Of a stretch of 64,000 bases of DNA, positions 1 to 64,000 are shown in pieces (within the stretch, counting starts at the first letter, position 1; every line of letters starts with the position of its first letter). Origin of the DNA: Plasmopara viticola (taxonomy: Eukaryota; Oomycota; Peronosporomycetes; Peronosporales; Peronosporaceae). The stretch lies in NCBI GenBank assembly GCA_001695595.3, contig MBPM02000008.1, positions 1,612,001-1,676,000 on the forward strand, given 5' to 3'. A program made the position numbers and the translations under genes. The notes under the pieces were generated by a model. It did no database searches and was not told where the DNA came from. It worked only from the letters and a program-made list of their open reading frames with translations.

Positions 1-13
1 ATTCAAGATCAGC

Positions 14-79
14 TGGCTCAAACGGCAGAGCACCCTCTTTTCAAGCGGGAGGTCGTGGGTTCAATCCCCACAACGTACA
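14..79 (+). pseudogene. tRNA-like relic (tRNA-Gly type) inside LINE-A 3' UTR
   Basis: Positions 16-79 keep a D arm (GCTC...GAGC), an anticodon arm, a T arm (GTGGG/CCCAC with loop TTCAATC) and a 3' acceptor strand (AACGTAC plus A). The matching 5' acceptor strand is absent: the bases in its place cannot pair. The anticodon stem has a T-C mismatch and the loop reads TTC, whereas the sister copy at 63199-63264 reads TCC (Gly). It lies antisense to the retroelement. It is a tRNA-derived fragment, not a working gene. Confidence 0.7.
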
Positions 80-321
80 GCATCTTTATCGCCCCCTATA
101 TAACGTAGAATGGCCAATATGAGTTTCACAACCCTAGCCGAACAAACTTGGAGAGGGTGAGAAAGATCCTCCGCGCGTACACTAATTCCCATTGGCGGAG
201 TCCCTTCTGTCCAGTCCCCCGGGTACACTGTACCTTAAGAGGCAAAGACAAAACGGCTCCAGGTGTACAGAGGTCGGATCACTCATCAGAGTTTCCTTTT
301 TAACTTTTTTTTTCTTTTTTT

Positions 322-1581
322 TTACGTCACCTTCACCCTGCGGATGAACTTGATCATGCGCAGCCATGTCTAGTCACCGATGCCGGAGTCAATGCCGTCT
401 TCGCGCACAATGATGTCTTCGTCGTCTGTCACTTCCATCGCGAAGCAATGTGCACGCATGTTACGCTTGAATGCACCGACGATGTATACTCCCGGCTTCA
501 GCACTCGCACGCCTTGCTCGTTTGGGAGGACTCGAGTCGCGAAAGGCATGGGACCCGCACCATCGCCGTGGAAAAGGTTGACCCGGAGTGTCTTAAGGTC
601 GAGCATAATCCCGCACTTGGTGACGCCCTTCGCGCAGTAGCGCAGGATCTCGCTTGTTTTGCGGAAGCCTTGTTGTAACTGGACCTTCGCAGCAACCGCG
701 TCTGTCAGGTACTCCGACCAGATTGCCGGGAGAAGGGCGCTCTGTTCTTGGTAGCCAAGCAGCTCTAGCGCCATCTTGAAGGCATGTGGCACGCAGAAAT
801 TGTCTTTATTGTCAGCGACAGCTGCGAATGCTCGGGTGTCGCGGCTGATGAATGCTTGGAACGTCACCTTCCGGTTGGGATACCGCTCGAGATACGAGTC
901 GAGCGTCTCGACCAGGTTGGTATTGCCGTCTTCAATTAGCTAATCTCGTGGCAGCCAGATCGGGTCGGCGCCGTCGCTTCAAGTCACGCGATACTCGAAG
1001 CCGCTGGACACCTCCCGTCGGTTGTCGATGCAGTCAATCTCGCCGACCTCAACGCTGGGCTTTGATCGCCGAGTGCGCTTGACTGGGCGCATAGCTTCGA
1101 GTTGGTCGGCTGTGCGCTTGCGGAGCGTGTAGCCCCACACAGTTGTTGTCGCAGCAAGGTCGAGAACAGGAGGCGGGGAAAACGAGGATGCTAGAGTCAG
1201 GATGACAGGCCTGTCGTCGATACCGTCGTCGCTGTTGCCGCCGTCGCTGTTGCCGTCGTCACTGTTGCTGTTGTTATTGCTCGCACCATCGTCGTCTCCT
1301 TCGCCAACTTCTTCGCCGCACTGTGAGGCTGGTGGCACGTCAAACGGCCCATCCATGGTGTCGTCGACCAGCCCCTCCTCATCCATCGGTTTCTCAACCC
1401 TACCCTCACCGCTCTTGTCCGAGTTCTCTGCCTGGCTTTCCTCTGGGCTCATGCCCCCCGTCCCCCTTTCGGGTGCAGCCGGAGACAATACAGTTCGCAG
1501 AGGGAAGTCAGGTTTCGAACCGGTTAAGGCGGCTTGGGTAAAGTCGACGGGGCCGAAGGCGTGGAGGTGCTGAGGGGACAT
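322..1581 (-). pseudogene. ORF3 of LINE-A, cysteine-peptidase-like (three in-frame stops)
   Basis: This is one continuous frame of 420 codons from an ATG at 1581 to TAA at 322-324, broken by TGA (979-981), TAG (940-942) and TAG (370-372) but with no frameshift. The first 200 codons are acidic and rich in Asn, Ser and Asp, with a basic patch (KRTRRSKP) that could be a nuclear signal. The second half has a Cys in DNFCVPHAF and, about 120 residues later, a His in RAHCFAMEV, the order seen in papain-fold peptidases such as OTU or C39. That family call is inference; the fold was not tested. The sister copy (63510-64000) is about 95% identical and has CAG where this copy has the last TAG. The frame lies 130 bp behind ORF2 on the same strand. 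Confidence 0.65.
1445..1507 (-). repeat. GC-rich 63-nt motif shared with the LINE-C 3' region
   Basis: This stretch inside ORF3 is nearly identical to the two tandem copies at 16781-16843 and 16926-16988. On the minus strand it encodes LRTVLSPAAPERGTGGMSPE, and the copy at 16926 keeps the same peptide. It links the third reading frame of LINE-A to the remains behind ORF2 of LINE-C. Confidence 0.75.
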
Positions 1582-1711
1582 CTTGGTTCGCTTGTGCAGG
1601 TGCTAGAAAATTCGGAAATGAGACGTTCGGACATGTGGCGGTCTGTGGCGGAAATTAATAACTCTCAAACAGCATAATGTCGACTCGATATTCTCGATCG
1701 AAGGACTTCGG

Positions 1712-4700
1712 TCATAAACTTGACTTAACACTGGTGATGTCCGGTTGCCGGTCTGCAAAGTCACCGAATGCTGAATGAGTCTTCATCGCTTCGATGACTC
1801 GTTGTAGCCCGCGACTTTCTTCCCGATCGTACAACCACCGTTGGAAGAACCGAACGTGCGCACGGAACGTCGAGAAGATCACCGCGAGCGCCGGAACTGC
1901 TGGAGTCGGCTGTCTTCCGTCGAACAGACACCTGTTGCGATCCGTATAAATCGTGTGTAGCGTCGCAGCTCGGAGAACGTGCCACACGTCGTGCACCACG
2001 TCAGCGCACTCGTACCAGTCTTCGCGGACGCGCAGCTTGTTCCCGAGAGCGATGTCAAGCCAGCCAGAGCGAGAGATGAAGAAAGGCGAGACGAGTATAA
2101 GGACCTGCCGCCACAACTGCGATGCGGGCATGCAGTCGAAGAACAGGTGTTGTTCCGTCTCGATTGCTTCACAGCCGTCGCGCACACAGATGCGGATGCC
2201 CGGACGTGATGGTTCCAGGAACCAAAAGCGTGAGCGCACGGGAAGCAGCCGAAACGCGAGTCGAAACTGCAAGTCGTTGAAGACCGGCAGCAAGATCTTA
2301 CTCAGTCTCCTGCCGTGTTTGACGAATTTCTTGATTCGGTGTTCGTTGACACGCTGAGAGAAGATTGTCATCGGATGTGGCTTGCTCGGCAGCTTGGGTG
2401 TCCAGATGACTTGCAGAAGCGCCGATCTCGGGATCGCCGGGATCAAGCACTTCCTCGTGCCACTCGTAAATCCCAAGTGCGGGAGTAGACGCTGGGAGCT
2501 GGTGTTTGACGAGTTTCGCACCAGCTGCAGTGCACCAAGTCGATCCACAATCTGCGTTGCCTCGAAACTTAGTGCACGTAGCCACTTTGCTTGTACACCC
2601 GGCAGAACCGGTACAAATGTGAAGTCGATGTGGCGTTGGACGAAGTCTCCACAAGTCGGCCACGCCTCACCCTCGAGTCGGAAGTCGGCAAGCGACCGCA
2701 GATTAAACACACGCGAGACATGCAGACGAAAGCTGCGCTGTGGCTTGGGAACCATGCCGAGACATCGTCGATGTGCTTCTGTTGTTGCTGTCCGCATGGC
2801 CTTCTCATAGTGCAGCTCTGCGTCTGCATGGAACCAGATCGGCTGATTTAGACCATATATTGCGCGATCGTCCGGAGGCAGGCCTCGCCACGTAGTCTCC
2901 CAGCGCGACTTGTACCACCACGTCCACGTTGCTCTCCACCATATTGACACTTGACTCCATCCGATGAGCTTGTCGTGTCGAAGCGGAGAGAATGTGAGGA
3001 AATCCATCGCGGTGCATCTGCCATAGGAAGGCATCACGGATGTCAGTAACTCAACGCTCGCAGTTGCCCAGTTCCTCACATGGGTCGCACTCGCCGCGTG
3101 CATGAACTGCAGCAGTAGTGCGAGACGCTGACACCTAAGCTGCGCGTCGAGTCTTTGAATTCCCAATCCACCGTCACTGCGCCGCTGGTGCAAGAACTCA
3201 CTCGGGATGAGCTGTACATGCTTTGCATCGCGGTCATGCTTGCGACATAAGACGAAGCGGTTGAGCATCGACTGCCAGCGTCGCACAACTGTCTGTGGAA
3301 TTGCTACATGCTGTGTGTAGTGCCACACGCGCAAGAGCACCATCGTCTGTGCTATTAGGAGTTGACCACGAAGCGCGCGCGCGAGTCGGTACCAAGCCTT
3401 AAAGCCGTCGTAAAAGCGCTGATCAAGAAACTCGATGATCATGTTGTCTAGAGGCGCTTGTCCGAATGGAATGCCCAAGTATTTGACCGGGTCCGTGCGC
3501 GCGAGTACATGGACGCCAGGCATCGCAGGGCATACGACATTCCGATTCAGCGCCAGCAGCACAGACTTGGACAAGTTGAGCTTTGCACCAGAGCCTTGGC
3601 AATACTCGTCCACGGACGCAAGTTGCTCCTGGAGGTTCACGATTGAGCTGGCGAGAAGCGTCGAGTCGTCCGCAAAAAATACACTTGTCACCGTGTGGTC
3701 TGCGTTCAGGCACAGGCCGTGTTCCTCGTGCGCGCGCAGCATGTTCCCGAGCGGCTCGATCGTGAGCACGAAGAGTAGCGCCGAGAGCGGATCGCTTTGC
3801 TTCACGCCGCGTGTCGGATGTAATGCTGGCTGGACGTTGCCCTTGATCAGCAAGTGCGCTTGGGGGTTCGTGGACAACAGCTGGATCCACTTGATGAAGC
3901 TCTGTCCAAAGCCCATGCGCTTAAGCAGCCGGAACATGCAGTCCCAGTTGACGCGGTCGAAGGCCTTCTGAAAGTCCAAGAATAGCGCATATGCCTCTTC
4001 GTCACGGTTTGTGACGAGATCTTGTAGGTCGGATAGGAAGCGCACGTGGTGATGGATCGAGCGGCCTTTGACGAATCCCTTTTGGTCCGGATGGATCAAA
4101 TCAAGAATTACGCCCTGCAGCCGAAACGTAAGCGCTTTCGAAAGCACCTTCACATCGACAAGTATGAGCGCGATCGGCCGGTAATTGCTAGGCTCGGCGC
4201 GTGAGCCCTTTTTGTGGAGTAGCCCGACGGCCGACTTGCGCTGAGACGCCAGGAGCTCACCGCGTCGGAGTCGGTCTGAGAACACAATCACCAAGCACTC
4301 GCCAAACACGTCGGGCGCCACCTGGTAGAAACCAGCGGTCAAGCCATCCATTCCCGGCGACGACGTCGCCTTCATATGCTTGATCGCACCTGCAGGGTCT
4401 TCTGCTGTCAACTCAGCGTCGAGCATCTCGCGGTCAGAGTCCGCGACAAAGCACGAGACTGAGTTGAGAAGCTTGCGCTGCATGGCGTCATTGGGTAGAT
4501 GAGCTCGTCCTCCAGGGCTGCCAAGTTCTCCCATTTCAGATCCCCAGTGCGCCAGGAAGCGGAGCGAGATCTCGTGCGGATTCGTCGAGACACTTCCACT
4601 TGGTGTCACAACTTCCTCGATCGAGACTCGTCGCAAGCTCGTGTCCAGCGGACGGAAGAAGTGCTTCGTGGACTTCTCGGAGTTGGCGGCCTAGAAGTCA

Positions 4701-5797
4701 AACGCAGTGTCTTGATTGTACTGACTCGTCCGCATCACCGTCTCCTTGTAGTTGCTCATCGCTTCGTCGAAGAGCTCGCGGTCAATGTCACTCGACGACA
4801 CGCGGAACCGCGCGGCAGCTTGGTCCAGCGCGACACGGGAGTCCTCGATGGCTTGTGAGTCCTGCTGTCTGAGCTTCTTCTGCATGTCTTGTAGCTGCTT
4901 CTTGATGCTCGCCTTCCACTGGTCCCAGATCTTACCCGGGTTCTCCACGCTGCGCAGTTGATCACGTATTATCTCTGCTTCCTTCTCGATCGCCGAAACG
5001 ACCTGTGGGAAGTCTAGCAGGTACCGTGGGAACTTCCTGTATCCGCGACCGTGAAGCTGCGTGCTGGAGCGGAGCGAGACGCTGTGCGCAAGGTGGTCGC
5101 CGGCATGCTTGAGCAAGAAGTATTTGGACTTGTCGTAGAAGCGGTCACAGAGCCGTTCCGACATCAAAATGTAGTCCAGCCGGTTCTTCCGTGGAAGCGG
5201 ACCGGTGAATACGCGCTTAGTGTCATTGTGGATCCGCCAGGCGTCGACGACCCCAAGCTTTGCGAGCCACTACAGACAGCTGGAACGACTTGAGTCGTAG
5301 CGCAGATCGGGCGTAGAGCAGTCTAGTCGCGGATCAAGCGGTGTGTTCAGGTCCCCGAGCACTAAGTACGTCGCGTCATCCTCAAATTCATCGGTCGACA
5401 GACTCATGAAGAATTGTTGCTTCTCTTGGCGATCAACTGGCGCGTACACGTTGTGAATGTAGACGGGAGCAGGCTCGACCGTCACTTTCACGACGAGGTA
5501 CCTCCCTGACACTGAAAGGCGCGGATTCTCAGCAGCCGTGTCGAAGCCGGGGAAATCGGAGCGTAACAGCGTCAGGACTCCATTGCATCGACCGCGTGCG
5601 GGTCGATCCAGCAACGCGTTTGGGTCATTTACGAAGATTTTGTGCGTGAAGCTCGAGTCGAGGTGAAAATTGAAGGTTGAGAGGTGTTGTGCGTCGCCAA
5701 ACTTGGTTTATTGGACGCACGACACCGAATGCTTTGAGAGGAGGTTGTCAATGAAATGGTGGCCGATTTTCTTGATGCCGTTGGTGTTCACGGTCAT
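1712..5797 (-). pseudogene. LINE-A ORF2: APE endonuclease, reverse transcriptase, zinc knuckle
   Basis: A single frame of 1362 codons runs from ATG at 5797 (MTVNTNG, the conserved start of the endonuclease) to TAA at 1712. It has three in-frame stops, TAA 5708-5710, TAG 5270-5272 and TAG 4691-4693, and no frameshift. The first stop replaces the catalytic-region Glu of QETKF. Visible motifs are YAPV, GDLNTPLD and GDHLAHS (endonuclease), YRPIAL, FLDFQKAFDRVNW, GVKQSDPLSALLF and FFADDS near 3675 (reverse transcriptase), and a C-terminal C-X4-C-X7-H-X4-C knuckle near 2150. In an intact copy it would nick the tRNA gene and prime reverse transcription there. Confidence 0.9.
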
Positions 5798-5840
5798 CAG
5801 AGAGACGGCATTCCAGGCGTGCTGTGCAGCCGAGGCAACT

Positions 5841-8384
5841 TTAGCAACGGGTGGACAAGCCTCCCGCTACCGTCATTGCGTGGCCGTCAGCATCCACGCA
5901 GACCTTCAGCACCGACGAGCCGACCGGGTAGTAATCGTCGAGGTTTCGCAGCGCCTCTAGGTCGTCGAGCAAGTGACCTTGCCACTGTACCTCACGCCAC
6001 TGCTGCAAGCAGTGTGAGCCAAGGTCTGACCGCAGCAGTCGCAGCAGCGTGTTTGGGTGCAGGAAACACATGCGGTGCGCCGGGATTTACTTGAACGGCT
6101 GGCCCGTAACGTACTGGACCCAATGGTCGTTCTTAAACAGCGTCGGTGCGATCGACATGAGCGCGAGCTCAAACATGCCGAGCGCCTGGGACGCGCGCGA
6201 CAGCTCTGTGATCGCGTCTGTGAGGGTCCACCACTTGGCACACTCCTTGAAGATGTCTTGACGCTTCGGCAACATCGACATCCCCATGACGCGCTTCCAC
6301 TTCGTCACAAATGTTGTGTCTTCGTCAGGATACGTCGCGCACAACACGCGGTTGATCGCGTGAAGCTGGGCGAGCTTCTCCATCGATTTGCCGTCACCAT
6401 CCATCGCGAGCGATAGCGCGCTGATGAATGCGAGCGGACAAGTAGCGGCCAACTTCACGATGTGGTCGGGGTTCGTCGCGTTCTCGATGAGCTTCACCAT
6501 ACTGGGAACCTTTGCGTCTGCTTCTGTGAGACCTGCTTGCGCACGCCGTGCTTCTTGTTCGCGGTGGCGTTTTTGACCACGAGATCGACTTCCATAGACT
6601 GGAGTGCTTCGAAGTAGTTTGCAGTCGCGACGCCATCGAGGGGCTGCGGTTGCTGCTTCGTGAGCAAAGCAGTGAAGTCGATGTCACTGCGTCTTACGCC
6701 TCTTTTTATTCTGGACCGTCGAGAATACGTCCGCGTTGCTGCCATTCATCAAGAGTTAGATCGGAGCTTTCGTCTTGCCGTTAGGACTGCCGGGGGGAGA
6801 AATTTTGCCGTTGGATCCTTCGAACGTTGAGATCGACAGAGCGTCGTCTTGGGTGCTTGGGATCTTCGCGAGCTGGTTGGTGCCAGGAGGCGAGCCATGC
6901 GGAGCTCCGCTTTGGAGCTTCCCATTGCGCTTCTTGAACTCTTCAACTGTCTTCTCCAGCGAGGTCATTCGCTTGCCGTTCGCCGCCGCCGCTTGCGTAG
7001 GAATCGTTGGCATAGCTTGTTGATGTTCTTTGGGTTGCTTCGACGCCTGTAACGACGGCGACGGCGACTCGGCCGAAGAGTCTGGACGCGGGAAGACTTC
7101 GTCGCTTGTGAGCAGGTCGATGCCGTGGAGCGAGCGATAACCATACGGTAGACGCTCGGACTGAAACGGTGCGCTCTTGGCGTGAGCTGAGTGCAGCTTG
7201 TTGTCGAACAGAATCTGGTCACATACCGAGCCGATCACCATCAGCTGTAGTGGACACGTGTTCGAGAGGAAGTACACTCGCCACGTCGCCGAAGTGATGC
7301 CGGTAGCTATATTTACCTCGCGGAACGTGTCATAGATCGGCTTGCACCCAAGGATGAAGAGCCGATGCAGGATCGTGTCCGTGTTAGTGTCCGAATTGAC
7401 GTTGGAAATGTCGAGGAAGTACTTGCCTGCGAGGACGTCGAACTCGTTGAACAAGAAGACACCGCCCAAGATGTTCACTTTTGTGCGCTCAAGCTTAAGG
7501 CAGGCTTCCTTTGTCTAGATCTTTACGCGTAAATTACCGCCAGGGAGCTTCGACACTTGGCCGAGCGCATGCTCGCTGCACAGGTTCTCAAGCGCGTCGT
7601 TACCGTGGTGCGAACCAGCCAGCGACGCCATGATCTTCTGTAGCGGAGTCTTCGCGAAAGTGCGACCCGTGTCAATGACCATGTCGTAACGCGCGCGGGG
7701 CAATGCGTACGGCCGCGCTTGGTCTATCTACGAGGCGATGAATGGCCAGCCACACCCAGCAGCGTACTGGCGCTCGATCGACTCGATGTCACATGCGAGC
7801 GGTTTTGGCGTCTCGATGCGGCTTCTATCCGCTTCGACTTTGGCTTCGTCGTGACGGATGGTCTCCTGCTCTCGCAGCAGTGCGGCCATCGTTGGACGCT
7901 TGTCGATAGGTGTAGTCAACGCTTTAACAGTTGAAGGTAACTCCATCGGCTCGTCATCGTGATCTGCGATCAAAGTCGTGCTGGAGTCGACGGCGTTGGC
8001 GGGAGAAAGAACAACAGCAGACACGGCAGCAGCAGCGACGTTGGTAACAGAGATCGGAGGCGCATCCATCGGCTCGTCTTCCGAGTCCTTACGCGCGGGT
8101 GCAGGCGGCTCGGAGGGCGCGGACGAGGGGGGCGACAAAGGTACGAGAGGCGACGGTGGCGCAGCTGGATGGGTGGCTGGCGAGGCGTCATCAGAGGAAT
8201 TAGAGCCAGTTGGAGGATCCAAGGGAGATGGACTTCCCGAGGTACTCAGATTGCTGGGTGCCGACTGGATTCTTGATGCAGAGACAGGCGAAGATCCAGC
8301 TGCGTCGCGTGGCGATTGGACAGCAGATGGCGAGGAGGCATAGAGAAGGGGGGTTGCGAGACTTCCTGCGACTTGATTTTCCAT
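5841..8384 (-). pseudogene. LINE-A ORF1 (decayed nucleic-acid-binding protein)
   Basis: It starts at ATG 8384 and ends at TAA 5841-5843. It aligns by eye with the intact LINE-C ORF1: Ser/Pro-rich N terminus, the PRARYDMV block, the ISNV...TWRVYF region and the helical C-terminal domain. In-frame stops occur at 7728-7730 (TAG), 7515-7517 (TAG) and 6756-6758 (TAA). A frameshift lies near 6700, and a deletion with a frameshift lies near 6500-6520, removing roughly 65 residues between the HGVRKQV and MVKLIENATN blocks. Confidence 0.85.
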
Positions 8385-8482
8385 CTGTACTGGCTTGAGA
8401 GCAAAAAGATGGCTGAGAAAGAGGGTGAGGGTTGAGTTCTTCTGAAGAGTCGATTTGAGGGGTTGCCGGCAAATTGAAAAGT

Positions 8483-8498
8483 GCCCCTATAGCTCAGT
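8483..8498 (+). repeat. tRNA-Thr stub (nt 1-16), duplication between LINE-A and SINE-1
   Basis: The 16 bases gcccctatagctcagt equal nt 1-16 of the complete gene at 8761. They are bounded directly by the LINE-A 5' end on the left and the SINE-1 3' end on the right, with no spacer, so two insertions are stacked in one tRNA gene. Confidence 0.9.
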
Positions 8499-8760
8499 TG
8501 AAAGTTGACATGTATTTAATCTTAACACAACCTATACCTTCTCGGCTTGGCTAGGATTTCTACATTTACATTTTTAGTCTGAAGATTCTTTTTCGTTTCG
8601 TTATTGTCTTTTTCTTGATCGGGGTCGGAAATATTTCGCTTGGGGCCGTCCTCTCCCCAAGTCTGGTTGATTACGAAGTTTGTCCGGTGTGGGGCTCGAA
8701 CCCGCACCACACACCGTGAGGACCAGAAGCATAATCCACTAACCCACGCCACCGGGTTCT
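8499..8760 (-). mobile_element. SINE-1, tRNA-derived, inserted in the tRNA-Thr D loop
   Basis: The 262-bp element reads right to left. Its head (minus strand from 8760) is tRNA-like, with an A-box-like TGGCGTGGGTTAGTGG and a B box GGTTCGAGCCC, plus paired CCGGT/ACCGG acceptor remnants. A body of about 170 bp follows, and the 3' end GACAACTTTCA resembles the LINE 3' ends. It is flanked by duplicates of tRNA-Thr nt 1-16 (8483 and 8761). The bases between the head and the tRNA are CCGGGTTCT on the plus strand, differing from other copies. Confidence 0.85.
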
Positions 8761-8832
8761 GCCCCTATAGCTCAGTGGTAGAGCACCCGCTTAGTAAGCG
8801 GAAGGTCGGTAGTTCAATCCTGCCTGGGGGCA
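8761..8832 (+). tRNA. tRNA-Thr (AGT), reference copy
   Basis: The gene is 72 nt without CCA. Acceptor GCCCCTA/TGGGGGC pairs fully (one T-G), the D stem is GCTC/GAGC, and the anticodon arm CCCGC/GCGGA has a C-A mismatch at its base. The loop TTAGTAA gives anticodon AGT at 8793-8795. The T stem is GGTAG/CTGCC. The A box is TAGCTCAGTGG and the B box GTTCAATCC. Its 5' flank is SINE-1. Only three T residues follow, not a strong Pol III terminator. Confidence 0.95.
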
Positions 8833-9240
8833 TTTCTCAGACAATTATAACAAAACTCGTTCATCTCGCCCTCAGCAATCGTGAGCAGTGTGTCTAATAA
8901 TTTCATTGCTCTATTTATGCGTTATCAATAATACACTATCATACCTTTATTACGGCGTAAGATAAAATACAGACCACTTTTAGTTAGCTTGACTAGTAGA
9001 GGGATACACCCAAGATACTTCCGTCTCTATTAGCATTTTTATGTATTGGTGGTGCCCTTTTGTGCGTACCTACTTTTGAAACTCCCGATTTCTCCGATAA
9101 AGTTAGAATTATAGCGGGAAGTTGTCAGCAAATTCGGGCTCCCCATTAAACCCAAATAAGTGTACCCAGGCCATAGCGATGGCGTGCAGACTTTTTCGTG
9201 TGATGGCAATGTAGATAATGTGTTGTCGTTGGCAGCAATT

Positions 9241-9254
9241 GCCCCTATAGCTCA
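9241..9254 (+). repeat. tRNA-Thr stub at LINE-B 3' end
   Basis: Fourteen bases of the tRNA-Thr 5' end (gcccctatagctca) precede the LINE-B 3' end. The next two bases are cg instead of gt, either an imprecise junction or later mutation. Confidence 0.8.
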
Positions 9255-9263
9255 CGTGAAGGT

Positions 9264-9287
9264 CGCCTATATTAAGTAATTTAGGCG
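9264..9287 (-). other. 3'-terminal stem-loop of LINE-B
   Basis: The arms cgccta (9264-9269) and taggcg (9282-9287) pair perfectly over 6 bp. The stem begins 9 nt from the junction with the tRNA stub, as in the other LINEs, though the arm sequence is different. Confidence 0.6.
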
Positions 9288-9384
9288 AATGTCTACCCAA
9301 CTTGCCTGGCGTAATATCTGTTGTAAACTACTCTTGTGTACTATATATAATTATGCATTTTTATCCAAAAATAGGAATCTTCAT

Positions 9385-9426
9385 AAATTTATGTATTTTC
9401 CTCAAAAAAGGAAAGTACATAAATTT
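9385..9426 (-). other. 18-bp hairpin in LINE-B 3' UTR
   Basis: The arms 9385-9402 and 9409-9426 pair over 18 positions with one G-T wobble and a 6-nt loop. The same hairpin with other base changes is at 25034-25075 and 38353-38394. Confidence 0.65.
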
Positions 9427-10265
9427 GTGTTTTTCCCTTTTTTTTTGGATTTCGTCCAATCACTGGCTTGAGAGGGTTTCGGTTCTACACTTTTGCCCCC
9501 ATTTTGACTTCAACTTCGGCCAAAATTGGTATTTTAGACCTTCTGTTTGTGGCAACATTGCTCGGAAACTGCGTCCAGTCAACAGCTGAAACTTTGGGCA
9601 TATGTGCAGCGCATACAGTGCCCATTGCATGCCAATTGTTCACACGTGTCGAGACCTCAGGTGCTTAAACGGAAGTCCGGTCTTTCAGCACACTGTCTCG
9701 TCGTTTCACGACGGCGTAGCCCGCAGCTCAATCCGTGGGCCGACCCATAACTGGGATCGGGTCTCGACCTTAAACTTTATAAGGCAAAGTCCCTGGCTTT
9801 TCATTCGTCATGGGAGATAAAATTTCTTGTCCCTCCAGGCCCCACAGCGATAATAGAAAATTGCCTCTATGGCCCCACAGGTAAGTTGGCTTCTCAAGCC
9901 CTGCAGGGTTACCAAAATTGATGTGTTTCATCTCTCAGGCTGAACCAAGGAACCTCTGGCCTTCCAGGGCGCACACGGCTAGCTCGCACCCGATGCCCCT
10001 CCATGTGCGCCGTATGGATACATCAAGTACGAGGCTTGCGGCGACGTCGGACCCTAAAGCAACCCAGACGTTATTCAAAGGAAATGATTTCACCCGCAAG
10101 GGCAACCGGCAGGCTGCCCCACCAGGTAGCAGCCACAACATCTGACGGCGAAGTGGCATTAATTGAAATGAACTCAATATTTGCCGACATTGACCGCGTT
10201 CTTTCCTAGACCTCGCCCAGTTTTTGTCTTGTGCGCACAGGTCGTGATGAAACCGGCTTCGCAGG

Positions 10266-13200
10266 TCAGAGCTGCGCAGTACGCTCCTGGGTGACGCCTG
10301 GATGCTGGCAAGTGAAGCTGCAAAACATGGAATGGGTTCTCAGCAAGCCAATCACTTGTTGCAGATCTTGGCTCAGCTGTCGGTCATACAGGTGTCGCTG
10401 GAAATAGCGAAGGTGCGCACAGAAAGTCGACAGTATGATCAAGAGTGCCGGAGCTATCGGCATCGGATGCCGTCCATCGAATAAGCATCGATTGCGGTTC
10501 GTCCAGATCGTGTGAAGCACTACAGCCCGAAGCACATGCCATACTTCTCTTACCACAACAGAGCATTTAATCCATTCGTCGCGTACGCGCAGCTTGCTCG
10601 CGAGAGCAATATCGAGCCACAACGGTCGAGAGACAAAGAACGGCGTGACAAGTTGCAGGATCTGGCACCACAGCTGTGACGCAAGCGTGCAGTAAAAAAA
10701 CAAATGCTTTTCGGTCTCTATCGCGTTGCATCCTGCACGCACGCATTTACGAATCCCTGAATGTGACGTCTCCAAGAACCAAAAGCGCGATCGCACAGGC
10801 AGCAGGCGAAACGCTAGACGAAACTGCAAGTCTTCGAAGACTGGAAGCAGGATCTGGCGCAGTCGCTTGCTATACTCCGCGAAGGCTTCAATTTGGTGGT
10901 TGTCAACGCGCTTCGAGTAAATTTTCATCGGGTGCGGCTTTTTCGGAGGGTTAGGCGCCCAGACAATTTTCATAATTGCTGACCGTGGGATTTTCGGGAT
11001 CAAGAATATTTTTGCTTTGTTCCTGTAGCCAACTCGTGGAAGCAGACATCTCTGTGCATCGATACTTGACAAGTCTCGTACAAGTTGTCGTGCTTCAAGG
11101 CGGTCTACAATCTGTGTCGCTTCGCGGTACAGCGAGCGCAGCCACTTTATCTGTGTATACGGTCGCACTGAGCCAATCGTGTAGTCGATATGTCGCTGTA
11201 CGAATGTAGTTGCAGCTGGCCACTCTTCACCTTCACACCTGAAGTCGGAAAGTGACCGTAAGTTGAATACACGTGAGATATGGAGACGAAAGCTTCGTTG
11301 TGGTCCAGTAACCATCCCTAGACAACGTCGATGCACCACTGCCGTATCGGACCGTTTTCGCTTCTCGTAGTGAAGTTGAGCATCAGCATGGAACCAAATC
11401 GGCTGATGTAGGCCGTACGTGGCGCGTTCATGTGAATCCAAGTCATGCCACGTGACGTTTTATCAAGTCTTGTACCAACATACCCACGTCTCTCTCCACC
11501 ACATTGCACTTCGGCTAAGTGTGATAAGCTGGCCGTGACGAAGAGGTGAAATTGTAAGAAAGTCCAGTGCATGGCATCCGCCATTGGAAGGTAATCCTGA
11601 CGCCAGCAGCTCAACACTCGCTCCCGTCCAATTTCGCTCATCAGCAGCACTTACAGCCCCTATAAATTGCAATAACAGCGAAAGACGTTGCTTCTTGAGC
11701 TGTGCATCGAGACGCGGAATTCCAAGACCACCTTGATAGCGCCGGAGATAAAGAAATTCGCTCGGAATGAGCATCACGTGCTTTCCGTCACGATCATGCT
11801 TTCGACTCAACACGAATCGGTTAAGCATCGATTGCCAGCACCGCACAATGATCTGAGATATATTCGCGTGCTGAGTGTAGTGCCATAAGCGTGATAGCAC
11901 CATCGTCTGTGCAACGAGCAGATTACCTTGAACTGTGCGGGCGCGCCTGTACCATGATGTTATGCTCTCAAAGAAGCGAGCGTCCACGAATTCGGTGATC
12001 ATGTCGTTGACCGACGCCTGACCGAACGGGATGCCTAAGTATTTTGTTGTGTCAGAACGATCGAGGACTTGGACCCCGGGAAGTTCAGGACACACCGTGC
12101 TACAATTAAGAGCCAGCAGTACCGACTTGGATAGATTAAGTCTTGCTCCAGAGCCAGCACAATACTCGTCGACAATTTCGAGCTGAGCCTGAACGTGATC
12201 AATTGATCCGGCGAGAAGCGTCGAGTCATCTGCAAAAAACATGCCTGTCACCGTACAATTCGCATTAAGACATACCCCGTATTCCTCATGTTTGCGGAGC
12301 AAATCTCCAAGAGGCTCAATTGTGAGAACAAATAGGAGTGCCGACAGAGGGTCGTCCTTGCTTAACGCCTCGAGTAGGGTGTAAAGCCGGCTGGATGTTA
12401 CCATTGATGAGCAGGTGTGCCTTCGGTTTGGTGTACAAGAGCCGGACCCAAGATATAGAAACTGGTCCAAAGCCCATGCAAGCCAGCAGCCGAAACATGT
12501 ATGACCAATTTACACGGTCGAATGCCTTTTGAAAGTCCAGGAAAAGTGCGTATGCCTCTTCATCCCGACTTGTGACAAGGTCTTGCAGGTCGACAAGAAA
12601 GCGTACATGATGATGAATTGATCGAGTCTTGACGAAGCCTTTTTGGTCTTGATGAATCAAGTCGAGCATTACACTTTGTAGCCGATATGTCAATGCTTTT
12701 GACAGCACCTTTACGTCGACTGGCACGAGTGCAATCGGACGGTAATTGCCTGGTTCAGCGCGAGGACCCTTCTTATGTAGCAGTACGACCGCCGATTAGC
12801 GCTGAGACGCTAAAAGCTTACCACGTCGCAGCCTATCTTTAAAGACAATGACGAGGAACTCCCCGAATACAACTGGTGCCACCTAATAAATCCAGCCGTC
12901 AATTCGTCCATGCCTGGAGCGGATGTCGCTCTCGTATGCCGGATGGCAGTTGCAAGGTCAGCAGTGGTCAAGTCGGCTTCCAAAGCTGTGTAGCTCGTGA
13001 CTAGGACGCTTCTCGAAATTGAGTCAAGAAGGTTGCGTTGCTTCACGCCATTTGGCTCAGAAGCCGATTCGTTTGGGCTTTCGACATCACCCTTCTCAGA
13101 CCCCCAGTGCTCCAAGAAGTGCAGAGAAATTTCTTGAGGATTCGATGAGACATTTCCACTCGGTGTTATTACCTCTTCAATCGAAACGCGCCGCAAACTT

Positions 13201-14354
13201 GTATCGAGAGAACGAAAAAAATGGGCTGTTGAACGTTCTGAGTTGTTGGCTTGGGAATCAAAAGAAGCATCATGATTGTATTGACTGCTTCTTTTGACTG
13301 TGTCTTTATAGATTTGCAGAGCCTCGTCAAAGAAGTCTCGATTGTCTTTGTCTGGAAATACGCGGTATCGTGCGGCTGCTTGATCTAATGTGACGCGGGC
13401 ATCTTCGATCTCTCGCGTACTTTGTTGCTTGAGCTTCCTTTGTACGTCTTGAAGCTGAGTTTTGATGCTTCCTTTCCACTTTTCCCAAATTTTCTCGGGG
13501 TTTTTTGAACGGCGAAGTTGGTCTAGGACCTGCTGGGCCTCCCTCTCAATCGCTGATACAATCTTCGGATATTTGAGGAAAATGCAGGAATTTCCAATAA
13601 CCACGACCATGTAGCTGCGTACCGCTTCGAAGGGAAACACTATGAGCAAGATGATCACCAGCGTGCATTGGCAGGAAGTATACAGCACTTTTGTAAAAGC
13701 GGTCACAGAATTGCTCCAAAACTAAATGTAGCCCAGGCGATTTTTTCGAGGAAGGGGACCAGTAAACACTCGCTTAAAGTCATAGTGAGTCCGCCACGCA
13801 TCAACGACCCCTAGCTTGATAAGCCACTCGAGACAAGCAGAGCGGCTCGGGTCGTAGCGCAAGTCAGGTTTCGAGCAGTCGAGTCGCGGGTCAAGTGGCG
13901 TATTTAAATCTCCAAGCACGAAGTGCGTTGCATCATCTTCAAACCCATCTATTGGAAGGTTTAGAAAGAACGATTGCTTTTCGTGTCTATCGACGGGCGC
14001 ATACACATTGTGAATATAGACGGGAGCACGTTGAACCGTTACCTTTACAACAAGATACCGTCCCGGCACCGACAGGTGTACCATTTCTGCAGCCGTGTCG
14101 ATACCAGGAAAATCAAAACGTAGCAGCGTCAGGACTCCACTACTGCGACCACGCGTGGGTCGGTCGAGTCGCGTGTTACTGTCATTGACGAAGAGTTTGT
14201 GCGCAAAATGTGAGCAGAGGTGAAACTTGAACGTATTGAGATGTTGCGCGTCAGCAAACTTGGTTTCTTGTACGCATGTTAGCGAGTGCTTGGCCAAAAG
14301 ATTTCCAATAAGGAGGTGGCCATTTCGCTAGATGCCGTTTGTGTTCACTGTCAT
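10266..14354 (-). pseudogene. LINE-B ORF2 (broken endonuclease/reverse transcriptase)
   Basis: It starts at ATG 14354 (MTVNTNG) and ends at the stop at 10266. The endonuclease motifs YAPVDRHEK and GDLNTPLD, and RT motifs FLDFQKAFDRVNW and FFADDSTLL, are readable, as is the zinc knuckle region (CVRAGCNAIETEKHLFFYC). There are in-frame stops at 14328-14330 (TAG) and 13722-13724 (TAG), and several frameshifts: near 13700, near 12810 and near 12370, where the GVKQGDP motif is destroyed, with a further break near 11450. Confidence 0.88.
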
Positions 14355-14397
14355 AAGCGAGACAGCGTTCCAAGCGTGTTGTCCTTTCGACTCCACT

Positions 14398-15694
14398 TTA
14401 GCAGCGACTGGAGACAGCTCCAGCCACAGTCGTAGCCAAGGAGCCGGCATTCAATTAAATTTTTAGCACCGATGAGTCGTCCGGATAGTACCCTTCAAGC
14501 TGGCGGAGCACTTCAAGGTCATCAAGAAGGTGACCTTGCCATTGTACGTCACGCCACTGCTCCATACAGAGCTCTCCAACCTTAGAACGCAGCAGCCGTA
14601 GCAGTGTGTTGGAATGCAAGAAGCGCATGTGGTGTGCTGGAATCCATTCGACTGGCTGGCCTGTAAAGTATTGAATCCAGTGGTCATTTTTAAAGAGTGT
14701 CGGAGCAGCGGACATGAGCGCAAGCTCAAATATACCGAGTGCCTTCGACGCACGCGCAAGCTCTGTAATTGAGTCAGAGTGGGTCCACCACTTGGCACAT
14801 GCTTTGAAGATTTCATGGCGGCTGGATGGTAGCGGCATATTCATGACACGCTTCCACTTTGTAACAAAAGTTGTGTCTTCTGTCGGGTACGTAGCTGATA
14901 ATACGCGGTTAATTGCGTGCAGTTGCACAATTTCAGCGATGATGCGGTGGTCATCTGCCATTTCAAGGGACAACGCGCTGTTGAAAGCCATCGGACATTG
15001 AGCTGCCGGCTTCATCACAAGGTCTGGATTTGTTGCATTATCAAGTAGCTTGACCATGCCATCGACCTTTTCGTCTGCAAGCACAAGGCGATCTGGCAAC
15101 GTATCAAGCAGCGCAGTATTTTCATCATTAATCATTGCCTCCGTGACTTCTAGGATCGACGAAGCCTTTGCAGCTCTTTTAATTTTTGTGTGGTGTTTTT
15201 CCATGACCGACTCCTTTGCGATGGCCATCCCCGTAGGACGTGCCACGGCTACTGGTACAATCTGATTGCGCACGCCAAACTTCTTGCTTGCCGTGACGTC
15301 TTTAAGCTCAAGATCGACTTCCATGTTTTGCAGGATCTCAAAGTAGTTTTTAGTCGCGATTCCGTCGAGTGATTGCGGCTGCTTTTTGGTAAGAAGATTT
15401 GAAAGGTCAATATCTCTGCGGCTCCGCTTCTTGGTGTTGAAGACGGTTGCGAATCCGTCTGAGCTTTCCCCGTTTGTAAGGTACATCGTTGGCTTCTTCA
15501 TACTGCTTTCGGGACTACGGGGTGGGGAAATTTTTCCGCTCGACCCCTCGAACGTTGCAACTGACAGAATATCGTCGGTGCAGCTTAGGGGGCTTGCAAG
15601 TCGATTGCAGTTAGGCGGTAAACTATGCTGAGCTTCTTGCTGAAGCTTCTTATCATTTTTCGCTGTGGACTCCTGTACTGCACGCTGCAGCTTC
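14398..15694 (-). pseudogene. LINE-B ORF1, C-terminal part only
   Basis: The frame is open from 15694 (LQRAVQESTAK...) through the STFEGSxGKISPP block to a premature TAA at 14455-14457. The family stop, in the conserved context TGCTAAAGT, is at 14398-14400 in the same frame. The N-terminal half, including the predicted RNA-binding block, is missing because the element is truncated. Confidence 0.85.
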
Positions 15695-15914
15695 CGTCTC
15701 TATTAGCATTTAACTTTATCGGTAGTGCCCTTTTAAGCGTACCTCCTTTTGAAACTCCCGAATTCTCCGATAAAGTTAGAACTATAGCGGGAAGTTATCA
15801 GCAAAATTCGGGCTCCCCATAAAACCCAATTAAGTACACCCAGGCCATAGCGATGGCGTGCAGACTGTTTCGTGTGATGGCAATGTAGATAGTGTGTTGT
15901 CGTCGGCAGCAATT

Positions 15915-15972
15915 GCCCCTATGCACCCGCTTAGTAAGCAGAAGGTCGGTAGTCCTATCCTGCCTGGGGGCA
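15915..15972 (+). pseudogene. tRNA-Thr pseudogene, D arm deleted
   Basis: It begins gcccctat and then jumps to gcacccgc, losing 14 nt that include the D arm and A box. It also has substitutions in the anticodon stem (agcagaa) and the T loop (agtcctatcc). The 3' acceptor strand is intact. It can be neither transcribed normally nor folded. Confidence 0.9.
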
Positions 15973-16376
15973 TTTCTCAGACAATTATTACAAAACTCGT
16001 TCATCTCGCCCTCAGCAATCGTGAGCAGTGTGTCTACTAATTTCTCTGTTTATGCGTTATCAATAATACACTATCATACCTTTATTACGGCGTAAGATAA
16101 AATATAGACCACTTTTAGCTAGCTTGACTAGTAGAGGGATACACCCAAGATACTTCCGTCTCTATTAGCATTTAACTTTATCGGTGGTGCCCTTTTAAGC
16201 GTACCTCCTTTTGAAACTCCCGATTTCTTCGATAAAGTTAGAACTATAGCGGGAAATTATCAGCAAAATTCGGGCTCCCCATGATACCCAATTAAGTATA
16301 CCCAGGCCATAGCGACGGCGTGCAGACTGTTTCGTGTGATGGCAATGTCGATAGTGTGTTGTCGTTGGCAGCAATT

Positions 16377-16392
16377 GCCCCTATAGCTCAGT
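16377..16392 (+). repeat. tRNA-Thr stub at LINE-C 3' end
   Basis: The stub equals nt 1-16 of tRNA-Thr. The partner copy starts the complete gene at 23980, giving a 16-bp target-site duplication around LINE-C. Confidence 0.92.
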
Positions 16393-16400
16393 TTAAAGTT

Positions 16401-16421
16401 GTCTATATTAATTTTATAGAC
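16401..16421 (-). other. 3'-terminal stem-loop of LINE-C
   Basis: gtctata (16401-16407) and tatagac (16415-16421) form a perfect 7-bp stem with a 7-nt loop, starting 8 nt from the tRNA stub. Confidence 0.65.
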
Positions 16422-16746
16422 GATTGACTAATCAACTTGCCTGACCTAATATCTAATTTTAACTAATTCTGTCTAATATACATAATCTAGTGTAAGGTTG
16501 GTGTGTAGGGTTTCGGTTCTACATTTTGCCCTGTTTTGAATCAGAAAATGGCGTGCTGGACCCTCCACGCGGGTCGAAATTTCTCGATAGCTACTGCGAG
16601 TTACGTGCTGGTGCTTCGGCCATATGTGCAGCATATATATAGCCAGGTGTGTACCAACTGGCTGCACGTGTAGTTCACTCTGGCGCCGAAACGCCCGACT
16701 GGTTCTCTAGCTCACTGTCGCTTCGTTCCGCCTCCAGACTGTCACT

Positions 16747-17036
16747 TTCCTCGAGCCGGCTCTAAAGCGGGCTCTCCTCAGGGCTCATGCCCCCCGTCCC
16801 CCTTTCGGGTGCAGCCGGAGACAACACAGTCCGCAGAGGAGAGCTCGGTTTAAGCCGGCGAGTCGAGCTTCAGTATGGAGGGGTCCGGGACTTTCCTCAA
16901 GCCGGCATTTAAGTGAACTCCCTCTGGGCTCATGCCCCCCGTCCCCCTTTCGGGTGCAGCCGGAGACAACACAGTCCGCAGAGGAGAGTCCACTTTTAGC
17001 CGGCGAGTACTGGAGTTGCTGGGACGCTTGAGCCTT
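16747..17036 (-). repeat. Tandem pair of ~145-bp GC-rich units
   Basis: Two units offset by 145 bp share an identical 63-nt core (16781-16843 and 16926-16988), flanked by agccggc blocks. The first core is enclosed by a perfect 9-bp inverted repeat (gctctcctc 16771-16779, gaggagagc 16836-16844). Because 145 is not a multiple of three, the conserved peptide falls in different frames in the two copies. Confidence 0.8.
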
Positions 17037-17138
17037 AGCCGGCAAATTCGAAAGTGAATAATAAAACTGGTGGCGGACAAAAATCCCTCCAAACAGCATA
17101 CCATGCTATTTGAAAGGATTTTTTTTTTGGACACCCAG

Positions 17139-20100
17139 TTAGACTGTCTGGCGGACACTGGTGATACCAGGATGGAGATCAGTGAAGTTGCCGAAAGCCG
17201 ACTGGGACTGCATCTTGCGCACAATTTAGCTCAGGGTTAGCTTGTCATCGACCCCATATAAGCGCCTATAAAAGTGTCGTACGTGCGCCGCAAATGTCGT
17301 AAATACCATTTGTAGCGCCGGGATCGGTGGCGTAGGCTGTCTCCCGTCGAACAAACACCGATTGCGATCCGTCCACAGAAAATGAAGCGTCACTGCGCGG
17401 AGGACATGCCATACGTCATCTGCGACCGCCTCATGGTCCTTCCATTCATCGCGCACTCGCATCCTTCGTGCAAGCGCGATGTCGAGCCACGTTGGCTTCT
17501 GGTTGAAGAGCCTGCTCGCGATGTCAAGCACATGTAGCCACAAGTCCGACGCAAGCGAGCAGTCAAAGAACAGATGTTGTTCCGACTCAATTGCATCACA
17601 ATTATCGCGCACACATGTGCGAATGCCAGTATTTGTGTGCTCCAAAAACCAGAAGCGCGACCGGACTGGCAGTAGTCGGAATGCCAATCTGAACTGGAGG
17701 TCCTCAAAGATTGGAAGCAGTACCTTCCGCAGTCGCTTGCCTTGCTTTGCATGCTCTCTTATGAATCTGACGTCGATATTATCCCAATAGACCTTCATCG
17801 GATGCGGCTTTATTGGTGATTTTGGCTTCCATACGATACGCAGAACCGCCGAGCGTGAGATCGCAGGAAATAATTGCAGCTTCTCGTCGCTGAAAACTCC
17901 GACGTATGGTATCAATCTCGGGCTACCTCTGGCAGATATCGAAAAAGCAGCTCCACATGATTTTAGCCGATCCACGATCTGCGTCGCCTCGTTATATAAT
18001 ACGCGTAGCCACTTGATTTGTTGACCCGGCGTGATGTCCTTCAGCGTAAAGTCAATGTGTCGATCCACGAAGTCGACTTGCGACGGCCACGTGCGCTGAC
18101 CGCGCATAAAGTCAGCAAGCGACCGAAGACCGAAGACGCGAGAAATGTGTAGCCGAAAGCTTCGTTGTGGCTCTGGCACCATACCAATGCAGCGCCGATG
18201 CGCCAAAGTCGTGCCATCACGCATTCGTTGTTCGTAGTGAAGACTGGCGTCTGAGTGAAATCAGATCGGCTGGAAAAGTGCATAGTCGATGCGCTCGTTG
18301 GACGGCAAGTCGTGCACGTCATTTCCCAGCTTGAGCGGTGCCACCATGTCCAAGTTGTCTTCCACCACGTCGACGTATGACTCCACTTGATCATCTCGCC
18401 GTGGCGCTGTGGGAATATTGTAAGCAGATCGAGCGCATGGCATTTGCTGTACCGAGGAAGGATTGACCTCAATAACTCTGTACTAGCAGTCGTCCACCAA
18501 CGTCCGGTAGACGCTCGAGCCTGTGCTACGAAGTGCATCAGAAGCACAAAGCGTTGCCGCTTAAGCTGTGCTTCAAGACTTTGAATACCAATACCACCGT
18601 CCGCTCGTCGAAGATAAAGAAATTCATTTGGAATCAGCTGTATGTGTGTCGCGCGCGGTCGTGCTTGCGACTCAGCACAAATCGGTTTAGCGTCGACCGC
18701 CATCTTTTGACGACCGCCAACGGAATTGACACGTGCTGTGTGCACTGCCATAAGCGCGACAGAACCATGGTTGAGCAACCAAGAGACGCCCGCGAAGCGT
18801 TCGAGCGCGACGGTACCACAGTTTGAAGCCTTCATAAAAGCGCTGGTCAAGCGACACGAGGATGCGATCGTCGACGGGTGACTGGCTGAAAGGAATGCCA
18901 AGATACTTGACCGACTCCGAGCGTCCGAGGACGCGTACACCGGGCATGTGCGGGCAGTCTTGATTCCGGTTCAGAGCCAGCAGCACCGACTTTGACAAGT
19001 TCAGCCTCGCCCCCGAGCCTTGGCAATATTTCTCCACAGTCTCAAGTTGTGCCTGCAGATTTGTGATGGAGCTTCCGATCAGCGTCGAGTCATCTGCGAA
19101 GAATAAACTCGTTGCAGTATCGTTGTCGTTCAGACACACACCGTACTCTTCGTGTGAGCGCAGCATGTTTCCAAGTGGCTCAATCGTTAAGATGAACAGC
19201 AGTGCGGACAGAGGGTCTCCTTGTTTCACTCCGCGTGAAGGATGCAGCGCTGGCTGAATGACGCCGTTGATCAGCAGGTGAGCAAGCGGATCCGTGTAGA
19301 GCAACTTTACCCAGCGTGTGAAGCCTATGCCGATCCCCATACGCTCAAGCAACCGGAACATGTAATCCCAGTTGACTCGATCAAATGCCTTCTGAAAATC
19401 CAAGAATAGCGCGTACGCCTCTTCGGCTCTACTAGTCACCAGGTCTTGGAGATCAGCGAGGAAACGTACGTGGTGGTGAATCGAGCGGCCGCGGACAAAA
19501 CCTTTTTGGTCCGTATGGACCAATTTTGGGATAGCTGACTGCAGCCGATACGCCAGCGCCTTAGAAAGTATCTTTACATCGACTGGGATGAGCGCGATCG
19601 GTCGGTAGTTGCCTGGATCTGCACGCGAACCCTTCTTGTGCAACAGCACCACCGCCGACTTGCGCTGTGATGCAAGCAGTTTCCCGCGCTTGAGTCGATC
19701 ATTGAAGACCAGCGCTAGGCACTGGCCAAACACATCCGGTGCGACTTGGTAAAATCCCGCTGTCAAGCCATCGATACCTGGAGATGACGTCGTTTTCATG
19801 CGCTTGATAGCTTCTGTCAAGTCGATGGAGCTCACGTCCTTGTCAAGAGCCTGCCTATCGGGCTCCGATAGCGTGCGAACGACAGAGTCGAGAAGCTTAC
19901 GTTGCATCGTGTTGTCTGGTGGGGATGCTGTCCCCGTTTGACTGTCTGGGTCACCCATCTCCGACCCCCAATGCTCGAGGAAGTGAAGGCTGATCTCGTT
20001 TGGGTTGGTTGAGATACTTCCATTCGGGAGTAAGACTTCCTCAATCGAGATTCGCCGCAAGCTTGTGTCCAAAGGTCGAAAAAAGTGCTTTGTCGACTTC

Positions 20101-21263
20101 TCGGAGTTTGCAGCTTGGAAATCGAACGCAGTGTCTTGATGATACTGGCTCGACCGGGTCACTATCTCCTTGTAGTTTTTCATAGCTTCCTCGTACATCT
20201 TACAATTAGCATCGTGGGCAGCAGCTCGGTGACACGCGGCCGTGCGATCCAGCACGACGCGGGCATTTTCAACTGCTTGGGAATCTTGAGCCCGGAGCTT
20301 CTTCTGCAACTTCTGCAGCTGCATTTTGATGTCCGACTTCCACTGCTCCCATATCCGCCCTGGATTCTGCGAAGTGTGAAGCTTCGATAGGATGTCATCA
20401 GCTTCGCGCTGAATTGCCGATACCACTAGCGGGTATTCGAGCAGATAGTGCGGAAACTTCCAGTAACCTCTACCATGCAGTTGGGATCCCGACTTGAAAG
20501 TCACGCTATGTGCCAGATGGTCTCCGGCATGTGGTGGTAAGAAGTACTTGGCATCACCGTAGAAGCTGCTACAAAATATGTCCGAGACAAGGATGTAGTC
20601 AAGGCGGTTCTTGCGAGGCATCGGTCCCGTGAACACGCGTGCTGTATCGTGGTGAATTCGCCAGGCGTCTACGACGCCCAGTCGGGCCAACCAATCCAAG
20701 CAGCACGAACGACTTGAGTCATAACGCAAGTCCAACACTGAACAGTCCAAGGTCGGGTCCAGCGGAGTATTAAGGTCGCCAAGTACCAAATGTGTTGCGT
20801 CGTCTTCGAATTCTTCCGTTGCTAAATCTGAAAAGAACGCTTGTTTCTCTTGTTTATGCACAGGCGCGTAGACGTTGTGGATATAGACGGGAGCAAGCTT
20901 GACCATTACACGCACGACGAGGTACCGGCCAGGGACGGTCAGATGGGTGAGCTCCACTGCCGATTCAAAGCCTGGAAAGTCGGACCGCAGCAATGTTAGT
21001 ACTCCGTTGCTTCGACCGCGTGTCGGCCGGTCCAGGAGTGTGTTCACATCGCTCAGGAACAACTTGTGTTTGAAGGTAGACTCGAGGTGAAACTTGAAAC
21101 TTGCAAGATGCGAGCGGTCCGCAAATTTAGTCTCTTGAATGCACGACATCCCGTACTTTGATAGCAGATTGTCGATCAGAAGGTGCCCGTTATTCTTGAC
21201 GCCATTCGTGTTCACAGTTAGCACACTGGTGTTGTTCCAAGTCAGGTGCGACGTCGAGATCAC
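17139..21263 (-). pseudogene. LINE-C ORF2 (endonuclease/reverse transcriptase, broken in the 3' half)
   Basis: The first 858 codons (21263 to about 18690) are open. They carry the endonuclease (TNG, QETKF, YAPV, GDLNTPLD, NRLDYIL, AGDHLAHS) and most of the RT (YRPIAL, FLDFQKAFDRVNW, GVKQGDPLSALLF, FFADDS, KYLGIPF). Frameshifts then occur near 18770, 18650 and 18330. TGA at about 18264 replaces a Trp, and TAA at 17226 is premature. The family C terminus ends at TAA 17139-17141. The zinc knuckle CVRDNCDAIESEQHLFFDC is intact. The frame has no ATG near its start: the MTVNTNG Met of LINE-A and B is Leu here. Confidence 0.9.
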
Positions 21264-21273
21264 CTTAGCAGCG
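21258..21273 (-). promoter_or_regulatory. ORF1/ORF2 overlap with conserved stop context
   Basis: ORF1 ends CGC TGC TAA and ORF2 is open through it in the +1 frame (GCT AAG GTG). LINE-A and LINE-B have the same context, TGCTAAAGT. ORF2 is therefore probably reached by reinitiation or by a frameshift at this point. Confidence 0.5.
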
Positions 21274-23874
21274 AGTGGCTATGCCGCCCGCTACTGGTGT
21301 CACCGATCCGTCGTCTGCGACAAGAAGCTGGAGAACCGATTTGTCTGTTGGGTAATGACCTTCTAGTTTTCTCAATTCTTCGAGCTCGTCGAGCAAGTGA
21401 CCTTGCCATTGGATCTCACGCCAATGCACCATGCATAGCTCGCCAAGCTTCGACCGCAGAAGACTCAGCAGCGTGTTTGGGTGTAGCAGGCGAGCGTGGT
21501 GGGCGGGAATCCACTCAACCGGATGACCCGTGACGTATTGAATCCAGTGGTCATTTGCAAACAGCGTTGGTGCGATCGACATGAGCGTTAGCTCAAATGC
21601 AGACAGCGCCTTAGTAAAACGCGTCAGCTCAAAGATCTTCGGCGTCGCCTTCCACCACTTGCCACACGCAGCGAAGATATCCTGACGCTTGGACGGAACC
21701 GATGCCTTCATAAGCCTCTTCCATTTCGCTACGAATGTCGTGTCTTCGTTCGGCTTGTTCGCGCTCAGCACTCGATTAATCATGTGCAATTGCGCAAGCT
21801 CCTCAATCTCGTTACCGCTAGCTGCCATTTTGAGGGATAGCGCACTGTTAAACGCGAGCGGAGACTCAGTCGCTTTCTTCATGATGTGGTCCGGATTAGT
21901 CGCGTTTCTAAGAATTGTGGATATGCTCTCAACTTTTCTGTCCGCATCCTCGAGACGGTCGTCAAGTGTGTTCAATAGCGCCGTATTTTCATCGCTGATC
22001 ATAGAGTCAGTCACCTCAACAACAGGCGAAGGAATAGACGCCTTCCGAATTTTTGTATGATGCTTCTCGACAAAGAACGCGGACTCTTTGGACGATTTGA
22101 GAGCTTCGGGACGCTTTACGTCAACCGGACGAACGTGATGACGGATGCCGTACTTCTTGTCCCTGGTCGCATCAATCAACTCAAACTTGACTTCTAGCGT
22201 CTGGAGTGCCTGAAAGTAGTTCGTCGTTGCGACTCCATCCAGTGGTTTTGGCATCTGTTTTGTCAACATGTTAGTGAAGTCGATACCTCCACGCGAGCGT
22301 TTCTTTTTGTTCGTGACAGTGATGAATTCGTCTGAACCATTCGTCAGCATGAGCATTGGCTTAGGCGAAGCCTTTGGACTCGCTGGAGGCGAAAGACGAC
22401 TTCCAGATCCAGTGGATGTTGAAATCGAGAGCACGTCATCGATGTCGATGACCCTCTTTGCGAGTTGGGTGGCCATAATTTGCTGGCCATGCTGAGCTCC
22501 GGGCTGGAGCTGGCCATCCTCTTTCGTCTCTTCATTCTCAAGCGCGTTGTCAATCAAGGAAAGAACTGGTTCGGCCTGTGGAGCATGTGATTTTTTCGAC
22601 TGAGTCCGTGATGGCTTTGACTTAGGAGCAGGCTGTGCGGTCTGTCTGTGGACGTTTCGAGTAAATTCAGCATTCGACGAGTTGAGCGACCCTAAGTCAA
22701 TGCTATGGTGGGAGCGGAAGCCGAATGGAAGCCGCTCAGACGCAAATGGCGCGTCTTTGCCATGCACCGGATATAATTTGTTGTTAAACACGAGCTGGTC
22801 GCACACGGAGCCGTTCACCACCAGTGGAGGTGGACAGTCGCTCGACCGGAAGTACACTCGCCACGTTGCCGAAGTGAGACCCGTCGCCAGGTTCACATCG
22901 CGATACGTGTCGTACACTGGCTCGCATCTGAGTAGGTAAAGACGACGTAAAACAAGATCCGTGTTCGTATCCGAGTCAACGTTAGAAATATCCAGGAAGA
23001 ACTTGCTCGCGAGGACATCAAACGGCTTAAACGGGTACACGTTGCCAAGGATGCTAACGGTCGTGCGCTCAAGTTCCATACACGCCTCGCGGTCCTTGAG
23101 CTTGAGACGCAAGTTTCCACCTGGCATCTTTGATACCTGGCCGACTCTTTTCTGCTCGTAAAGACGGTCAAGCGTACGATTGCGATGATTCGTCCCCACG
23201 AGCGCGGCCATAATTTTGGTCAGCGATGTCTTAGTAAACGTCGTACCCGTCTCAATCACCATGTCGTACCTGGCTCGGGGAAGCTCGTACGGGCGCGACT
23301 GGTGGATACAAGAAGCTATGTCGGACCAGTCACCACCGGTAGCATACTGGCGCTCTATTGCTTCAATATCGACAGCGAGAGGCTTGGGAGTTTCCACCCG
23401 GCGACGCGCAGTATCAGCTTTGACGTTGTCACGACGGATAGCTTCTTGCTGGCGAAGCAGCATTGCCATCGATGGACGTGGATCATTCACATCCTTATCA
23501 ACAACACTTTTGACCGCATCATCGTCAGTAATAGCGGCAGAGGCGCCATCTTCCGGGAGTGCAGTCGGCATCGCCTCGTCATTATCCGTCTTGACGATGG
23601 TGAGAGACGAAGCAGAATGAGCAGGCGATGTTGACATAGGCAGCGCGAGCGGTGACGGCGAGGAAGTCACCGCGACAAGAGGTGCGGATCTTTCTGCGCC
23701 GTCGAGGGGAGCAGTACAGAACCCACCTACAGAAGAGTCGGCAGGATCCGCATGAGAAAAAGGGGCCGAGCGGCCCGACGGGTGGTCAGGAGCAGTTACA
23801 GCTGCCAAAGCCGGGACTGCACAGGCAGTGGAGGTGGCAGGTCGAGAAGACGGTGCGACAGCTGGATTTTTCAT
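21265..23874 (-). CDS. LINE-C ORF1 protein, probable RNA-binding (869 aa, intact)
   Basis: I do not know a named family for certain; position and layout match LINE ORF1 proteins, which coat the element RNA. The start is ATG at 23874, 105 bp inside the element. Residues 1-130 are low-complexity Ser/Pro/Ala/Asp. Residues 140-400 are conserved with LINE-A and LINE-D, and 285-350 (FFLDISNV...TWRVYFRS) look like an RRM-type fold by pattern only. Residues 400-520 are a linker ending in a basic KKKRSRG patch, a possible nuclear signal. Residues 540-850 are helical and the most conserved part. No CCHC knuckle is seen. The stop TAA (21265-21267) overlaps the ORF2 frame. It is the only uninterrupted retroelement protein in the window. 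Confidence 0.85.
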   Translation of the reverse strand: MKNPAVAPSSRPATSTACAVPALAAVTAPDHPSGRSAPFSHADPADSSVGGFCTAPLDGAERSAPLVAVTSSPSPLALPMSTSPAHSASSLTIVKTDNDEAMPTALPEDGASAAITDDDAVKSVVDKDVNDPRPSMAMLLRQQEAIRRDNVKADTARRRVETPKPLAVDIEAIERQYATGGDWSDIASCIHQSRPYELPRARYDMVIETGTTFTKTSLTKIMAALVGTNHRNRTLDRLYEQKRVGQVSKMPGGNLRLKLKDREACMELERTTVSILGNVYPFKPFDVLASKFFLDISNVDSDTNTDLVLRRLYLLRCEPVYDTYRDVNLATGLTSATWRVYFRSSDCPPPLVVNGSVCDQLVFNNKLYPVHGKDAPFASERLPFGFRSHHSIDLGSLNSSNAEFTRNVHRQTAQPAPKSKPSRTQSKKSHAPQAEPVLSLIDNALENEETKEDGQLQPGAQHGQQIMATQLAKRVIDIDDVLSISTSTGSGSRLSPPASPKASPKPMLMLTNGSDEFITVTNKKKRSRGGIDFTNMLTKQMPKPLDGVATTNYFQALQTLEVKFELIDATRDKKYGIRHHVRPVDVKRPEALKSSKESAFFVEKHHTKIRKASIPSPVVEVTDSMISDENTALLNTLDDRLEDADRKVESISTILRNATNPDHIMKKATESPLAFNSALSLKMAASGNEIEELAQLHMINRVLSANKPNEDTTFVAKWKRLMKASVPSKRQDIFAACGKWWKATPKIFELTRFTKALSAFELTLMSIAPTLFANDHWIQYVTGHPVEWIPAHHARLLHPNTLLSLLRSKLGELCMVHWREIQWQGHLLDELEELRKLEGHYPTDKSVLQLLVADDGSVTPVAGGIATRC

Positions 23875-23979
23875 CACAGAAAAAGAACAGCAGAAGGCTT
23901 AAGAAGCTTGAAGCAGGAAAGAGATGGGATGGGTTCTTCCGAAAAGTCGACTTGAGGGGTAGCCGGCAATTTGAGATGT

Positions 23980-24051
23980 GCCCCTATAGCTCAGTGGTAG
24001 AGCACCCGCTTAGTAAGCGGAAGGTCGGTAGTTCAATCCTGCCTGGGGGCA
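23980..24051 (+). tRNA. tRNA-Thr (AGT), restored gene at LINE-C 5' end
   Basis: Identical to the copy at 8761. Its 5' flank is the LINE-C 5' end, head to head. Its first 16 nt are the right-hand target duplication. Confidence 0.95.
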
Positions 24052-24256
24052 TTTCTCAGACAATTATAACAAAACTCGTTCATCTCGCCCTCAGCAATCG
24101 TGAGCAGTGTGTCTAATAATTTCCTTGCTCTATTTATGCGTTATCAATAATACACTATCAAACCTCCATTACGGCGTAAGATAAAATATAGACCTTTTTT
24201 AGCTAGCTTGACTAGTAGAGGGATACACCCAAGATACTTCCGTCTCTATTAGCATT

Positions 24257-24324
24257 TAACTTTATCGGTGATGCCCTTTTAAGCGTACCTCCTTTTGAAA
24301 CTCCCAATTTCTCCGATAAAGTTA
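24257..24324. repeat. Spacer inverted repeat (12-bp arms)
   Basis: taactttatcgg (24257-24268) and ccgataaagtta (24313-24324) are perfect complements separated by 44 nt. They occur at the same place in every spacer. In many units the right arm has mutated to cccataaagtta. Confidence 0.7.
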
Positions 24325-24460
24325 GAACTATAGCGGAAAGTTATCAGCAAAATTCGGGCTCCCCATAAAACCCAATTAAGTACACCCTGGCCATAGCGAT
24401 GGCGTGCAGACTGTTTCGTGTGATGGCAATGTAGATAGTGTGTTGTCGTCGGCAGCAATT

Positions 24461-24532
24461 GCCCCTATAGCTCAGTGGTAGAGCACCCGCTTAGTAAGCG
24501 GAAGGTCGGTAGTTCAATCCTGCCTGGGGGCA
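24461..24532 (+). tRNA. tRNA-Thr (AGT)
   Basis: 72 nt, same sequence as 8761. This is the last complete gene before LINE-D; its spacer has the private gaaattcccg and gcggtaag changes used to trace the LINE-D/LINE-E duplication. Confidence 0.95.
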
Positions 24533-24936
24533 TTTCTCAGACAATTATAACAAAACTCGTTCATCTCGCCCTCAGCAATCGTGAGCAGTGTGTCTAATAA
24601 TTTCTCTGTTTATGCGTTATCAATAATACACTATCATACCTTTATTACGGCGTAAGATAAAATATAGACCACTTTTAGCTAGCTTGACTAGTAGAGGGAT
24701 ACACCCAAGATACTTCCGTCTCTATTAGCATTTAACTTTATCGGCGGTGCCCTTTTAAGCGTACCTCCTTTTGAAATTCCCGATTTCTCCCATAAAGTTA
24801 GAACTATAGCGGTAAGTTATCAGCAAAATTCGGGCTCCCCATAAAACCCAATTGAGTACACCCAGGCCATAGCGATGGCGTGCAGACTGTTTCGTGTGAT
24901 GGCAATGTAGATAGTGTGTTGTCGTCGGCAGCAATT

Positions 24937-24952
24937 GCCCCTATAGCTCAGT
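24937..24952 (+). repeat. tRNA-Thr stub at LINE-D 3' end
   Basis: nt 1-16 of tRNA-Thr. The next two bases are gg, as in the gene, so the duplication could be 18 bp and the A box of the stub is complete. Confidence 0.92.
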
Positions 24953-24960
24953 GGAAGGTT

Positions 24961-24983
24961 GTCTATATTTAGTATAATATGAC
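24961..24983 (-). other. 3'-terminal stem-loop of LINE-D
   Basis: gtctatatt (24961-24969) pairs with aatatgac (24976-24983), eight pairs with one bulged T and a 6-nt loop, 8 nt from the junction. Confidence 0.55.
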
Positions 24984-25033
24984 AAAAGACTACCCAACTT
25001 GCCTGGTGTACTAAACTTCTCTACTGTATAACT

Positions 25034-25075
25034 AAATTTATGTATTTTCCTTAATGTAGGAAAATACACAAATTT
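25034..25075 (-). other. 18-bp hairpin in LINE-D 3' UTR
   Basis: The arms 25034-25051 and 25058-25075 pair at 17 of 18 positions around a 6-nt loop. It matches the LINE-B hairpin in shape and mostly in sequence. Confidence 0.65.
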
Positions 25076-25712
25076 TTTTTTTCCTTTTTTGTGTTTTTTT
25101 TTTTTTTTTTTTTCAAAACATCCAATCACCGGCGCATAAGGGTTTCGGTTTTACACTTTCGCCCCCATTTTGACTTCAACTTCGATCAAAAATGGACGTT
25201 TAGACCCTTTGCGCGTGGCAACGTTTCTCGGCAACTGCGATCATTCAGCAGCTGCAATTCTGGGTACGTATGCAGCTCATACAGCGCCGATTGCATGCTA
25301 ATTGCTCACGCATACCGATGCCCCTGTCGCTCAAACGAAGGTCCGGTCTTTCAGCTCACTGTCGCGTCGTTTCGTGACGGCGTGGTCCGCAATAGGTTCA
25401 GTGGGCCAACCATAACCGGGATCGGGTTCGGACTTTATACTGTATACAGTCAAAAATCCCTGGCTTATAAGAAATCAAAAGTCCTTGGCCTTTCATACCC
25501 CATAGGGAAAGTCTTGGCCTCTTTGACTCCATATACAAGATGGCCTCACAGGCCCAAACGTGATATTAAAAAACAAGGCCATTCCGCGCTCAGGCTCCAC
25601 AAGAATACGAAAAATCGCCGGCCTTGTGAGACTCACGCGAAACAAAGTCCCCGGCCTCAGCACAAAATCGCCAACCGGCTGACGCCACATTCTTCGGCCT
25701 CCGTCGCGGCTA

Positions 25713-25812
25713 GCGCGCATCTACATCCGCTGTGAGCTTGGCCTGCAGCGTCGGACTACAGAGCGCGCATCTACATCCGCTGCGATCTTGGCCTGCAGCG
25801 TCGGACTACAGA
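25713..25812. repeat. Tandem 50-bp direct repeat in LINE-D 3' UTR
   Basis: Two 50-bp copies (25713-25762 and 25763-25812) starting gcgcgcatctacatccgctg differ by about two bases. LINE-E carries the same pair. Confidence 0.85.
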
Positions 25813-26200
25813 GCCCCTCAAGTGATGTGTTTTCACCCGGAAGGGCGACCGGCAGGCTGCCCGACCAGGTAGCTTATACAGCAGCACGCGACGGATTGTA
25901 ATCGTCCATAATGAACTCGAAATTTTTCGAAATTAACGGTGTTTCCTTCCTAGCCGTTGACTGGTTTTCCCTGTACGCACAGCTCTTGATGGTCGTGTTT
26001 TGCTGGTCCAAGCTGCGGATTTTGCACTTGCGTGACGACCAATGAAGTTGTAAAACATTTTGTGGGTAAAGGTCGAGTCGATCGATAGGTTCGCTTTGAC
26101 TGTAGCCGACATCACCACCAAAAGATCATCGGCGTCTACATCCACAGCCATATATCCGAAGTTGTCATGGAACAGAAGCCGCCTATATGTAAGTTTGCAT

Positions 26201-29200
26201 TCATACCAAAAACCGAACTTGGAACAAGTAAGGGTGCTCACAGATGAATTTTCCTAGAGAAGCCGTGGAGGACAACTTTCGAAGCACCTGACGAAGCCGA
26301 TCGCGTTGAGCCAATTCGTACTTGCGACGTAGGCATCCCCTAACATGAGCACTGAAAACTGTGTAAATGACGCGCAGAGCTGGTGATAGTGGGATAGGAG
26401 AACGAGTGTCAAAAATCCGGCCATTCCGCTCAGTCCAGAGAAAGTGTAAGACCACTGCTCGTGTAATGTGCCACATGTCAACCACTTGCCTAACATGTTC
26501 GTGAACTGTATCCCGCAGTGGAGGTTCCCTTCCGATCGCAATGTCGAGCCAAGAAGGTGCGCGTGTGAAGTAAGGATACCAGTCACGAAACACGACTTCC
26601 CAAACCTCACTTGCAAGTGAGCAGTCAAAGAAGAGGTGGCGCTCTGTCTCGACCGCAGAACAGCCATCGCGAACGCAGAAAATCGCGTTCGGGTCGTCAC
26701 CAAGGAAAGTAAAGCGAGACCGAACTGGAAGAAGTCGGAACGCAAGACGAAACTGAAGGTCCTCGTAAATGGGAAGCAACAAGCCACACAAGTGCTTCCT
26801 CAGCTTTACAAACTTCTTGACATCGTCAGGTCGCGCACGAGAGTCGTGCAGTTGGATCGGGTGATCATGTACTGCTTGAACGGGCTTTGATACAAGTGAC
26901 AGGAGTTGAAGTTTTGAGACCATGGGCACAAGCGGATGCGATCGTTAACACGTACACCAGCGTACGGCAGGTTAAAGCAGTCTCCTGTTGGAACTGGTGT
27001 GTCCATGGAAAGACCACAAAAGGCTACAACACGCTGGAAAACTTGAGTCACCTCTTTGTGCAGACGCGTAAGCCACATAAGCTGCTTGTATGCTGAGACG
27101 ACAGGGTACGAATAGTCGATGTGTGCTTCCGCGAAAGTACGAGCAGTGCTCCAGACACCCGACGTATCAACAAAGTCAACAAGCGAACGCAAGCCAAATG
27201 CGCTGGCTATGTGACGTCGAAATTCGCGCTGTGGCTCAGCGATCATGCTGATGCTGCGTCTTGGACTCCGTTCACCGTCATCCCGAGAAGAGGGTTCAAA
27301 CTGGAAGACTGGATCACCGTGAAACCAAAGAGGCTGATGCAACGCGTACCGAAATCGTTCGGCTGAGTTGAGGTCAATCCACGTAATTGGCCATTTCACC
27401 CCGTACCACAGCTTCCATGCCGCACGCCACCATGTCGACAAAAAACGGTGCCTTAGGACACCATGTCGATGCGGACTGACAAACAAGAAGTCGAGATGTT
27501 GTCGTGGTCCCCAATCTGGAAGAACGACGACAAAAGCAGTACGCCTGGGGTTGTCCAGTTGCATACGGCTGGTTCCGCCGCCGTGATGAACTGTTGGAGA
27601 AACTGGAGATGTTGTCGTTTCACTAAGCTTCGAGACTTGGGATCTGAAGTCCACCGTCATTGCGCTTCATCCGCAAAAAGTCATTCGGTATTAACTGGAA
27701 GGTCCTTGCTGAGCGCTCAAAACGCCTGTTCAATACAAACCTGTGAAGTGCTGCTTGCCATTTTTTCAGCGTGTGTTTTGGCGCGGTGACGAGCCTCGTG
27801 TAATGCCACAGCCGAGAGAGGACCATCGTCTGCGCGATGAGAAGCCGACCGTGCAGAGTGCGTGCCCGCCGGAACCAGAGTTTGAAACCATCATAAAACC
27901 GAGTGTCGAGCGCTTCCAGCATCTGATCTTCTGTGATGCGTTGACCAAAAGGGAAGCCGAGATACTTCACTGTGTTATCATAGCCAAGAACTCGAACGTC
28001 TGGGATCGCAAAACAAGAACGGGAACGATGAAGGCTCATCAATACGCACTTGGACCGATTGAGCTTCGCTCCCGACCCTTGACTGTACTCTTCAACGAGG
28101 TCGAGCTGTGCTTGAACGCCTGCGATCGAACCCGAGAGCAAGGTGGAGTCGTCTGCGAAAAAGATGCTCGTAACTGTGAAATCGTCGGACAATGGGACGC
28201 CGTGTTCTTCATGTTGGCGGAGCAAGTTACCGAGAGGCTCGATCACCAAAAGAAATAGCAACGCAGACAGAGGATCACCCTGCTTTACGCCGCGAGATGG
28301 ATATAGGCCTTCAAGGATATGACCGTTGACAATCAGATGTGCTTGTGGCTTCGTGTACACGAGCTTAACCCACTCGGAGTACGTACCACCGCAACCCATA
28401 CGATCTAGTACTTGGAACATGTAGTTCCAGTTGACACGGTCATATGCCTTTTCAAAGTCGAGGAACGTCGCATACGCTTCGTCGTCACGGGCCGTCACCA
28501 ATCTTGAAGATCTTGAAGAAACCGCACGTGGTGGTGCAGTGACCGTCCCTTGACAAACGCCTTCTGACTTGGATGAACAAGCTTGGACAAGAATATTTGG
28601 AGTCGAAAAGCAAGCGCCTTTGTCAAAGCCTTGACATCAACACCCATGAGAGCAATTGGACGGTAGTTGCCGGGCTCAGCTCGACAGCCGGTTTTGTGGA
28701 GTAAGCTGATAGCTGACTTCCGTTGGCACGGCAACAGCTCCCCTCGGACAAGTTGGTAATTGAAGACGATCTCGAGGCACTCTCCAAATACATCCGGTGC
28801 GACCTGGTAAAAGGCAGCTGTAAACCCGTCCATGCCTGGAGCCGAGTTTGGTCGCATCTTTTTGATGGCATTTGCCAAGTCAACCGCGGTGATCGGGGCA
28901 CTCAGCAACGCTTGTTCATCCTCGCTGAGAACACGGTCGATGGTGTTGAGAAGCCGATCAATAGCAGCTGGAGAGGGGTCCATTGACCGACCGCTGCTGC
29001 TGTTCTTGTCACCGAGGATACCACCCCAATGATCGTTGAAGACGGCACTGATATCGGCAGGGTTCTTCGATATTGATCCGTCTTGCATCCGTACTTCTTC
29101 GACACTTGTTCGTCGAACAGAGTCGTCGAGCGGGCGACAAAAGTACTTGGATGACGTCTCTGTCTGCATCGCTTGGAAGTCAAACGCAGTGTCATGATTG

Positions 29201-30276
29201 TAGGCGCGAGACGTATTGACACAGGCGTCGTACGCCCTCAAGGCCGTCTGAAAGGCCACTCGAGCGGATTCATCGCGGGTCGACCTATAACGAGAAGCTG
29301 CAGAGTCAAGGGTCTGTTGAGCATCAAAAGCGTCTTCTTGTCGGCGCCGCAGCTTGCGCTGAAGAGCCTGAAGAAGCTGACGCATCTCGATCTTTGACTT
29401 CATCCAAACTTTACCCGGGTTGGTTGCCTCGTGAAGCCTGCCCAAGACTACCTTTGCTTCGTGCGCAATGGCTTGGACGATAGCAGGGTACTCGAGTAGC
29501 GCTGCCGAGAACCTCCAGTAACTGCGACCATGTGGCTGGGCCATCGAACGTAGCTCGACACTATGAGCAAGGTGATCACCAGCACCTTTGGGAGGGAAGT
29601 ACTTCGAGTTGTAGTACACCGCACCACAGAAGTCGTTGGAGAGAAGAATGTAGTCAAGTCGATTATAACGTGGTTGAGGGCCCGTGAAGACGCGCTTGTT
29701 GGAATGATGAATTCGCCACGCGTCCACGACCCCAAGCTGACTAATCCAATTGAGGCAAGAGCTTCGACCATTGGATAACCGTGCACGGCCTGACGAGGAA
29801 TCGACGCTTGGATTCAGAGGAGTGTTCAGATCGCCCATAACAATGTGGGTCGCGTTGATTTCAAACACATCCGTCGGAAGGTGGTCAAAGAATACGGTCT
29901 TCTCGTGTTGGTCGACTGGAGCGTACACGTTGTGTACGTACATCGGAGCATTTTGAATCGTCAATTTCACTACCAAATACCGACCTGACACTGACAGCGC
30001 TGGGAGATCATGCGCTGTGTAGAAGCCCGGGAAGTCAGAGCGGAGAATTGTCATCACGCCGCCGGACCGGGTGTTTGGCGCGACCAATGCATTCGCGTTC
30101 GGGTCGTTAACAAAGACTTGATGTCGGAAGCGAGCGTCGTGATTGAATTTTAAAGTGGAGAAGTGTGCCGCATCGCGAAACTTAGTCTCTTGAACACATG
30201 AGAGACTATGCTTCATGAGTAGATGATCGATCAGCAAGTGACCATTCTGTTTAACTCCGTTGGTGTTGACAGTCAA
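26201..30276 (-). pseudogene. LINE-D ORF2 (endonuclease/reverse transcriptase with frameshifts)
   Basis: The recognisable start is TVNTNG at about 30276, where a TTG stands in place of ATG, and the stop is at 26201. Endonuclease motifs (YAPVDQHEK, GDLNTPLNP, NRLDYILL, AGDHLAHS), RT motifs (YRPIAL, FLDFEKAYDRVNW, GVKQGDPLSALLF, FFADDSTLL) and the knuckle CVRDGCSAVETERHLFFDC are all present. One-base losses shift the frame at about 28498 and 27630, and LINE-E shares both, so they predate the duplication. Further shifts near 27520 and 26930 are private to this copy. Confidence 0.9.
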
Positions 30277-30328
30277 AAGACTGACGTTATTCCACGAGAT
30301 TGGAGTCGCTTCACTAAATGAAACCTCG

Positions 30329-32900
30329 TTAATAGTCCAGGCTCAAGGACCCGGCTACTAATCGCGGAACATTCTCCACGACTTGTATTTGTAGGACCGC
30401 ACATTCTTCGGGGTAGAAGAGGTTGCAGTCACGGAGATATTCGAGATCGTCAAGGAGCTGGCCTTGCCACTGCACTCTGGACCAAATGTCAAAGCAGTGT
30501 CGACCAATCTCTGATCGCAGTAGTAACAGCAGTGTGTTAGGGTGCAGAAGACGGCGATTTTGTGCGGCAATCCACAACACTTCCTGACCGGTGATACGCT
30601 GAATCCACATGTCCTTCTCGAAGACATGAGGCGCTGTGCACATTAGCATCAGCTCGAATAAAGAAAGAGCTCGCGTTGCGCGAATGTTCGACTCGTGTAC
30701 TGGGTCCTTCCACAAACTCTCTGTCCGCTCGAAGAGTTCTTCACGCGTCCTCGGTATTTTAGAGCCAAATCGTTTCGTCCATTTCGACGCAAAAGTCGTC
30801 GAGGAAGTTGGATCCGATGCGCTCAGCACCCGGTTCAGCAAATGTAGCTGTGCCACCCCGTTGACATGATCCTTGAGCTCCTTCATATCCGCAAGCAAGG
30901 CAGCGTTGAAGCCGAGCGGTGTGCCCACACTCGCGAGATGAGTCAGCGTGTCGGGGTCGTGGGTATTTTTAAGTGTCTTCCTCACACCTTCAATGCGAGC
31001 GTCCGCTACAGCCAGGTGATTCGGTCGAAGTTGGAGATCTGCCGTCTCTTCGACGTCCTTCATCTCATCGACAATCTCCTGGATCATCATCGGCTTCGGC
31101 GATTTAGACACCTTTGTGTGTTTTTTTACGAAGAAATGCGACGACTCCGAGCTATTCTCGATCGCTTCCGGGACCTTTACCTTGCGAGGGACGATCTGAT
31201 AGCGAGTGGGGGCACCCTTCGAGAGCATAGCTGACGAGCAGTCAAACTCGACTTCAACCGAGTTCAGCACATCGTAGTAATTGCTAGTGGCAAGCTTCTG
31301 GGCCGGTGCTGGCTGAGTGCTCTTTAACATAGACCCGAAGGTCTTTTCAGCACGGCGGCGCTTGGCCTTGTTCACCTTACTCACCACGACCTCATTGTTA
31401 GCCAAACTTAGCGCTGGCGCCGGTGCAGGCAGCAGGGTCGAGGGCAGGAGGCGCAGCGCATTTTTTGGACTACCAGGAGGACTGACCAAGGAGCCGGTAT
31501 TGTCAAGAGAGAGAATACTCACTGCGTCATCTTTCTTCGGTCCAGAGTCGTCCCCAAAGTATTCAATCCCTTGACGACGTCAGCGTACGACGGACCAGAC
31601 GGTTCTGTCGGCAAAGCTGACGATGTGACGTCACCAATGCGGTCGAGGTTGAGCGCGTACGGCGACTTCTGCCCAAACCCAAGACGGTGGGACGGAAAAG
31701 CAGCGTTGCGACCTTGTGCTGGATACTGTGAGCAGCTAAAGATGATCTGATCGCAAACCTTGCCGTCGATGACGACGGCCTTTGGTGGCGTTGACGAGCG
31801 GAAATAAACACGCCATGTTGCTGTTGTGAGGCCCGACTGAATATTGACGTCTCGGAAAGTGCCGTAAATTGGTTCCGCACCAAGCCGGAAGAATCTTTCC
31901 ATGAGGGAGGCGTGCGAGAAGATGCTATCGACACCCGAGATGTCAAGATAGTACCGTCTGCAAGGATGTCAAAGTCCGAGAACGTAAACGTGTGGCCGAG
32001 AATGCGGACGGGCTGTCGAGCAAGCTCAGTACATGCCTTTCGGTCTTTGACACGCACACAAAGCTCGCCGGCCCGGCCCTTGGAGATTTGTCCGATCTGG
32101 CAATCGTTGACTTGCGCTTGGACCACTGGATTTCCGTTGTCCTTGAGAAACGATGTTGCAATCTTGTTGATACCAGTACGCTGGAACGCTTGCCCGGTTT
32201 TGACGGTCATCACGTACCGCGTCTGGGGCAGCTCGTACGGCCGAGCGCGCTCGATTGGCGACCGCAGCTGACTCCAGTCTACTCCCTTTTCGTAGAGAGC
32301 GTCGATGGTTTCAATATCGACCGCAGACGGTTGAGGCGTTATAAGTACGCCCGAGTTTCGGTACCGAGGCGAAGCGGTGTCGCGCCGAAGCTCGTCGTCT
32401 TGGGCTAGAAGCGCACGGAGCGACCCATTTGGCACCGCTGTCGCATTATTCGGGTGTTCGCCAGCCATAGCCGTATCACCCGAGGCATCGTCGCTGGGTA
32501 CGGCATCGTTGGTGCTGGAGTTGCCGACAGCGAGGGACATGTCAGTACTTTGAAGAAGCACCGTCATACCACTGCCTACGTCGACGGCTCGAGAAGCGTC
32601 TCCGTCTCCAGAGGATGGATGGCCACTAGGTTTCATCAGGCTGCTAACGCCACCAACCTTGATGGATGGTGGCGCATTAGTCGTACAAGTGCTTGTGGAT
32701 AATCCATGGTCGAGAACATCTGTTAATACACACTCATTTGCAGCAAGTGTCGCAGCATTCGTATCCGTGGCGGAAGAGTCATGATGAGGTCTTACCATCT
32801 CCGTCGGTGAGAAAAACGATCCGGTCGTGGGAGATGGTGGGTTCGCACCATCATTGCACATCTCACAGGAAGGTAAGAGGAGAGGGTTGTTCTGATTCAT
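30329..32900 (-). pseudogene. LINE-D ORF1 (frameshifted)
   Basis: It starts at ATG 32900 (MNQNNPLLLPS) and ends at TAA 30329. It has the same plan as LINE-C ORF1: disordered N terminus, RARPYELPQTRYVMTV block, YGTFRDVNI...TWRVYFRSS block and a helical C terminus. Two one-base losses, near 31955 and 31555, break the frame; LINE-E has the extra base at both places and reads through. Confidence 0.88.
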
Positions 32901-32989
32901 TGAACTCAAAAAAAGGGGGCGGGGAAGGGGTTGGGGTACTTCTGTTATTGACTGGATCGACTTGTGCTCGACGAGGCAAATTGGGAAGT

Positions 32990-33061
32990 GCCCCTATAGC
33001 TCAGTGGTAGAGCACCCGCTTAGTAAGCGGAAGGTCGGTAGTTCAATCCTGCCTGGGGGCA
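32990..33061 (+). tRNA. tRNA-Thr (AGT), restored gene at LINE-D 5' end
   Basis: 72 nt, same sequence as 8761, abutting the LINE-D 5' end (ttgggaagt). Its spacer carries ccttgctc and ccttcattacgg. Confidence 0.95.
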
Positions 33062-33470
33062 TTTCTCAGACAATTATAACAAAACTCGTTCATCTCGCCC
33101 TCAGCAATCGTGAGCAGTGTGTCTAATAATTTCCTTGCTCTATTTATGCGTTATCAATAATACACTATCAAACCTTCATTACGGCGTAAGATAAAATATA
33201 GACCTTTTTTAGCTAGCTTGACTAGTAGAGGGATACACCCAAGATACTTCCGTCTCTATTAGCATTTAACTTTATCGGTGATGCCCTTTTAAGCGTACCT
33301 CCTTTTGAAACTCCCAATTTCTCCGATAAAGTTAGAACTATAGCGGGAAGTTATCAGCAAAATTCGGGCTCCCCATAAAACCCAATTAAGTACACCCAGG
33401 CCATAGCGATGGCGTGCAGACTGTTTCGTGTGATGGCAATGTAGATAGTGTGTTGTCGTCGGCAGCAATT

Positions 33471-33542
33471 GCCCCTATAGCTCAGTGGTAGAGCACCCGC
33501 TTAGTAAGCGGAAGGTCGGTAGTTCAATCCTGCCTGGGGGCA
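33471..33542 (+). tRNA. tRNA-Thr (AGT)
   Basis: 72 nt, same sequence as 8761. Downstream spacer class A (ctctattt, gtgatgcc, aactaag). Confidence 0.95.
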
Positions 33543-33946
33543 TTTCTCAGACAATTATAACAAAACTCGTTCATCTCGCCCTCAGCAATCGTGAGCAGTG
33601 TGTCTAATAATTTCTCTATTTATGCGTTATCAATAATACACTATCAAACCTCCATTACGGCGTAAGATAAAATATAGACCTTTTTTAGCTAGCTTGACTA
33701 GTAGAGGGATACACCCAAGATACTTCCGTCTCTATTAGCATTTAACTTTATCGGTGATGCCCTTTTAAGCGTACCTCCTTTTGAAACTCCCGATTTCTCC
33801 CATAAAGTTAGAACTATAGCGGGAAGTTATCAGCAAAATTCGGGCTCCCCATAAAACCCAACTAAGTACACCCAGGCCATAGCGATGGCGTGCAGACTGT
33901 TTCGTGTGATGGCAATGTAGATAGTGTGTTGTCGTCGGCAGCAATT

Positions 33947-34018
33947 GCCCCTATAGCTCAGTGGTAGAGCACCCGCTTAGTAAGCGGAAGGTCGGTAGTT
34001 CAATCCTGCCTGGGGGCA
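33947..34018 (+). tRNA. tRNA-Thr (AGT)
   Basis: 72 nt, same sequence as 8761. Downstream spacer class B (cattgctc, tgtatttag). Confidence 0.95.
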
Positions 34019-34427
34019 TTTCTCAGACAATTATAACAAAACTCGTTCATCTCGCCCTCAGCAATCGTGAGCAGTGTGTCTAATAATTTCATTGCTCTAT
34101 TTATGCGTTATCAATAATACACTATCATACCTTTATTACGGCGTAAGATAAAATATAGACCACTTTTAGCTAGCTTGACTAGTAGAGGGATACACCCAAG
34201 ATACTTCCGTCTCTATTAGCATTTAACTTTATCGGCGGTGCCCTTTTAAGCGTACCTCCTTTTGAAACTCCCGATTTCTCCCATAAAGTTAGAACTATAG
34301 CGGGAAGTTATCAGCAAAATTCGGGCTCCCCATAAAACCCAATTGAGTACACCCAGGCCATAGCGATGGCGTGCAGACTGTTTCGTGTGATGGCAATGTA
34401 TTTAGTGTGTTGTCGTCGGCAGCAATT

Positions 34428-34499
34428 GCCCCTATAGCTCAGTGGTAGAGCACCCGCTTAGTAAGCGGAAGGTCGGTAGTTCAATCCTGCCTGGGGGCA
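34428..34499 (+). tRNA. tRNA-Thr (AGT)
   Basis: 72 nt, same sequence as 8761. Downstream spacer class C (cagtgctc) ending tatttag. Confidence 0.95.
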
Positions 34500-34908
34500 T
34501 TTCTCAGACAATTATAACAAAACTCGTTCATCTCGCCCTCAGCAATCGTGAGCAGTGTGTCTAATAATTTCAGTGCTCTATTTATGCGTTATCAATAATA
34601 CACTATCAAACCTCCATTACGGCGTAAGATAAAATATAGACCACTTTTAGCTAGCTTGACTAGTAGAGGGATACACCCAAGATACTTCCGTCTCTATTAG
34701 CATTTAACTTTATCGGCGGTGCCCTTTTAAGCGTACCTCCTTTTGAAACTCCCGATTTCTCCCATAAAGTTAGAACTATAGCGGGAAGTTATCAGCAAAA
34801 TTCGGGCTCCCCATAAAACCCAATTGAGTACACCCAGGCCATAGCGATGGCGTGCAGACTGTTTCGTGTGATGGCAATGTATTTAGTGTGTTGTCGTCGG
34901 CAGCAATT

Positions 34909-34980
34909 GCCCCTATAGCTCAGTGGTAGAGCACCCGCTTAGTAAGCGGAAGGTCGGTAGTTCAATCCTGCCTGGGGGCA
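34909..34980 (+). tRNA. tRNA-Thr (AGT)
   Basis: 72 nt, same sequence as 8761. Downstream spacer class C ending tagatag. Confidence 0.95.
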
Positions 34981-35389
34981 TTTCTCAGACAATTATAACA
35001 AAACTCGTTCATCTCGCCCTCAGCAATCGTGAGCAGTGTGTCTAATAATTTCAGTGCTCTATTTATGCGTTATCAATAATACACTATCAAACCTCCATTA
35101 CGGCGTAAGATAAAATATAGACCACTTTTAGCTAGCTTGACTAGTAGAGGGATACACCCAAGATACTTCCGTCTCTATTAGCATTTAACTTTATCGGCGG
35201 TGCCCTTTTAAGCGTACCTCCTTTTGAAACTCCCGATTTCTCCCATAAAGTTAGAACTATAGCGGGAAGTTATCAGCAAAATTCGGGCTCCCCATAAAAC
35301 CCAATTGAGTACACCCAGGCCATAGCGATGGCGTGCAGACTGTTTCGTGTGATGGCAATGTAGATAGTGTGTTGTCGTCGGCAGCAATT

Positions 35390-35461
35390 GCCCCTATAGC
35401 TCAGTGGTAGAGCACCCGCTTAGTAAGCGGAAGGTCGGTAGTTCAATCCTGCCTGGGGGCA
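35390..35461 (+). tRNA. tRNA-Thr (AGT)
   Basis: 72 nt, same sequence as 8761. Downstream spacer class A, matching the spacer after 33471. Confidence 0.95.
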
Positions 35462-35865
35462 TTTCTCAGACAATTATAACAAAACTCGTTCATCTCGCCC
35501 TCAGCAATCGTGAGCAGTGTGTCTAATAATTTCTCTATTTATGCGTTATCAATAATACACTATCAAACCTCCATTACGGCGTAAGATAAAATATAGACCT
35601 TTTTTAGCTAGCTTGACTAGTAGAGGGATACACCCAAGATACTTCCGTCTCTATTAGCATTTAACTTTATCGGTGATGCCCTTTTAAGCGTACCTCCTTT
35701 TGAAACTCCCGATTTCTCCCATAAAGTTAGAACTATAGCGGGAAGTTATCAGCAAAATTCGGGCTCCCCATAAAACCCAACTAAGTACACCCAGGCCATA
35801 GCGATGGCGTGCAGACTGTTTCGTGTGATGGCAATGTAGATAGTGTGTTGTCGTCGGCAGCAATT

Positions 35866-35937
35866 GCCCCTATAGCTCAGTGGTAGAGCACCCGCTTAGT
35901 AAGCGGAAGGTCGGTAGTTCAATCCTGCCTGGGGGCA
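35866..35937 (+). tRNA. tRNA-Thr (AGT)
   Basis: 72 nt, same sequence as 8761. Downstream spacer class B with one lost C (tctccataaag). Confidence 0.95.
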
Positions 35938-36345
35938 TTTCTCAGACAATTATAACAAAACTCGTTCATCTCGCCCTCAGCAATCGTGAGCAGTGTGTCT
36001 AATAATTTCATTGCTCTATTTATGCGTTATCAATAATACACTATCATACCTTTATTACGGCGTAAGATAAAATATAGACCACTTTTAGCTAGCTTGACTA
36101 GTAGAGGGATACACCCAAGATACTTCCGTCTCTATTAGCATTTAACTTTATCGGCGGTGCCCTTTTAAGCGTACCTCCTTTTGAAACTCCCGATTTCTCC
36201 ATAAAGTTAGAACTATAGCGGGAAGTTATCAGCAAAATTCGGGCTCCCCATAAAACCCAATTGAGTACACCCAGGCCATAGCGATGGCGTGCAGACTGTT
36301 TCGTGTGATGGCAATGTATTTAGTGTGTTGTCGTCGGCAGCAATT

Positions 36346-36417
36346 GCCCCTATAGCTCAGTGGTAGAGCACCCGCTTAGTAAGCGGAAGGTCGGTAGTTC
36401 AATCCTGCCTGGGGGCA
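36346..36417 (+). tRNA. tRNA-Thr (AGT)
   Basis: 72 nt, same sequence as 8761. Downstream spacer class C. Confidence 0.95.
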
Positions 36418-36826
36418 TTTCTCAGACAATTATAACAAAACTCGTTCATCTCGCCCTCAGCAATCGTGAGCAGTGTGTCTAATAATTTCAGTGCTCTATT
36501 TATGCGTTATCAATAATACACTATCAAACCTCCATTACGGCGTAAGATAAAATATAGACCACTTTTAGCTAGCTTGACTAGTAGAGGGATACACCCAAGA
36601 TACTTCCGTCTCTATTAGCATTTAACTTTATCGGCGGTGCCCTTTTAAGCGTACCTCCTTTTGAAACTCCCGATTTCTCCCATAAAGTTAGAACTATAGC
36701 GGGAAGTTATCAGCAAAATTCGGGCTCCCCATAAAACCCAATTGAGTACACCCAGGCCATAGCGATGGCGTGCAGACTGTTTCGTGTGATGGCAATGTAG
36801 ATAGTGTGTTGTCGTCGGCAGCAATT

Positions 36827-36898
36827 GCCCCTATAGCTCAGTGGTAGAGCACCCGCTTAGTAAGCGGAAGGTCGGTAGTTCAATCCTGCCTGGGGGCA
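36827..36898 (+). tRNA. tRNA-Thr (AGT)
   Basis: 72 nt, same sequence as 8761. Downstream spacer class A', shortened at cccaatttcataaag. Confidence 0.95.
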
Positions 36899-37298
36899 TT
36901 TCTCAGACAATTATAACAAAACTCGTTCATCTCGCCCTCAGCAATCGTGAGCAGTGTGTCTAATAATTTCTCTATTTATGCGTTATCAATAATACACTAT
37001 CAAACCTCCATTACGGCGTAAGATAAAATATAGACCTTTTTTAGCTAGCTTGACTAGTAGAGGGATACACCCAAGATACTTCCGTCTCTATTAGCATTTA
37101 ACTTTATCGGTGATGCCCTTTTAAGCGTACCTCCTTTTGAAACTCCCAATTTCATAAAGTTAGAACTATAGCGGGAAGTTATCAGCAAAATTCGGGCTCC
37201 CCATAAAACCCAATTGAGTACACCCAGGCCATAGCGATGGCGTGCAGACTGTTTCGTGTGATGGCAATGTAGATAGTGTGTTGTCGTCGGCAGCAATT

Positions 37299-37370
37299 GC
37301 CCCTATAGCTCAGTGGTAGAGCACCCGCTTAGTAAGCGGAAGGTCGGTAGTTCAATCCTGCCTGGGGGCA
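37299..37370 (+). tRNA. tRNA-Thr (AGT)
   Basis: 72 nt, same sequence as 8761. Its spacer has the private acaccctggcc and is the counterpart of the unit at 23980. Confidence 0.95.
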
Positions 37371-37779
37371 TTTCTCAGACAATTATAACAAAACTCGTTC
37401 ATCTCGCCCTCAGCAATCGTGAGCAGTGTGTCTAATAATTTCCTTGCTCTATTTATGCGTTATCAATAATACACTATCAAACCTCCATTACGGCGTAAGA
37501 TAAAATATAGACCTTTTTTAGCTAGCTTGACTAGTAGAGGGATACACCCAAGATACTTCCGTCTCTATTAGCATTTAACTTTATCGGTGATGCCCTTTTA
37601 AGCGTACCTCCTTTTGAAACTCCCAATTTCTCCGATAAAGTTAGAACTATAGCGGGAAGTTATCAGCAAAATTCGGGCTCCCCATAAAACCCAATTAAGT
37701 ACACCCTGGCCATAGCGATGGCGTGCAGACTGTTTCGTGTGATGGCAATGTAGATAGTGTGTTGTCGTCGGCAGCAATT

Positions 37780-37851
37780 GCCCCTATAGCTCAGTGGTAG
37801 AGCACCCGCTTAGTAAGCGGAAGGTCGGTAGTTCAATCCTGCCTGGGGGCA
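37780..37851 (+). tRNA. tRNA-Thr (AGT)
   Basis: 72 nt, same sequence as 8761. Its spacer has gaaattcccg and gcggtaag and is the counterpart of the unit at 24461. Confidence 0.95.
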
Positions 37852-38255
37852 TTTCTCAGACAATTATAACAAAACTCGTTCATCTCGCCCTCAGCAATCG
37901 TGAGCAGTGTGTCTAATAATTTCTCTGTTTATGCGTTATCAATAATACACTATCATACCTTTATTACGGCGTAAGATAAAATATAGACCACTTTTAGCTA
38001 GCTTGACTAGTAGAGGGATACACCCAAGATACTTCCGTCTCTATTAGCATTTAACTTTATCGGCGGTGCCCTTTTAAGCGTACCTCCTTTTGAAATTCCC
38101 GATTTCTCCCATAAAGTTAGAACTATAGCGGTAAGTTATCAGCAAAATTCGGGCTCCCCATAAAACCCAATTGAGTACACCCAGGCCATAGCGATGGCGT
38201 GCAGACTGTTTCGTGTGATGGCAATGTAGATAGTGTGTTGTCGTCGGCAGCAATT

Positions 38256-38271
38256 GCCCCTATAGCTCAGT
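38256..38271 (+). repeat. tRNA-Thr stub at LINE-E 3' end
   Basis: Same junction as at 24937, exactly 13319 bp further on. Confidence 0.92.
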
Positions 38272-38279
38272 GGAAGGTT

Positions 38280-38302
38280 GTCTATATTTAGTATAATATG
38301 AC
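38280..38302 (-). other. 3'-terminal stem-loop of LINE-E
   Basis: Arms 38280-38288 and 38295-38302, identical to the LINE-D stem-loop. Confidence 0.55.
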
Positions 38303-38352
38303 AAAAGACTACCCAACTTGCCTGGTGTACTAAACTTCTCTACTGTATAACT

Positions 38353-38394
38353 AAATTTATGTATTTTCCTTAATGTAGGAAAATACACAAATTT
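38353..38394 (-). other. 18-bp hairpin in LINE-E 3' UTR
   Basis: Arms 38353-38370 and 38377-38394, same as the hairpin of LINE-D. Confidence 0.65.
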
Positions 38395-39034
38395 ATGTTT
38401 TTCCTTTTTTTATGATTTTTTTTTTTTTTTTTTTTCAAAACATCCAATCACCGGCGCATAAGGGTTTCGGTTTTACACTTTCGCCCCCATTTTGACTTCA
38501 ACTTCGATCAAAAATGGACGTTTAGACCCTTTGCGCGTGGCAACGTTTCTCGGCAACTGCGATCATTCAGCAGCTGCAATTCTGGGTACGTATGCAGCTC
38601 ATACAGCGCCGATTGCATGCTAATTGCTCACGCATACCGATGCCCCTGTCGCTCAAACGAAGGTCCGGTCTTTCAGCTCACTGTCGCGTCGTTTCGTGAC
38701 GGCGTGGTCCGCAATAGGTTCAGTGGGCCAACCATAACCGGGATCGGGTTCGGACTTTATACTGTATACAGTCAAAAATCCCTGGCTTATAAGAAATCAA
38801 AAGTCCTTGGCCTTTCATACCCCATAGGGAAAGTCTTGGCCTCTTTGACTCCATATACAAGATGGCCTCACAGGCCCAAACGTGATATAAAAAAACAAGG
38901 CCATTCCGCGCTCAGGCTCCACAAGAATACGAAAAATCGCCGGCCTTGTGAGACTCACGCGAAACAAAGTCCCCGGCCTCAGCACAAAATCGCCAACCGG
39001 CTGACGCCACATTCTTCGGCCTCCGTCGCGGCTA

Positions 39035-39134
39035 GCGCGCATCTACATCCGCTGTGAGCTTGGCCTGCAGCGTCGGACTACAGAGCGCGCATCTACATCC
39101 GCTGCGATCTTGGCCTGCAGCGTCGGACTACAGA
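39035..39134. repeat. Tandem 50-bp direct repeat in LINE-E 3' UTR
   Basis: Two 50-bp copies (39035-39084, 39085-39134), the counterpart of 25713-25812. Confidence 0.85.
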
Positions 39135-39520
39135 GCCCCTCAAGTGATGTGTTTTCACCCGGAAGGGCGACCGGCAGGCTGCCCGACCAGGTAGCTTATA
39201 CAGCAGCACGCGACGGATTGTAATCGTCCATAATGAACTCGAAATTTTTCGAAATTAACGGTGTTTCCTTCCTAGCCGTTGACTGGTTTTCCCTGTACGC
39301 ACAGCTCTTGATGGTCGTGTTTTGCTGGTCCAAGCTGCGGATTTTGCACTTGCGTGACGACCAATGAAGTTGTAAAACATTTTGTGGGTAAAGGTCGAGT
39401 CGATCGATAGGTTCGCTTTGACTGTAGCCGACATCACCACCAAAAGATCATCGGCGTCTACATCCACAGCCATATATCCGAAGTTGTCATGGAACAGAAG
39501 CCGCCTATGTAAGTTTGCAT

Positions 39521-42500
39521 TCATACCAAAAACCGAACTTGGAACAAGTAAGGGTGCTCACAGATGAATTTTCCTAGAGAAGCCGTGGAGGACAACTTTC
39601 GAAGCACCTGACGAAGCCGATCGCGTTGAGCCAATTCGTACTTGCGACGTAGGCATCCCCTAACATGAGCACTGAAAACTGTGTAAATGACGCGCAGAGC
39701 TGGTGATAGTGGGATAGGAGAACGAGTGTCAAAAATCCGGCCATTCCGCTCAGTCCAGAGAAAGTGTAAGACCACTGCTCGTGTAATGTGCCACATGTCA
39801 ACCACTTGCCTAACATGTTCGTGAACTGTATCCCGCAGTGGAGGTTCCCTTCCGATCGCAATGTCGAGCCAAGAAGGTGCGCGTGTGAAGTAAGGATACC
39901 AGTCACGAAACACGACTTCCCAAACCTCACTTGCAAGTGAGCAGTCAAAGAAGAGGTGGCGCTCTGTCTCGACCGCAGAACAGCCATCGCGAACGCAGAA
40001 AATCGCGTTCGGGTCGTCACCAAGGAAAGTAAAGCGAGACCGAACTGGAAGAAGTCGGAACGCAAGACGAAACTGAAGGTCCTCGTAAATGGGAAGCAAC
40101 AAGCCACACAAGTGCTTCCTCAGCTTTACAAACTTCTTGACATCGTCAGGTCGCGCACGAGAGTCGTGCAGTTGGATCGGGTGATCATGTACTGCTTGAA
40201 CGGGCTTTGATACAAGTGACAGGAGTTGAAGTTTTGAGACCATGGGCACAAGACGGATGCGATCGTTAACACGTACACCAGCGTACGGCAGGTTAAAGCA
40301 GTCTCCTGTTGGAACTGGTGTGTCCATGGAAAGTCCACAAAAGGCTACAACACGCTGGAAAACTTGAGTCACCTCTTTGTGCAGACGCGTAAGCCACATA
40401 AGCTGCTTGTATGCTGAGACGACAGGGTACGAATAGTCGATGTGTGCTTCCGCGAAAGTACGAGCAGTGCTCCAGACACCCGACGTATCAACAAAGTCAA
40501 CAAGCGAACGCAAGCCAAATGCGCTGGCTATGTGACGTCGAAATTCGCGCTGTGGCTCAGCGATCATGCTGATGCTGCGTCTTGGACTCCGTTCACCGTC
40601 ATCCCGAGAAGAGGGTTCAAACTGGAAGACTGGATCACCGTGAAACCAAAGAGGCTGATGCAACGCGTACCGAAATCGTTCGGCTGAGTTGAGGTCAATC
40701 CACGTAATTGGCCATTTCACCCCGTACCACAGCTTCCATGCCGCACGCCACCATGTCGACAAAAAACGGTGCCTTAGGACACCATGTCGATGCGGACTGA
40801 CAAACAAGAAGTCGAGATGTTGTCGTGGTCCCCAATCTGGAAGAACGGACGACAAAAGCAGTACGCCTGGGGTTGTCCAGTTGCATACGGCTGGTTCCGC
40901 CGCCGTGATGAACTGTTGGAGAAACTGGAGATGTTGTCGTTTCACTAAGCTTCGAGACTTGGGATCTGAAGTCCACCGTCATTGCGCTTCATCCGCAAAA
41001 AGTCATTCGGTATTAACTGGAAGGTCCTTGCTGAGCGCTCAAAACGCCTGTTCAATACAAACCTGTGAAGTGCTGCTTGCCATTTTTTCAGCGTGTGTTT
41101 TGGCGCGGTGACGAGCCTCGTGTAATGCCACAGCCGAGAGAGGACCATCGTCTGCGCGATGAGAAGCCGACCGTGCAGAGTGCGTGCCCGCCGGAACCAG
41201 AGTTTGAAACCATCATAAAACCGAGTGTCGAGCGCTTCCAGCATCTGATCTTCTGTGATGCGTTGACCAAAAGGGAAGCCGAGATACTTCACTGTGTTAT
41301 CATAGCCAAGAACTCGAACGTCTGGGATCGCAAAACAAGAACGGGAACGATGAAGGCTCATCAATACGCACTTGGACCGATTGAGCTTCGCTCCCGACCC
41401 TTGACTGTACTCTTCAACGAGGTCGAGCTGTGCTTGAACGCCTGCGATCGAACCCGAGAGCAAGGTGGAGTCGTCTGCGAAAAAGATGCTCGTAACTGTG
41501 AAATCGTCGGACAATGGGACGCCGTGTTCTTCATGTTGGCGGAGCAAGTTACCGAGAGGCTCGATCACCAAAAGAAATAGCAACGCAGACAGAGGATCAC
41601 CCTGCTTTACGCCGCGAGATGGATATAGGCCTTCAAGGATATGACCGTTGACAATCAGATGTGCTTGTGGCTTCGTGTACACGAGCTTAACCCACTCGGA
41701 GTACGTACCACCGCAACCCATACGATCTAGTACTTGGAACATGTAGTTCCAGTTGACACGGTCATATGCCTTTTCAAAGTCGAGGAACGTCGCATACGCT
41801 TCGTCGTCACGGGCCGTCACCAATCTTGAAGATCTTGAAGAAACCGCACGTGGTGGTGCAGTGACCGTCCCTTGACAAACGCCTTCTGACTTGGATGAAC
41901 AAGCTTGGACAAGAATATTTGGAGTCGAAAAGCAAGCGCCTTTGTCAAAGCCTTGACATCAACACCCATGAGAGCAATTGGACGGTAGTTGCCGGGCTCA
42001 GCTCGACAGCCGGTTTTGTGGAGTAAGCTGATAGCTGACTTCCGTTGGCACGGCAACAGCTCCCCTCGGACAAGTTGGTAATTGAAGACGATCTCGAGGC
42101 ACTCTCCAAATACATCCGGTGCGACCTGGTAAAAGGCAGCTGTAAACCCGTCCATGCCTGGAGCCGAGTTTGGTCGCATCTTTTTGATGGCATTTGCCAA
42201 GTCAACCGCGGTGATCGGGGCACTCAGCAACGCTTGTTCATCCTCGCTGAGAACACGGTCGATGGTGTTGAGAAGCCGATCAATAGCAGCTGGAGAGGGG
42301 TCCATTGACCGACCGCTGCTGCTGTTCTTGTCACCGAGGATACCACCCCAATGATCGTTGAAGACGGCACTGATATCGGCAGGGTTCTTCGATATTGATC
42401 CGTCTTGCATCCGTACTTCTTCGACACTTGTTCGTCGAACAGAGTCGTCGAGCGGGCGACAAAAGTACTTGGATGACGTCTCTGTCTGCATCGCTTGGAA

Positions 42501-43597
42501 GTCAAACGCAGTGTCATGATTGTAGGCGCGAGACGTATTGACACAGGCGTCGTACGCCCTCAAGGCCGTCTGAAAGGCCACTCGAGCGGATTCATCGCGG
42601 GTCGACCTATAACGAGAAGCTGCAGAGTCAAGGGTCTGTTGAGCATCAAAAGCGTCTTCTTGTCGGCGCCGCAGCTTGCGCTGAAGAGCCTGAAGAAGCT
42701 GACGCATCTCGATCTTTGACTTCATCCAAACTTTACCCGGGTTGGTTGCCTCGTGAAGCCTGCCCAAGACTACCTTTGCTTCGTGCGCAATGGCTTGGAC
42801 GATAGCAGGGTACTCGAGTAGCGCTGCCGAGAACCTCCAGTAACTGCGACCATGTGGCTGGGCCATCGAACGTAGCTCGACACTATGAGCAAGGTGATCA
42901 CCAGCACCTTTGGGAGGGAAGTACTTCGAGTTGTAGTACACCGCACCACAGAAGTCGTTGGAGAGAAGAATGTAGTCAAGTCGATTATAACGTGGTTGAG
43001 GGCCCGTGAAGACGCGCTTGTTGGAATGATGAATTCGCCACGCGTCCACGACCCCAAGCTGACTAATCCAATTGAGGCAAGAGCTTCGACCATTGGATAA
43101 CCGTGCACGGCCTGACGAGGAATCGACGCTTGGATTCAGAGGAGTGTTCAGATCGCCCATAACAATGTGGGTCGCGTTGATTTCAAACACATCCGTCGGA
43201 AGGTGGTCAAAGAATACGGTCTTCTCGTGTTGGTCGATTGGAGCGTACACGTTGTGTACGTACATCGGAGCATTTTGAATCGTCAATTTACTACCAAATA
43301 CCGACCTGACACTGACAGCGCTGGGAGATCATGCGCTGTGTAGAAGCCCGGGAAGTCAGAGCGGAGAATTGTCATCACGCCGCCGGACCGGGTGTTTGGC
43401 GCGACCAATGCATTCGCGTTCGGGTCGTTAACAAAGACTTGATGTCGGAAGCGAGCGTCGTGATTGAATTTTAAAGTGGAGAAGTGTGCCGCATCGCGAA
43501 ACTTAGTCTCTTGAACACATGAGAGACTATGCTTCATGAGTAGATGATCGATCAGCAAGTGACCATTCTGTTTAACTCCGTTGGTGTTGACAGTCAA
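39521..43597 (-). pseudogene. LINE-E ORF2 (endonuclease/reverse transcriptase with frameshifts)
   Basis: The last 474 codons (39521-40945), with the thumb/C-terminal region and zinc knuckle, are open here, unlike in LINE-D. The two shared one-base losses break the frame near 41820 and 40950. A private loss near 43285 (gtcaatttactacc) splits the endonuclease, and another near 43608 alters the start region. Motif content equals LINE-D ORF2. Confidence 0.9.
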
Positions 43598-43648
43598 AAG
43601 ACTGACGTTATCCACGAGATTGGAGTCGCTTCACTAAATGAAACCTCG

Positions 43649-46221
43649 TTAATAGTCCAGGCTCAAGGACCCGGCTACTAATCGCGGAACATTCTCCACG
43701 ACTTGTATTTGTAGGACCGCACATTCTTCGGGGTAGAAGAGGTTGCAGTCACGGAGATATTCGAGATCGTCAAGGAGCTGGCCTTGCCACTGCACTCTGG
43801 ACCAAATGTCAAAGCAGTGTCGACCAATCTCTGATCGCAGTAGTAACAGCAGTGTGTTAGGGTGCAGAAGACGGCGATTTTGTGCGGCAATCCACAACAC
43901 TTCCTGACCGGTGATACGCTGAATCCACATGTCCTTCTCGAAGACATGAGGCGCTGTGCACATTAGCATCAGCTCGAATAAAGAAAGAGCTCGCGTTGCG
44001 CGAATGTTCGACTCGTGTACTGGGTCCTTCCACAAACTCTCTGTCCGCTCGAAGAGTTCTTCACGCGTCCTCGGTATTTTAGAGCCAAATCGTTTCGTCC
44101 ATTTCGACGCAAAAGTCGTCGAGGAAGTTGGATCCGATGCGCTCAGCACCCGGTTCAGCAAATGTAGCTGTGCCACCCCGTTGACATGATCCTTGAGCTC
44201 CTTCATATCCGCAAGCAAGGCAGCGTTGAAGCCGAGCGGTGTGCCCACACTCGCGAGATGAGTCAGCGTGTCGGGGTTGTGGTATTTTTAAGTGTCTTCC
44301 TCACACCTTCAATGCGAGCGTCCGCTACAGCCAGGTGATTCGGTCGAAGTTGGAGATCTGCCGTCTCTTCGACGTCCTTCATCTCATCGACAATCTCCTG
44401 GATCATCATCGGCTTCGGCGATTTAGACACCTTTGTGTGTTTTTTTACGAAGAAATGCGACGACTCCGAGCTATTCTCGATCGCTTCCGGGACCTTTACC
44501 TTGCGAGGGACGATCTGATAGCGAGTGGGGGCACCCTTCGAGAGCATAGCTGACGAGCAGTCAAACTCGACTTCAACCGAGTTCAGCACATCGTAGTAAT
44601 TGCTAGTGGCAAGCTTCTGGGCCGGTGCTGGCTGAGTGCTCTTTAACATAGACCCGAAGGTCTTTTCAGCACGGCGGCGCTTGGCCTTGTTCACCTTACT
44701 CACCACGACCTCATTGTTAGCCAAACTTAGCGCTGGCGCCGGTGCAGGCAGCAGGGTCGAGGGCAGGAGGCGCAGCGCATTTTTTGGACTACCAGGAGGA
44801 CTGACCAAGGAGCCGGTATTGTCAAGAGAGAGAATACTCACTGCGTCATCTTTCTTCGGTCCAGAGTCGTCCCCCAAAGTATTCAATCCCTTGACGACGT
44901 CAGCGTACGACGGACCAGACGGTTCTGTCGGCAAAGCTGACGATGTGACGTCACCAATGCGGTCGAGGTTGAGCGCGTACGGCGACTTCTGCCCAAACCC
45001 AAGACGGTGGGACGGAAAAGCAGCGTTGCGACCTTGTGCTGGATACTGTGAGCAGCTAAAGATGATCTGATCGCAAACCTTGCCGTCGATGACGACGGCC
45101 TTTGGTGGCGTTGACGAGCGGAAATAAACACGCCATGTTGCTGTTGTGAGGCCCGACTGAATATTGACGTCTCGGAAAGTGCCGTAAATTGGTTCCGCAC
45201 CAAGCCGGAAGAATCTTTCCATGAGGGAGGCGTGCGAGAAGATGCTATCGACACCCGAGATGTCAAGATAGTACCGGTCTGCAAGGATGTCAAAGTCCGA
45301 GAACGTAAACGTGTGGCCGAGAATGCGGACGGGCTGTCGAGCAAGCTCAGTACATGCCTTTCGGTCTTTGACACGCACACAAAGCTCGCCGGCCCGGCCC
45401 TTGGAGATTTGTCCGATCTGGCAATCGTTGACTTGCGCTTGGACCACTGGATTTCCGTTGTCCTTGAGAAACGATGTTGCAATCTTGTTGATACCAGTAC
45501 GCTGGAACGCTTGCCCGGTTTTGACGGTCATCACGTACCGCGTCTGGGGCAGCTCGTACGGCCGAGCGCGCTCGATTGGCGACCGCAGCTGACTCCAGTC
45601 TACTCCCTTTTCGTAGAGAGCGTCGATGGTTTCAATATCGACCGCAGACGGTTGAGGCGTTATAAGTACGCCCGAGTTTCGGTACCGAGGCGAAGCGGTG
45701 TCGCGCCGAAGCTCGTCGTCTTGGGCTAGAAGCGCACGGAGCGACCCATTTGGCACCGCTGTCGCATTATTCGGGTGTTCGCCAGCCATAGCCGTATCAC
45801 CCGAGGCATCGTCGCTGGGTACGGCATCGTTGGTGCTGGAGTTGCCGACAGCGAGGGACATGTCAGTACTTTGAAGAAGCACCGTCATACCACTGCCTAC
45901 GTCGACGGCTCGAGAAGCGTCTCCGTCTCCAGAGGATGGATGGCCACTAGGTTTCATCAGGCTGCTAACGCCACCAACCTTGATGGATGGTGGCGCATTA
46001 GTCGTACAAGTGCTTGTGGATAATCCATGGTCGAGAACATCTGTTAATACACACTCATTTGCAGCAAGTGTCGCAGCATTCGTATCCGTGGCGGAAGAGT
46101 CATGATGAGGTCTTACCATCTCCGTCGGTGAGAAAAACGATCCGGTCGTGGGAGATGGTGGGTTCGCACCATCATTGCACATCTCACAGGAAGGTAAGAG
46201 GAGAGGGTTGTTCTGATTCAT
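43649..46221 (-). pseudogene. LINE-E ORF1 (one frameshift)
   Basis: It starts at ATG 46221 and is open for about 650 codons to 44263, where a base change and a one-base loss near 44275 shift the frame. The last 199 codons (43649-44248) continue in the other frame to the family stop. LINE-D is intact at this place. Confidence 0.88.
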
Positions 46222-46311
46222 TGAACTCAAAAAAAAGGGGGCGGGGAAGGGGTTGGGGTACTTCTGTTATTGACTGGATCGACTTGTGCTCGACGAGGCA
46301 AATTGGGAAGT

Positions 46312-46383
46312 GCCCCTATAGCTCAGTGGTAGAGCACCCGCTTAGTAAGCGGAAGGTCGGTAGTTCAATCCTGCCTGGGGGCA
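46312..46383 (+). tRNA. tRNA-Thr (AGT), restored gene at LINE-E 5' end
   Basis: 72 nt, same sequence as 8761, abutting the LINE-E 5' end. Confidence 0.95.
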
Positions 46384-46792
46384 TTTCTCAGACAATTATA
46401 ACAAAACTCGTTCATCTCGCCCTCAGCAATCGTGAGCAGTGTGTCTAATAATTTCCTTGCTCTATTTATGCGTTATCAATAATACACTATCAAACCTTCA
46501 TTACGGCGTAAGATAAAATATAGACCTTTTTTAGCTAGCTTGACTAGTAGAGGGATACACCCAAGATACTTCCGTCTCTATTAGCATTTAACTTTATCGG
46601 TGATGCCCTTTTAAGCGTACCTCCTTTTGAAACTCCCAATTTCTCCGATAAAGTTAGAACTATAGCGGGAAGTTATCAGCAAAATTCGGGCTCCCCATAA
46701 AACCCAATTAAGTACACCCAGGCCATAGCGATGGCGTGCAGACTGTTTCGTGTGATGGCAATGTAGATAGTGTGTTGTCGTCGGCAGCAATT

Positions 46793-46864
46793 GCCCCTAT
46801 AGCTCAGTGGTAGAGCACCCGCTTAGTAAGCGGAAGGTCGGTAGTTCAATCCTGCCTGGGGGCA
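46793..46864 (+). tRNA. tRNA-Thr (AGT)
   Basis: 72 nt, same sequence as 8761. Its spacer has a local rearrangement at 47020-47055 (gactagactag, accatacagat) that adds about 17 bp. Confidence 0.95.
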
Positions 46865-47285
46865 TTTCTCAGACAATTATAACAAAACTCGTTCATCTCG
46901 CCCTCAGCAATCGTGAGCAGTGTGTCTAATAATTTCTCTATTTATGCGTTATCAATAATACACTATCAAACCTCCATTACGGCGTAAGATAAAATATAGA
47001 CCTTTTTTAGCTAGCTTGACTAGACTAGTAGAGGGACTACACCATACAGATACCCAAGATACTTCCGTCTCTATTAGCATTTAACTTTATCGGCGGTGCC
47101 CTTTTAAGCGTACCTCCTTTTGAAACTCCCGATTTCTCCCATAAAGTTAGAACTATAGCGGGAAGTTATCAGCAAAATTCGGGCTCCCCATAAAACCCAA
47201 TTAAGTACACCCAGGCCATAGCGATGGCGTGCAGACTGTTTCGTGTGATGGCAATGTAGATAGTGTGTTGTCGTCGGCAGCAATT

Positions 47286-47356
47286 GCCCCTATAGCTCAG
47301 TGGTAGAGCACCCGCTTAGTAAGCGGAAGGTCGGTAGTTCAATCCTGCCTGGGGCA
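47286..47356 (+). tRNA. tRNA-Thr (AGT), 71 nt, one G short in acceptor
   Basis: The 3' acceptor strand has four G instead of five, shifting pairing by one. It is either a damaged gene or a homopolymer error in the assembly. Confidence 0.75.
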
Positions 47357-47763
47357 TTTCTCAGACAATTATAACAAAACTCGTTCATCTCGCCCTCAGC
47401 AATCGTGAGCAGTGTGTCTAATAATTTCATTGCTCTATTTATGCGTTATCAATAATACACTATCATACCTTTATTACGGCGTAAGATAAAATATAGACCA
47501 CTTTTAGCTAGCTTGACTAGTAGAGGGATACACCCAAGATACTTCCGTCTCTATTAGCATTTAACTTTATCGGCGGTGCCCTTTTAAGCGTACCTCCTTT
47601 TGAAACTCCCGATTTCTCCCATAAAGTTAGAACTATAGCGGGAAGTTATCAGCAAAATTCGGGCTCCCCATAAAACCCAATTGAGTACACCCAGGCCATA
47701 GCGATGGCGTGCAGACTGTTTCGTGTGATGGCAATGTATAGTGTGTTGTCGTCGGCAGCAATT

Positions 47764-47835
47764 GCCCCTATAGCTCAGTGGTAGAGCACCCGCTTAGTAA
47801 GCGGAAGGTCGGTAGTTCAATCCTGCCTGGGGGCA
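47764..47835 (+). tRNA. tRNA-Thr (AGT)
   Basis: 72 nt, same sequence as 8761. The upstream spacer ends aatgtatagtg, having lost two bases of tatttag. Confidence 0.95.
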
Positions 47836-48242
47836 TTTCTCAGACAATTATAACAAAACTCGTTCATCTCGCCCTCAGCAATCGTGAGCAGTGTGTCTAA
47901 TAATTTCTGCTCTATTTATGCGTTATCAATAATACACTATCAAACCTCCATTACGGCGTAAGATAAAATATAGACCACTTTTAGCTAGCTTGACTAGTAG
48001 AGGGATACACCCAAGATACTTCCGTCTCTATTAGCATTTAACTTTATCGGCGGTGCCCTTTTAAGCGTACCTCCTTTTGAAACTCCCGATTTCTCCCATA
48101 AAGTTAGAACTATAGCGGGAAGTTATCAGCAAAATTCGGGCTCCCCATAAAACCCAATTGAGTACACCCAGGCCATAGCGATGGCGTGCAGACTGTTTCG
48201 TGTGATGGCAATGTAGATAGTGTGTTGTCGTCGGCAGCAATT

Positions 48243-48314
48243 GCCCCTATAGCTCAGTGGTAGAGCACCCGCTTAGTAAGCGGAAGGTCGGTAGTTCAAT
48301 CCTGCCTGGGGGCA
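48243..48314 (+). tRNA. tRNA-Thr (AGT)
   Basis: 72 nt, same sequence as 8761. The next spacer is class A'-like, with cccataaataaaataaag. Confidence 0.95.
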
Positions 48315-48716
48315 TTTCTCAGACAATTATAACAAAACTCGTTCATCTCGCCCTCAGCAATCGTGAGCAGTGTGTCTAATAATTTCTCTATTTATGCGTT
48401 ATCAATAATACACTATCAAACCTCCATTACGGCGTAAGATAAAATATAGACCTTTTTAGCTAGCTTGACTAGTAGAGGGATACACCCAAGATACTTCCGT
48501 CTCTATTAGCATTTAACTTTATCGGTGATGCCCTTTTAAGCGTACCTCCTTTTGAAACTCCCATAAATAAAATAAAGTTAGAACTATAGCGGGAAGTTAT
48601 CAGCAAAATTCGGGCTCCCCATAAAACCCAATTGAGTACACCCAGGCCATAGCGATGGCGTGCAGACTGTTTCGTGTGATGGCAATGTAGATAGTGTGTT
48701 GTCGTCGGCAGCAATT

Positions 48717-48787
48717 GCCCCTATAGCTCAGTGGTAGAGCACCCGCTTAGTAAGCGGAAGGTCGGTAGTTCAATCCTGCCTGGGGCA
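48717..48787 (+). tRNA. tRNA-Thr (AGT), 71 nt, one G short in acceptor
   Basis: Same one-G loss in the 3' acceptor strand as the copy at 47286; otherwise unchanged. Confidence 0.75.
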
Positions 48788-49191
48788 TTTCTCAGACAAT
48801 TATAACAAAACTCGTTCATCTCGCCCTCAGCAATCGTGAGCAGTGTGTCTAATAATTTCTCTGTTTATGCGTTATCAATAATACACTATCATACCTTTAT
48901 TACGGCGTAAGATAAAATATAGACCACTTTTAGCTAGCTTGACTAGTAGAGGGATACACCCAAGATACTTCCGTCTCTATTAGCATTTAACTTTATCGGC
49001 GGTGCCCTTTTAAGCGTACCTCCTTTTGAAACTCCCGATTTCTCCCATAAAGTTAGAACTATAGCGGGAAGTTATCAGCAAAATTCGGGCTCCCCATAAA
49101 ACCCAATTAAGTACACCCAGGCCATAGCGATGGCGTGCAGACTGTTTCGTGTGATGGCAATGTAGATAGTGTGTTGTCGTCGGCAGCAATT

Positions 49192-49263
49192 GCCCCTATA
49201 GCTCAGTGGTAGAGCACCCGCTTAGTAAGCGGAAGGTCGGTAGTTCAATCCTGCCTGGGGGCA
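49192..49263 (+). tRNA. tRNA-Thr (AGT)
   Basis: 72 nt, same sequence as 8761. The following spacer has lost atta before cggcgtaag. Confidence 0.95.
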
Positions 49264-49661
49264 TTTCTCAGACAATTATAACAAAACTCGTTCATCTCGC
49301 CCTCAGCAATCGTGAGCAGTGTGTCTAATAATTTCTCTGTTTATGCGTTATCAATAATACACTATCATACCTTTACGGCGTAAGATAAAATATAGACCTT
49401 TTTTAGCTAGCTTGACTAGTAGAGGGATACACCCAAGATACTTCCGTCTCTATTAGCATTTAACTTTATCGGTGATGCCCTTTTAAGCGTACCTCCTTTT
49501 GAAACTCCCGATTTCTCCATAAAGTTAGAACTATAGCGGTAAGTTATCAGCAAAATTCGGGCTCCCCATAAAACCCAATTGAGTACACCCAGGCCATAGC
49601 GATGGCGTGCAGACTGTTTCGTGTGATGGCAATGTATAGTGTGTTGTCGTCGGCAGCAATT

Positions 49662-49732
49662 GCCCTATAGCTCAGTGGTAGAGCACCCGCTTAGTAAGCG
49701 GAAGGTCGGTAGTTCAATCCTGCCTGGGGGCA
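49662..49732 (+). tRNA. tRNA-Thr (AGT), 71 nt, one C short in acceptor
   Basis: The 5' acceptor strand reads gcccta instead of gccccta. The remainder is intact. Confidence 0.75.
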
Positions 49733-50136
49733 TTTCTCAGACAATTATAACAAAACTCGTTCATCTCGCCCTCAGCAATCGTGAGCAGTGTGTCTAATAA
49801 TTTCTCTATTTATGCGTTATCAATAATACACTATCAAACCTCCATTACGGCGTAAGATAAAATATAGACCTTTTTTAGCTAGCTTGACTAGTAGAGGGAT
49901 ACACCCAAGATACTTCCGTCTCTATTAGCATTTAACTTTATCGGTGATGCCCTTTTAAGCGTACCTCCTTTTGAAACTCCCGATTTCTCCCATAAAGTTA
50001 GAACTATAGCGGTAAGTTATCAGCAAAATTCGGGCTCCCCATAAAACCCAATTGAGTACACCCAGGCCATAGCGATGGCGTGCAGACTGTTTCGTGTGAT
50101 GGCAATGTAGATAGTGTGTTGTCGTCGGCAGCAATT

Positions 50137-50152
50137 GCCCCTATAGCTCAGT
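50137..50152 (+). repeat. tRNA-Thr stub at SINE-2
   Basis: nt 1-16 of tRNA-Thr, repeated at 50412. Confidence 0.9.
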
Positions 50153-50411
50153 TGAAAGTTGTCATGTATTTAATCTTAACACAACCTATACCTTCTCGGC
50201 TTGGCTAGGATTTCTACATTTACATTTTTAGTCTGAATATTCTTTTTCGTCTTGTTATTGTCTTTTTCTTGATCGGGGCCGGAAATATTTCGCTTGGGCC
50301 GTCCTCTCCCCAAGTCTGGTTGATTACGAAGTTTGTCCGGTGTGGGGCTCGAACCCGCACCACACACCGTGAGGACCAGAAGCATAATCCACTAACCCAC
50401 GCCACCGGGTT
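50153..50411 (-). mobile_element. SINE-2
   Basis: 259 bp. Plus-strand 5' junction ccgggtt then gcccc. It has private changes such as ggggccgg near 50276 and a one-G loss in the cttgggccg block. Confidence 0.85.
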
Positions 50412-50483
50412 GCCCCTATAGCTCAGTGGTAGAGCACCCGCTTAGTAAGCGGAAGGTCGGTAGTTCAATCCTGCCTGGGGGCA
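50412..50483 (+). tRNA. tRNA-Thr (AGT), restored gene at SINE-2 5' end
   Basis: 72 nt, same sequence as 8761. Its spacer has a duplicated gt pair (gtgtgtgtct). Confidence 0.95.
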
Positions 50484-50896
50484 TTTCTCAGACAATTATA
50501 ACAAAACTCGTTCATCTCGCCCTCAGCAATCGTGAGCAGTGTGTGTGTCTAATAATTTCCTTGCTCTATTTATGCGTTATCAATAATACACTATCAAACC
50601 TCCATTACGGCGTAAGATAAAATATAGACCTTTTTTAGCTAGCTTGACTAGTAGAGGGATACACCCAAGATACTTCCGTCTCTATTAGCATTTAACTTTA
50701 TCGGCGGTGCCCTTTTAAGCGTACCTCCTTTTGAAACTCCCGATTTCTCCCATAAAGTTAGAACTATAGCGGGAAGTTATCAGCAAAATTCGGGCTCCCC
50801 ATAAAACCCAATTAAGTACACCCAGGCCATAGCGATGGCGTGCAGACTGTTTCGTGTGATGGCAATGTAGATAGTGTGTTGTCGTCGGCAGCAATT

Positions 50897-50968
50897 GCCC
50901 CTATAGCTCAGTGGTAGAGCACCCGCTTAGTAAGCGGAAGGTCGGTAGTTCAATCCTGCCTGGGGGCA
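50897..50968 (+). tRNA. tRNA-Thr (AGT)
   Basis: 72 nt, same sequence as 8761. Downstream spacer has ttaaggcg and acaccctggcc. Confidence 0.95.
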
Positions 50969-51372
50969 TTTCTCAGACAATTATAACAAAACTCGTTCAT
51001 CTCGCCCTCAGCAATCGTGAGCAGTGTGTCTAATAATTTCTCTGTTTATGCGTTATCAATAATACACTATCATACCTTTATTAAGGCGTAAGATAAAATA
51101 TAGACCTTTTTTAGCTAGCTTGACTAGTAGAGGGATACACCCAAGATACTTCCGTCTCTATTAGCATTTAACTTTATCGGTGATGCCCTTTTAAGCGTAC
51201 CTCCTTTTGAAACTCCCAATTTCTCCGATAAAGTTAGAACTATAGCGGGAAGTTATCAGCAAAATTCGGGCTCCCCATAAAACCCAATTAAGTACACCCT
51301 GGCCATAGCGATGGCGTGCAGACTGTTTCGTGTGATGGCAATGTAGATAGTGTGTTGTCGTCGGCAGCAATT

Positions 51373-51388
51373 GCCCCTATAGCTCAGT
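51373..51388 (+). repeat. tRNA-Thr stub at SINE-3
   Basis: nt 1-16 of tRNA-Thr, repeated at 51650. Confidence 0.9.
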
Positions 51389-51649
51389 TGAAAGTTGTCA
51401 TGTATTTAATCTTAACACAACCTATACCTTCTCGGCTTGGCTAGGATTTCTACATTTACATTTTTAGTCTGAATATTCTTTTTCGTCTTGTTATTGTCTT
51501 TTTCTTGATCGGGGTCGGAAATATTTCGCTTGGGGCCGTCCTCTCCCCAAGTCTGGTTGATTACGAAGTTTGTCCGGTGTGGGGCTCGAACCCGCACCAC
51601 ACACCCGTGAGGACCAGAAGCATAATCCACTAACCCACGCCACCGGGTT
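51389..51649 (-). mobile_element. SINE-3
   Basis: 261 bp, with an extra C in the head (acacccgtg). Junction ccgggtt then gcccc. Confidence 0.85.
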
Positions 51650-51721
51650 GCCCCTATAGCTCAGTGGTAGAGCACCCGCTTAGTAAGCGGAAGGTCGGTA
51701 GTTCAATCCTGCCTGGGGGCA
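51650..51721 (+). tRNA. tRNA-Thr (AGT), restored gene at SINE-3 5' end
   Basis: 72 nt, same sequence as 8761. Confidence 0.95.
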
Positions 51722-52125
51722 TTTCTCAGACAATTATAACAAAACTCGTTCATCTCGCCCTCAGCAATCGTGAGCAGTGTGTCTAATAATTTCTCTATTT
51801 ATGCGTTATCAATAATACACTATCAAACCTCCATTACGGCGTAAGATAAAATATAGACCTTTTTTAGCTAGCTTGACTAGTAGAGGGATACACCCAAGAT
51901 ACTTCCGTCTCTATTAGCATTTAACTTTATCGGTGGTGCCCTTTTAAGCGTACCTCCTTTTGAAACTCCCGATTTCTCCGATAAAGTTAGAACTATAGCG
52001 GTAAGTTATCAGCAAAATTCGGGCTCCCCATAAAACCCAATTAAGTACACCCAGGCCATAGCGATGGCGTGCAGACTGTTTCGTGTGATGGCAATGTAGA
52101 TAGTGTGTTGTCGTCGGCAGCAATT

Positions 52126-52197
52126 GCCCCTATAGCTCAGTGGTAGAGCACCCGCTTAGTAAGCGGAAGGTCGGTAGTTCAATCCTGCCTGGGGGCA
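52126..52197 (+). tRNA. tRNA-Thr (AGT)
   Basis: 72 nt, same sequence as 8761. The spacer has lost one base just after the gene (attttcagac). Confidence 0.95.
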
Positions 52198-52600
52198 TTT
52201 TCAGACAATTATAACAAAACTCGTTCATCTCGCCCTCAGCAATCGTGAGCAGTGTGTCTAATAATTTCTCTATTTATGCGTTATCAATAATACACTATCA
52301 TACCTTTATTACGGCGTAAGATAAAATATAGACCACTTTTAGCTAGCTTGACTAGTAGAGGGATACACCCAAGATACTTCCGTCTCTATTAGCATTTAAC
52401 TTTATCGGTGATGCCCTTTTAAGCGTACCTCCTTTTGAAACTCCCGATTTCTCCGATAAAGTTAGAACTATAGCGGTAAGTTATCAGCAAAATTCGGGCT
52501 CCCCATAAAACCCAATTAAGTACACCCAGGCCATAGCGATGGCGTGCAGACTGTTTCGTGTGATGGCAATGTAGATAGTGTGTTGTCGTCGGCAGCAATT

Positions 52601-52616
52601 GCCCCTATAGCTCAGT
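52601..52616 (+). repeat. tRNA-Thr stub at SINE-4
   Basis: nt 1-16 of tRNA-Thr, repeated at 52876. Confidence 0.9.
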
Positions 52617-52875
52617 TGAAAGTTGTCATGTATTTAATCTTAACACAACCTATACCTTCTCGGCTTGGCTAGGATTTCTACATTTACATTTTTAGTCTGA
52701 ATATTCTTTTTCGTCTTGTTATTGTCTTTTTCTTGATCGGGGTCGGAAATATTTCGCTTGGGGCCGTCCTCTCCCCAAGTCTGGTTGATTACGAAGTTTG
52801 TCCGGTGTGGGGCTCGAACCCGCACCACACACCGTGAGGACCAGAAGCATAATCCACTAACCCACGCCACCGGGT
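52617..52875 (-). mobile_element. SINE-4
   Basis: 259 bp. Junction ccgggt then gcccc, the shortest 5' junction in the set. Confidence 0.85.
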
Positions 52876-52947
52876 GCCCCTATAGCTCAGTGGTAGAGCA
52901 CCCGCTTAGTAAGCGGAAGGTCGGTAGTTCAATCCTGCCTGGGGGCA
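52876..52947 (+). tRNA. tRNA-Thr (AGT), restored gene at SINE-4 5' end
   Basis: 72 nt, same sequence as 8761. Confidence 0.95.
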
Positions 52948-53351
52948 TTTCTCAGACAATTATAACAAAACTCGTTCATCTCGCCCTCAGCAATCGTGAG
53001 CAGTGTGTCTAATAATTTCTCTATTTATGCGTTATCAATAATACACTATCAAACCTCCATTACGGCGTAAGATAAAATATAGACCTTTTTTAGCTAGCTT
53101 GACTAGTAGAGGGATACACCCAAGATACTTCCGTCTCTATTAGCATTTAACTTTATCGGCGGTGCCCTTTTAAGCGTACCTCCTTTTGAAACTCCCGATT
53201 TCTCCCATAAAGTTAGAACTATAGCGGGAAGTTATCAGCAAAATTCGGGCTCCCCATAAAACCCAATTAAGTACACCCAGGCCATAGCGATGGCGTGCAG
53301 ACTGTTTCGTGTGATGGCAATGTAGATAGTGTGTTGTCGTCGGCAGCAATT

Positions 53352-53423
53352 GCCCCTATAGCTCAGTGGTAGAGCACCCGCTTAGTAAGCGGAAGGTCGG
53401 TAGTTCAATCCTGCCTGGGGGCA
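53352..53423 (+). tRNA. tRNA-Thr (AGT)
   Basis: 72 nt, same sequence as 8761. The spacer (ttaaggcg, acaccctggcc) matches that after 50897, so a SINE-plus-units block was copied here. Confidence 0.95.
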
Positions 53424-53827
53424 TTTCTCAGACAATTATAACAAAACTCGTTCATCTCGCCCTCAGCAATCGTGAGCAGTGTGTCTAATAATTTCTCTGT
53501 TTATGCGTTATCAATAATACACTATCATACCTTTATTAAGGCGTAAGATAAAATATAGACCTTTTTTAGCTAGCTTGACTAGTAGAGGGATACACCCAAG
53601 ATACTTCCGTCTCTATTAGCATTTAACTTTATCGGTGATGCCCTTTTAAGCGTACCTCCTTTTGAAACTCCCAATTTCTCCGATAAAGTTAGAACTATAG
53701 CGGGAAGTTATCAGCAAAATTCGGGCTCCCCATAAAACCCAATTAAGTACACCCTGGCCATAGCGATGGCGTGCAGACTGTTTCGTGTGATGGCAATGTA
53801 GATAGTGTGTTGTCGTCGGCAGCAATT

Positions 53828-53898
53828 GCCCCTATAGCTCAGTGGTAGAGCACCCGCTTAGTAAGCGGAAGGTCGGTAGTTCAATCCTGCCTGGGGCA
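53828..53898 (+). tRNA. tRNA-Thr (AGT), 71 nt, one G short in acceptor
   Basis: Four G instead of five in the 3' acceptor strand. Confidence 0.75.
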
Positions 53899-54307
53899 TT
53901 TCTCAGACAATTATAACAAAACTCGTTCATCTCGCCCTCAGCAATCGTGAGCAGTGTGTCTAATAATTTCATTGCTCTATTTATGCGTTATCAATAATAC
54001 ACTATCATACCTTTATTACGGCGTAAGATAAAATATAGACCACTTTTAGCTAGCTTGACTAGTAGAGGGATACACCCAAGATACTTCCGTCTCTATTAGC
54101 ATTTCACTTTATCGGTGATGCCCTTTAAAGCGTACCTCCTTTTGAAACTCCCGATTTCTCCCATAAAGTTAGAACTATAGCGGGAAGTTATCAGCAAAAT
54201 TCGGGCTCCCCATAAAACCCAATTGAGTACACCCAGGCCATAGCGATGGCGTGCAGACTGTTTCGTGTGATGGCAATGTAGATAGTGTGTTGTCGTCGGC
54301 AGCAATT

Positions 54308-54323
54308 GCCCCTATAGCTCAGT
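54308..54323 (+). repeat. tRNA-Thr stub at SINE-5
   Basis: nt 1-16 of tRNA-Thr, repeated at 54586. Confidence 0.9.
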
Positions 54324-54585
54324 TGAAAGTTGTCATGTATTTAATCTTAACACAACCTATACCTTCTCGGCTTGGCTAGGATTTCTACATTTACATTTTT
54401 AGTCTGAATATTCTTTTTCGTCTTGTTATTGTCTTTTTCTTGATCGGGGTCGGAAATATTTCGCTTGGGGCCGTCCTCTCCCCAAGTCTGGTTGATTACG
54501 TAATTTGTCCGATGTGAGGCTCGAACCCGCACCACACACCGTGAGGACCAGAAGCATAATCCACTAACCCACGCCACCGGGTCAA
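54324..54585 (-). mobile_element. SINE-5
   Basis: 262 bp. Junction ccgggtcaa then gcccc, unlike every other copy. Private changes in the B-box region (gatgtgaggctcgaa). Confidence 0.85.
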
Positions 54586-54657
54586 GCCCCTATAGCTCAG
54601 TGGTAGAGCACCCGCTTAGTAAGCGGAAGGTCGGTAGTTCAATCCTGCCTGGGGGCA
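54586..54657 (+). tRNA. tRNA-Thr (AGT), restored gene at SINE-5 5' end
   Basis: 72 nt, same sequence as 8761. Confidence 0.95.
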
Positions 54658-55066
54658 TTTCTCAGACAATTATAACAAAACTCGTTCATCTCGCCCTCAG
54701 CAATCGTGAGCAGTGTGTCTAATAATTTCATTGCTCTATTTATGCGTTATCAATAATACACTATCAAACCTCCATTACGGCGTAAGATAAAATATAGACC
54801 ACTTTTAGCTAGCTTGACTAGTAGAGGGATACACCCAAGATACTTCCGTCTCTATTAGCATTTAACTTTATCGGCGGTGCCCTTTTAAGCGTACCTCCTT
54901 TTGAAACTCCCGATTTCTCCCATAAAGTTAGAACTATAGCGGGAAGTTATCAGCAAAATTCGGGCTCCCCATAAAACCCAATTGAGTACACCCAGGCCAT
55001 AGCGATGGCGTGCAGACTGTTTCGTGTGATGGCAATGTAGATAGTGTGTTGTCGTCGGCAGCAATT

Positions 55067-55082
55067 GCCCCTATAGCTCAGT
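55067..55082 (+). repeat. tRNA-Thr stub at SINE-6
   Basis: nt 1-16 of tRNA-Thr, repeated at 55344. Confidence 0.9.
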
Positions 55083-55343
55083 TGAAAGTTGTCATGTATT
55101 TAATCTTAACACAACCTATACCTTCTCGGCTTGGCTAGGATTTCTACATTTACATTTTTTAATCTGAAGATTCTTTTTCGTCTTGTTATTGTCTTATTCT
55201 TGATCGGGGTCGGAAATATTTCGCTTGGGGCCGTCCTCTCCCAAGTCTGGTTGATTACGAAGTTTGTCCGGTGTGGGGCTCGAACCCGCACCACACACCG
55301 TGAGGACCAGAAGCATAATCCACTAACCCACGCCACCGGGTCT
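55083..55343 (-). mobile_element. SINE-6
   Basis: 261 bp. Junction ccgggtct then gcccc. Body changes include tttttaatctg and one missing C in ctctcccaag. Confidence 0.85.
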
Positions 55344-55415
55344 GCCCCTATAGCTCAGTGGTAGAGCACCCGCTTAGTAAGCGGAAGGTCGGTAGTTCAA
55401 TCCTGTCTGGGGGCA
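55344..55415 (+). tRNA. tRNA-Thr (AGT), one T-stem change
   Basis: 72 nt, with C to T at nt 63 (cctgtctggg). This turns a G-C pair of the T stem into G-T, which is tolerable. SINE-6 lies upstream. Confidence 0.92.
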
Positions 55416-55819
55416 TTTCTCAGACAATTATAACAAAACTCGTTCATCTCGCCCTCAGCAATCGTGAGCAGTGTCTCTAATAATTTCTCTGTTTATGCGT
55501 TATCAATAATACACTATCATACCTTTATTACGGCGTAAGATAAAATATAGACCACTTTTAGCTAGCTTGACTAGTAGAGGGATACACCCAAGATACTTCC
55601 GTCTCTATTAGCATTTAACTTTATCGGCGGTGCCCTTTTAAGCGTACCTCCTTTTGAAACTCCCGATTTCTCCCATAAAGTTAGAACTATAGCGGGAAGT
55701 TATCAGCAAAATTCGGGCTCCCCATAAAACCCAATTAAGTACACCCAGGCCATAGCGATGGCGTGCAGACTGTTTCGTGTGATGGCAATGTAGATAGTGT
55801 GTTGTCGTCGGCAGCAATT

Positions 55820-55835
55820 GCCCCTATAGCTCAGT
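55820..55835 (+). repeat. tRNA-Thr stub at SINE-7
   Basis: nt 1-16 of tRNA-Thr, repeated at 56095. Confidence 0.9.
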
Positions 55836-56094
55836 TGAAAGTTGTCATGTATTTAATCTTAACACAACCTATACCTTCTCGGCTTGGCTAGGATTTCTAC
55901 ATTTACATTTTTATTCTGAAGATTCTTTTTCGTCTTGTTATTGTCTTTTTCTTGATCGGGGTCGGAAATATTTCGCTTGGGCCGTCCTCTCCCCAAGTCT
56001 GGTTGATTACGAAGTTTGTCCGGTGTGGGGCTCGAACCCGCACCACACACCGTGAGGACCAGAAGCATAATCCACTAACCACGCCACCGGGTCT
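55836..56094 (-). mobile_element. SINE-7
   Basis: 259 bp. Junction ccgggtct then gcccc. One C is lost in the head (taaccacgcc), and the body reads ttattctgaag. Confidence 0.85.
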
Positions 56095-56166
56095 GCCCCT
56101 ATAGCTCAGTGGAAGAGCACCCGCTTAGTAAGCGGAAGGTCGGTAGTTCAATCCTGCCTGGGGGCA
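56095..56166 (+). tRNA. tRNA-Thr (AGT), one D-loop change
   Basis: 72 nt, with T to A at nt 19 (cagtggaagagc) in the D loop, just past the A-box core. SINE-7 lies upstream. Confidence 0.92.
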
Positions 56167-56567
56167 TTTCTCAGACAATTATAACAAAACTCGTTCATCT
56201 CGCCCTCAGCAATCGTGAGCAGTGTGTCTAATAATTTCTCTGTTTATGCGTTATCAATAATACACTATCATACCTTTATTAAGGCGTAAGATAAAATATA
56301 GACCTTTTTTAGCTAGCTTGACTAGTAGAGGGATACACCCAAGATACTTCCGTCTCTATTAGCATTTAACTTTATCGGTGATGCCCTTTTAAGCGTACCT
56401 TTTTGAAACTCCCAATTTTTCCGATAAAGTTAGAACTATAGCGGGAAGTTATCAGCAAAATTCGGGCTCCCATAAAACCCAATTAAGTACACCCTGGCCA
56501 TAGCGATGGCGTGCAGACTGTTTCGTGTGATGGCAATGTAGATAGTGTGTTGTCGTCGGCAGCAATT

Positions 56568-56638
56568 GCCCCTATAGCTCAGTGTAGAGCACCCGCTTAG
56601 TAAGCGGAAGGTCGGTAGTTCAATCCTGCCTGGGGGCA
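56568..56638 (+). tRNA. tRNA-Thr (AGT), 71 nt, one G short in D loop
   Basis: The D loop reads agtgta instead of agtggta, removing one of the two conserved G residues that contact the T loop. Function is doubtful. Confidence 0.72.
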
Positions 56639-57037
56639 TTTCTCAGACAATTATAACAAAACTCGTTCATCTCGCCCTCAGCAATCGTGAGCAGTGTGTC
56701 TAATAATTTCTCTATTATGCGTTATCAATAATACACTATCAAACCTCCAATACGGCGTAAGATAAAATATAGACCTTTTTTAGCTGGCTTGACTAGAGGG
56801 ATACACCCAAGATACTTCCGTCTCTATTAGCATTTTACTTTATCGGTGGTGCCCTTTTAAGCGTACCTCCTTTTGAAACTCCCGATTTCTCCCATAAAGT
56901 TAGAACTATAGCGGTAAGTTATCAGCAAAATTCGGGCTCCCCATAAAACCCAATTGAGTACACCAGGCCATAGCGATGGCGTGCAGACTGTTTCGTGTGA
57001 TGGCAATGTAGATAGTGTGTTGTCGTCGGCAGCAATT

Positions 57038-57109
57038 GCCCCTATAGCTCAGTGGTAGAGCACCCGCTTAGTAAGCGGAAGGTCGGTAGTTCAATCCTGC
57101 CTGGGGGCA
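57038..57109 (+). tRNA. tRNA-Thr (AGT)
   Basis: 72 nt, same sequence as 8761. Confidence 0.95.
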
Positions 57110-57510
57110 TTTCTCAGACAATTATAACAAAACTCGTTCATCTCGCCCTCAGCAATCGTGAGCAGTGTGTCTAATAATTTCTCTATTTATGCGTTATCAA
57201 TAATACACTATCAAACCTCCATTACGGCGTAAGATAAAATATAGACCTTTTTAGCTAGCTTGACTAGTAGAGGGATACACCCAAGATACTTCCGTCTCTA
57301 TTAGCATTTAACTTTATCGGTGATGCCCTTTTAAGCGTACCTCCTTTTGAAACTCCCGATTTCTCCCATAAAGTTAGAACTATAGCGGGAAGTTATCAGC
57401 AAAATTCGGGCTCCCATAAAACCAATTGAAGTACACCCAGGCCATAGCGATGGCGTGCAGACTGTTTCGTGTGATGGCAATGTAGATAGTGTGTTGTCGT
57501 CGCAGCAATT

Positions 57511-57582
57511 GCCCCTATAGCTCAGTGGTAGAGCACCCGCTTAGTAAGCGGAAGGTCGGTAGTTCAATCCTGCCTGGGGGCA
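57511..57582 (+). tRNA. tRNA-Thr (AGT)
   Basis: 72 nt, same sequence as 8761. The upstream spacer has lost one G (gtcgtcgcagc). Confidence 0.95.
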
Positions 57583-57986
57583 TTTCTCAGACAATTATAA
57601 CAAAACTCGTTCATCTCGCCCTCAGCAATCGTGAGCAGTGTGTCTAATAATTTCTCTATTTATGCGTTATCAATAATACACTATCAAACCTCCATTACGG
57701 CGTAAGATAAAATATAGACCTTTTTTAGCTAGCTTGACTAGTAGAGGGATACACCCAAGATACTTCCGTCTCTATTAGCATTTAACTTTATCGGTGATGC
57801 CCTTTTAAGCGTACCTCCTTTTGAAACTCCCGATTTCTCCGATAAAGTTAGAACTATAGCGGGAAGTTATCAGCAAAATTCGGGCTCCCCATAAAACCCA
57901 ATTAAGTACACCCAGGCCATAGCGATGGCGTGCAGACTGTTTCGTGTGATGGCAATGTAGATAGTGTGTTGTCGTCGGCAGCAATT

Positions 57987-58058
57987 GCCCCTATAGCTCA
58001 GTGGTAGAGCACCCGCTTAGTAAGCGGAAGGTCGGTAGTTCAATCCTGCCTGGGGGCA
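57987..58058 (+). tRNA. tRNA-Thr (AGT)
   Basis: 72 nt, same sequence as 8761. Confidence 0.95.
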
Positions 58059-58461
58059 TTTCTCAGACAATTATAACAAAACTCGTTCATCTCGCCCTCA
58101 GCAATCGTGAGCAGTGTGTCTAATAATTTCCTTGCTCTATTTATGCGTTATCAATAATACACTATCAAACCTCCATTACGGCGTAAGATAAAATATAGAC
58201 CTTTTTTTAGCTAGCTTGACTAGTAGAGGGATACACCCAAGATACTTCCGTCTCTATTAGCATTTAACTTTATCGGTGGTGCCCTTTTAAGCGTACCTCC
58301 TTTTGAAACTCCCGATTTCTCCGATAAAGTTAGAACTATAGCGGGAAGTTATCAGCAAAATTCGGGCTCCCCATAAAACCCAATTAAGTACACCCAGGCC
58401 ATAGCGATGGCGTGCAGACTGTTTCGTGTGATGGCAATGTAGATAGTGTGTTTTAGCAATT

Positions 58462-58477
58462 GCCCCTATAGCTCAGT
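58462..58477 (+). repeat. tRNA-Thr stub at SINE-8
   Basis: nt 1-16 of tRNA-Thr, repeated at 58740. First unit with the gttttagcaattg spacer end. Confidence 0.9.
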
Positions 58478-58739
58478 TGAAAGTTGTCATGTATTTAATC
58501 TTAACACAACCTATACCTTCTCGGCTTGGCTAGGATTTCTACATTTACATTTATAGTCTGAAGATTCTTTTTCGTCTTGTTATTGTCTTTTTCTTGATCG
58601 GGGTCGGAAATATTTCGCTTGGGGCCGTCCTCTCCCCAAGTCTGGTTGATTACGAAGTTTGTCCGGTGTGGGGCTCGAACCCGCACCACACACCGTGAGG
58701 ACCAGAAGCATAATCCACTAACCCACGCCACCGGGTCTT
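58478..58739 (-). mobile_element. SINE-8
   Basis: 262 bp. Junction ccgggtctt then gcccc; body variant acatttatagtctg. Confidence 0.85.
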
Positions 58740-58811
58740 GCCCCTATAGCTCAGTGGTAGAGCACCCGCTTAGTAAGCGGAAGGTCGGTAGTTCAATCCT
58801 GCCTGGGGGCA
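58740..58811 (+). tRNA. tRNA-Thr (AGT), restored gene at SINE-8 5' end
   Basis: 72 nt, same sequence as 8761. Confidence 0.95.
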
Positions 58812-59213
58812 TTTCTCAGACAATTATAACAAAACTCGTTCATCTCGCCCTCAGCAATCGTGAGCAGTGTGTCTAATAATTTCATTGTTCTATTTATGCG
58901 TTATCAATAATACACTATCAAACCTCCATTACGGCGTAAGATAAAATATAGACCTTTTTTAGCTGGCTTGACTAGTAGAGGGATACACCCAAGATACTTC
59001 CGTCTCTATTAGCATTTTACTTTATCGGTGGTGCCCTTTTAAGCGTACCTCCTTTTGAAACTCCCGATTTCTCCGATAAAGTTAGAACTATAGCGGTAAG
59101 TTATCAGCAAAATTCGGGCTCCCCATTAAACACAAATAAGTATACCCAGGCCATAGCGATGGCGTGCAGACTGTTTCGTGTGATGGCAATGTAGATAGTG
59201 TGTTTTAGCAATT

Positions 59214-59285
59214 GCCCCTATAGCTCAGTGGTAGAGCACCCGCTTAGTAAGCGGAAGGTCGGTAGTTCAATCCTGCCTGGGGGCA
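59214..59285 (+). tRNA. tRNA-Thr (AGT)
   Basis: 72 nt, same sequence as 8761, with the gttttagcaattg upstream flank. Confidence 0.95.
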
Positions 59286-59691
59286 TTTCTCAGACAATTA
59301 TAACAAAACTCGTTCATCTCGCCCTCAGCAATCGTGAGCAGAGTGTCTAATTACCTTGCTCTATTTATGCGTTATCAATAATACACTATCAAACCTCCAT
59401 TACGGCGTAAGAGAAAATATAGACCTCTTTTAGCTAGCTTGACTAGTAGAGGGATACACCCAAGATACTTCCGTCTCTATTAGCATTTTACTTTATCGGT
59501 GGTGCCCTTTTAAGCGTACCTCCTTTTGAAACTCCCGATTTCTCCGATAAAGTTAGAACTATAGCGGTAAGTTATCAGCAAAATTCGGGCTCCCCATAAA
59601 ACCCAAATAAGTATACCCAGGCCATAGCGATGGCGTGCAGACTGTTTCGTGTGATGGCAATGTAGATAGTGTGTTGTCGTCGGCAGCAATT

Positions 59692-59707
59692 GCCCCTATA
59701 GCTCAGT
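59692..59707 (+). repeat. tRNA-Thr stub at SINE-9
   Basis: nt 1-16 of tRNA-Thr, repeated at 59971. Confidence 0.9.
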
Positions 59708-59970
59708 TGAAAGTTGTCATGTATTTAATCTTAACACAACCTATACCTTCTCGGCTTGGCTAGGATTTCTACATTTACATTTTTTAGTCTGAAGATTCTT
59801 TTTCGTCTTGTTATTGTCTTTTTCTTGATCGGGGTCGGAAATATTTCGCTTGGGGCCGTCCTCTCCCCAAGTCTGGTTGATTACGAAGTTTGTCCGGTGT
59901 GGGGCTCGAACCCGCACCACACACCGTGAGGACCAGAAGCATAATCCACTAACCCACGCCACCGGGTCTT
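59708..59970 (-). mobile_element. SINE-9
   Basis: 263 bp. Junction ccgggtctt then gcccc. Near-identical to SINE-10, including a T6 run before agtctg. Confidence 0.85.
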
Positions 59971-60042
59971 GCCCCTATAGCTCAGTGGTAGAGCACCCGC
60001 TTAGTAAGCGGAAGGTCGGTAGTTCAATCCTGCCTGGGGGCA
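59971..60042 (+). tRNA. tRNA-Thr (AGT), restored gene at SINE-9 5' end
   Basis: 72 nt, same sequence as 8761. Confidence 0.95.
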
Positions 60043-60443
60043 TTTCTCAGACAATTATAACAAAACTCGTTCATCTCGCCCTCAGCAATCGTGAGCAGTG
60101 TGTCTAATAATTTCATTGTTCTATTTATGCGTTATCAATAATACACTATCAAACCTCCATTACGGCGTAAGATAAAATATAGACCTTTTTTAGCTGGCTT
60201 GACTAGTAGAGGGATACACCCAAGATACTTCCGTCTCTATTAGCATTTAACTTTATCGGTGGTGCCCTTTTAAGCGTACCTCCTTTTGAAACTCCCGATT
60301 TCTCCGATAAAGTTAGAACTATAGCGGTAAGTTATCAGCAAAATTCGGGCTCCCCATTAAACCAAATAAGTATACCCAGGCCACAGCGATGGCGTGCAGA
60401 CTGTTTCGTGTGATGGCAATGTAGATAGTGTGTTTTAGCAATT

Positions 60444-60515
60444 GCCCCTATAGCTCAGTGGTAGAGCACCCGCTTAGTAAGCGGAAGGTCGGTAGTTCAA
60501 TCCTGCCTGGGGGCA
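60444..60515 (+). tRNA. tRNA-Thr (AGT)
   Basis: 72 nt, same sequence as 8761. The following units are the most decayed of the array. Confidence 0.95.
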
Positions 60516-60857
60516 TTTCTCAGACAATTATAACAAAACTCGTTCATCTCGCCCTCAGCAATCGTGAGCAGTGTGTCTAATAATTTCATTGTTCTATTTA
60601 TGCGTTATCAATAATACACTATCAAACCTCCATTACGGCGTAAGATAAAATATAGACCTTTTTTAGCTGGCTTGACTAGTAGAGGGATACACCCAAGATA
60701 CTTCCGTCTCTATTAGCATTTACTTTATTCGGTGGTGCCCTTTTAAGCGTACCTCCTTTTGAAACTCCCGATTTCTCCGATAAAGTTGGAACTATAGCGG
60801 TAAGTTATCAGCAAAATTCGGGCTCCCCATTAAAACCCAAATAAGTATACCCAGGCC

Positions 60858-60890
60858 GGAAGGTCGGTAGTTCAATCCTGCCTGGGGGCA
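60858..60890 (+). pseudogene. tRNA-Thr 3' fragment
   Basis: Only about the last 33 nt (ggaaggtcggtag... to ggggca) remain, joined directly to spacer at acccaggcc. The deletion removed the spacer end and the 5' half of the gene. Confidence 0.9.
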
Positions 60891-61281
60891 TTTCTCAGAC
60901 AATTATAACAAAACTCGTTCATCTCGCCCTCAGCAATCGTGAGCAGTGTGTCTAATAATTCATTGTTCTATTTATGCGATATCAATATACACTATCAAAC
61001 CTCCATTACGGCGTAAGATAAAATATAGACCTTTTTTAGCTGGCTTGACTAGTAGAGGATACACCCAAGATACTTCCGTCTCTATTAGCATTTAACTTTA
61101 TCGGTGGTGCCCTTTTAAGCGTACCTCCTGAAACTCCCGATTTCTCCGATAAAGTTGACTATAGCGTAAGTTATCAGCAAAATTCGGGCTCCCCATCAAA
61201 CCCAAATAAGTATCCCAGGCCATAGCGATGGCGTGCAGACTGTTTCGTGTGATGGCAATGTAGATAGTGTGTTTAAGCAAT

Positions 61282-61351
61282 GCCCCTATAGCTCAGTGGT
61301 AGAGCACCCGCTTAGTAAGCGGAAGGTCGTAGTTCAATCCTGCCTGGGGCA
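61282..61351 (+). tRNA. tRNA-Thr-like copy, 70 nt, two single-base losses
   Basis: One G is missing in the T stem (ggtcgtag) and one in the acceptor (ggggca). Probably nonfunctional if the assembly is right. Confidence 0.6.
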
Positions 61352-61751
61352 TTTCTCAGACAATTATAACAAAACTCGTTCATCTCGCCCTCAGCATCGT
61401 GAGCAGTGTGTCTAATAATTTCAATGTTCTATTTATGCGTTATCAATAATACACTATCAACCTCCATTACGGCGTAAGATAAAATATAGACCTTTTTAGC
61501 TGGCTTGACTAGTAGAGGGATACACCCAAGATACTTCCGTCTCTATTAGCATCTAACTTTATCGGTGGTGCCTTTTAAGCGTACCTCCTTTTGAAACTCC
61601 CGATTTCTCGATAAAGAATTAGAAACTATAGCGGTAAGTTATCAGCAAAATTCGGGCTCCCCATTAAACCCAAATAAGTATACCCAGGCCATAGCGATGG
61701 CGTGCAGACTGTTTCGTGTGATGGCAATGTAGATAGTGTGTTTTAGCAATT

Positions 61752-61819
61752 GCCCCTATAGCTCAGTGTAGAGCACCCGCTTAGTAAGCGGAAGTCGGTA
61801 TTCAATCCTGCCTGGGGCA
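61752..61819 (+). pseudogene. tRNA-Thr pseudogene, 68 nt
   Basis: Four single-base losses: in the D loop (cagtgtag), the variable region (gaagtcgg), the T stem (ggtattc) and the acceptor (ggggca). The cloverleaf can no longer form properly. Confidence 0.75.
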
Positions 61820-62222
61820 TTTCTCAGACAATTATAACAAAACTCGTTCATCTCGCCCTCAGCAATCGTGAGCAGTGTGTCTAATAATTTCATTGCTTCT
61901 ATTTATGCGTTATCAATAATACACTATCAAACCTCCATTACGGCGTAAGATAAAATATAGACCTTTTTTAGCTGGCTTGACTAGTAGAGGGATACACCCA
62001 AGATACTTCCGTCTCTATTAGCATTTTACTTTAAGGTGGTGCCCTTTTAAGCGTACCTCTTTTTTGAAACTCCCGACTTCTCCGATAAAGTTGGAACTAT
62101 AGCGGTAAGTTATCAGCAAAATTCCGGCTCCCCATTAAACCCAAATAAGTATATTCAGGCCATAGCGATGGCGTGCAGACTGTTTCGTGTGATGGCAATG
62201 TAGATAGTGTGTTTTAGCAATT

Positions 62223-62238
62223 GCCCCTATAGTTCAGT
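62223..62238 (+). repeat. tRNA-Thr stub at SINE-10
   Basis: nt 1-16 of tRNA-Thr with one C to T change (tatagttcagt), repeated at 62502 without it. Confidence 0.85.
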
Positions 62239-62501
62239 TAAAAGTTGTCATGTATTTAATCTTAACACAACCTATACCTTCTCGGCTTGGCTAGGATTTC
62301 TACATTTACATTTTTTAGTCTGAAGATTCTTTTTCGTCTTGTTATTGTCTTTTTCTTGATCGGGGTCGGAAATATTTCGCTTGGGGCCGTCCTCTCCCCA
62401 AGTCTGGTTGATTACGAAGTTTGTCCGGTGTGGGGCTCGAACCCGCACCACACACCGTGAGGACCAGAAGCATAATCCACTAACCCACGCCACCGGGTCT
62501 T
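62239..62501 (-). mobile_element. SINE-10
   Basis: 263 bp. Junction ccgggtctt then gcccc. The 3' end is taaaagttgtc on the plus strand, slightly different from the tgaaagttgtc of other copies. Confidence 0.85.
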
Positions 62502-62573
62502 GCCCCTATAGCTCAGTGGTAGAGCACCCGCTTAGTAAGCGGAAGGTCGGTAGTTCAATCCTGCCTGGGGGCA
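62502..62573 (+). tRNA. tRNA-Thr (AGT), restored gene at SINE-10 5' end
   Basis: 72 nt, same sequence as 8761. It is the last complete copy in the window. Confidence 0.95.
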
Positions 62574-62975
62574 TTTCTCAGACAATTATAACAAAACTCG
62601 TTCATCTCGCCCTCACCAATCGTGAGCAGTGTGTCTAATAATTTCATTGTTCTATTTATGCGTTATCAATAATACACTATCAAACCTCCATTACGGCGTA
62701 AGATAAAATATAGACCTTTTTTAGCTGGCTTGACTAGTAGAGGGATACACCCAAGATACTTCCGTCTCTATTAGCATTTTACTTTATCGGTGGTGCCCTT
62801 TTAAGCGTACCTCCTTTTGAAACTCCCGATTTCTCCGATAAAGTTAGAACTATAGCGGTAAGTTATCAGCAAAATTCGGGCTCCCCATCAAACACAAATA
62901 AGTATACCCAGGCCATAGCGATGGCGTGCAGACTGTTTCGTGTGATGGCAATGTAGATAGTGTGTTTTAGCAATT

Positions 62976-62991
62976 GCCCCTATAGCTCAGT
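62976..62991 (+). repeat. tRNA-Thr stub at LINE-F 3' end
   Basis: nt 1-16 of tRNA-Thr, followed by ttaaagtttgtc. This is the same kind of junction as at LINE-C. The partner copy lies beyond the right edge. Confidence 0.88.
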
Positions 62992-63000
62992 TTAAAGTTT

Positions 63001-63021
63001 GTCTATTACGTTTAAATAGAC
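63001..63021 (-). other. 3'-terminal stem-loop of LINE-F
   Basis: gtctatt (63001-63007) and aatagac (63015-63021) form a perfect 7-bp stem with a 7-nt loop, 9 nt from the junction. It has the same geometry as LINE-C, with one compensated base pair changed. Confidence 0.65.
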
Positions 63022-63198
63022 TAAGTTGCTTCTCAATCTACCGGTAACTGACTAATCTTACTGATATAAATACTAATTTACACTTTTTTGGAGTTGTACC
63101 TTTTATGTAAGCGACGGTCCTTGAATCTTACCTGAACAGATGTTTTGTTGTCGATGTTTCTTGGTGGAGGTTGTTATGCCGAAAAATTCAAGATCAAC

Positions 63199-63264
63199 TG
63201 GCTCAAACGGTAGAGCACTCGCTTTCCAAGCGGGAGGTCGTGGGTTCAAACCCCACAACGTACA
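63199..63264 (+). pseudogene. tRNA-Gly(TCC)-like relic inside LINE-F 3' UTR
   Basis: D arm GCTC/GAGC, fully paired anticodon arm CTCGC/GCGGG with loop TTTCCAA (anticodon TCC at 63225-63227), T arm GTGGG/CCCAC, and 3' acceptor strand AACGTAC plus A. The first 7-9 nt are replaced by unrelated sequence (aagatcaac), so no acceptor stem can form. It is better preserved than the copy at 14-79. Confidence 0.75.
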
Positions 63265-63509
63265 GCATTTGATTCCGGATCGCTTCCTCCATAACGTAGA
63301 ATGGCCGATATGGGTTTCACAACCCTAGCCGAACAAACTTGGAGAGGGTGAGAAAGATCCTCCGCGCGTACACTAAGTCCCATTGGCGGAGTCCCTTCTG
63401 TCCAGTCTCCCGGGTACACTGTACCTTAAGAGGCAAAGACAAAACGGCTCCAGGTGTACAGAGGTCGGATCACTCATCAGAGTTTCCTTTTTAACTTTTT
63501 TTTTTTCTT

Positions 63510-64000
63510 TTAAGTCACCTTCACCCTGCGGATGAACTTGATCATGCGCAGCCATGTCTGATCGCCGATGCCGGAGTCAATGCCGTCTTCGCGCACGATG
63601 ATGTCTTCGTCGTCTGTCACTTCCATCGCGAAGCAATGTGCACGCATGTTCCGCTTGAATGCACCGACGATGTATACTCCCGGCTTCAGCACTCGCACGC
63701 CTTGCTCGTTTGGGAGGACTCGAGTCGCGAAAGCCATGGGGCCCGCACCATCGCCGTCAAAGAAGTTGACCCGGAGTGTCTTGAGGTCGAGCTTAATCCC
63801 GCACTTGGTGACGCCCTTGGCGCAGTAGCGCAGGATCTCGCTTGTTTTGTGAAAGCCTTGTTGTAGCTGGACCTTCGCAGCAAGCGCGTCTGTCAGGTAC
63901 TCCGACCAGATTGCCGGGAGAAGGGCGCCCTGTTCTTGGTAGCCAAGCAGCTCGAGCGCCATCTGAAAGGCATGTGGCACGCAGGAGTTGTCTTCATTGT
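63510..64000 (-). CDS. ORF3, cysteine-peptidase-like protein, C-terminal part (runs off right edge)
   Basis: The frame is open from the window edge to TAA at 63510-63512, 163 codons visible. It includes the putative catalytic Cys (DNSCVPHAFQ) and His (RAHCFAMEV), and ends MIKFIRRVKVT. Unlike the LINE-A copy it has no internal stop in this part, and most differences between the two look like single substitutions, consistent with a once-functional protein. A papain-fold peptidase of OTU or C39 type is my best guess from motif order only. It could instead be an unrelated conserved protein with a chance Cys/His pair. Confidence 0.6.
   Translation of the reverse strand, partial: NEDNSCVPHAFQMALELLGYQEQGALLPAIWSEYLTDALAAKVQLQQGFHKTSEILRYCAKGVTKCGIKLDLKTLRVNFFDGDGAGPMAFATRVLPNEQGVRVLKPGVYIVGAFKRNMRAHCFAMEVTDDEDIIVREDGIDSGIGDQTWLRMIKFIRRVKVT

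Follow-up and report, generated by a model that had tools for sequence, protein, structure and literature searches.

We consider a 64,000-nt stretch of Plasmopara viticola DNA (hereafter the window, meaning the whole stretch that was analysed), in which a tandem array of tRNA-Thr(AGT) genes is interrupted by long and short elements (Table 1). The LINEs lie antisense within the array, each preceded by a stub of the tRNA gene that ends in ...TAGCTCA. Fifteen tRNA-Thr(AGT) stubs stop in the A box, 5 before LINEs and 10 before an element of ~260 bp, and 13 complete genes stand directly after an insertion, all of them called tRNA-Thr by ARAGORN (13/13). As the initial annotation had it, LINE-C, LINE-D and LINE-E each lie between a stub and a complete gene, with both junctions present, and the same 3' junction for LINE-B and LINE-F and the same 5' junction for LINE-A are confirmed in the window. 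LINE-A has its 3' junction (L002) at the A-box site as well, ~0.2 kb beyond the left edge of the window; a further element lies between LINE-A and the stub at C8:1609346 (L001/L002), and ARAGORN finds no tRNA in the joined stretch. LINE-B has lost its 5' part where it meets an array unit. LINE-C, D and E had been taken as separate evidence and their junctions are real, but an alignment of 23979-36842 with 37298-50152 shows 99.2% identity across 12,889 positions, and the elements LINE-D and LINE-E are 99.76% identical, so that the two represent one insertion, copied by an array duplication of ~12.9 kb.

Table 1. Features of the window (position 1 is its first letter)
Feature	Position	Strand	Remarks
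LINE-A	1..8481	-	RT domain in 1712-4687; 5' end at 8481 adjoins T(-1) of target
Stub, 15-nt target copy TGCCCCTATAGCTCA	8482..8496	+	separates LINE-A from SINE
SINE copy, 263 nt	8497..8759	-	
Rebuilt tRNA-Thr(AGT) gene	8760..8833	+	ARAGORN
Stub before LINE-B	9240..9254	+	
LINE-B	9255..15690 (right boundary approximate)	-	RT piece in 11466-12509
Stub before LINE-C	16376..16390	+	T(-1) to A14
LINE-C, 7588 nt	16391..23978	-	ORF1-like frame 21268-23898; ORF2 EN+RT 18690-21278
Rebuilt tRNA-Thr(AGT) gene after LINE-C	23979..24052	+	ARAGORN, junction sequence
tRNA-Thr(AGT) tandem array	24460..60516	+	unit ~476-481 bp without insertion; supplies empty sites
Stub before LINE-D	24936..24950	+	
LINE-D, 8038 nt	24951..32988	-	divergent subfamily
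Rebuilt tRNA-Thr(AGT) gene after LINE-D	32989..33062	+	ARAGORN, junction sequence
Stub before LINE-E	38255..38269	+	
LINE-E	38270..46310	-	duplicate of LINE-D including flanks
Rebuilt tRNA-Thr(AGT) gene after LINE-E	46311..46384	+	ARAGORN, junction sequence
Stub, SINE, rebuilt gene	50136..50484		stub 50136-50150 (+), SINE 50151-50410 (-), gene 50411-50484 (+); ARAGORN, junction sequence
Same layout as at 50136	from 51372, 52600, 54307, 55066, 55819, 58461, 59691, 62222		stub starts
Stub and LINE-F 3' end	62975..64000	-	stub 62975-62989 (+); LINE-F continues beyond window

The ~260 bp SINE-like element, which the initial annotation does not mention, has 10 copies in the window, at the same A-box site as the LINEs. 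In the P. viticola assembly (92.94 Mb) we examine 88 distinct copies. The 5' part of a tRNA precedes every one of them (88/88), with 11 anticodon classes represented, and the left junction reads GCTCA (at most one mismatch) followed by GT in all 88. The target duplication, 14-18 nt long in 84 of the 88, starts at about the tRNA 5' end and in this way restores the full gene: ARAGORN calls a tRNA on the right-hand side in 82 of 88 copies (the expected anticodon in 80) and calls the stub in none (0/88). Since the copy length is 252-276 nt in 88/88, no 5' truncation is seen. By eye, the element shows a tRNA-like head and a B-box-like GGTTCGAGCCC, where ARAGORN makes no call, and its 3' tip GTTGAAAGTTGTC resembles the LINE tips; the LINEs presumably move it. 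SINE families of another oomycete, Phytophthora infestans, were reportedly described in Fungal Genet Biol in 2005. Rebuilt genes are used again, with two SINEs head to tail (L056) and a LINE joined to a SINE (8481/8497, L054); the stub between LINE-A and its neighbouring SINE reads as the mark of a second insertion, into the rebuilt gene.

We turn to the LINEs genome-wide, whose 3' ends (n=37) were collected with one pattern that holds no flank sequence. They are preceded by GCTCA or GCTCG in 35 cases, by GCCCA in 1 and by an antisense tRNA-Leu look-alike in 1. RGCTCA occurs at the exact spacing in 25/37; the remaining 12, read singly, are 8 with GCTCAGTT, 1 each with GCTCAGTTTAGTTT, GCTCGGTT and GCCCAGTT, and the antisense look-alike. 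Of the 37 sites, 23 had their tRNA context read: 14 match ARAGORN-called tRNA species and 8 were judged from the 5' part only, without assignment. Among the copies read, unrelated flanking sequence is not common, so the first of the two refuting conditions named in the initial annotation does not apply to them. One unassigned site (L093) has AGGCTCA without T8 and may not be a tRNA gene; another (L092) lies antisense within the D arm of tRNA-Leu(CAA), after the look-alike CCTTAGACCAGTT, and the restoration route discussed below would not rebuild that gene. For the F-type 3' ends, 8/11 are at the site and 3/11 lack a CTCA match at the set spacing. The ten LINE 5' ends examined, chosen where already spotted and some of them mutual copies, all adjoin tRNA nt -1/+1. 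With nearly every copy read at the A-box position, the elements behave as target-specific non-LTR retrotransposons, which occupy a single site in a multicopy gene. Both site-specific insertion in the A box and the proposal that the duplication regenerates the full gene are backed outside the window too, by 88/88 SINE copies and by the 35/37 LINE 3' ends at the site. A target limited to tRNA-Thr, as first proposed, is rejected, because the A boxes of many tRNA genes are struck, in 11 anticodon classes.

The point of entry can be placed closely, as six different 3' tips (A, B, C, D/E, F and the SINE) converge on one site. The initial annotation set the nick between nt 16 and 17; the A-box site is indeed fixed, but that position is one or two bases off. 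All the element tips compared are compatible with a join of A14 to nt 15, and the best-fitting nick is after A14. Three tRNA-Ala insertions, in which the gene reads CTCAAATGG and the junction CTCA/GTTGAAA or CTCA/GTTGTAA, favour A14/15. Some Lys-CTT junctions retain the C of the target (CAGTCGAAA) and are not a direct product of a cut at A14. The stub, described before as tRNA nt 1-16, is actually T(-1) plus nt 1-15, with mature nt 1 one base past the ARAGORN start. From these junctions, a P. viticola LINE family and a small SINE-like partner appear to insert at one fixed A-box point of many tRNA genes.

ORF2 of the LINEs contains an APE endonuclease and a reverse transcriptase (Pfam PF03372, PF00078). 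Its best PDB matches are LINE-1 ORF2p (E 4.1e-54), with chains named R2 at 6e-22 or weaker; a restriction-like endonuclease of the R2/Utopia type is rejected. Residues Q48-E49, D168, D227, D253-H254 and A728-D729-D730, which we take to be catalytic, are either invariant or conserved to at least 90% across 10 aligned proteins; the alignment of ORF2 with L1 covers residue 62 onward. Domains and residues together indicate L1-like, APE-type elements (L1 group). Against LINE-C, the ORF2 pieces of LINE-A, B and D show 53.6-76.6% identity (for LINE-D, 54-65% amino acid identity over the aligned pieces), so the target has stayed the same as the protein diverged. The ORF1 frames of LINE-C and LINE-E have no Pfam match at E cut-offs up to 5. 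Hairpins at the 3' ends are weakly supported (z-scores -2.1, -0.2, -2.3, -1.6 and -1.3), and the best fold of the LINE-F 3' end is a different stem.

Combining the junctions with the protein domains, we think it highly probable that oomycete L1-like LINEs, together with a SINE that relies on their machinery, enter tRNA genes of many isoacceptors site-specifically at the A box, part of the internal Pol III promoter. The best reading, to which we give similarly strong credence, is a target-primed reverse transcription that is sequence-specific for the A box and restores the tRNA gene. The APE-type endonuclease of ORF2 would nick the tRNA-sense strand after A14 (TRGCTCA^), and the freed 3' end would prime copying of the element RNA into cDNA, in which the RNA tip reads GTTGAAA, GTTTAAAG, GTGGAAGG and similar. 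The other strand would be cut 14-18 nt off, at or just before tRNA nt 1, and repair would duplicate roughly nt -1 to 14, leaving a dead stub on the left and, on the right, a copy that completes an intact gene, presumably transcribed and open to another hit. Upstream of the restored gene, the former sequence gives way to the 5' end of the LINE or SINE. Unequal exchange in the arrays would then multiply the insertions. The 14-18 nt duplications of 84/88 SINE copies and the LINE junctions are consistent with this scheme.

Alternatively, factors of Pol III (TFIIIC on the A box, or TFIIIB) may bring the elements to tRNA genes, where cutting would depend little on sequence, a model inferred for TRE5-A. 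We hold such tethering to be rather unlikely, though it has some appeal: the octamer TRGCTCAG occurs 7,666 times in the genome, against 1,850 matches to TRGCTCAGTNGG, yet nearly all read sites are tRNA genes. The TRE5 and TRE3 elements of Dictyostelium are also L1-like and use tRNA gene neighbourhoods as safe sites, and the TRE5 ORF1 contacts TFIIIB (PMC5911963, in the part available). By the same partial account, however, they insert outside the gene and over a range, TRE5 40-54 bp upstream, whereas the junction here is near base-exact and inside the gene, so a TRE-type element is rejected. The antisense hit in the tRNA-Leu D arm, too, has a look-alike of the site before its junction. The 12-mer TRGCTCAGTNGG has 1,850 sites against 49 for the reversed-pattern control and on that measure is rare outside the tRNA context, so recognition of ~12 bp could suffice. 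A mixed model of tethering and sequence recognition is also conceivable.

It is also conceivable, although we find it improbable, that the repeat unit is a tRNA-derived SINE array, as in the clusters of Peronospora effusa, with the tRNA gene itself mobile and the LINE merely entering the repeat. Such clusters carry a SINE-like label in the available part of PMC11540230, and the array units here are nearly identical. Against this, an independent element of ~260 bp, which has a head and tail of its own, lies inside the arrays, the arrays hit belong to many isoacceptors, and the P. infestans authors, in what is available of PMC9584435, treat such arrays as tRNA genes. That one chance insertion was spread by array recombination and gene conversion, a possibility raised at the outset, accounts for LINE-D and LINE-E and for several window SINEs that look copied, but is very hard to credit as a general explanation: 11 tRNA classes on many contigs are hit, with differing acceptor arms and spacers, and this difference among target genes already contradicts single-insertion copying, as do the six 3' tips and the SINE 5' junctions, of which the ten window copies show six kinds (some of this variety could stem from later mutation). 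Assembly error, to which arrays are prone since they are difficult to assemble, is equally implausible as the source of the stubs and complete genes, given like junctions in a variety of tRNA genes and spacers spread over many contigs.

How does this system compare with known ones? Prophages and integrative elements at tRNA genes resemble the LINEs here in that the tRNA gene used is restored on insertion; unlike them, they work by an integrase and an att site, mostly in the 3' half, without reverse transcription. Dewa, Keno and Mutsu are members of the Tx1 clade. Target-specific non-LTR retrotransposons are reportedly treated by Kojima and Fujiwara in 2004. The initial annotation offered TRE elements near tRNA genes as the precedent; TRE5 does insert outside the gene, but there are others, inside tRNA genes (Dada) and in tRNA-Leu spacers (Dewa). 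According to the accessible parts of PMC3706591 and PMC8869645, Dada DNA transposons use fixed sites inside tRNA genes of several isoacceptors, some within the A box at nt 8-13 (TAGCTC), much as here. They differ in having a DDE transposase and a 6-7 bp duplication, which would be too short for gene restoration, whereas here an EN/RT retrotransposon makes a 14-18 nt duplication and the gene is restored; a Dada-like DNA transposon is rejected. Dewa (in the tRNA-Leu spacer; PMC3706591), Keno in U2 and Mutsu in 5S (PMC3706591, PMC4640811), like Tx1-type elements, likewise combine an APE-type endonuclease with multicopy RNA-gene targets, but the descriptions in those parts contain no A-box insertion across many tRNAs. 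In their available parts, PMC5035012 and PMC8869645 include tRNA genes, in a general way, in the range of non-LTR targets. Utopia, as far as PMC4640811 is available, is a parallel among oomycete non-LTR elements kept in a small-RNA gene, with several families per array; it differs in its restriction-like endonuclease, its U2 target and the disrupted U2 genes, which are without their first 38 bp. Oomycete tandem tRNA arrays, many of a single isoacceptor, are documented in PMC9584435 and PMC11540230, the available portions of which describe no LINE or SINE inside the tRNA genes, unlike here. In the open PMC literature, as far as its texts are available (Repbase and subscription papers lie outside the search), we find no non-LTR retrotransposon inside a tRNA-gene A box.

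Whether this is an undescribed LINE/SINE system whose attachment site, in all or most tRNA species, is the universal A box is, in our estimate, an even question. Because the 14-18 nt stagger matches the spacing between A14 and the tRNA 5' end, each sense insertion would yield a functional gene and, with it, a new target. Builders of large-DNA insertion tools would also take an interest in RNA-templated insertion that restores the gene at a universal site, and how an APE endonuclease reads ~12 bp, whether RNA tip and target pair, and how tRNA arrays grow become testable questions. Few sequences in any genome are as conserved or as numerous as tRNA genes, and a retrotransposon that cuts their promoter and leaves the whole gene behind would explain harmless residence in essential genes. 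If true, the A box would be a near cost-free, self-renewing safe harbour, in which elements pile up head to tail and help to shape the giant tRNA arrays of oomycetes.

We begin with the tandem array that holds most of the 42 tRNA-Thr(AGT) genes called by ARAGORN in the window, and whose empty units measure about 476-481 bp. Fifteen additional tRNA-Thr copies break off within the A box and continue into foreign DNA: five of these stubs lead to LINEs (LINE-B, C, D, E and F) and ten to a SINE-like element of about 260 bp. The window LINE frames bearing EN or RT domains lie on the minus strand, so that the LINE 3' end meets the stub and the 5' end meets a complete tRNA gene. The 3' junction of LINE-A, which is cut by the window edge, is found at the same A-box place in L002, a locus outside the window. 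Wherever the right end of a window insertion is visible, in 13 cases, a complete tRNA-Thr gene comes next, and ARAGORN calls all 13.

The next question is where exactly the elements join the gene. The tRNA-Thr sequence reads T followed by GCCCCTATAGCTCAGTGGTAGAGC, nt 1 being the first G, and a join after CTCA, i.e., after A14, is compatible with every tip compared. For Thr, Tyr and Lys genes, the bases past the join can be assigned to target or element alike. The tRNA-Ala gene reads CTCAAATGG, but its three junctions, from a SINE in Ala-AGC and two SINEs in Ala-CGC, read CTCAGTTGAAA or CTCAGTTGTAA; these cases decide in favour of the join after A14. The initial annotation is borne out in its complete gene after stub and LINE, as seen at LINE-C, D and E, and in its fixed A-box insertion point, while its nick between nt 16 and 17 gives way to the join after A14. 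Some Lys-CTT copies read CAGTCGAAA, with the target's C retained, and fall outside the A14-join model unless there was later exchange.

The genome searched comprises 92,937,831 bases in 358 contigs. The SINE 3' tip occurs in it 166 times with at most 3 mismatches. From the part of these whose sequence was examined, 88 copies remain once those close to a locus edge or lacking a recognisable right end are set aside and those sharing one sequence over the element, the 60 nt before it and the 40 nt after it are merged. The left flank ends in GCTCA (at most 1 mismatch) plus GT in 88/88, and all are 252-276 nt long, so that there is no 5' truncation among them. Judged from the acceptor arm of the gene on the right, the targets comprise Thr-AGT 19 (a variant arm in one), Thr-TGT 17, Thr-CGT 1, Tyr-GTA 28, Lys-TTT 4, Lys-CTT 7, Ile-AAT 3, Met-CAT 5, Ala-AGC 1, Ala-CGC 2 and Asn-GTT 1, numbers that count copies rather than events (distinct upstream 40-mers are 1 to 13 per class). 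The target duplication, measured backwards from A14 with at most 1 mismatch, is 15 nt in 56/88, 14-18 nt in 84/88 and shorter in 4/88. ARAGORN calls the right-hand gene a tRNA in 82/88, 28 of these in intron mode alone (27 Tyr and one taken for Pro), and reads another isotype in two of the 82 (Pro, Ile); the six uncalled genes are three cut by the locus edge, one with a nested SINE and two of full length. The stub is called in 0/88.

A flank-free 15-base LINE tip pattern gives 37 genome occurrences (reversed control, 0). RGCTCA stands at the exact spacing before the tip in 25 of the 37; the other 12 were read singly, and 8 have GCTCAGTT immediately preceding the tip. Wider flanks cover 23 sites (20 genome loci, 3 in the window), the other 14 being matched letters only. 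ARAGORN-called species match at 14 of the 23 (Thr-AGT 4, Ile 1, Lys-TTT 3, Met 4, Tyr 2); the remaining nine are one antisense Leu (L092) and eight without a species match, seven of which end in a T-R-G-C-[T/C]-C-A box, their 5' part alone being examined, and the eighth of which is L093. F-type tips have CTCA at the set spacing in 8/11, the other three giving no match there. The A box as target holds, but tRNA-Thr as the sole target does not, since the SINE occupies 11 anticodon classes and LINE 3' ends occur in non-Thr genes too. Ten LINE 5' ends inspected, a non-random set (four in the window including D and E, six beside stubs already spotted), abut tRNA nt -1/+1 directly and share a GGCAAATTG-like end. 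This end is the new upstream region of the rebuilt gene and might substitute for a lost upstream signal.

Features of the array and of individual element ends
Feature	Location	Observation
Window on contig	C8:1612001-1676000	
Repeated stretches	window 23979-36842 and 37298-50152	99.2% identity, 12,889 aligned positions
LINE 5' ends	window 8481, 23978, 32988, 46310	common GGCAAATTG-like end across subfamilies
SINE behind LINE	window 8481/8497	
LINE-B	window 9255-15690	5' part missing at its contact with an array unit, apparently lost by recombination
tRNA-Thr copy	window 15915-15972	lacks 14 bases spanning insertion site (TAT joined to GCACCC); possibly scar of failed or excised insertion
L001/L002, just beyond window	C8:1609346-1611790	another stub leading to ~2 kb element, related 3' tip GTTGAATGTTTGTT
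LINE 3' end L083		preceded by GCTCAGTTTAGTTT
LINE 3' end L082		preceded by GCTCGGTT
LINE 3' end L088		preceded by GGCCCAGTT
LINE 3' end L092	C349:14330-14500	preceded by AGACCAGTT, antisense strand, as judged by eye, of the D arm of tRNA-Leu(CAA); follows CCTTAGACCAGTT, A-box target look-alike
LINE 3' end L093	C34:276740-276920	follows AGGCTCAGTTG, AGGCTCA without T8; no tRNA gene recognised, possible off-target insertion outside a tRNA gene

What confines the elements to tRNA genes? The genome has 7,666 occurrences of the octamer TRGCTCAG (5,625 for the reversed control), probably for the most part outside tRNA genes, and yet almost every insertion site read is a tRNA gene, as would be expected if Pol III factors tether the elements there. 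We consider such a tether rather unlikely, because TRGCTCAGTNGG occurs 1,850 times versus 49 reversed, and recognition of about 12 bp could be enough to restrict insertion without it; the strict D arm TRGCTCAGTNGGTRGAGC occurs 1,513 times. The antisense case at L092, where the gene would not be restored, also favours reading of the DNA sequence.

LINE-D and LINE-E are 99.76% identical and, with their matching flanks, represent one insertion copied together with its surroundings; of LINE-C, D and E, once counted as three cases, C and D/E stand and E is no event of its own. The 3' tips differ among LINE-A, B, C, D/E and F (A and F are alike, not identical), and ORF2 pieces of LINE-A, B and D have 53.6-76.6% identity to that of LINE-C. 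By our count, the window holds five separate LINE insertions. Its ten SINEs have six distinct 5' junctions, and the remaining ones look like array copies. That array copying of one chance insertion was the source of them all is extremely improbable, as such copying accounts for part of the copies only.

The LINE ORF2 carries Exo_endo_phos and RVT_1 domains. Its top PDB matches are LINE-1 ORF2p (E 4.1e-54), with R2-named chains at 6e-22 or weaker, and the alignments retain the positions that we take to be the endonuclease and RT catalytic residues. A search with ORF2, of which the best candidates were scored, gives 56 matches, many of them stop-free. Those close relatives of ORF2 that are named by organism belong to oomycetes (Globisporangium, Peronospora, Phytophthora, Aphanomyces, Lagenidium and others). 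ORF1 gives no match in Pfam. In their best folds, 4/5 RNA 3' ends form a hairpin close to the tip, while LINE-F has another stem; with z-scores of -0.2 to -2.3, the hairpin carries no weight in our conclusions. The four window SINEs checked have no T4 terminator within the element on the sense strand, the first T4 lying about 90 nt beyond the stub in three and directly behind it in the fourth. The transcript could therefore include the antisense stub, and one idea is that this pairs with TRGCTCA of any tRNA gene.

Insertion probably proceeds by a nick after A14 and priming at that nick, followed by another cut 14-18 nt back, where the tRNA begins, and by repair. These steps explain why there is a stub, why the gene beside it is intact and why so many tRNA genes serve as targets. 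Restored genes are hit again, by a SINE behind a SINE in a Lys gene (locus L056) and by a SINE behind a LINE in the window and at loci L054, L055 and L078.

In the accessible parts of the published accounts, Dada transposons likewise use tRNA A boxes, but with 6-7 bp duplications (PMC3706591, PMC8869645) rather than the 14-18 nt of most SINE copies here. TRE elements insert outside tRNA genes (PMC5911963) and not within the A box, Dewa is located in a tRNA-Leu spacer (PMC3706591), and Utopia disrupts oomycete U2 genes (PMC4640811). Lists of non-LTR targets name tRNA genes without detail (PMC5035012, PMC8869645), and large tRNA arrays are on record in oomycetes (PMC9584435, PMC11540230). Some arrays here mix tRNA species, with an Ala-AGC and His-GTG dimer unit at L031 and Thr-CGT near Ser-GCT at L080. 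The open literature, as far as accessible, yielded no LINE/SINE system within the A box; Repbase entries lay outside the search and novelty is uncertain. A-box insertion of these LINEs and SINEs is real target-specific non-LTR retrotransposition, and it is wider than first described.
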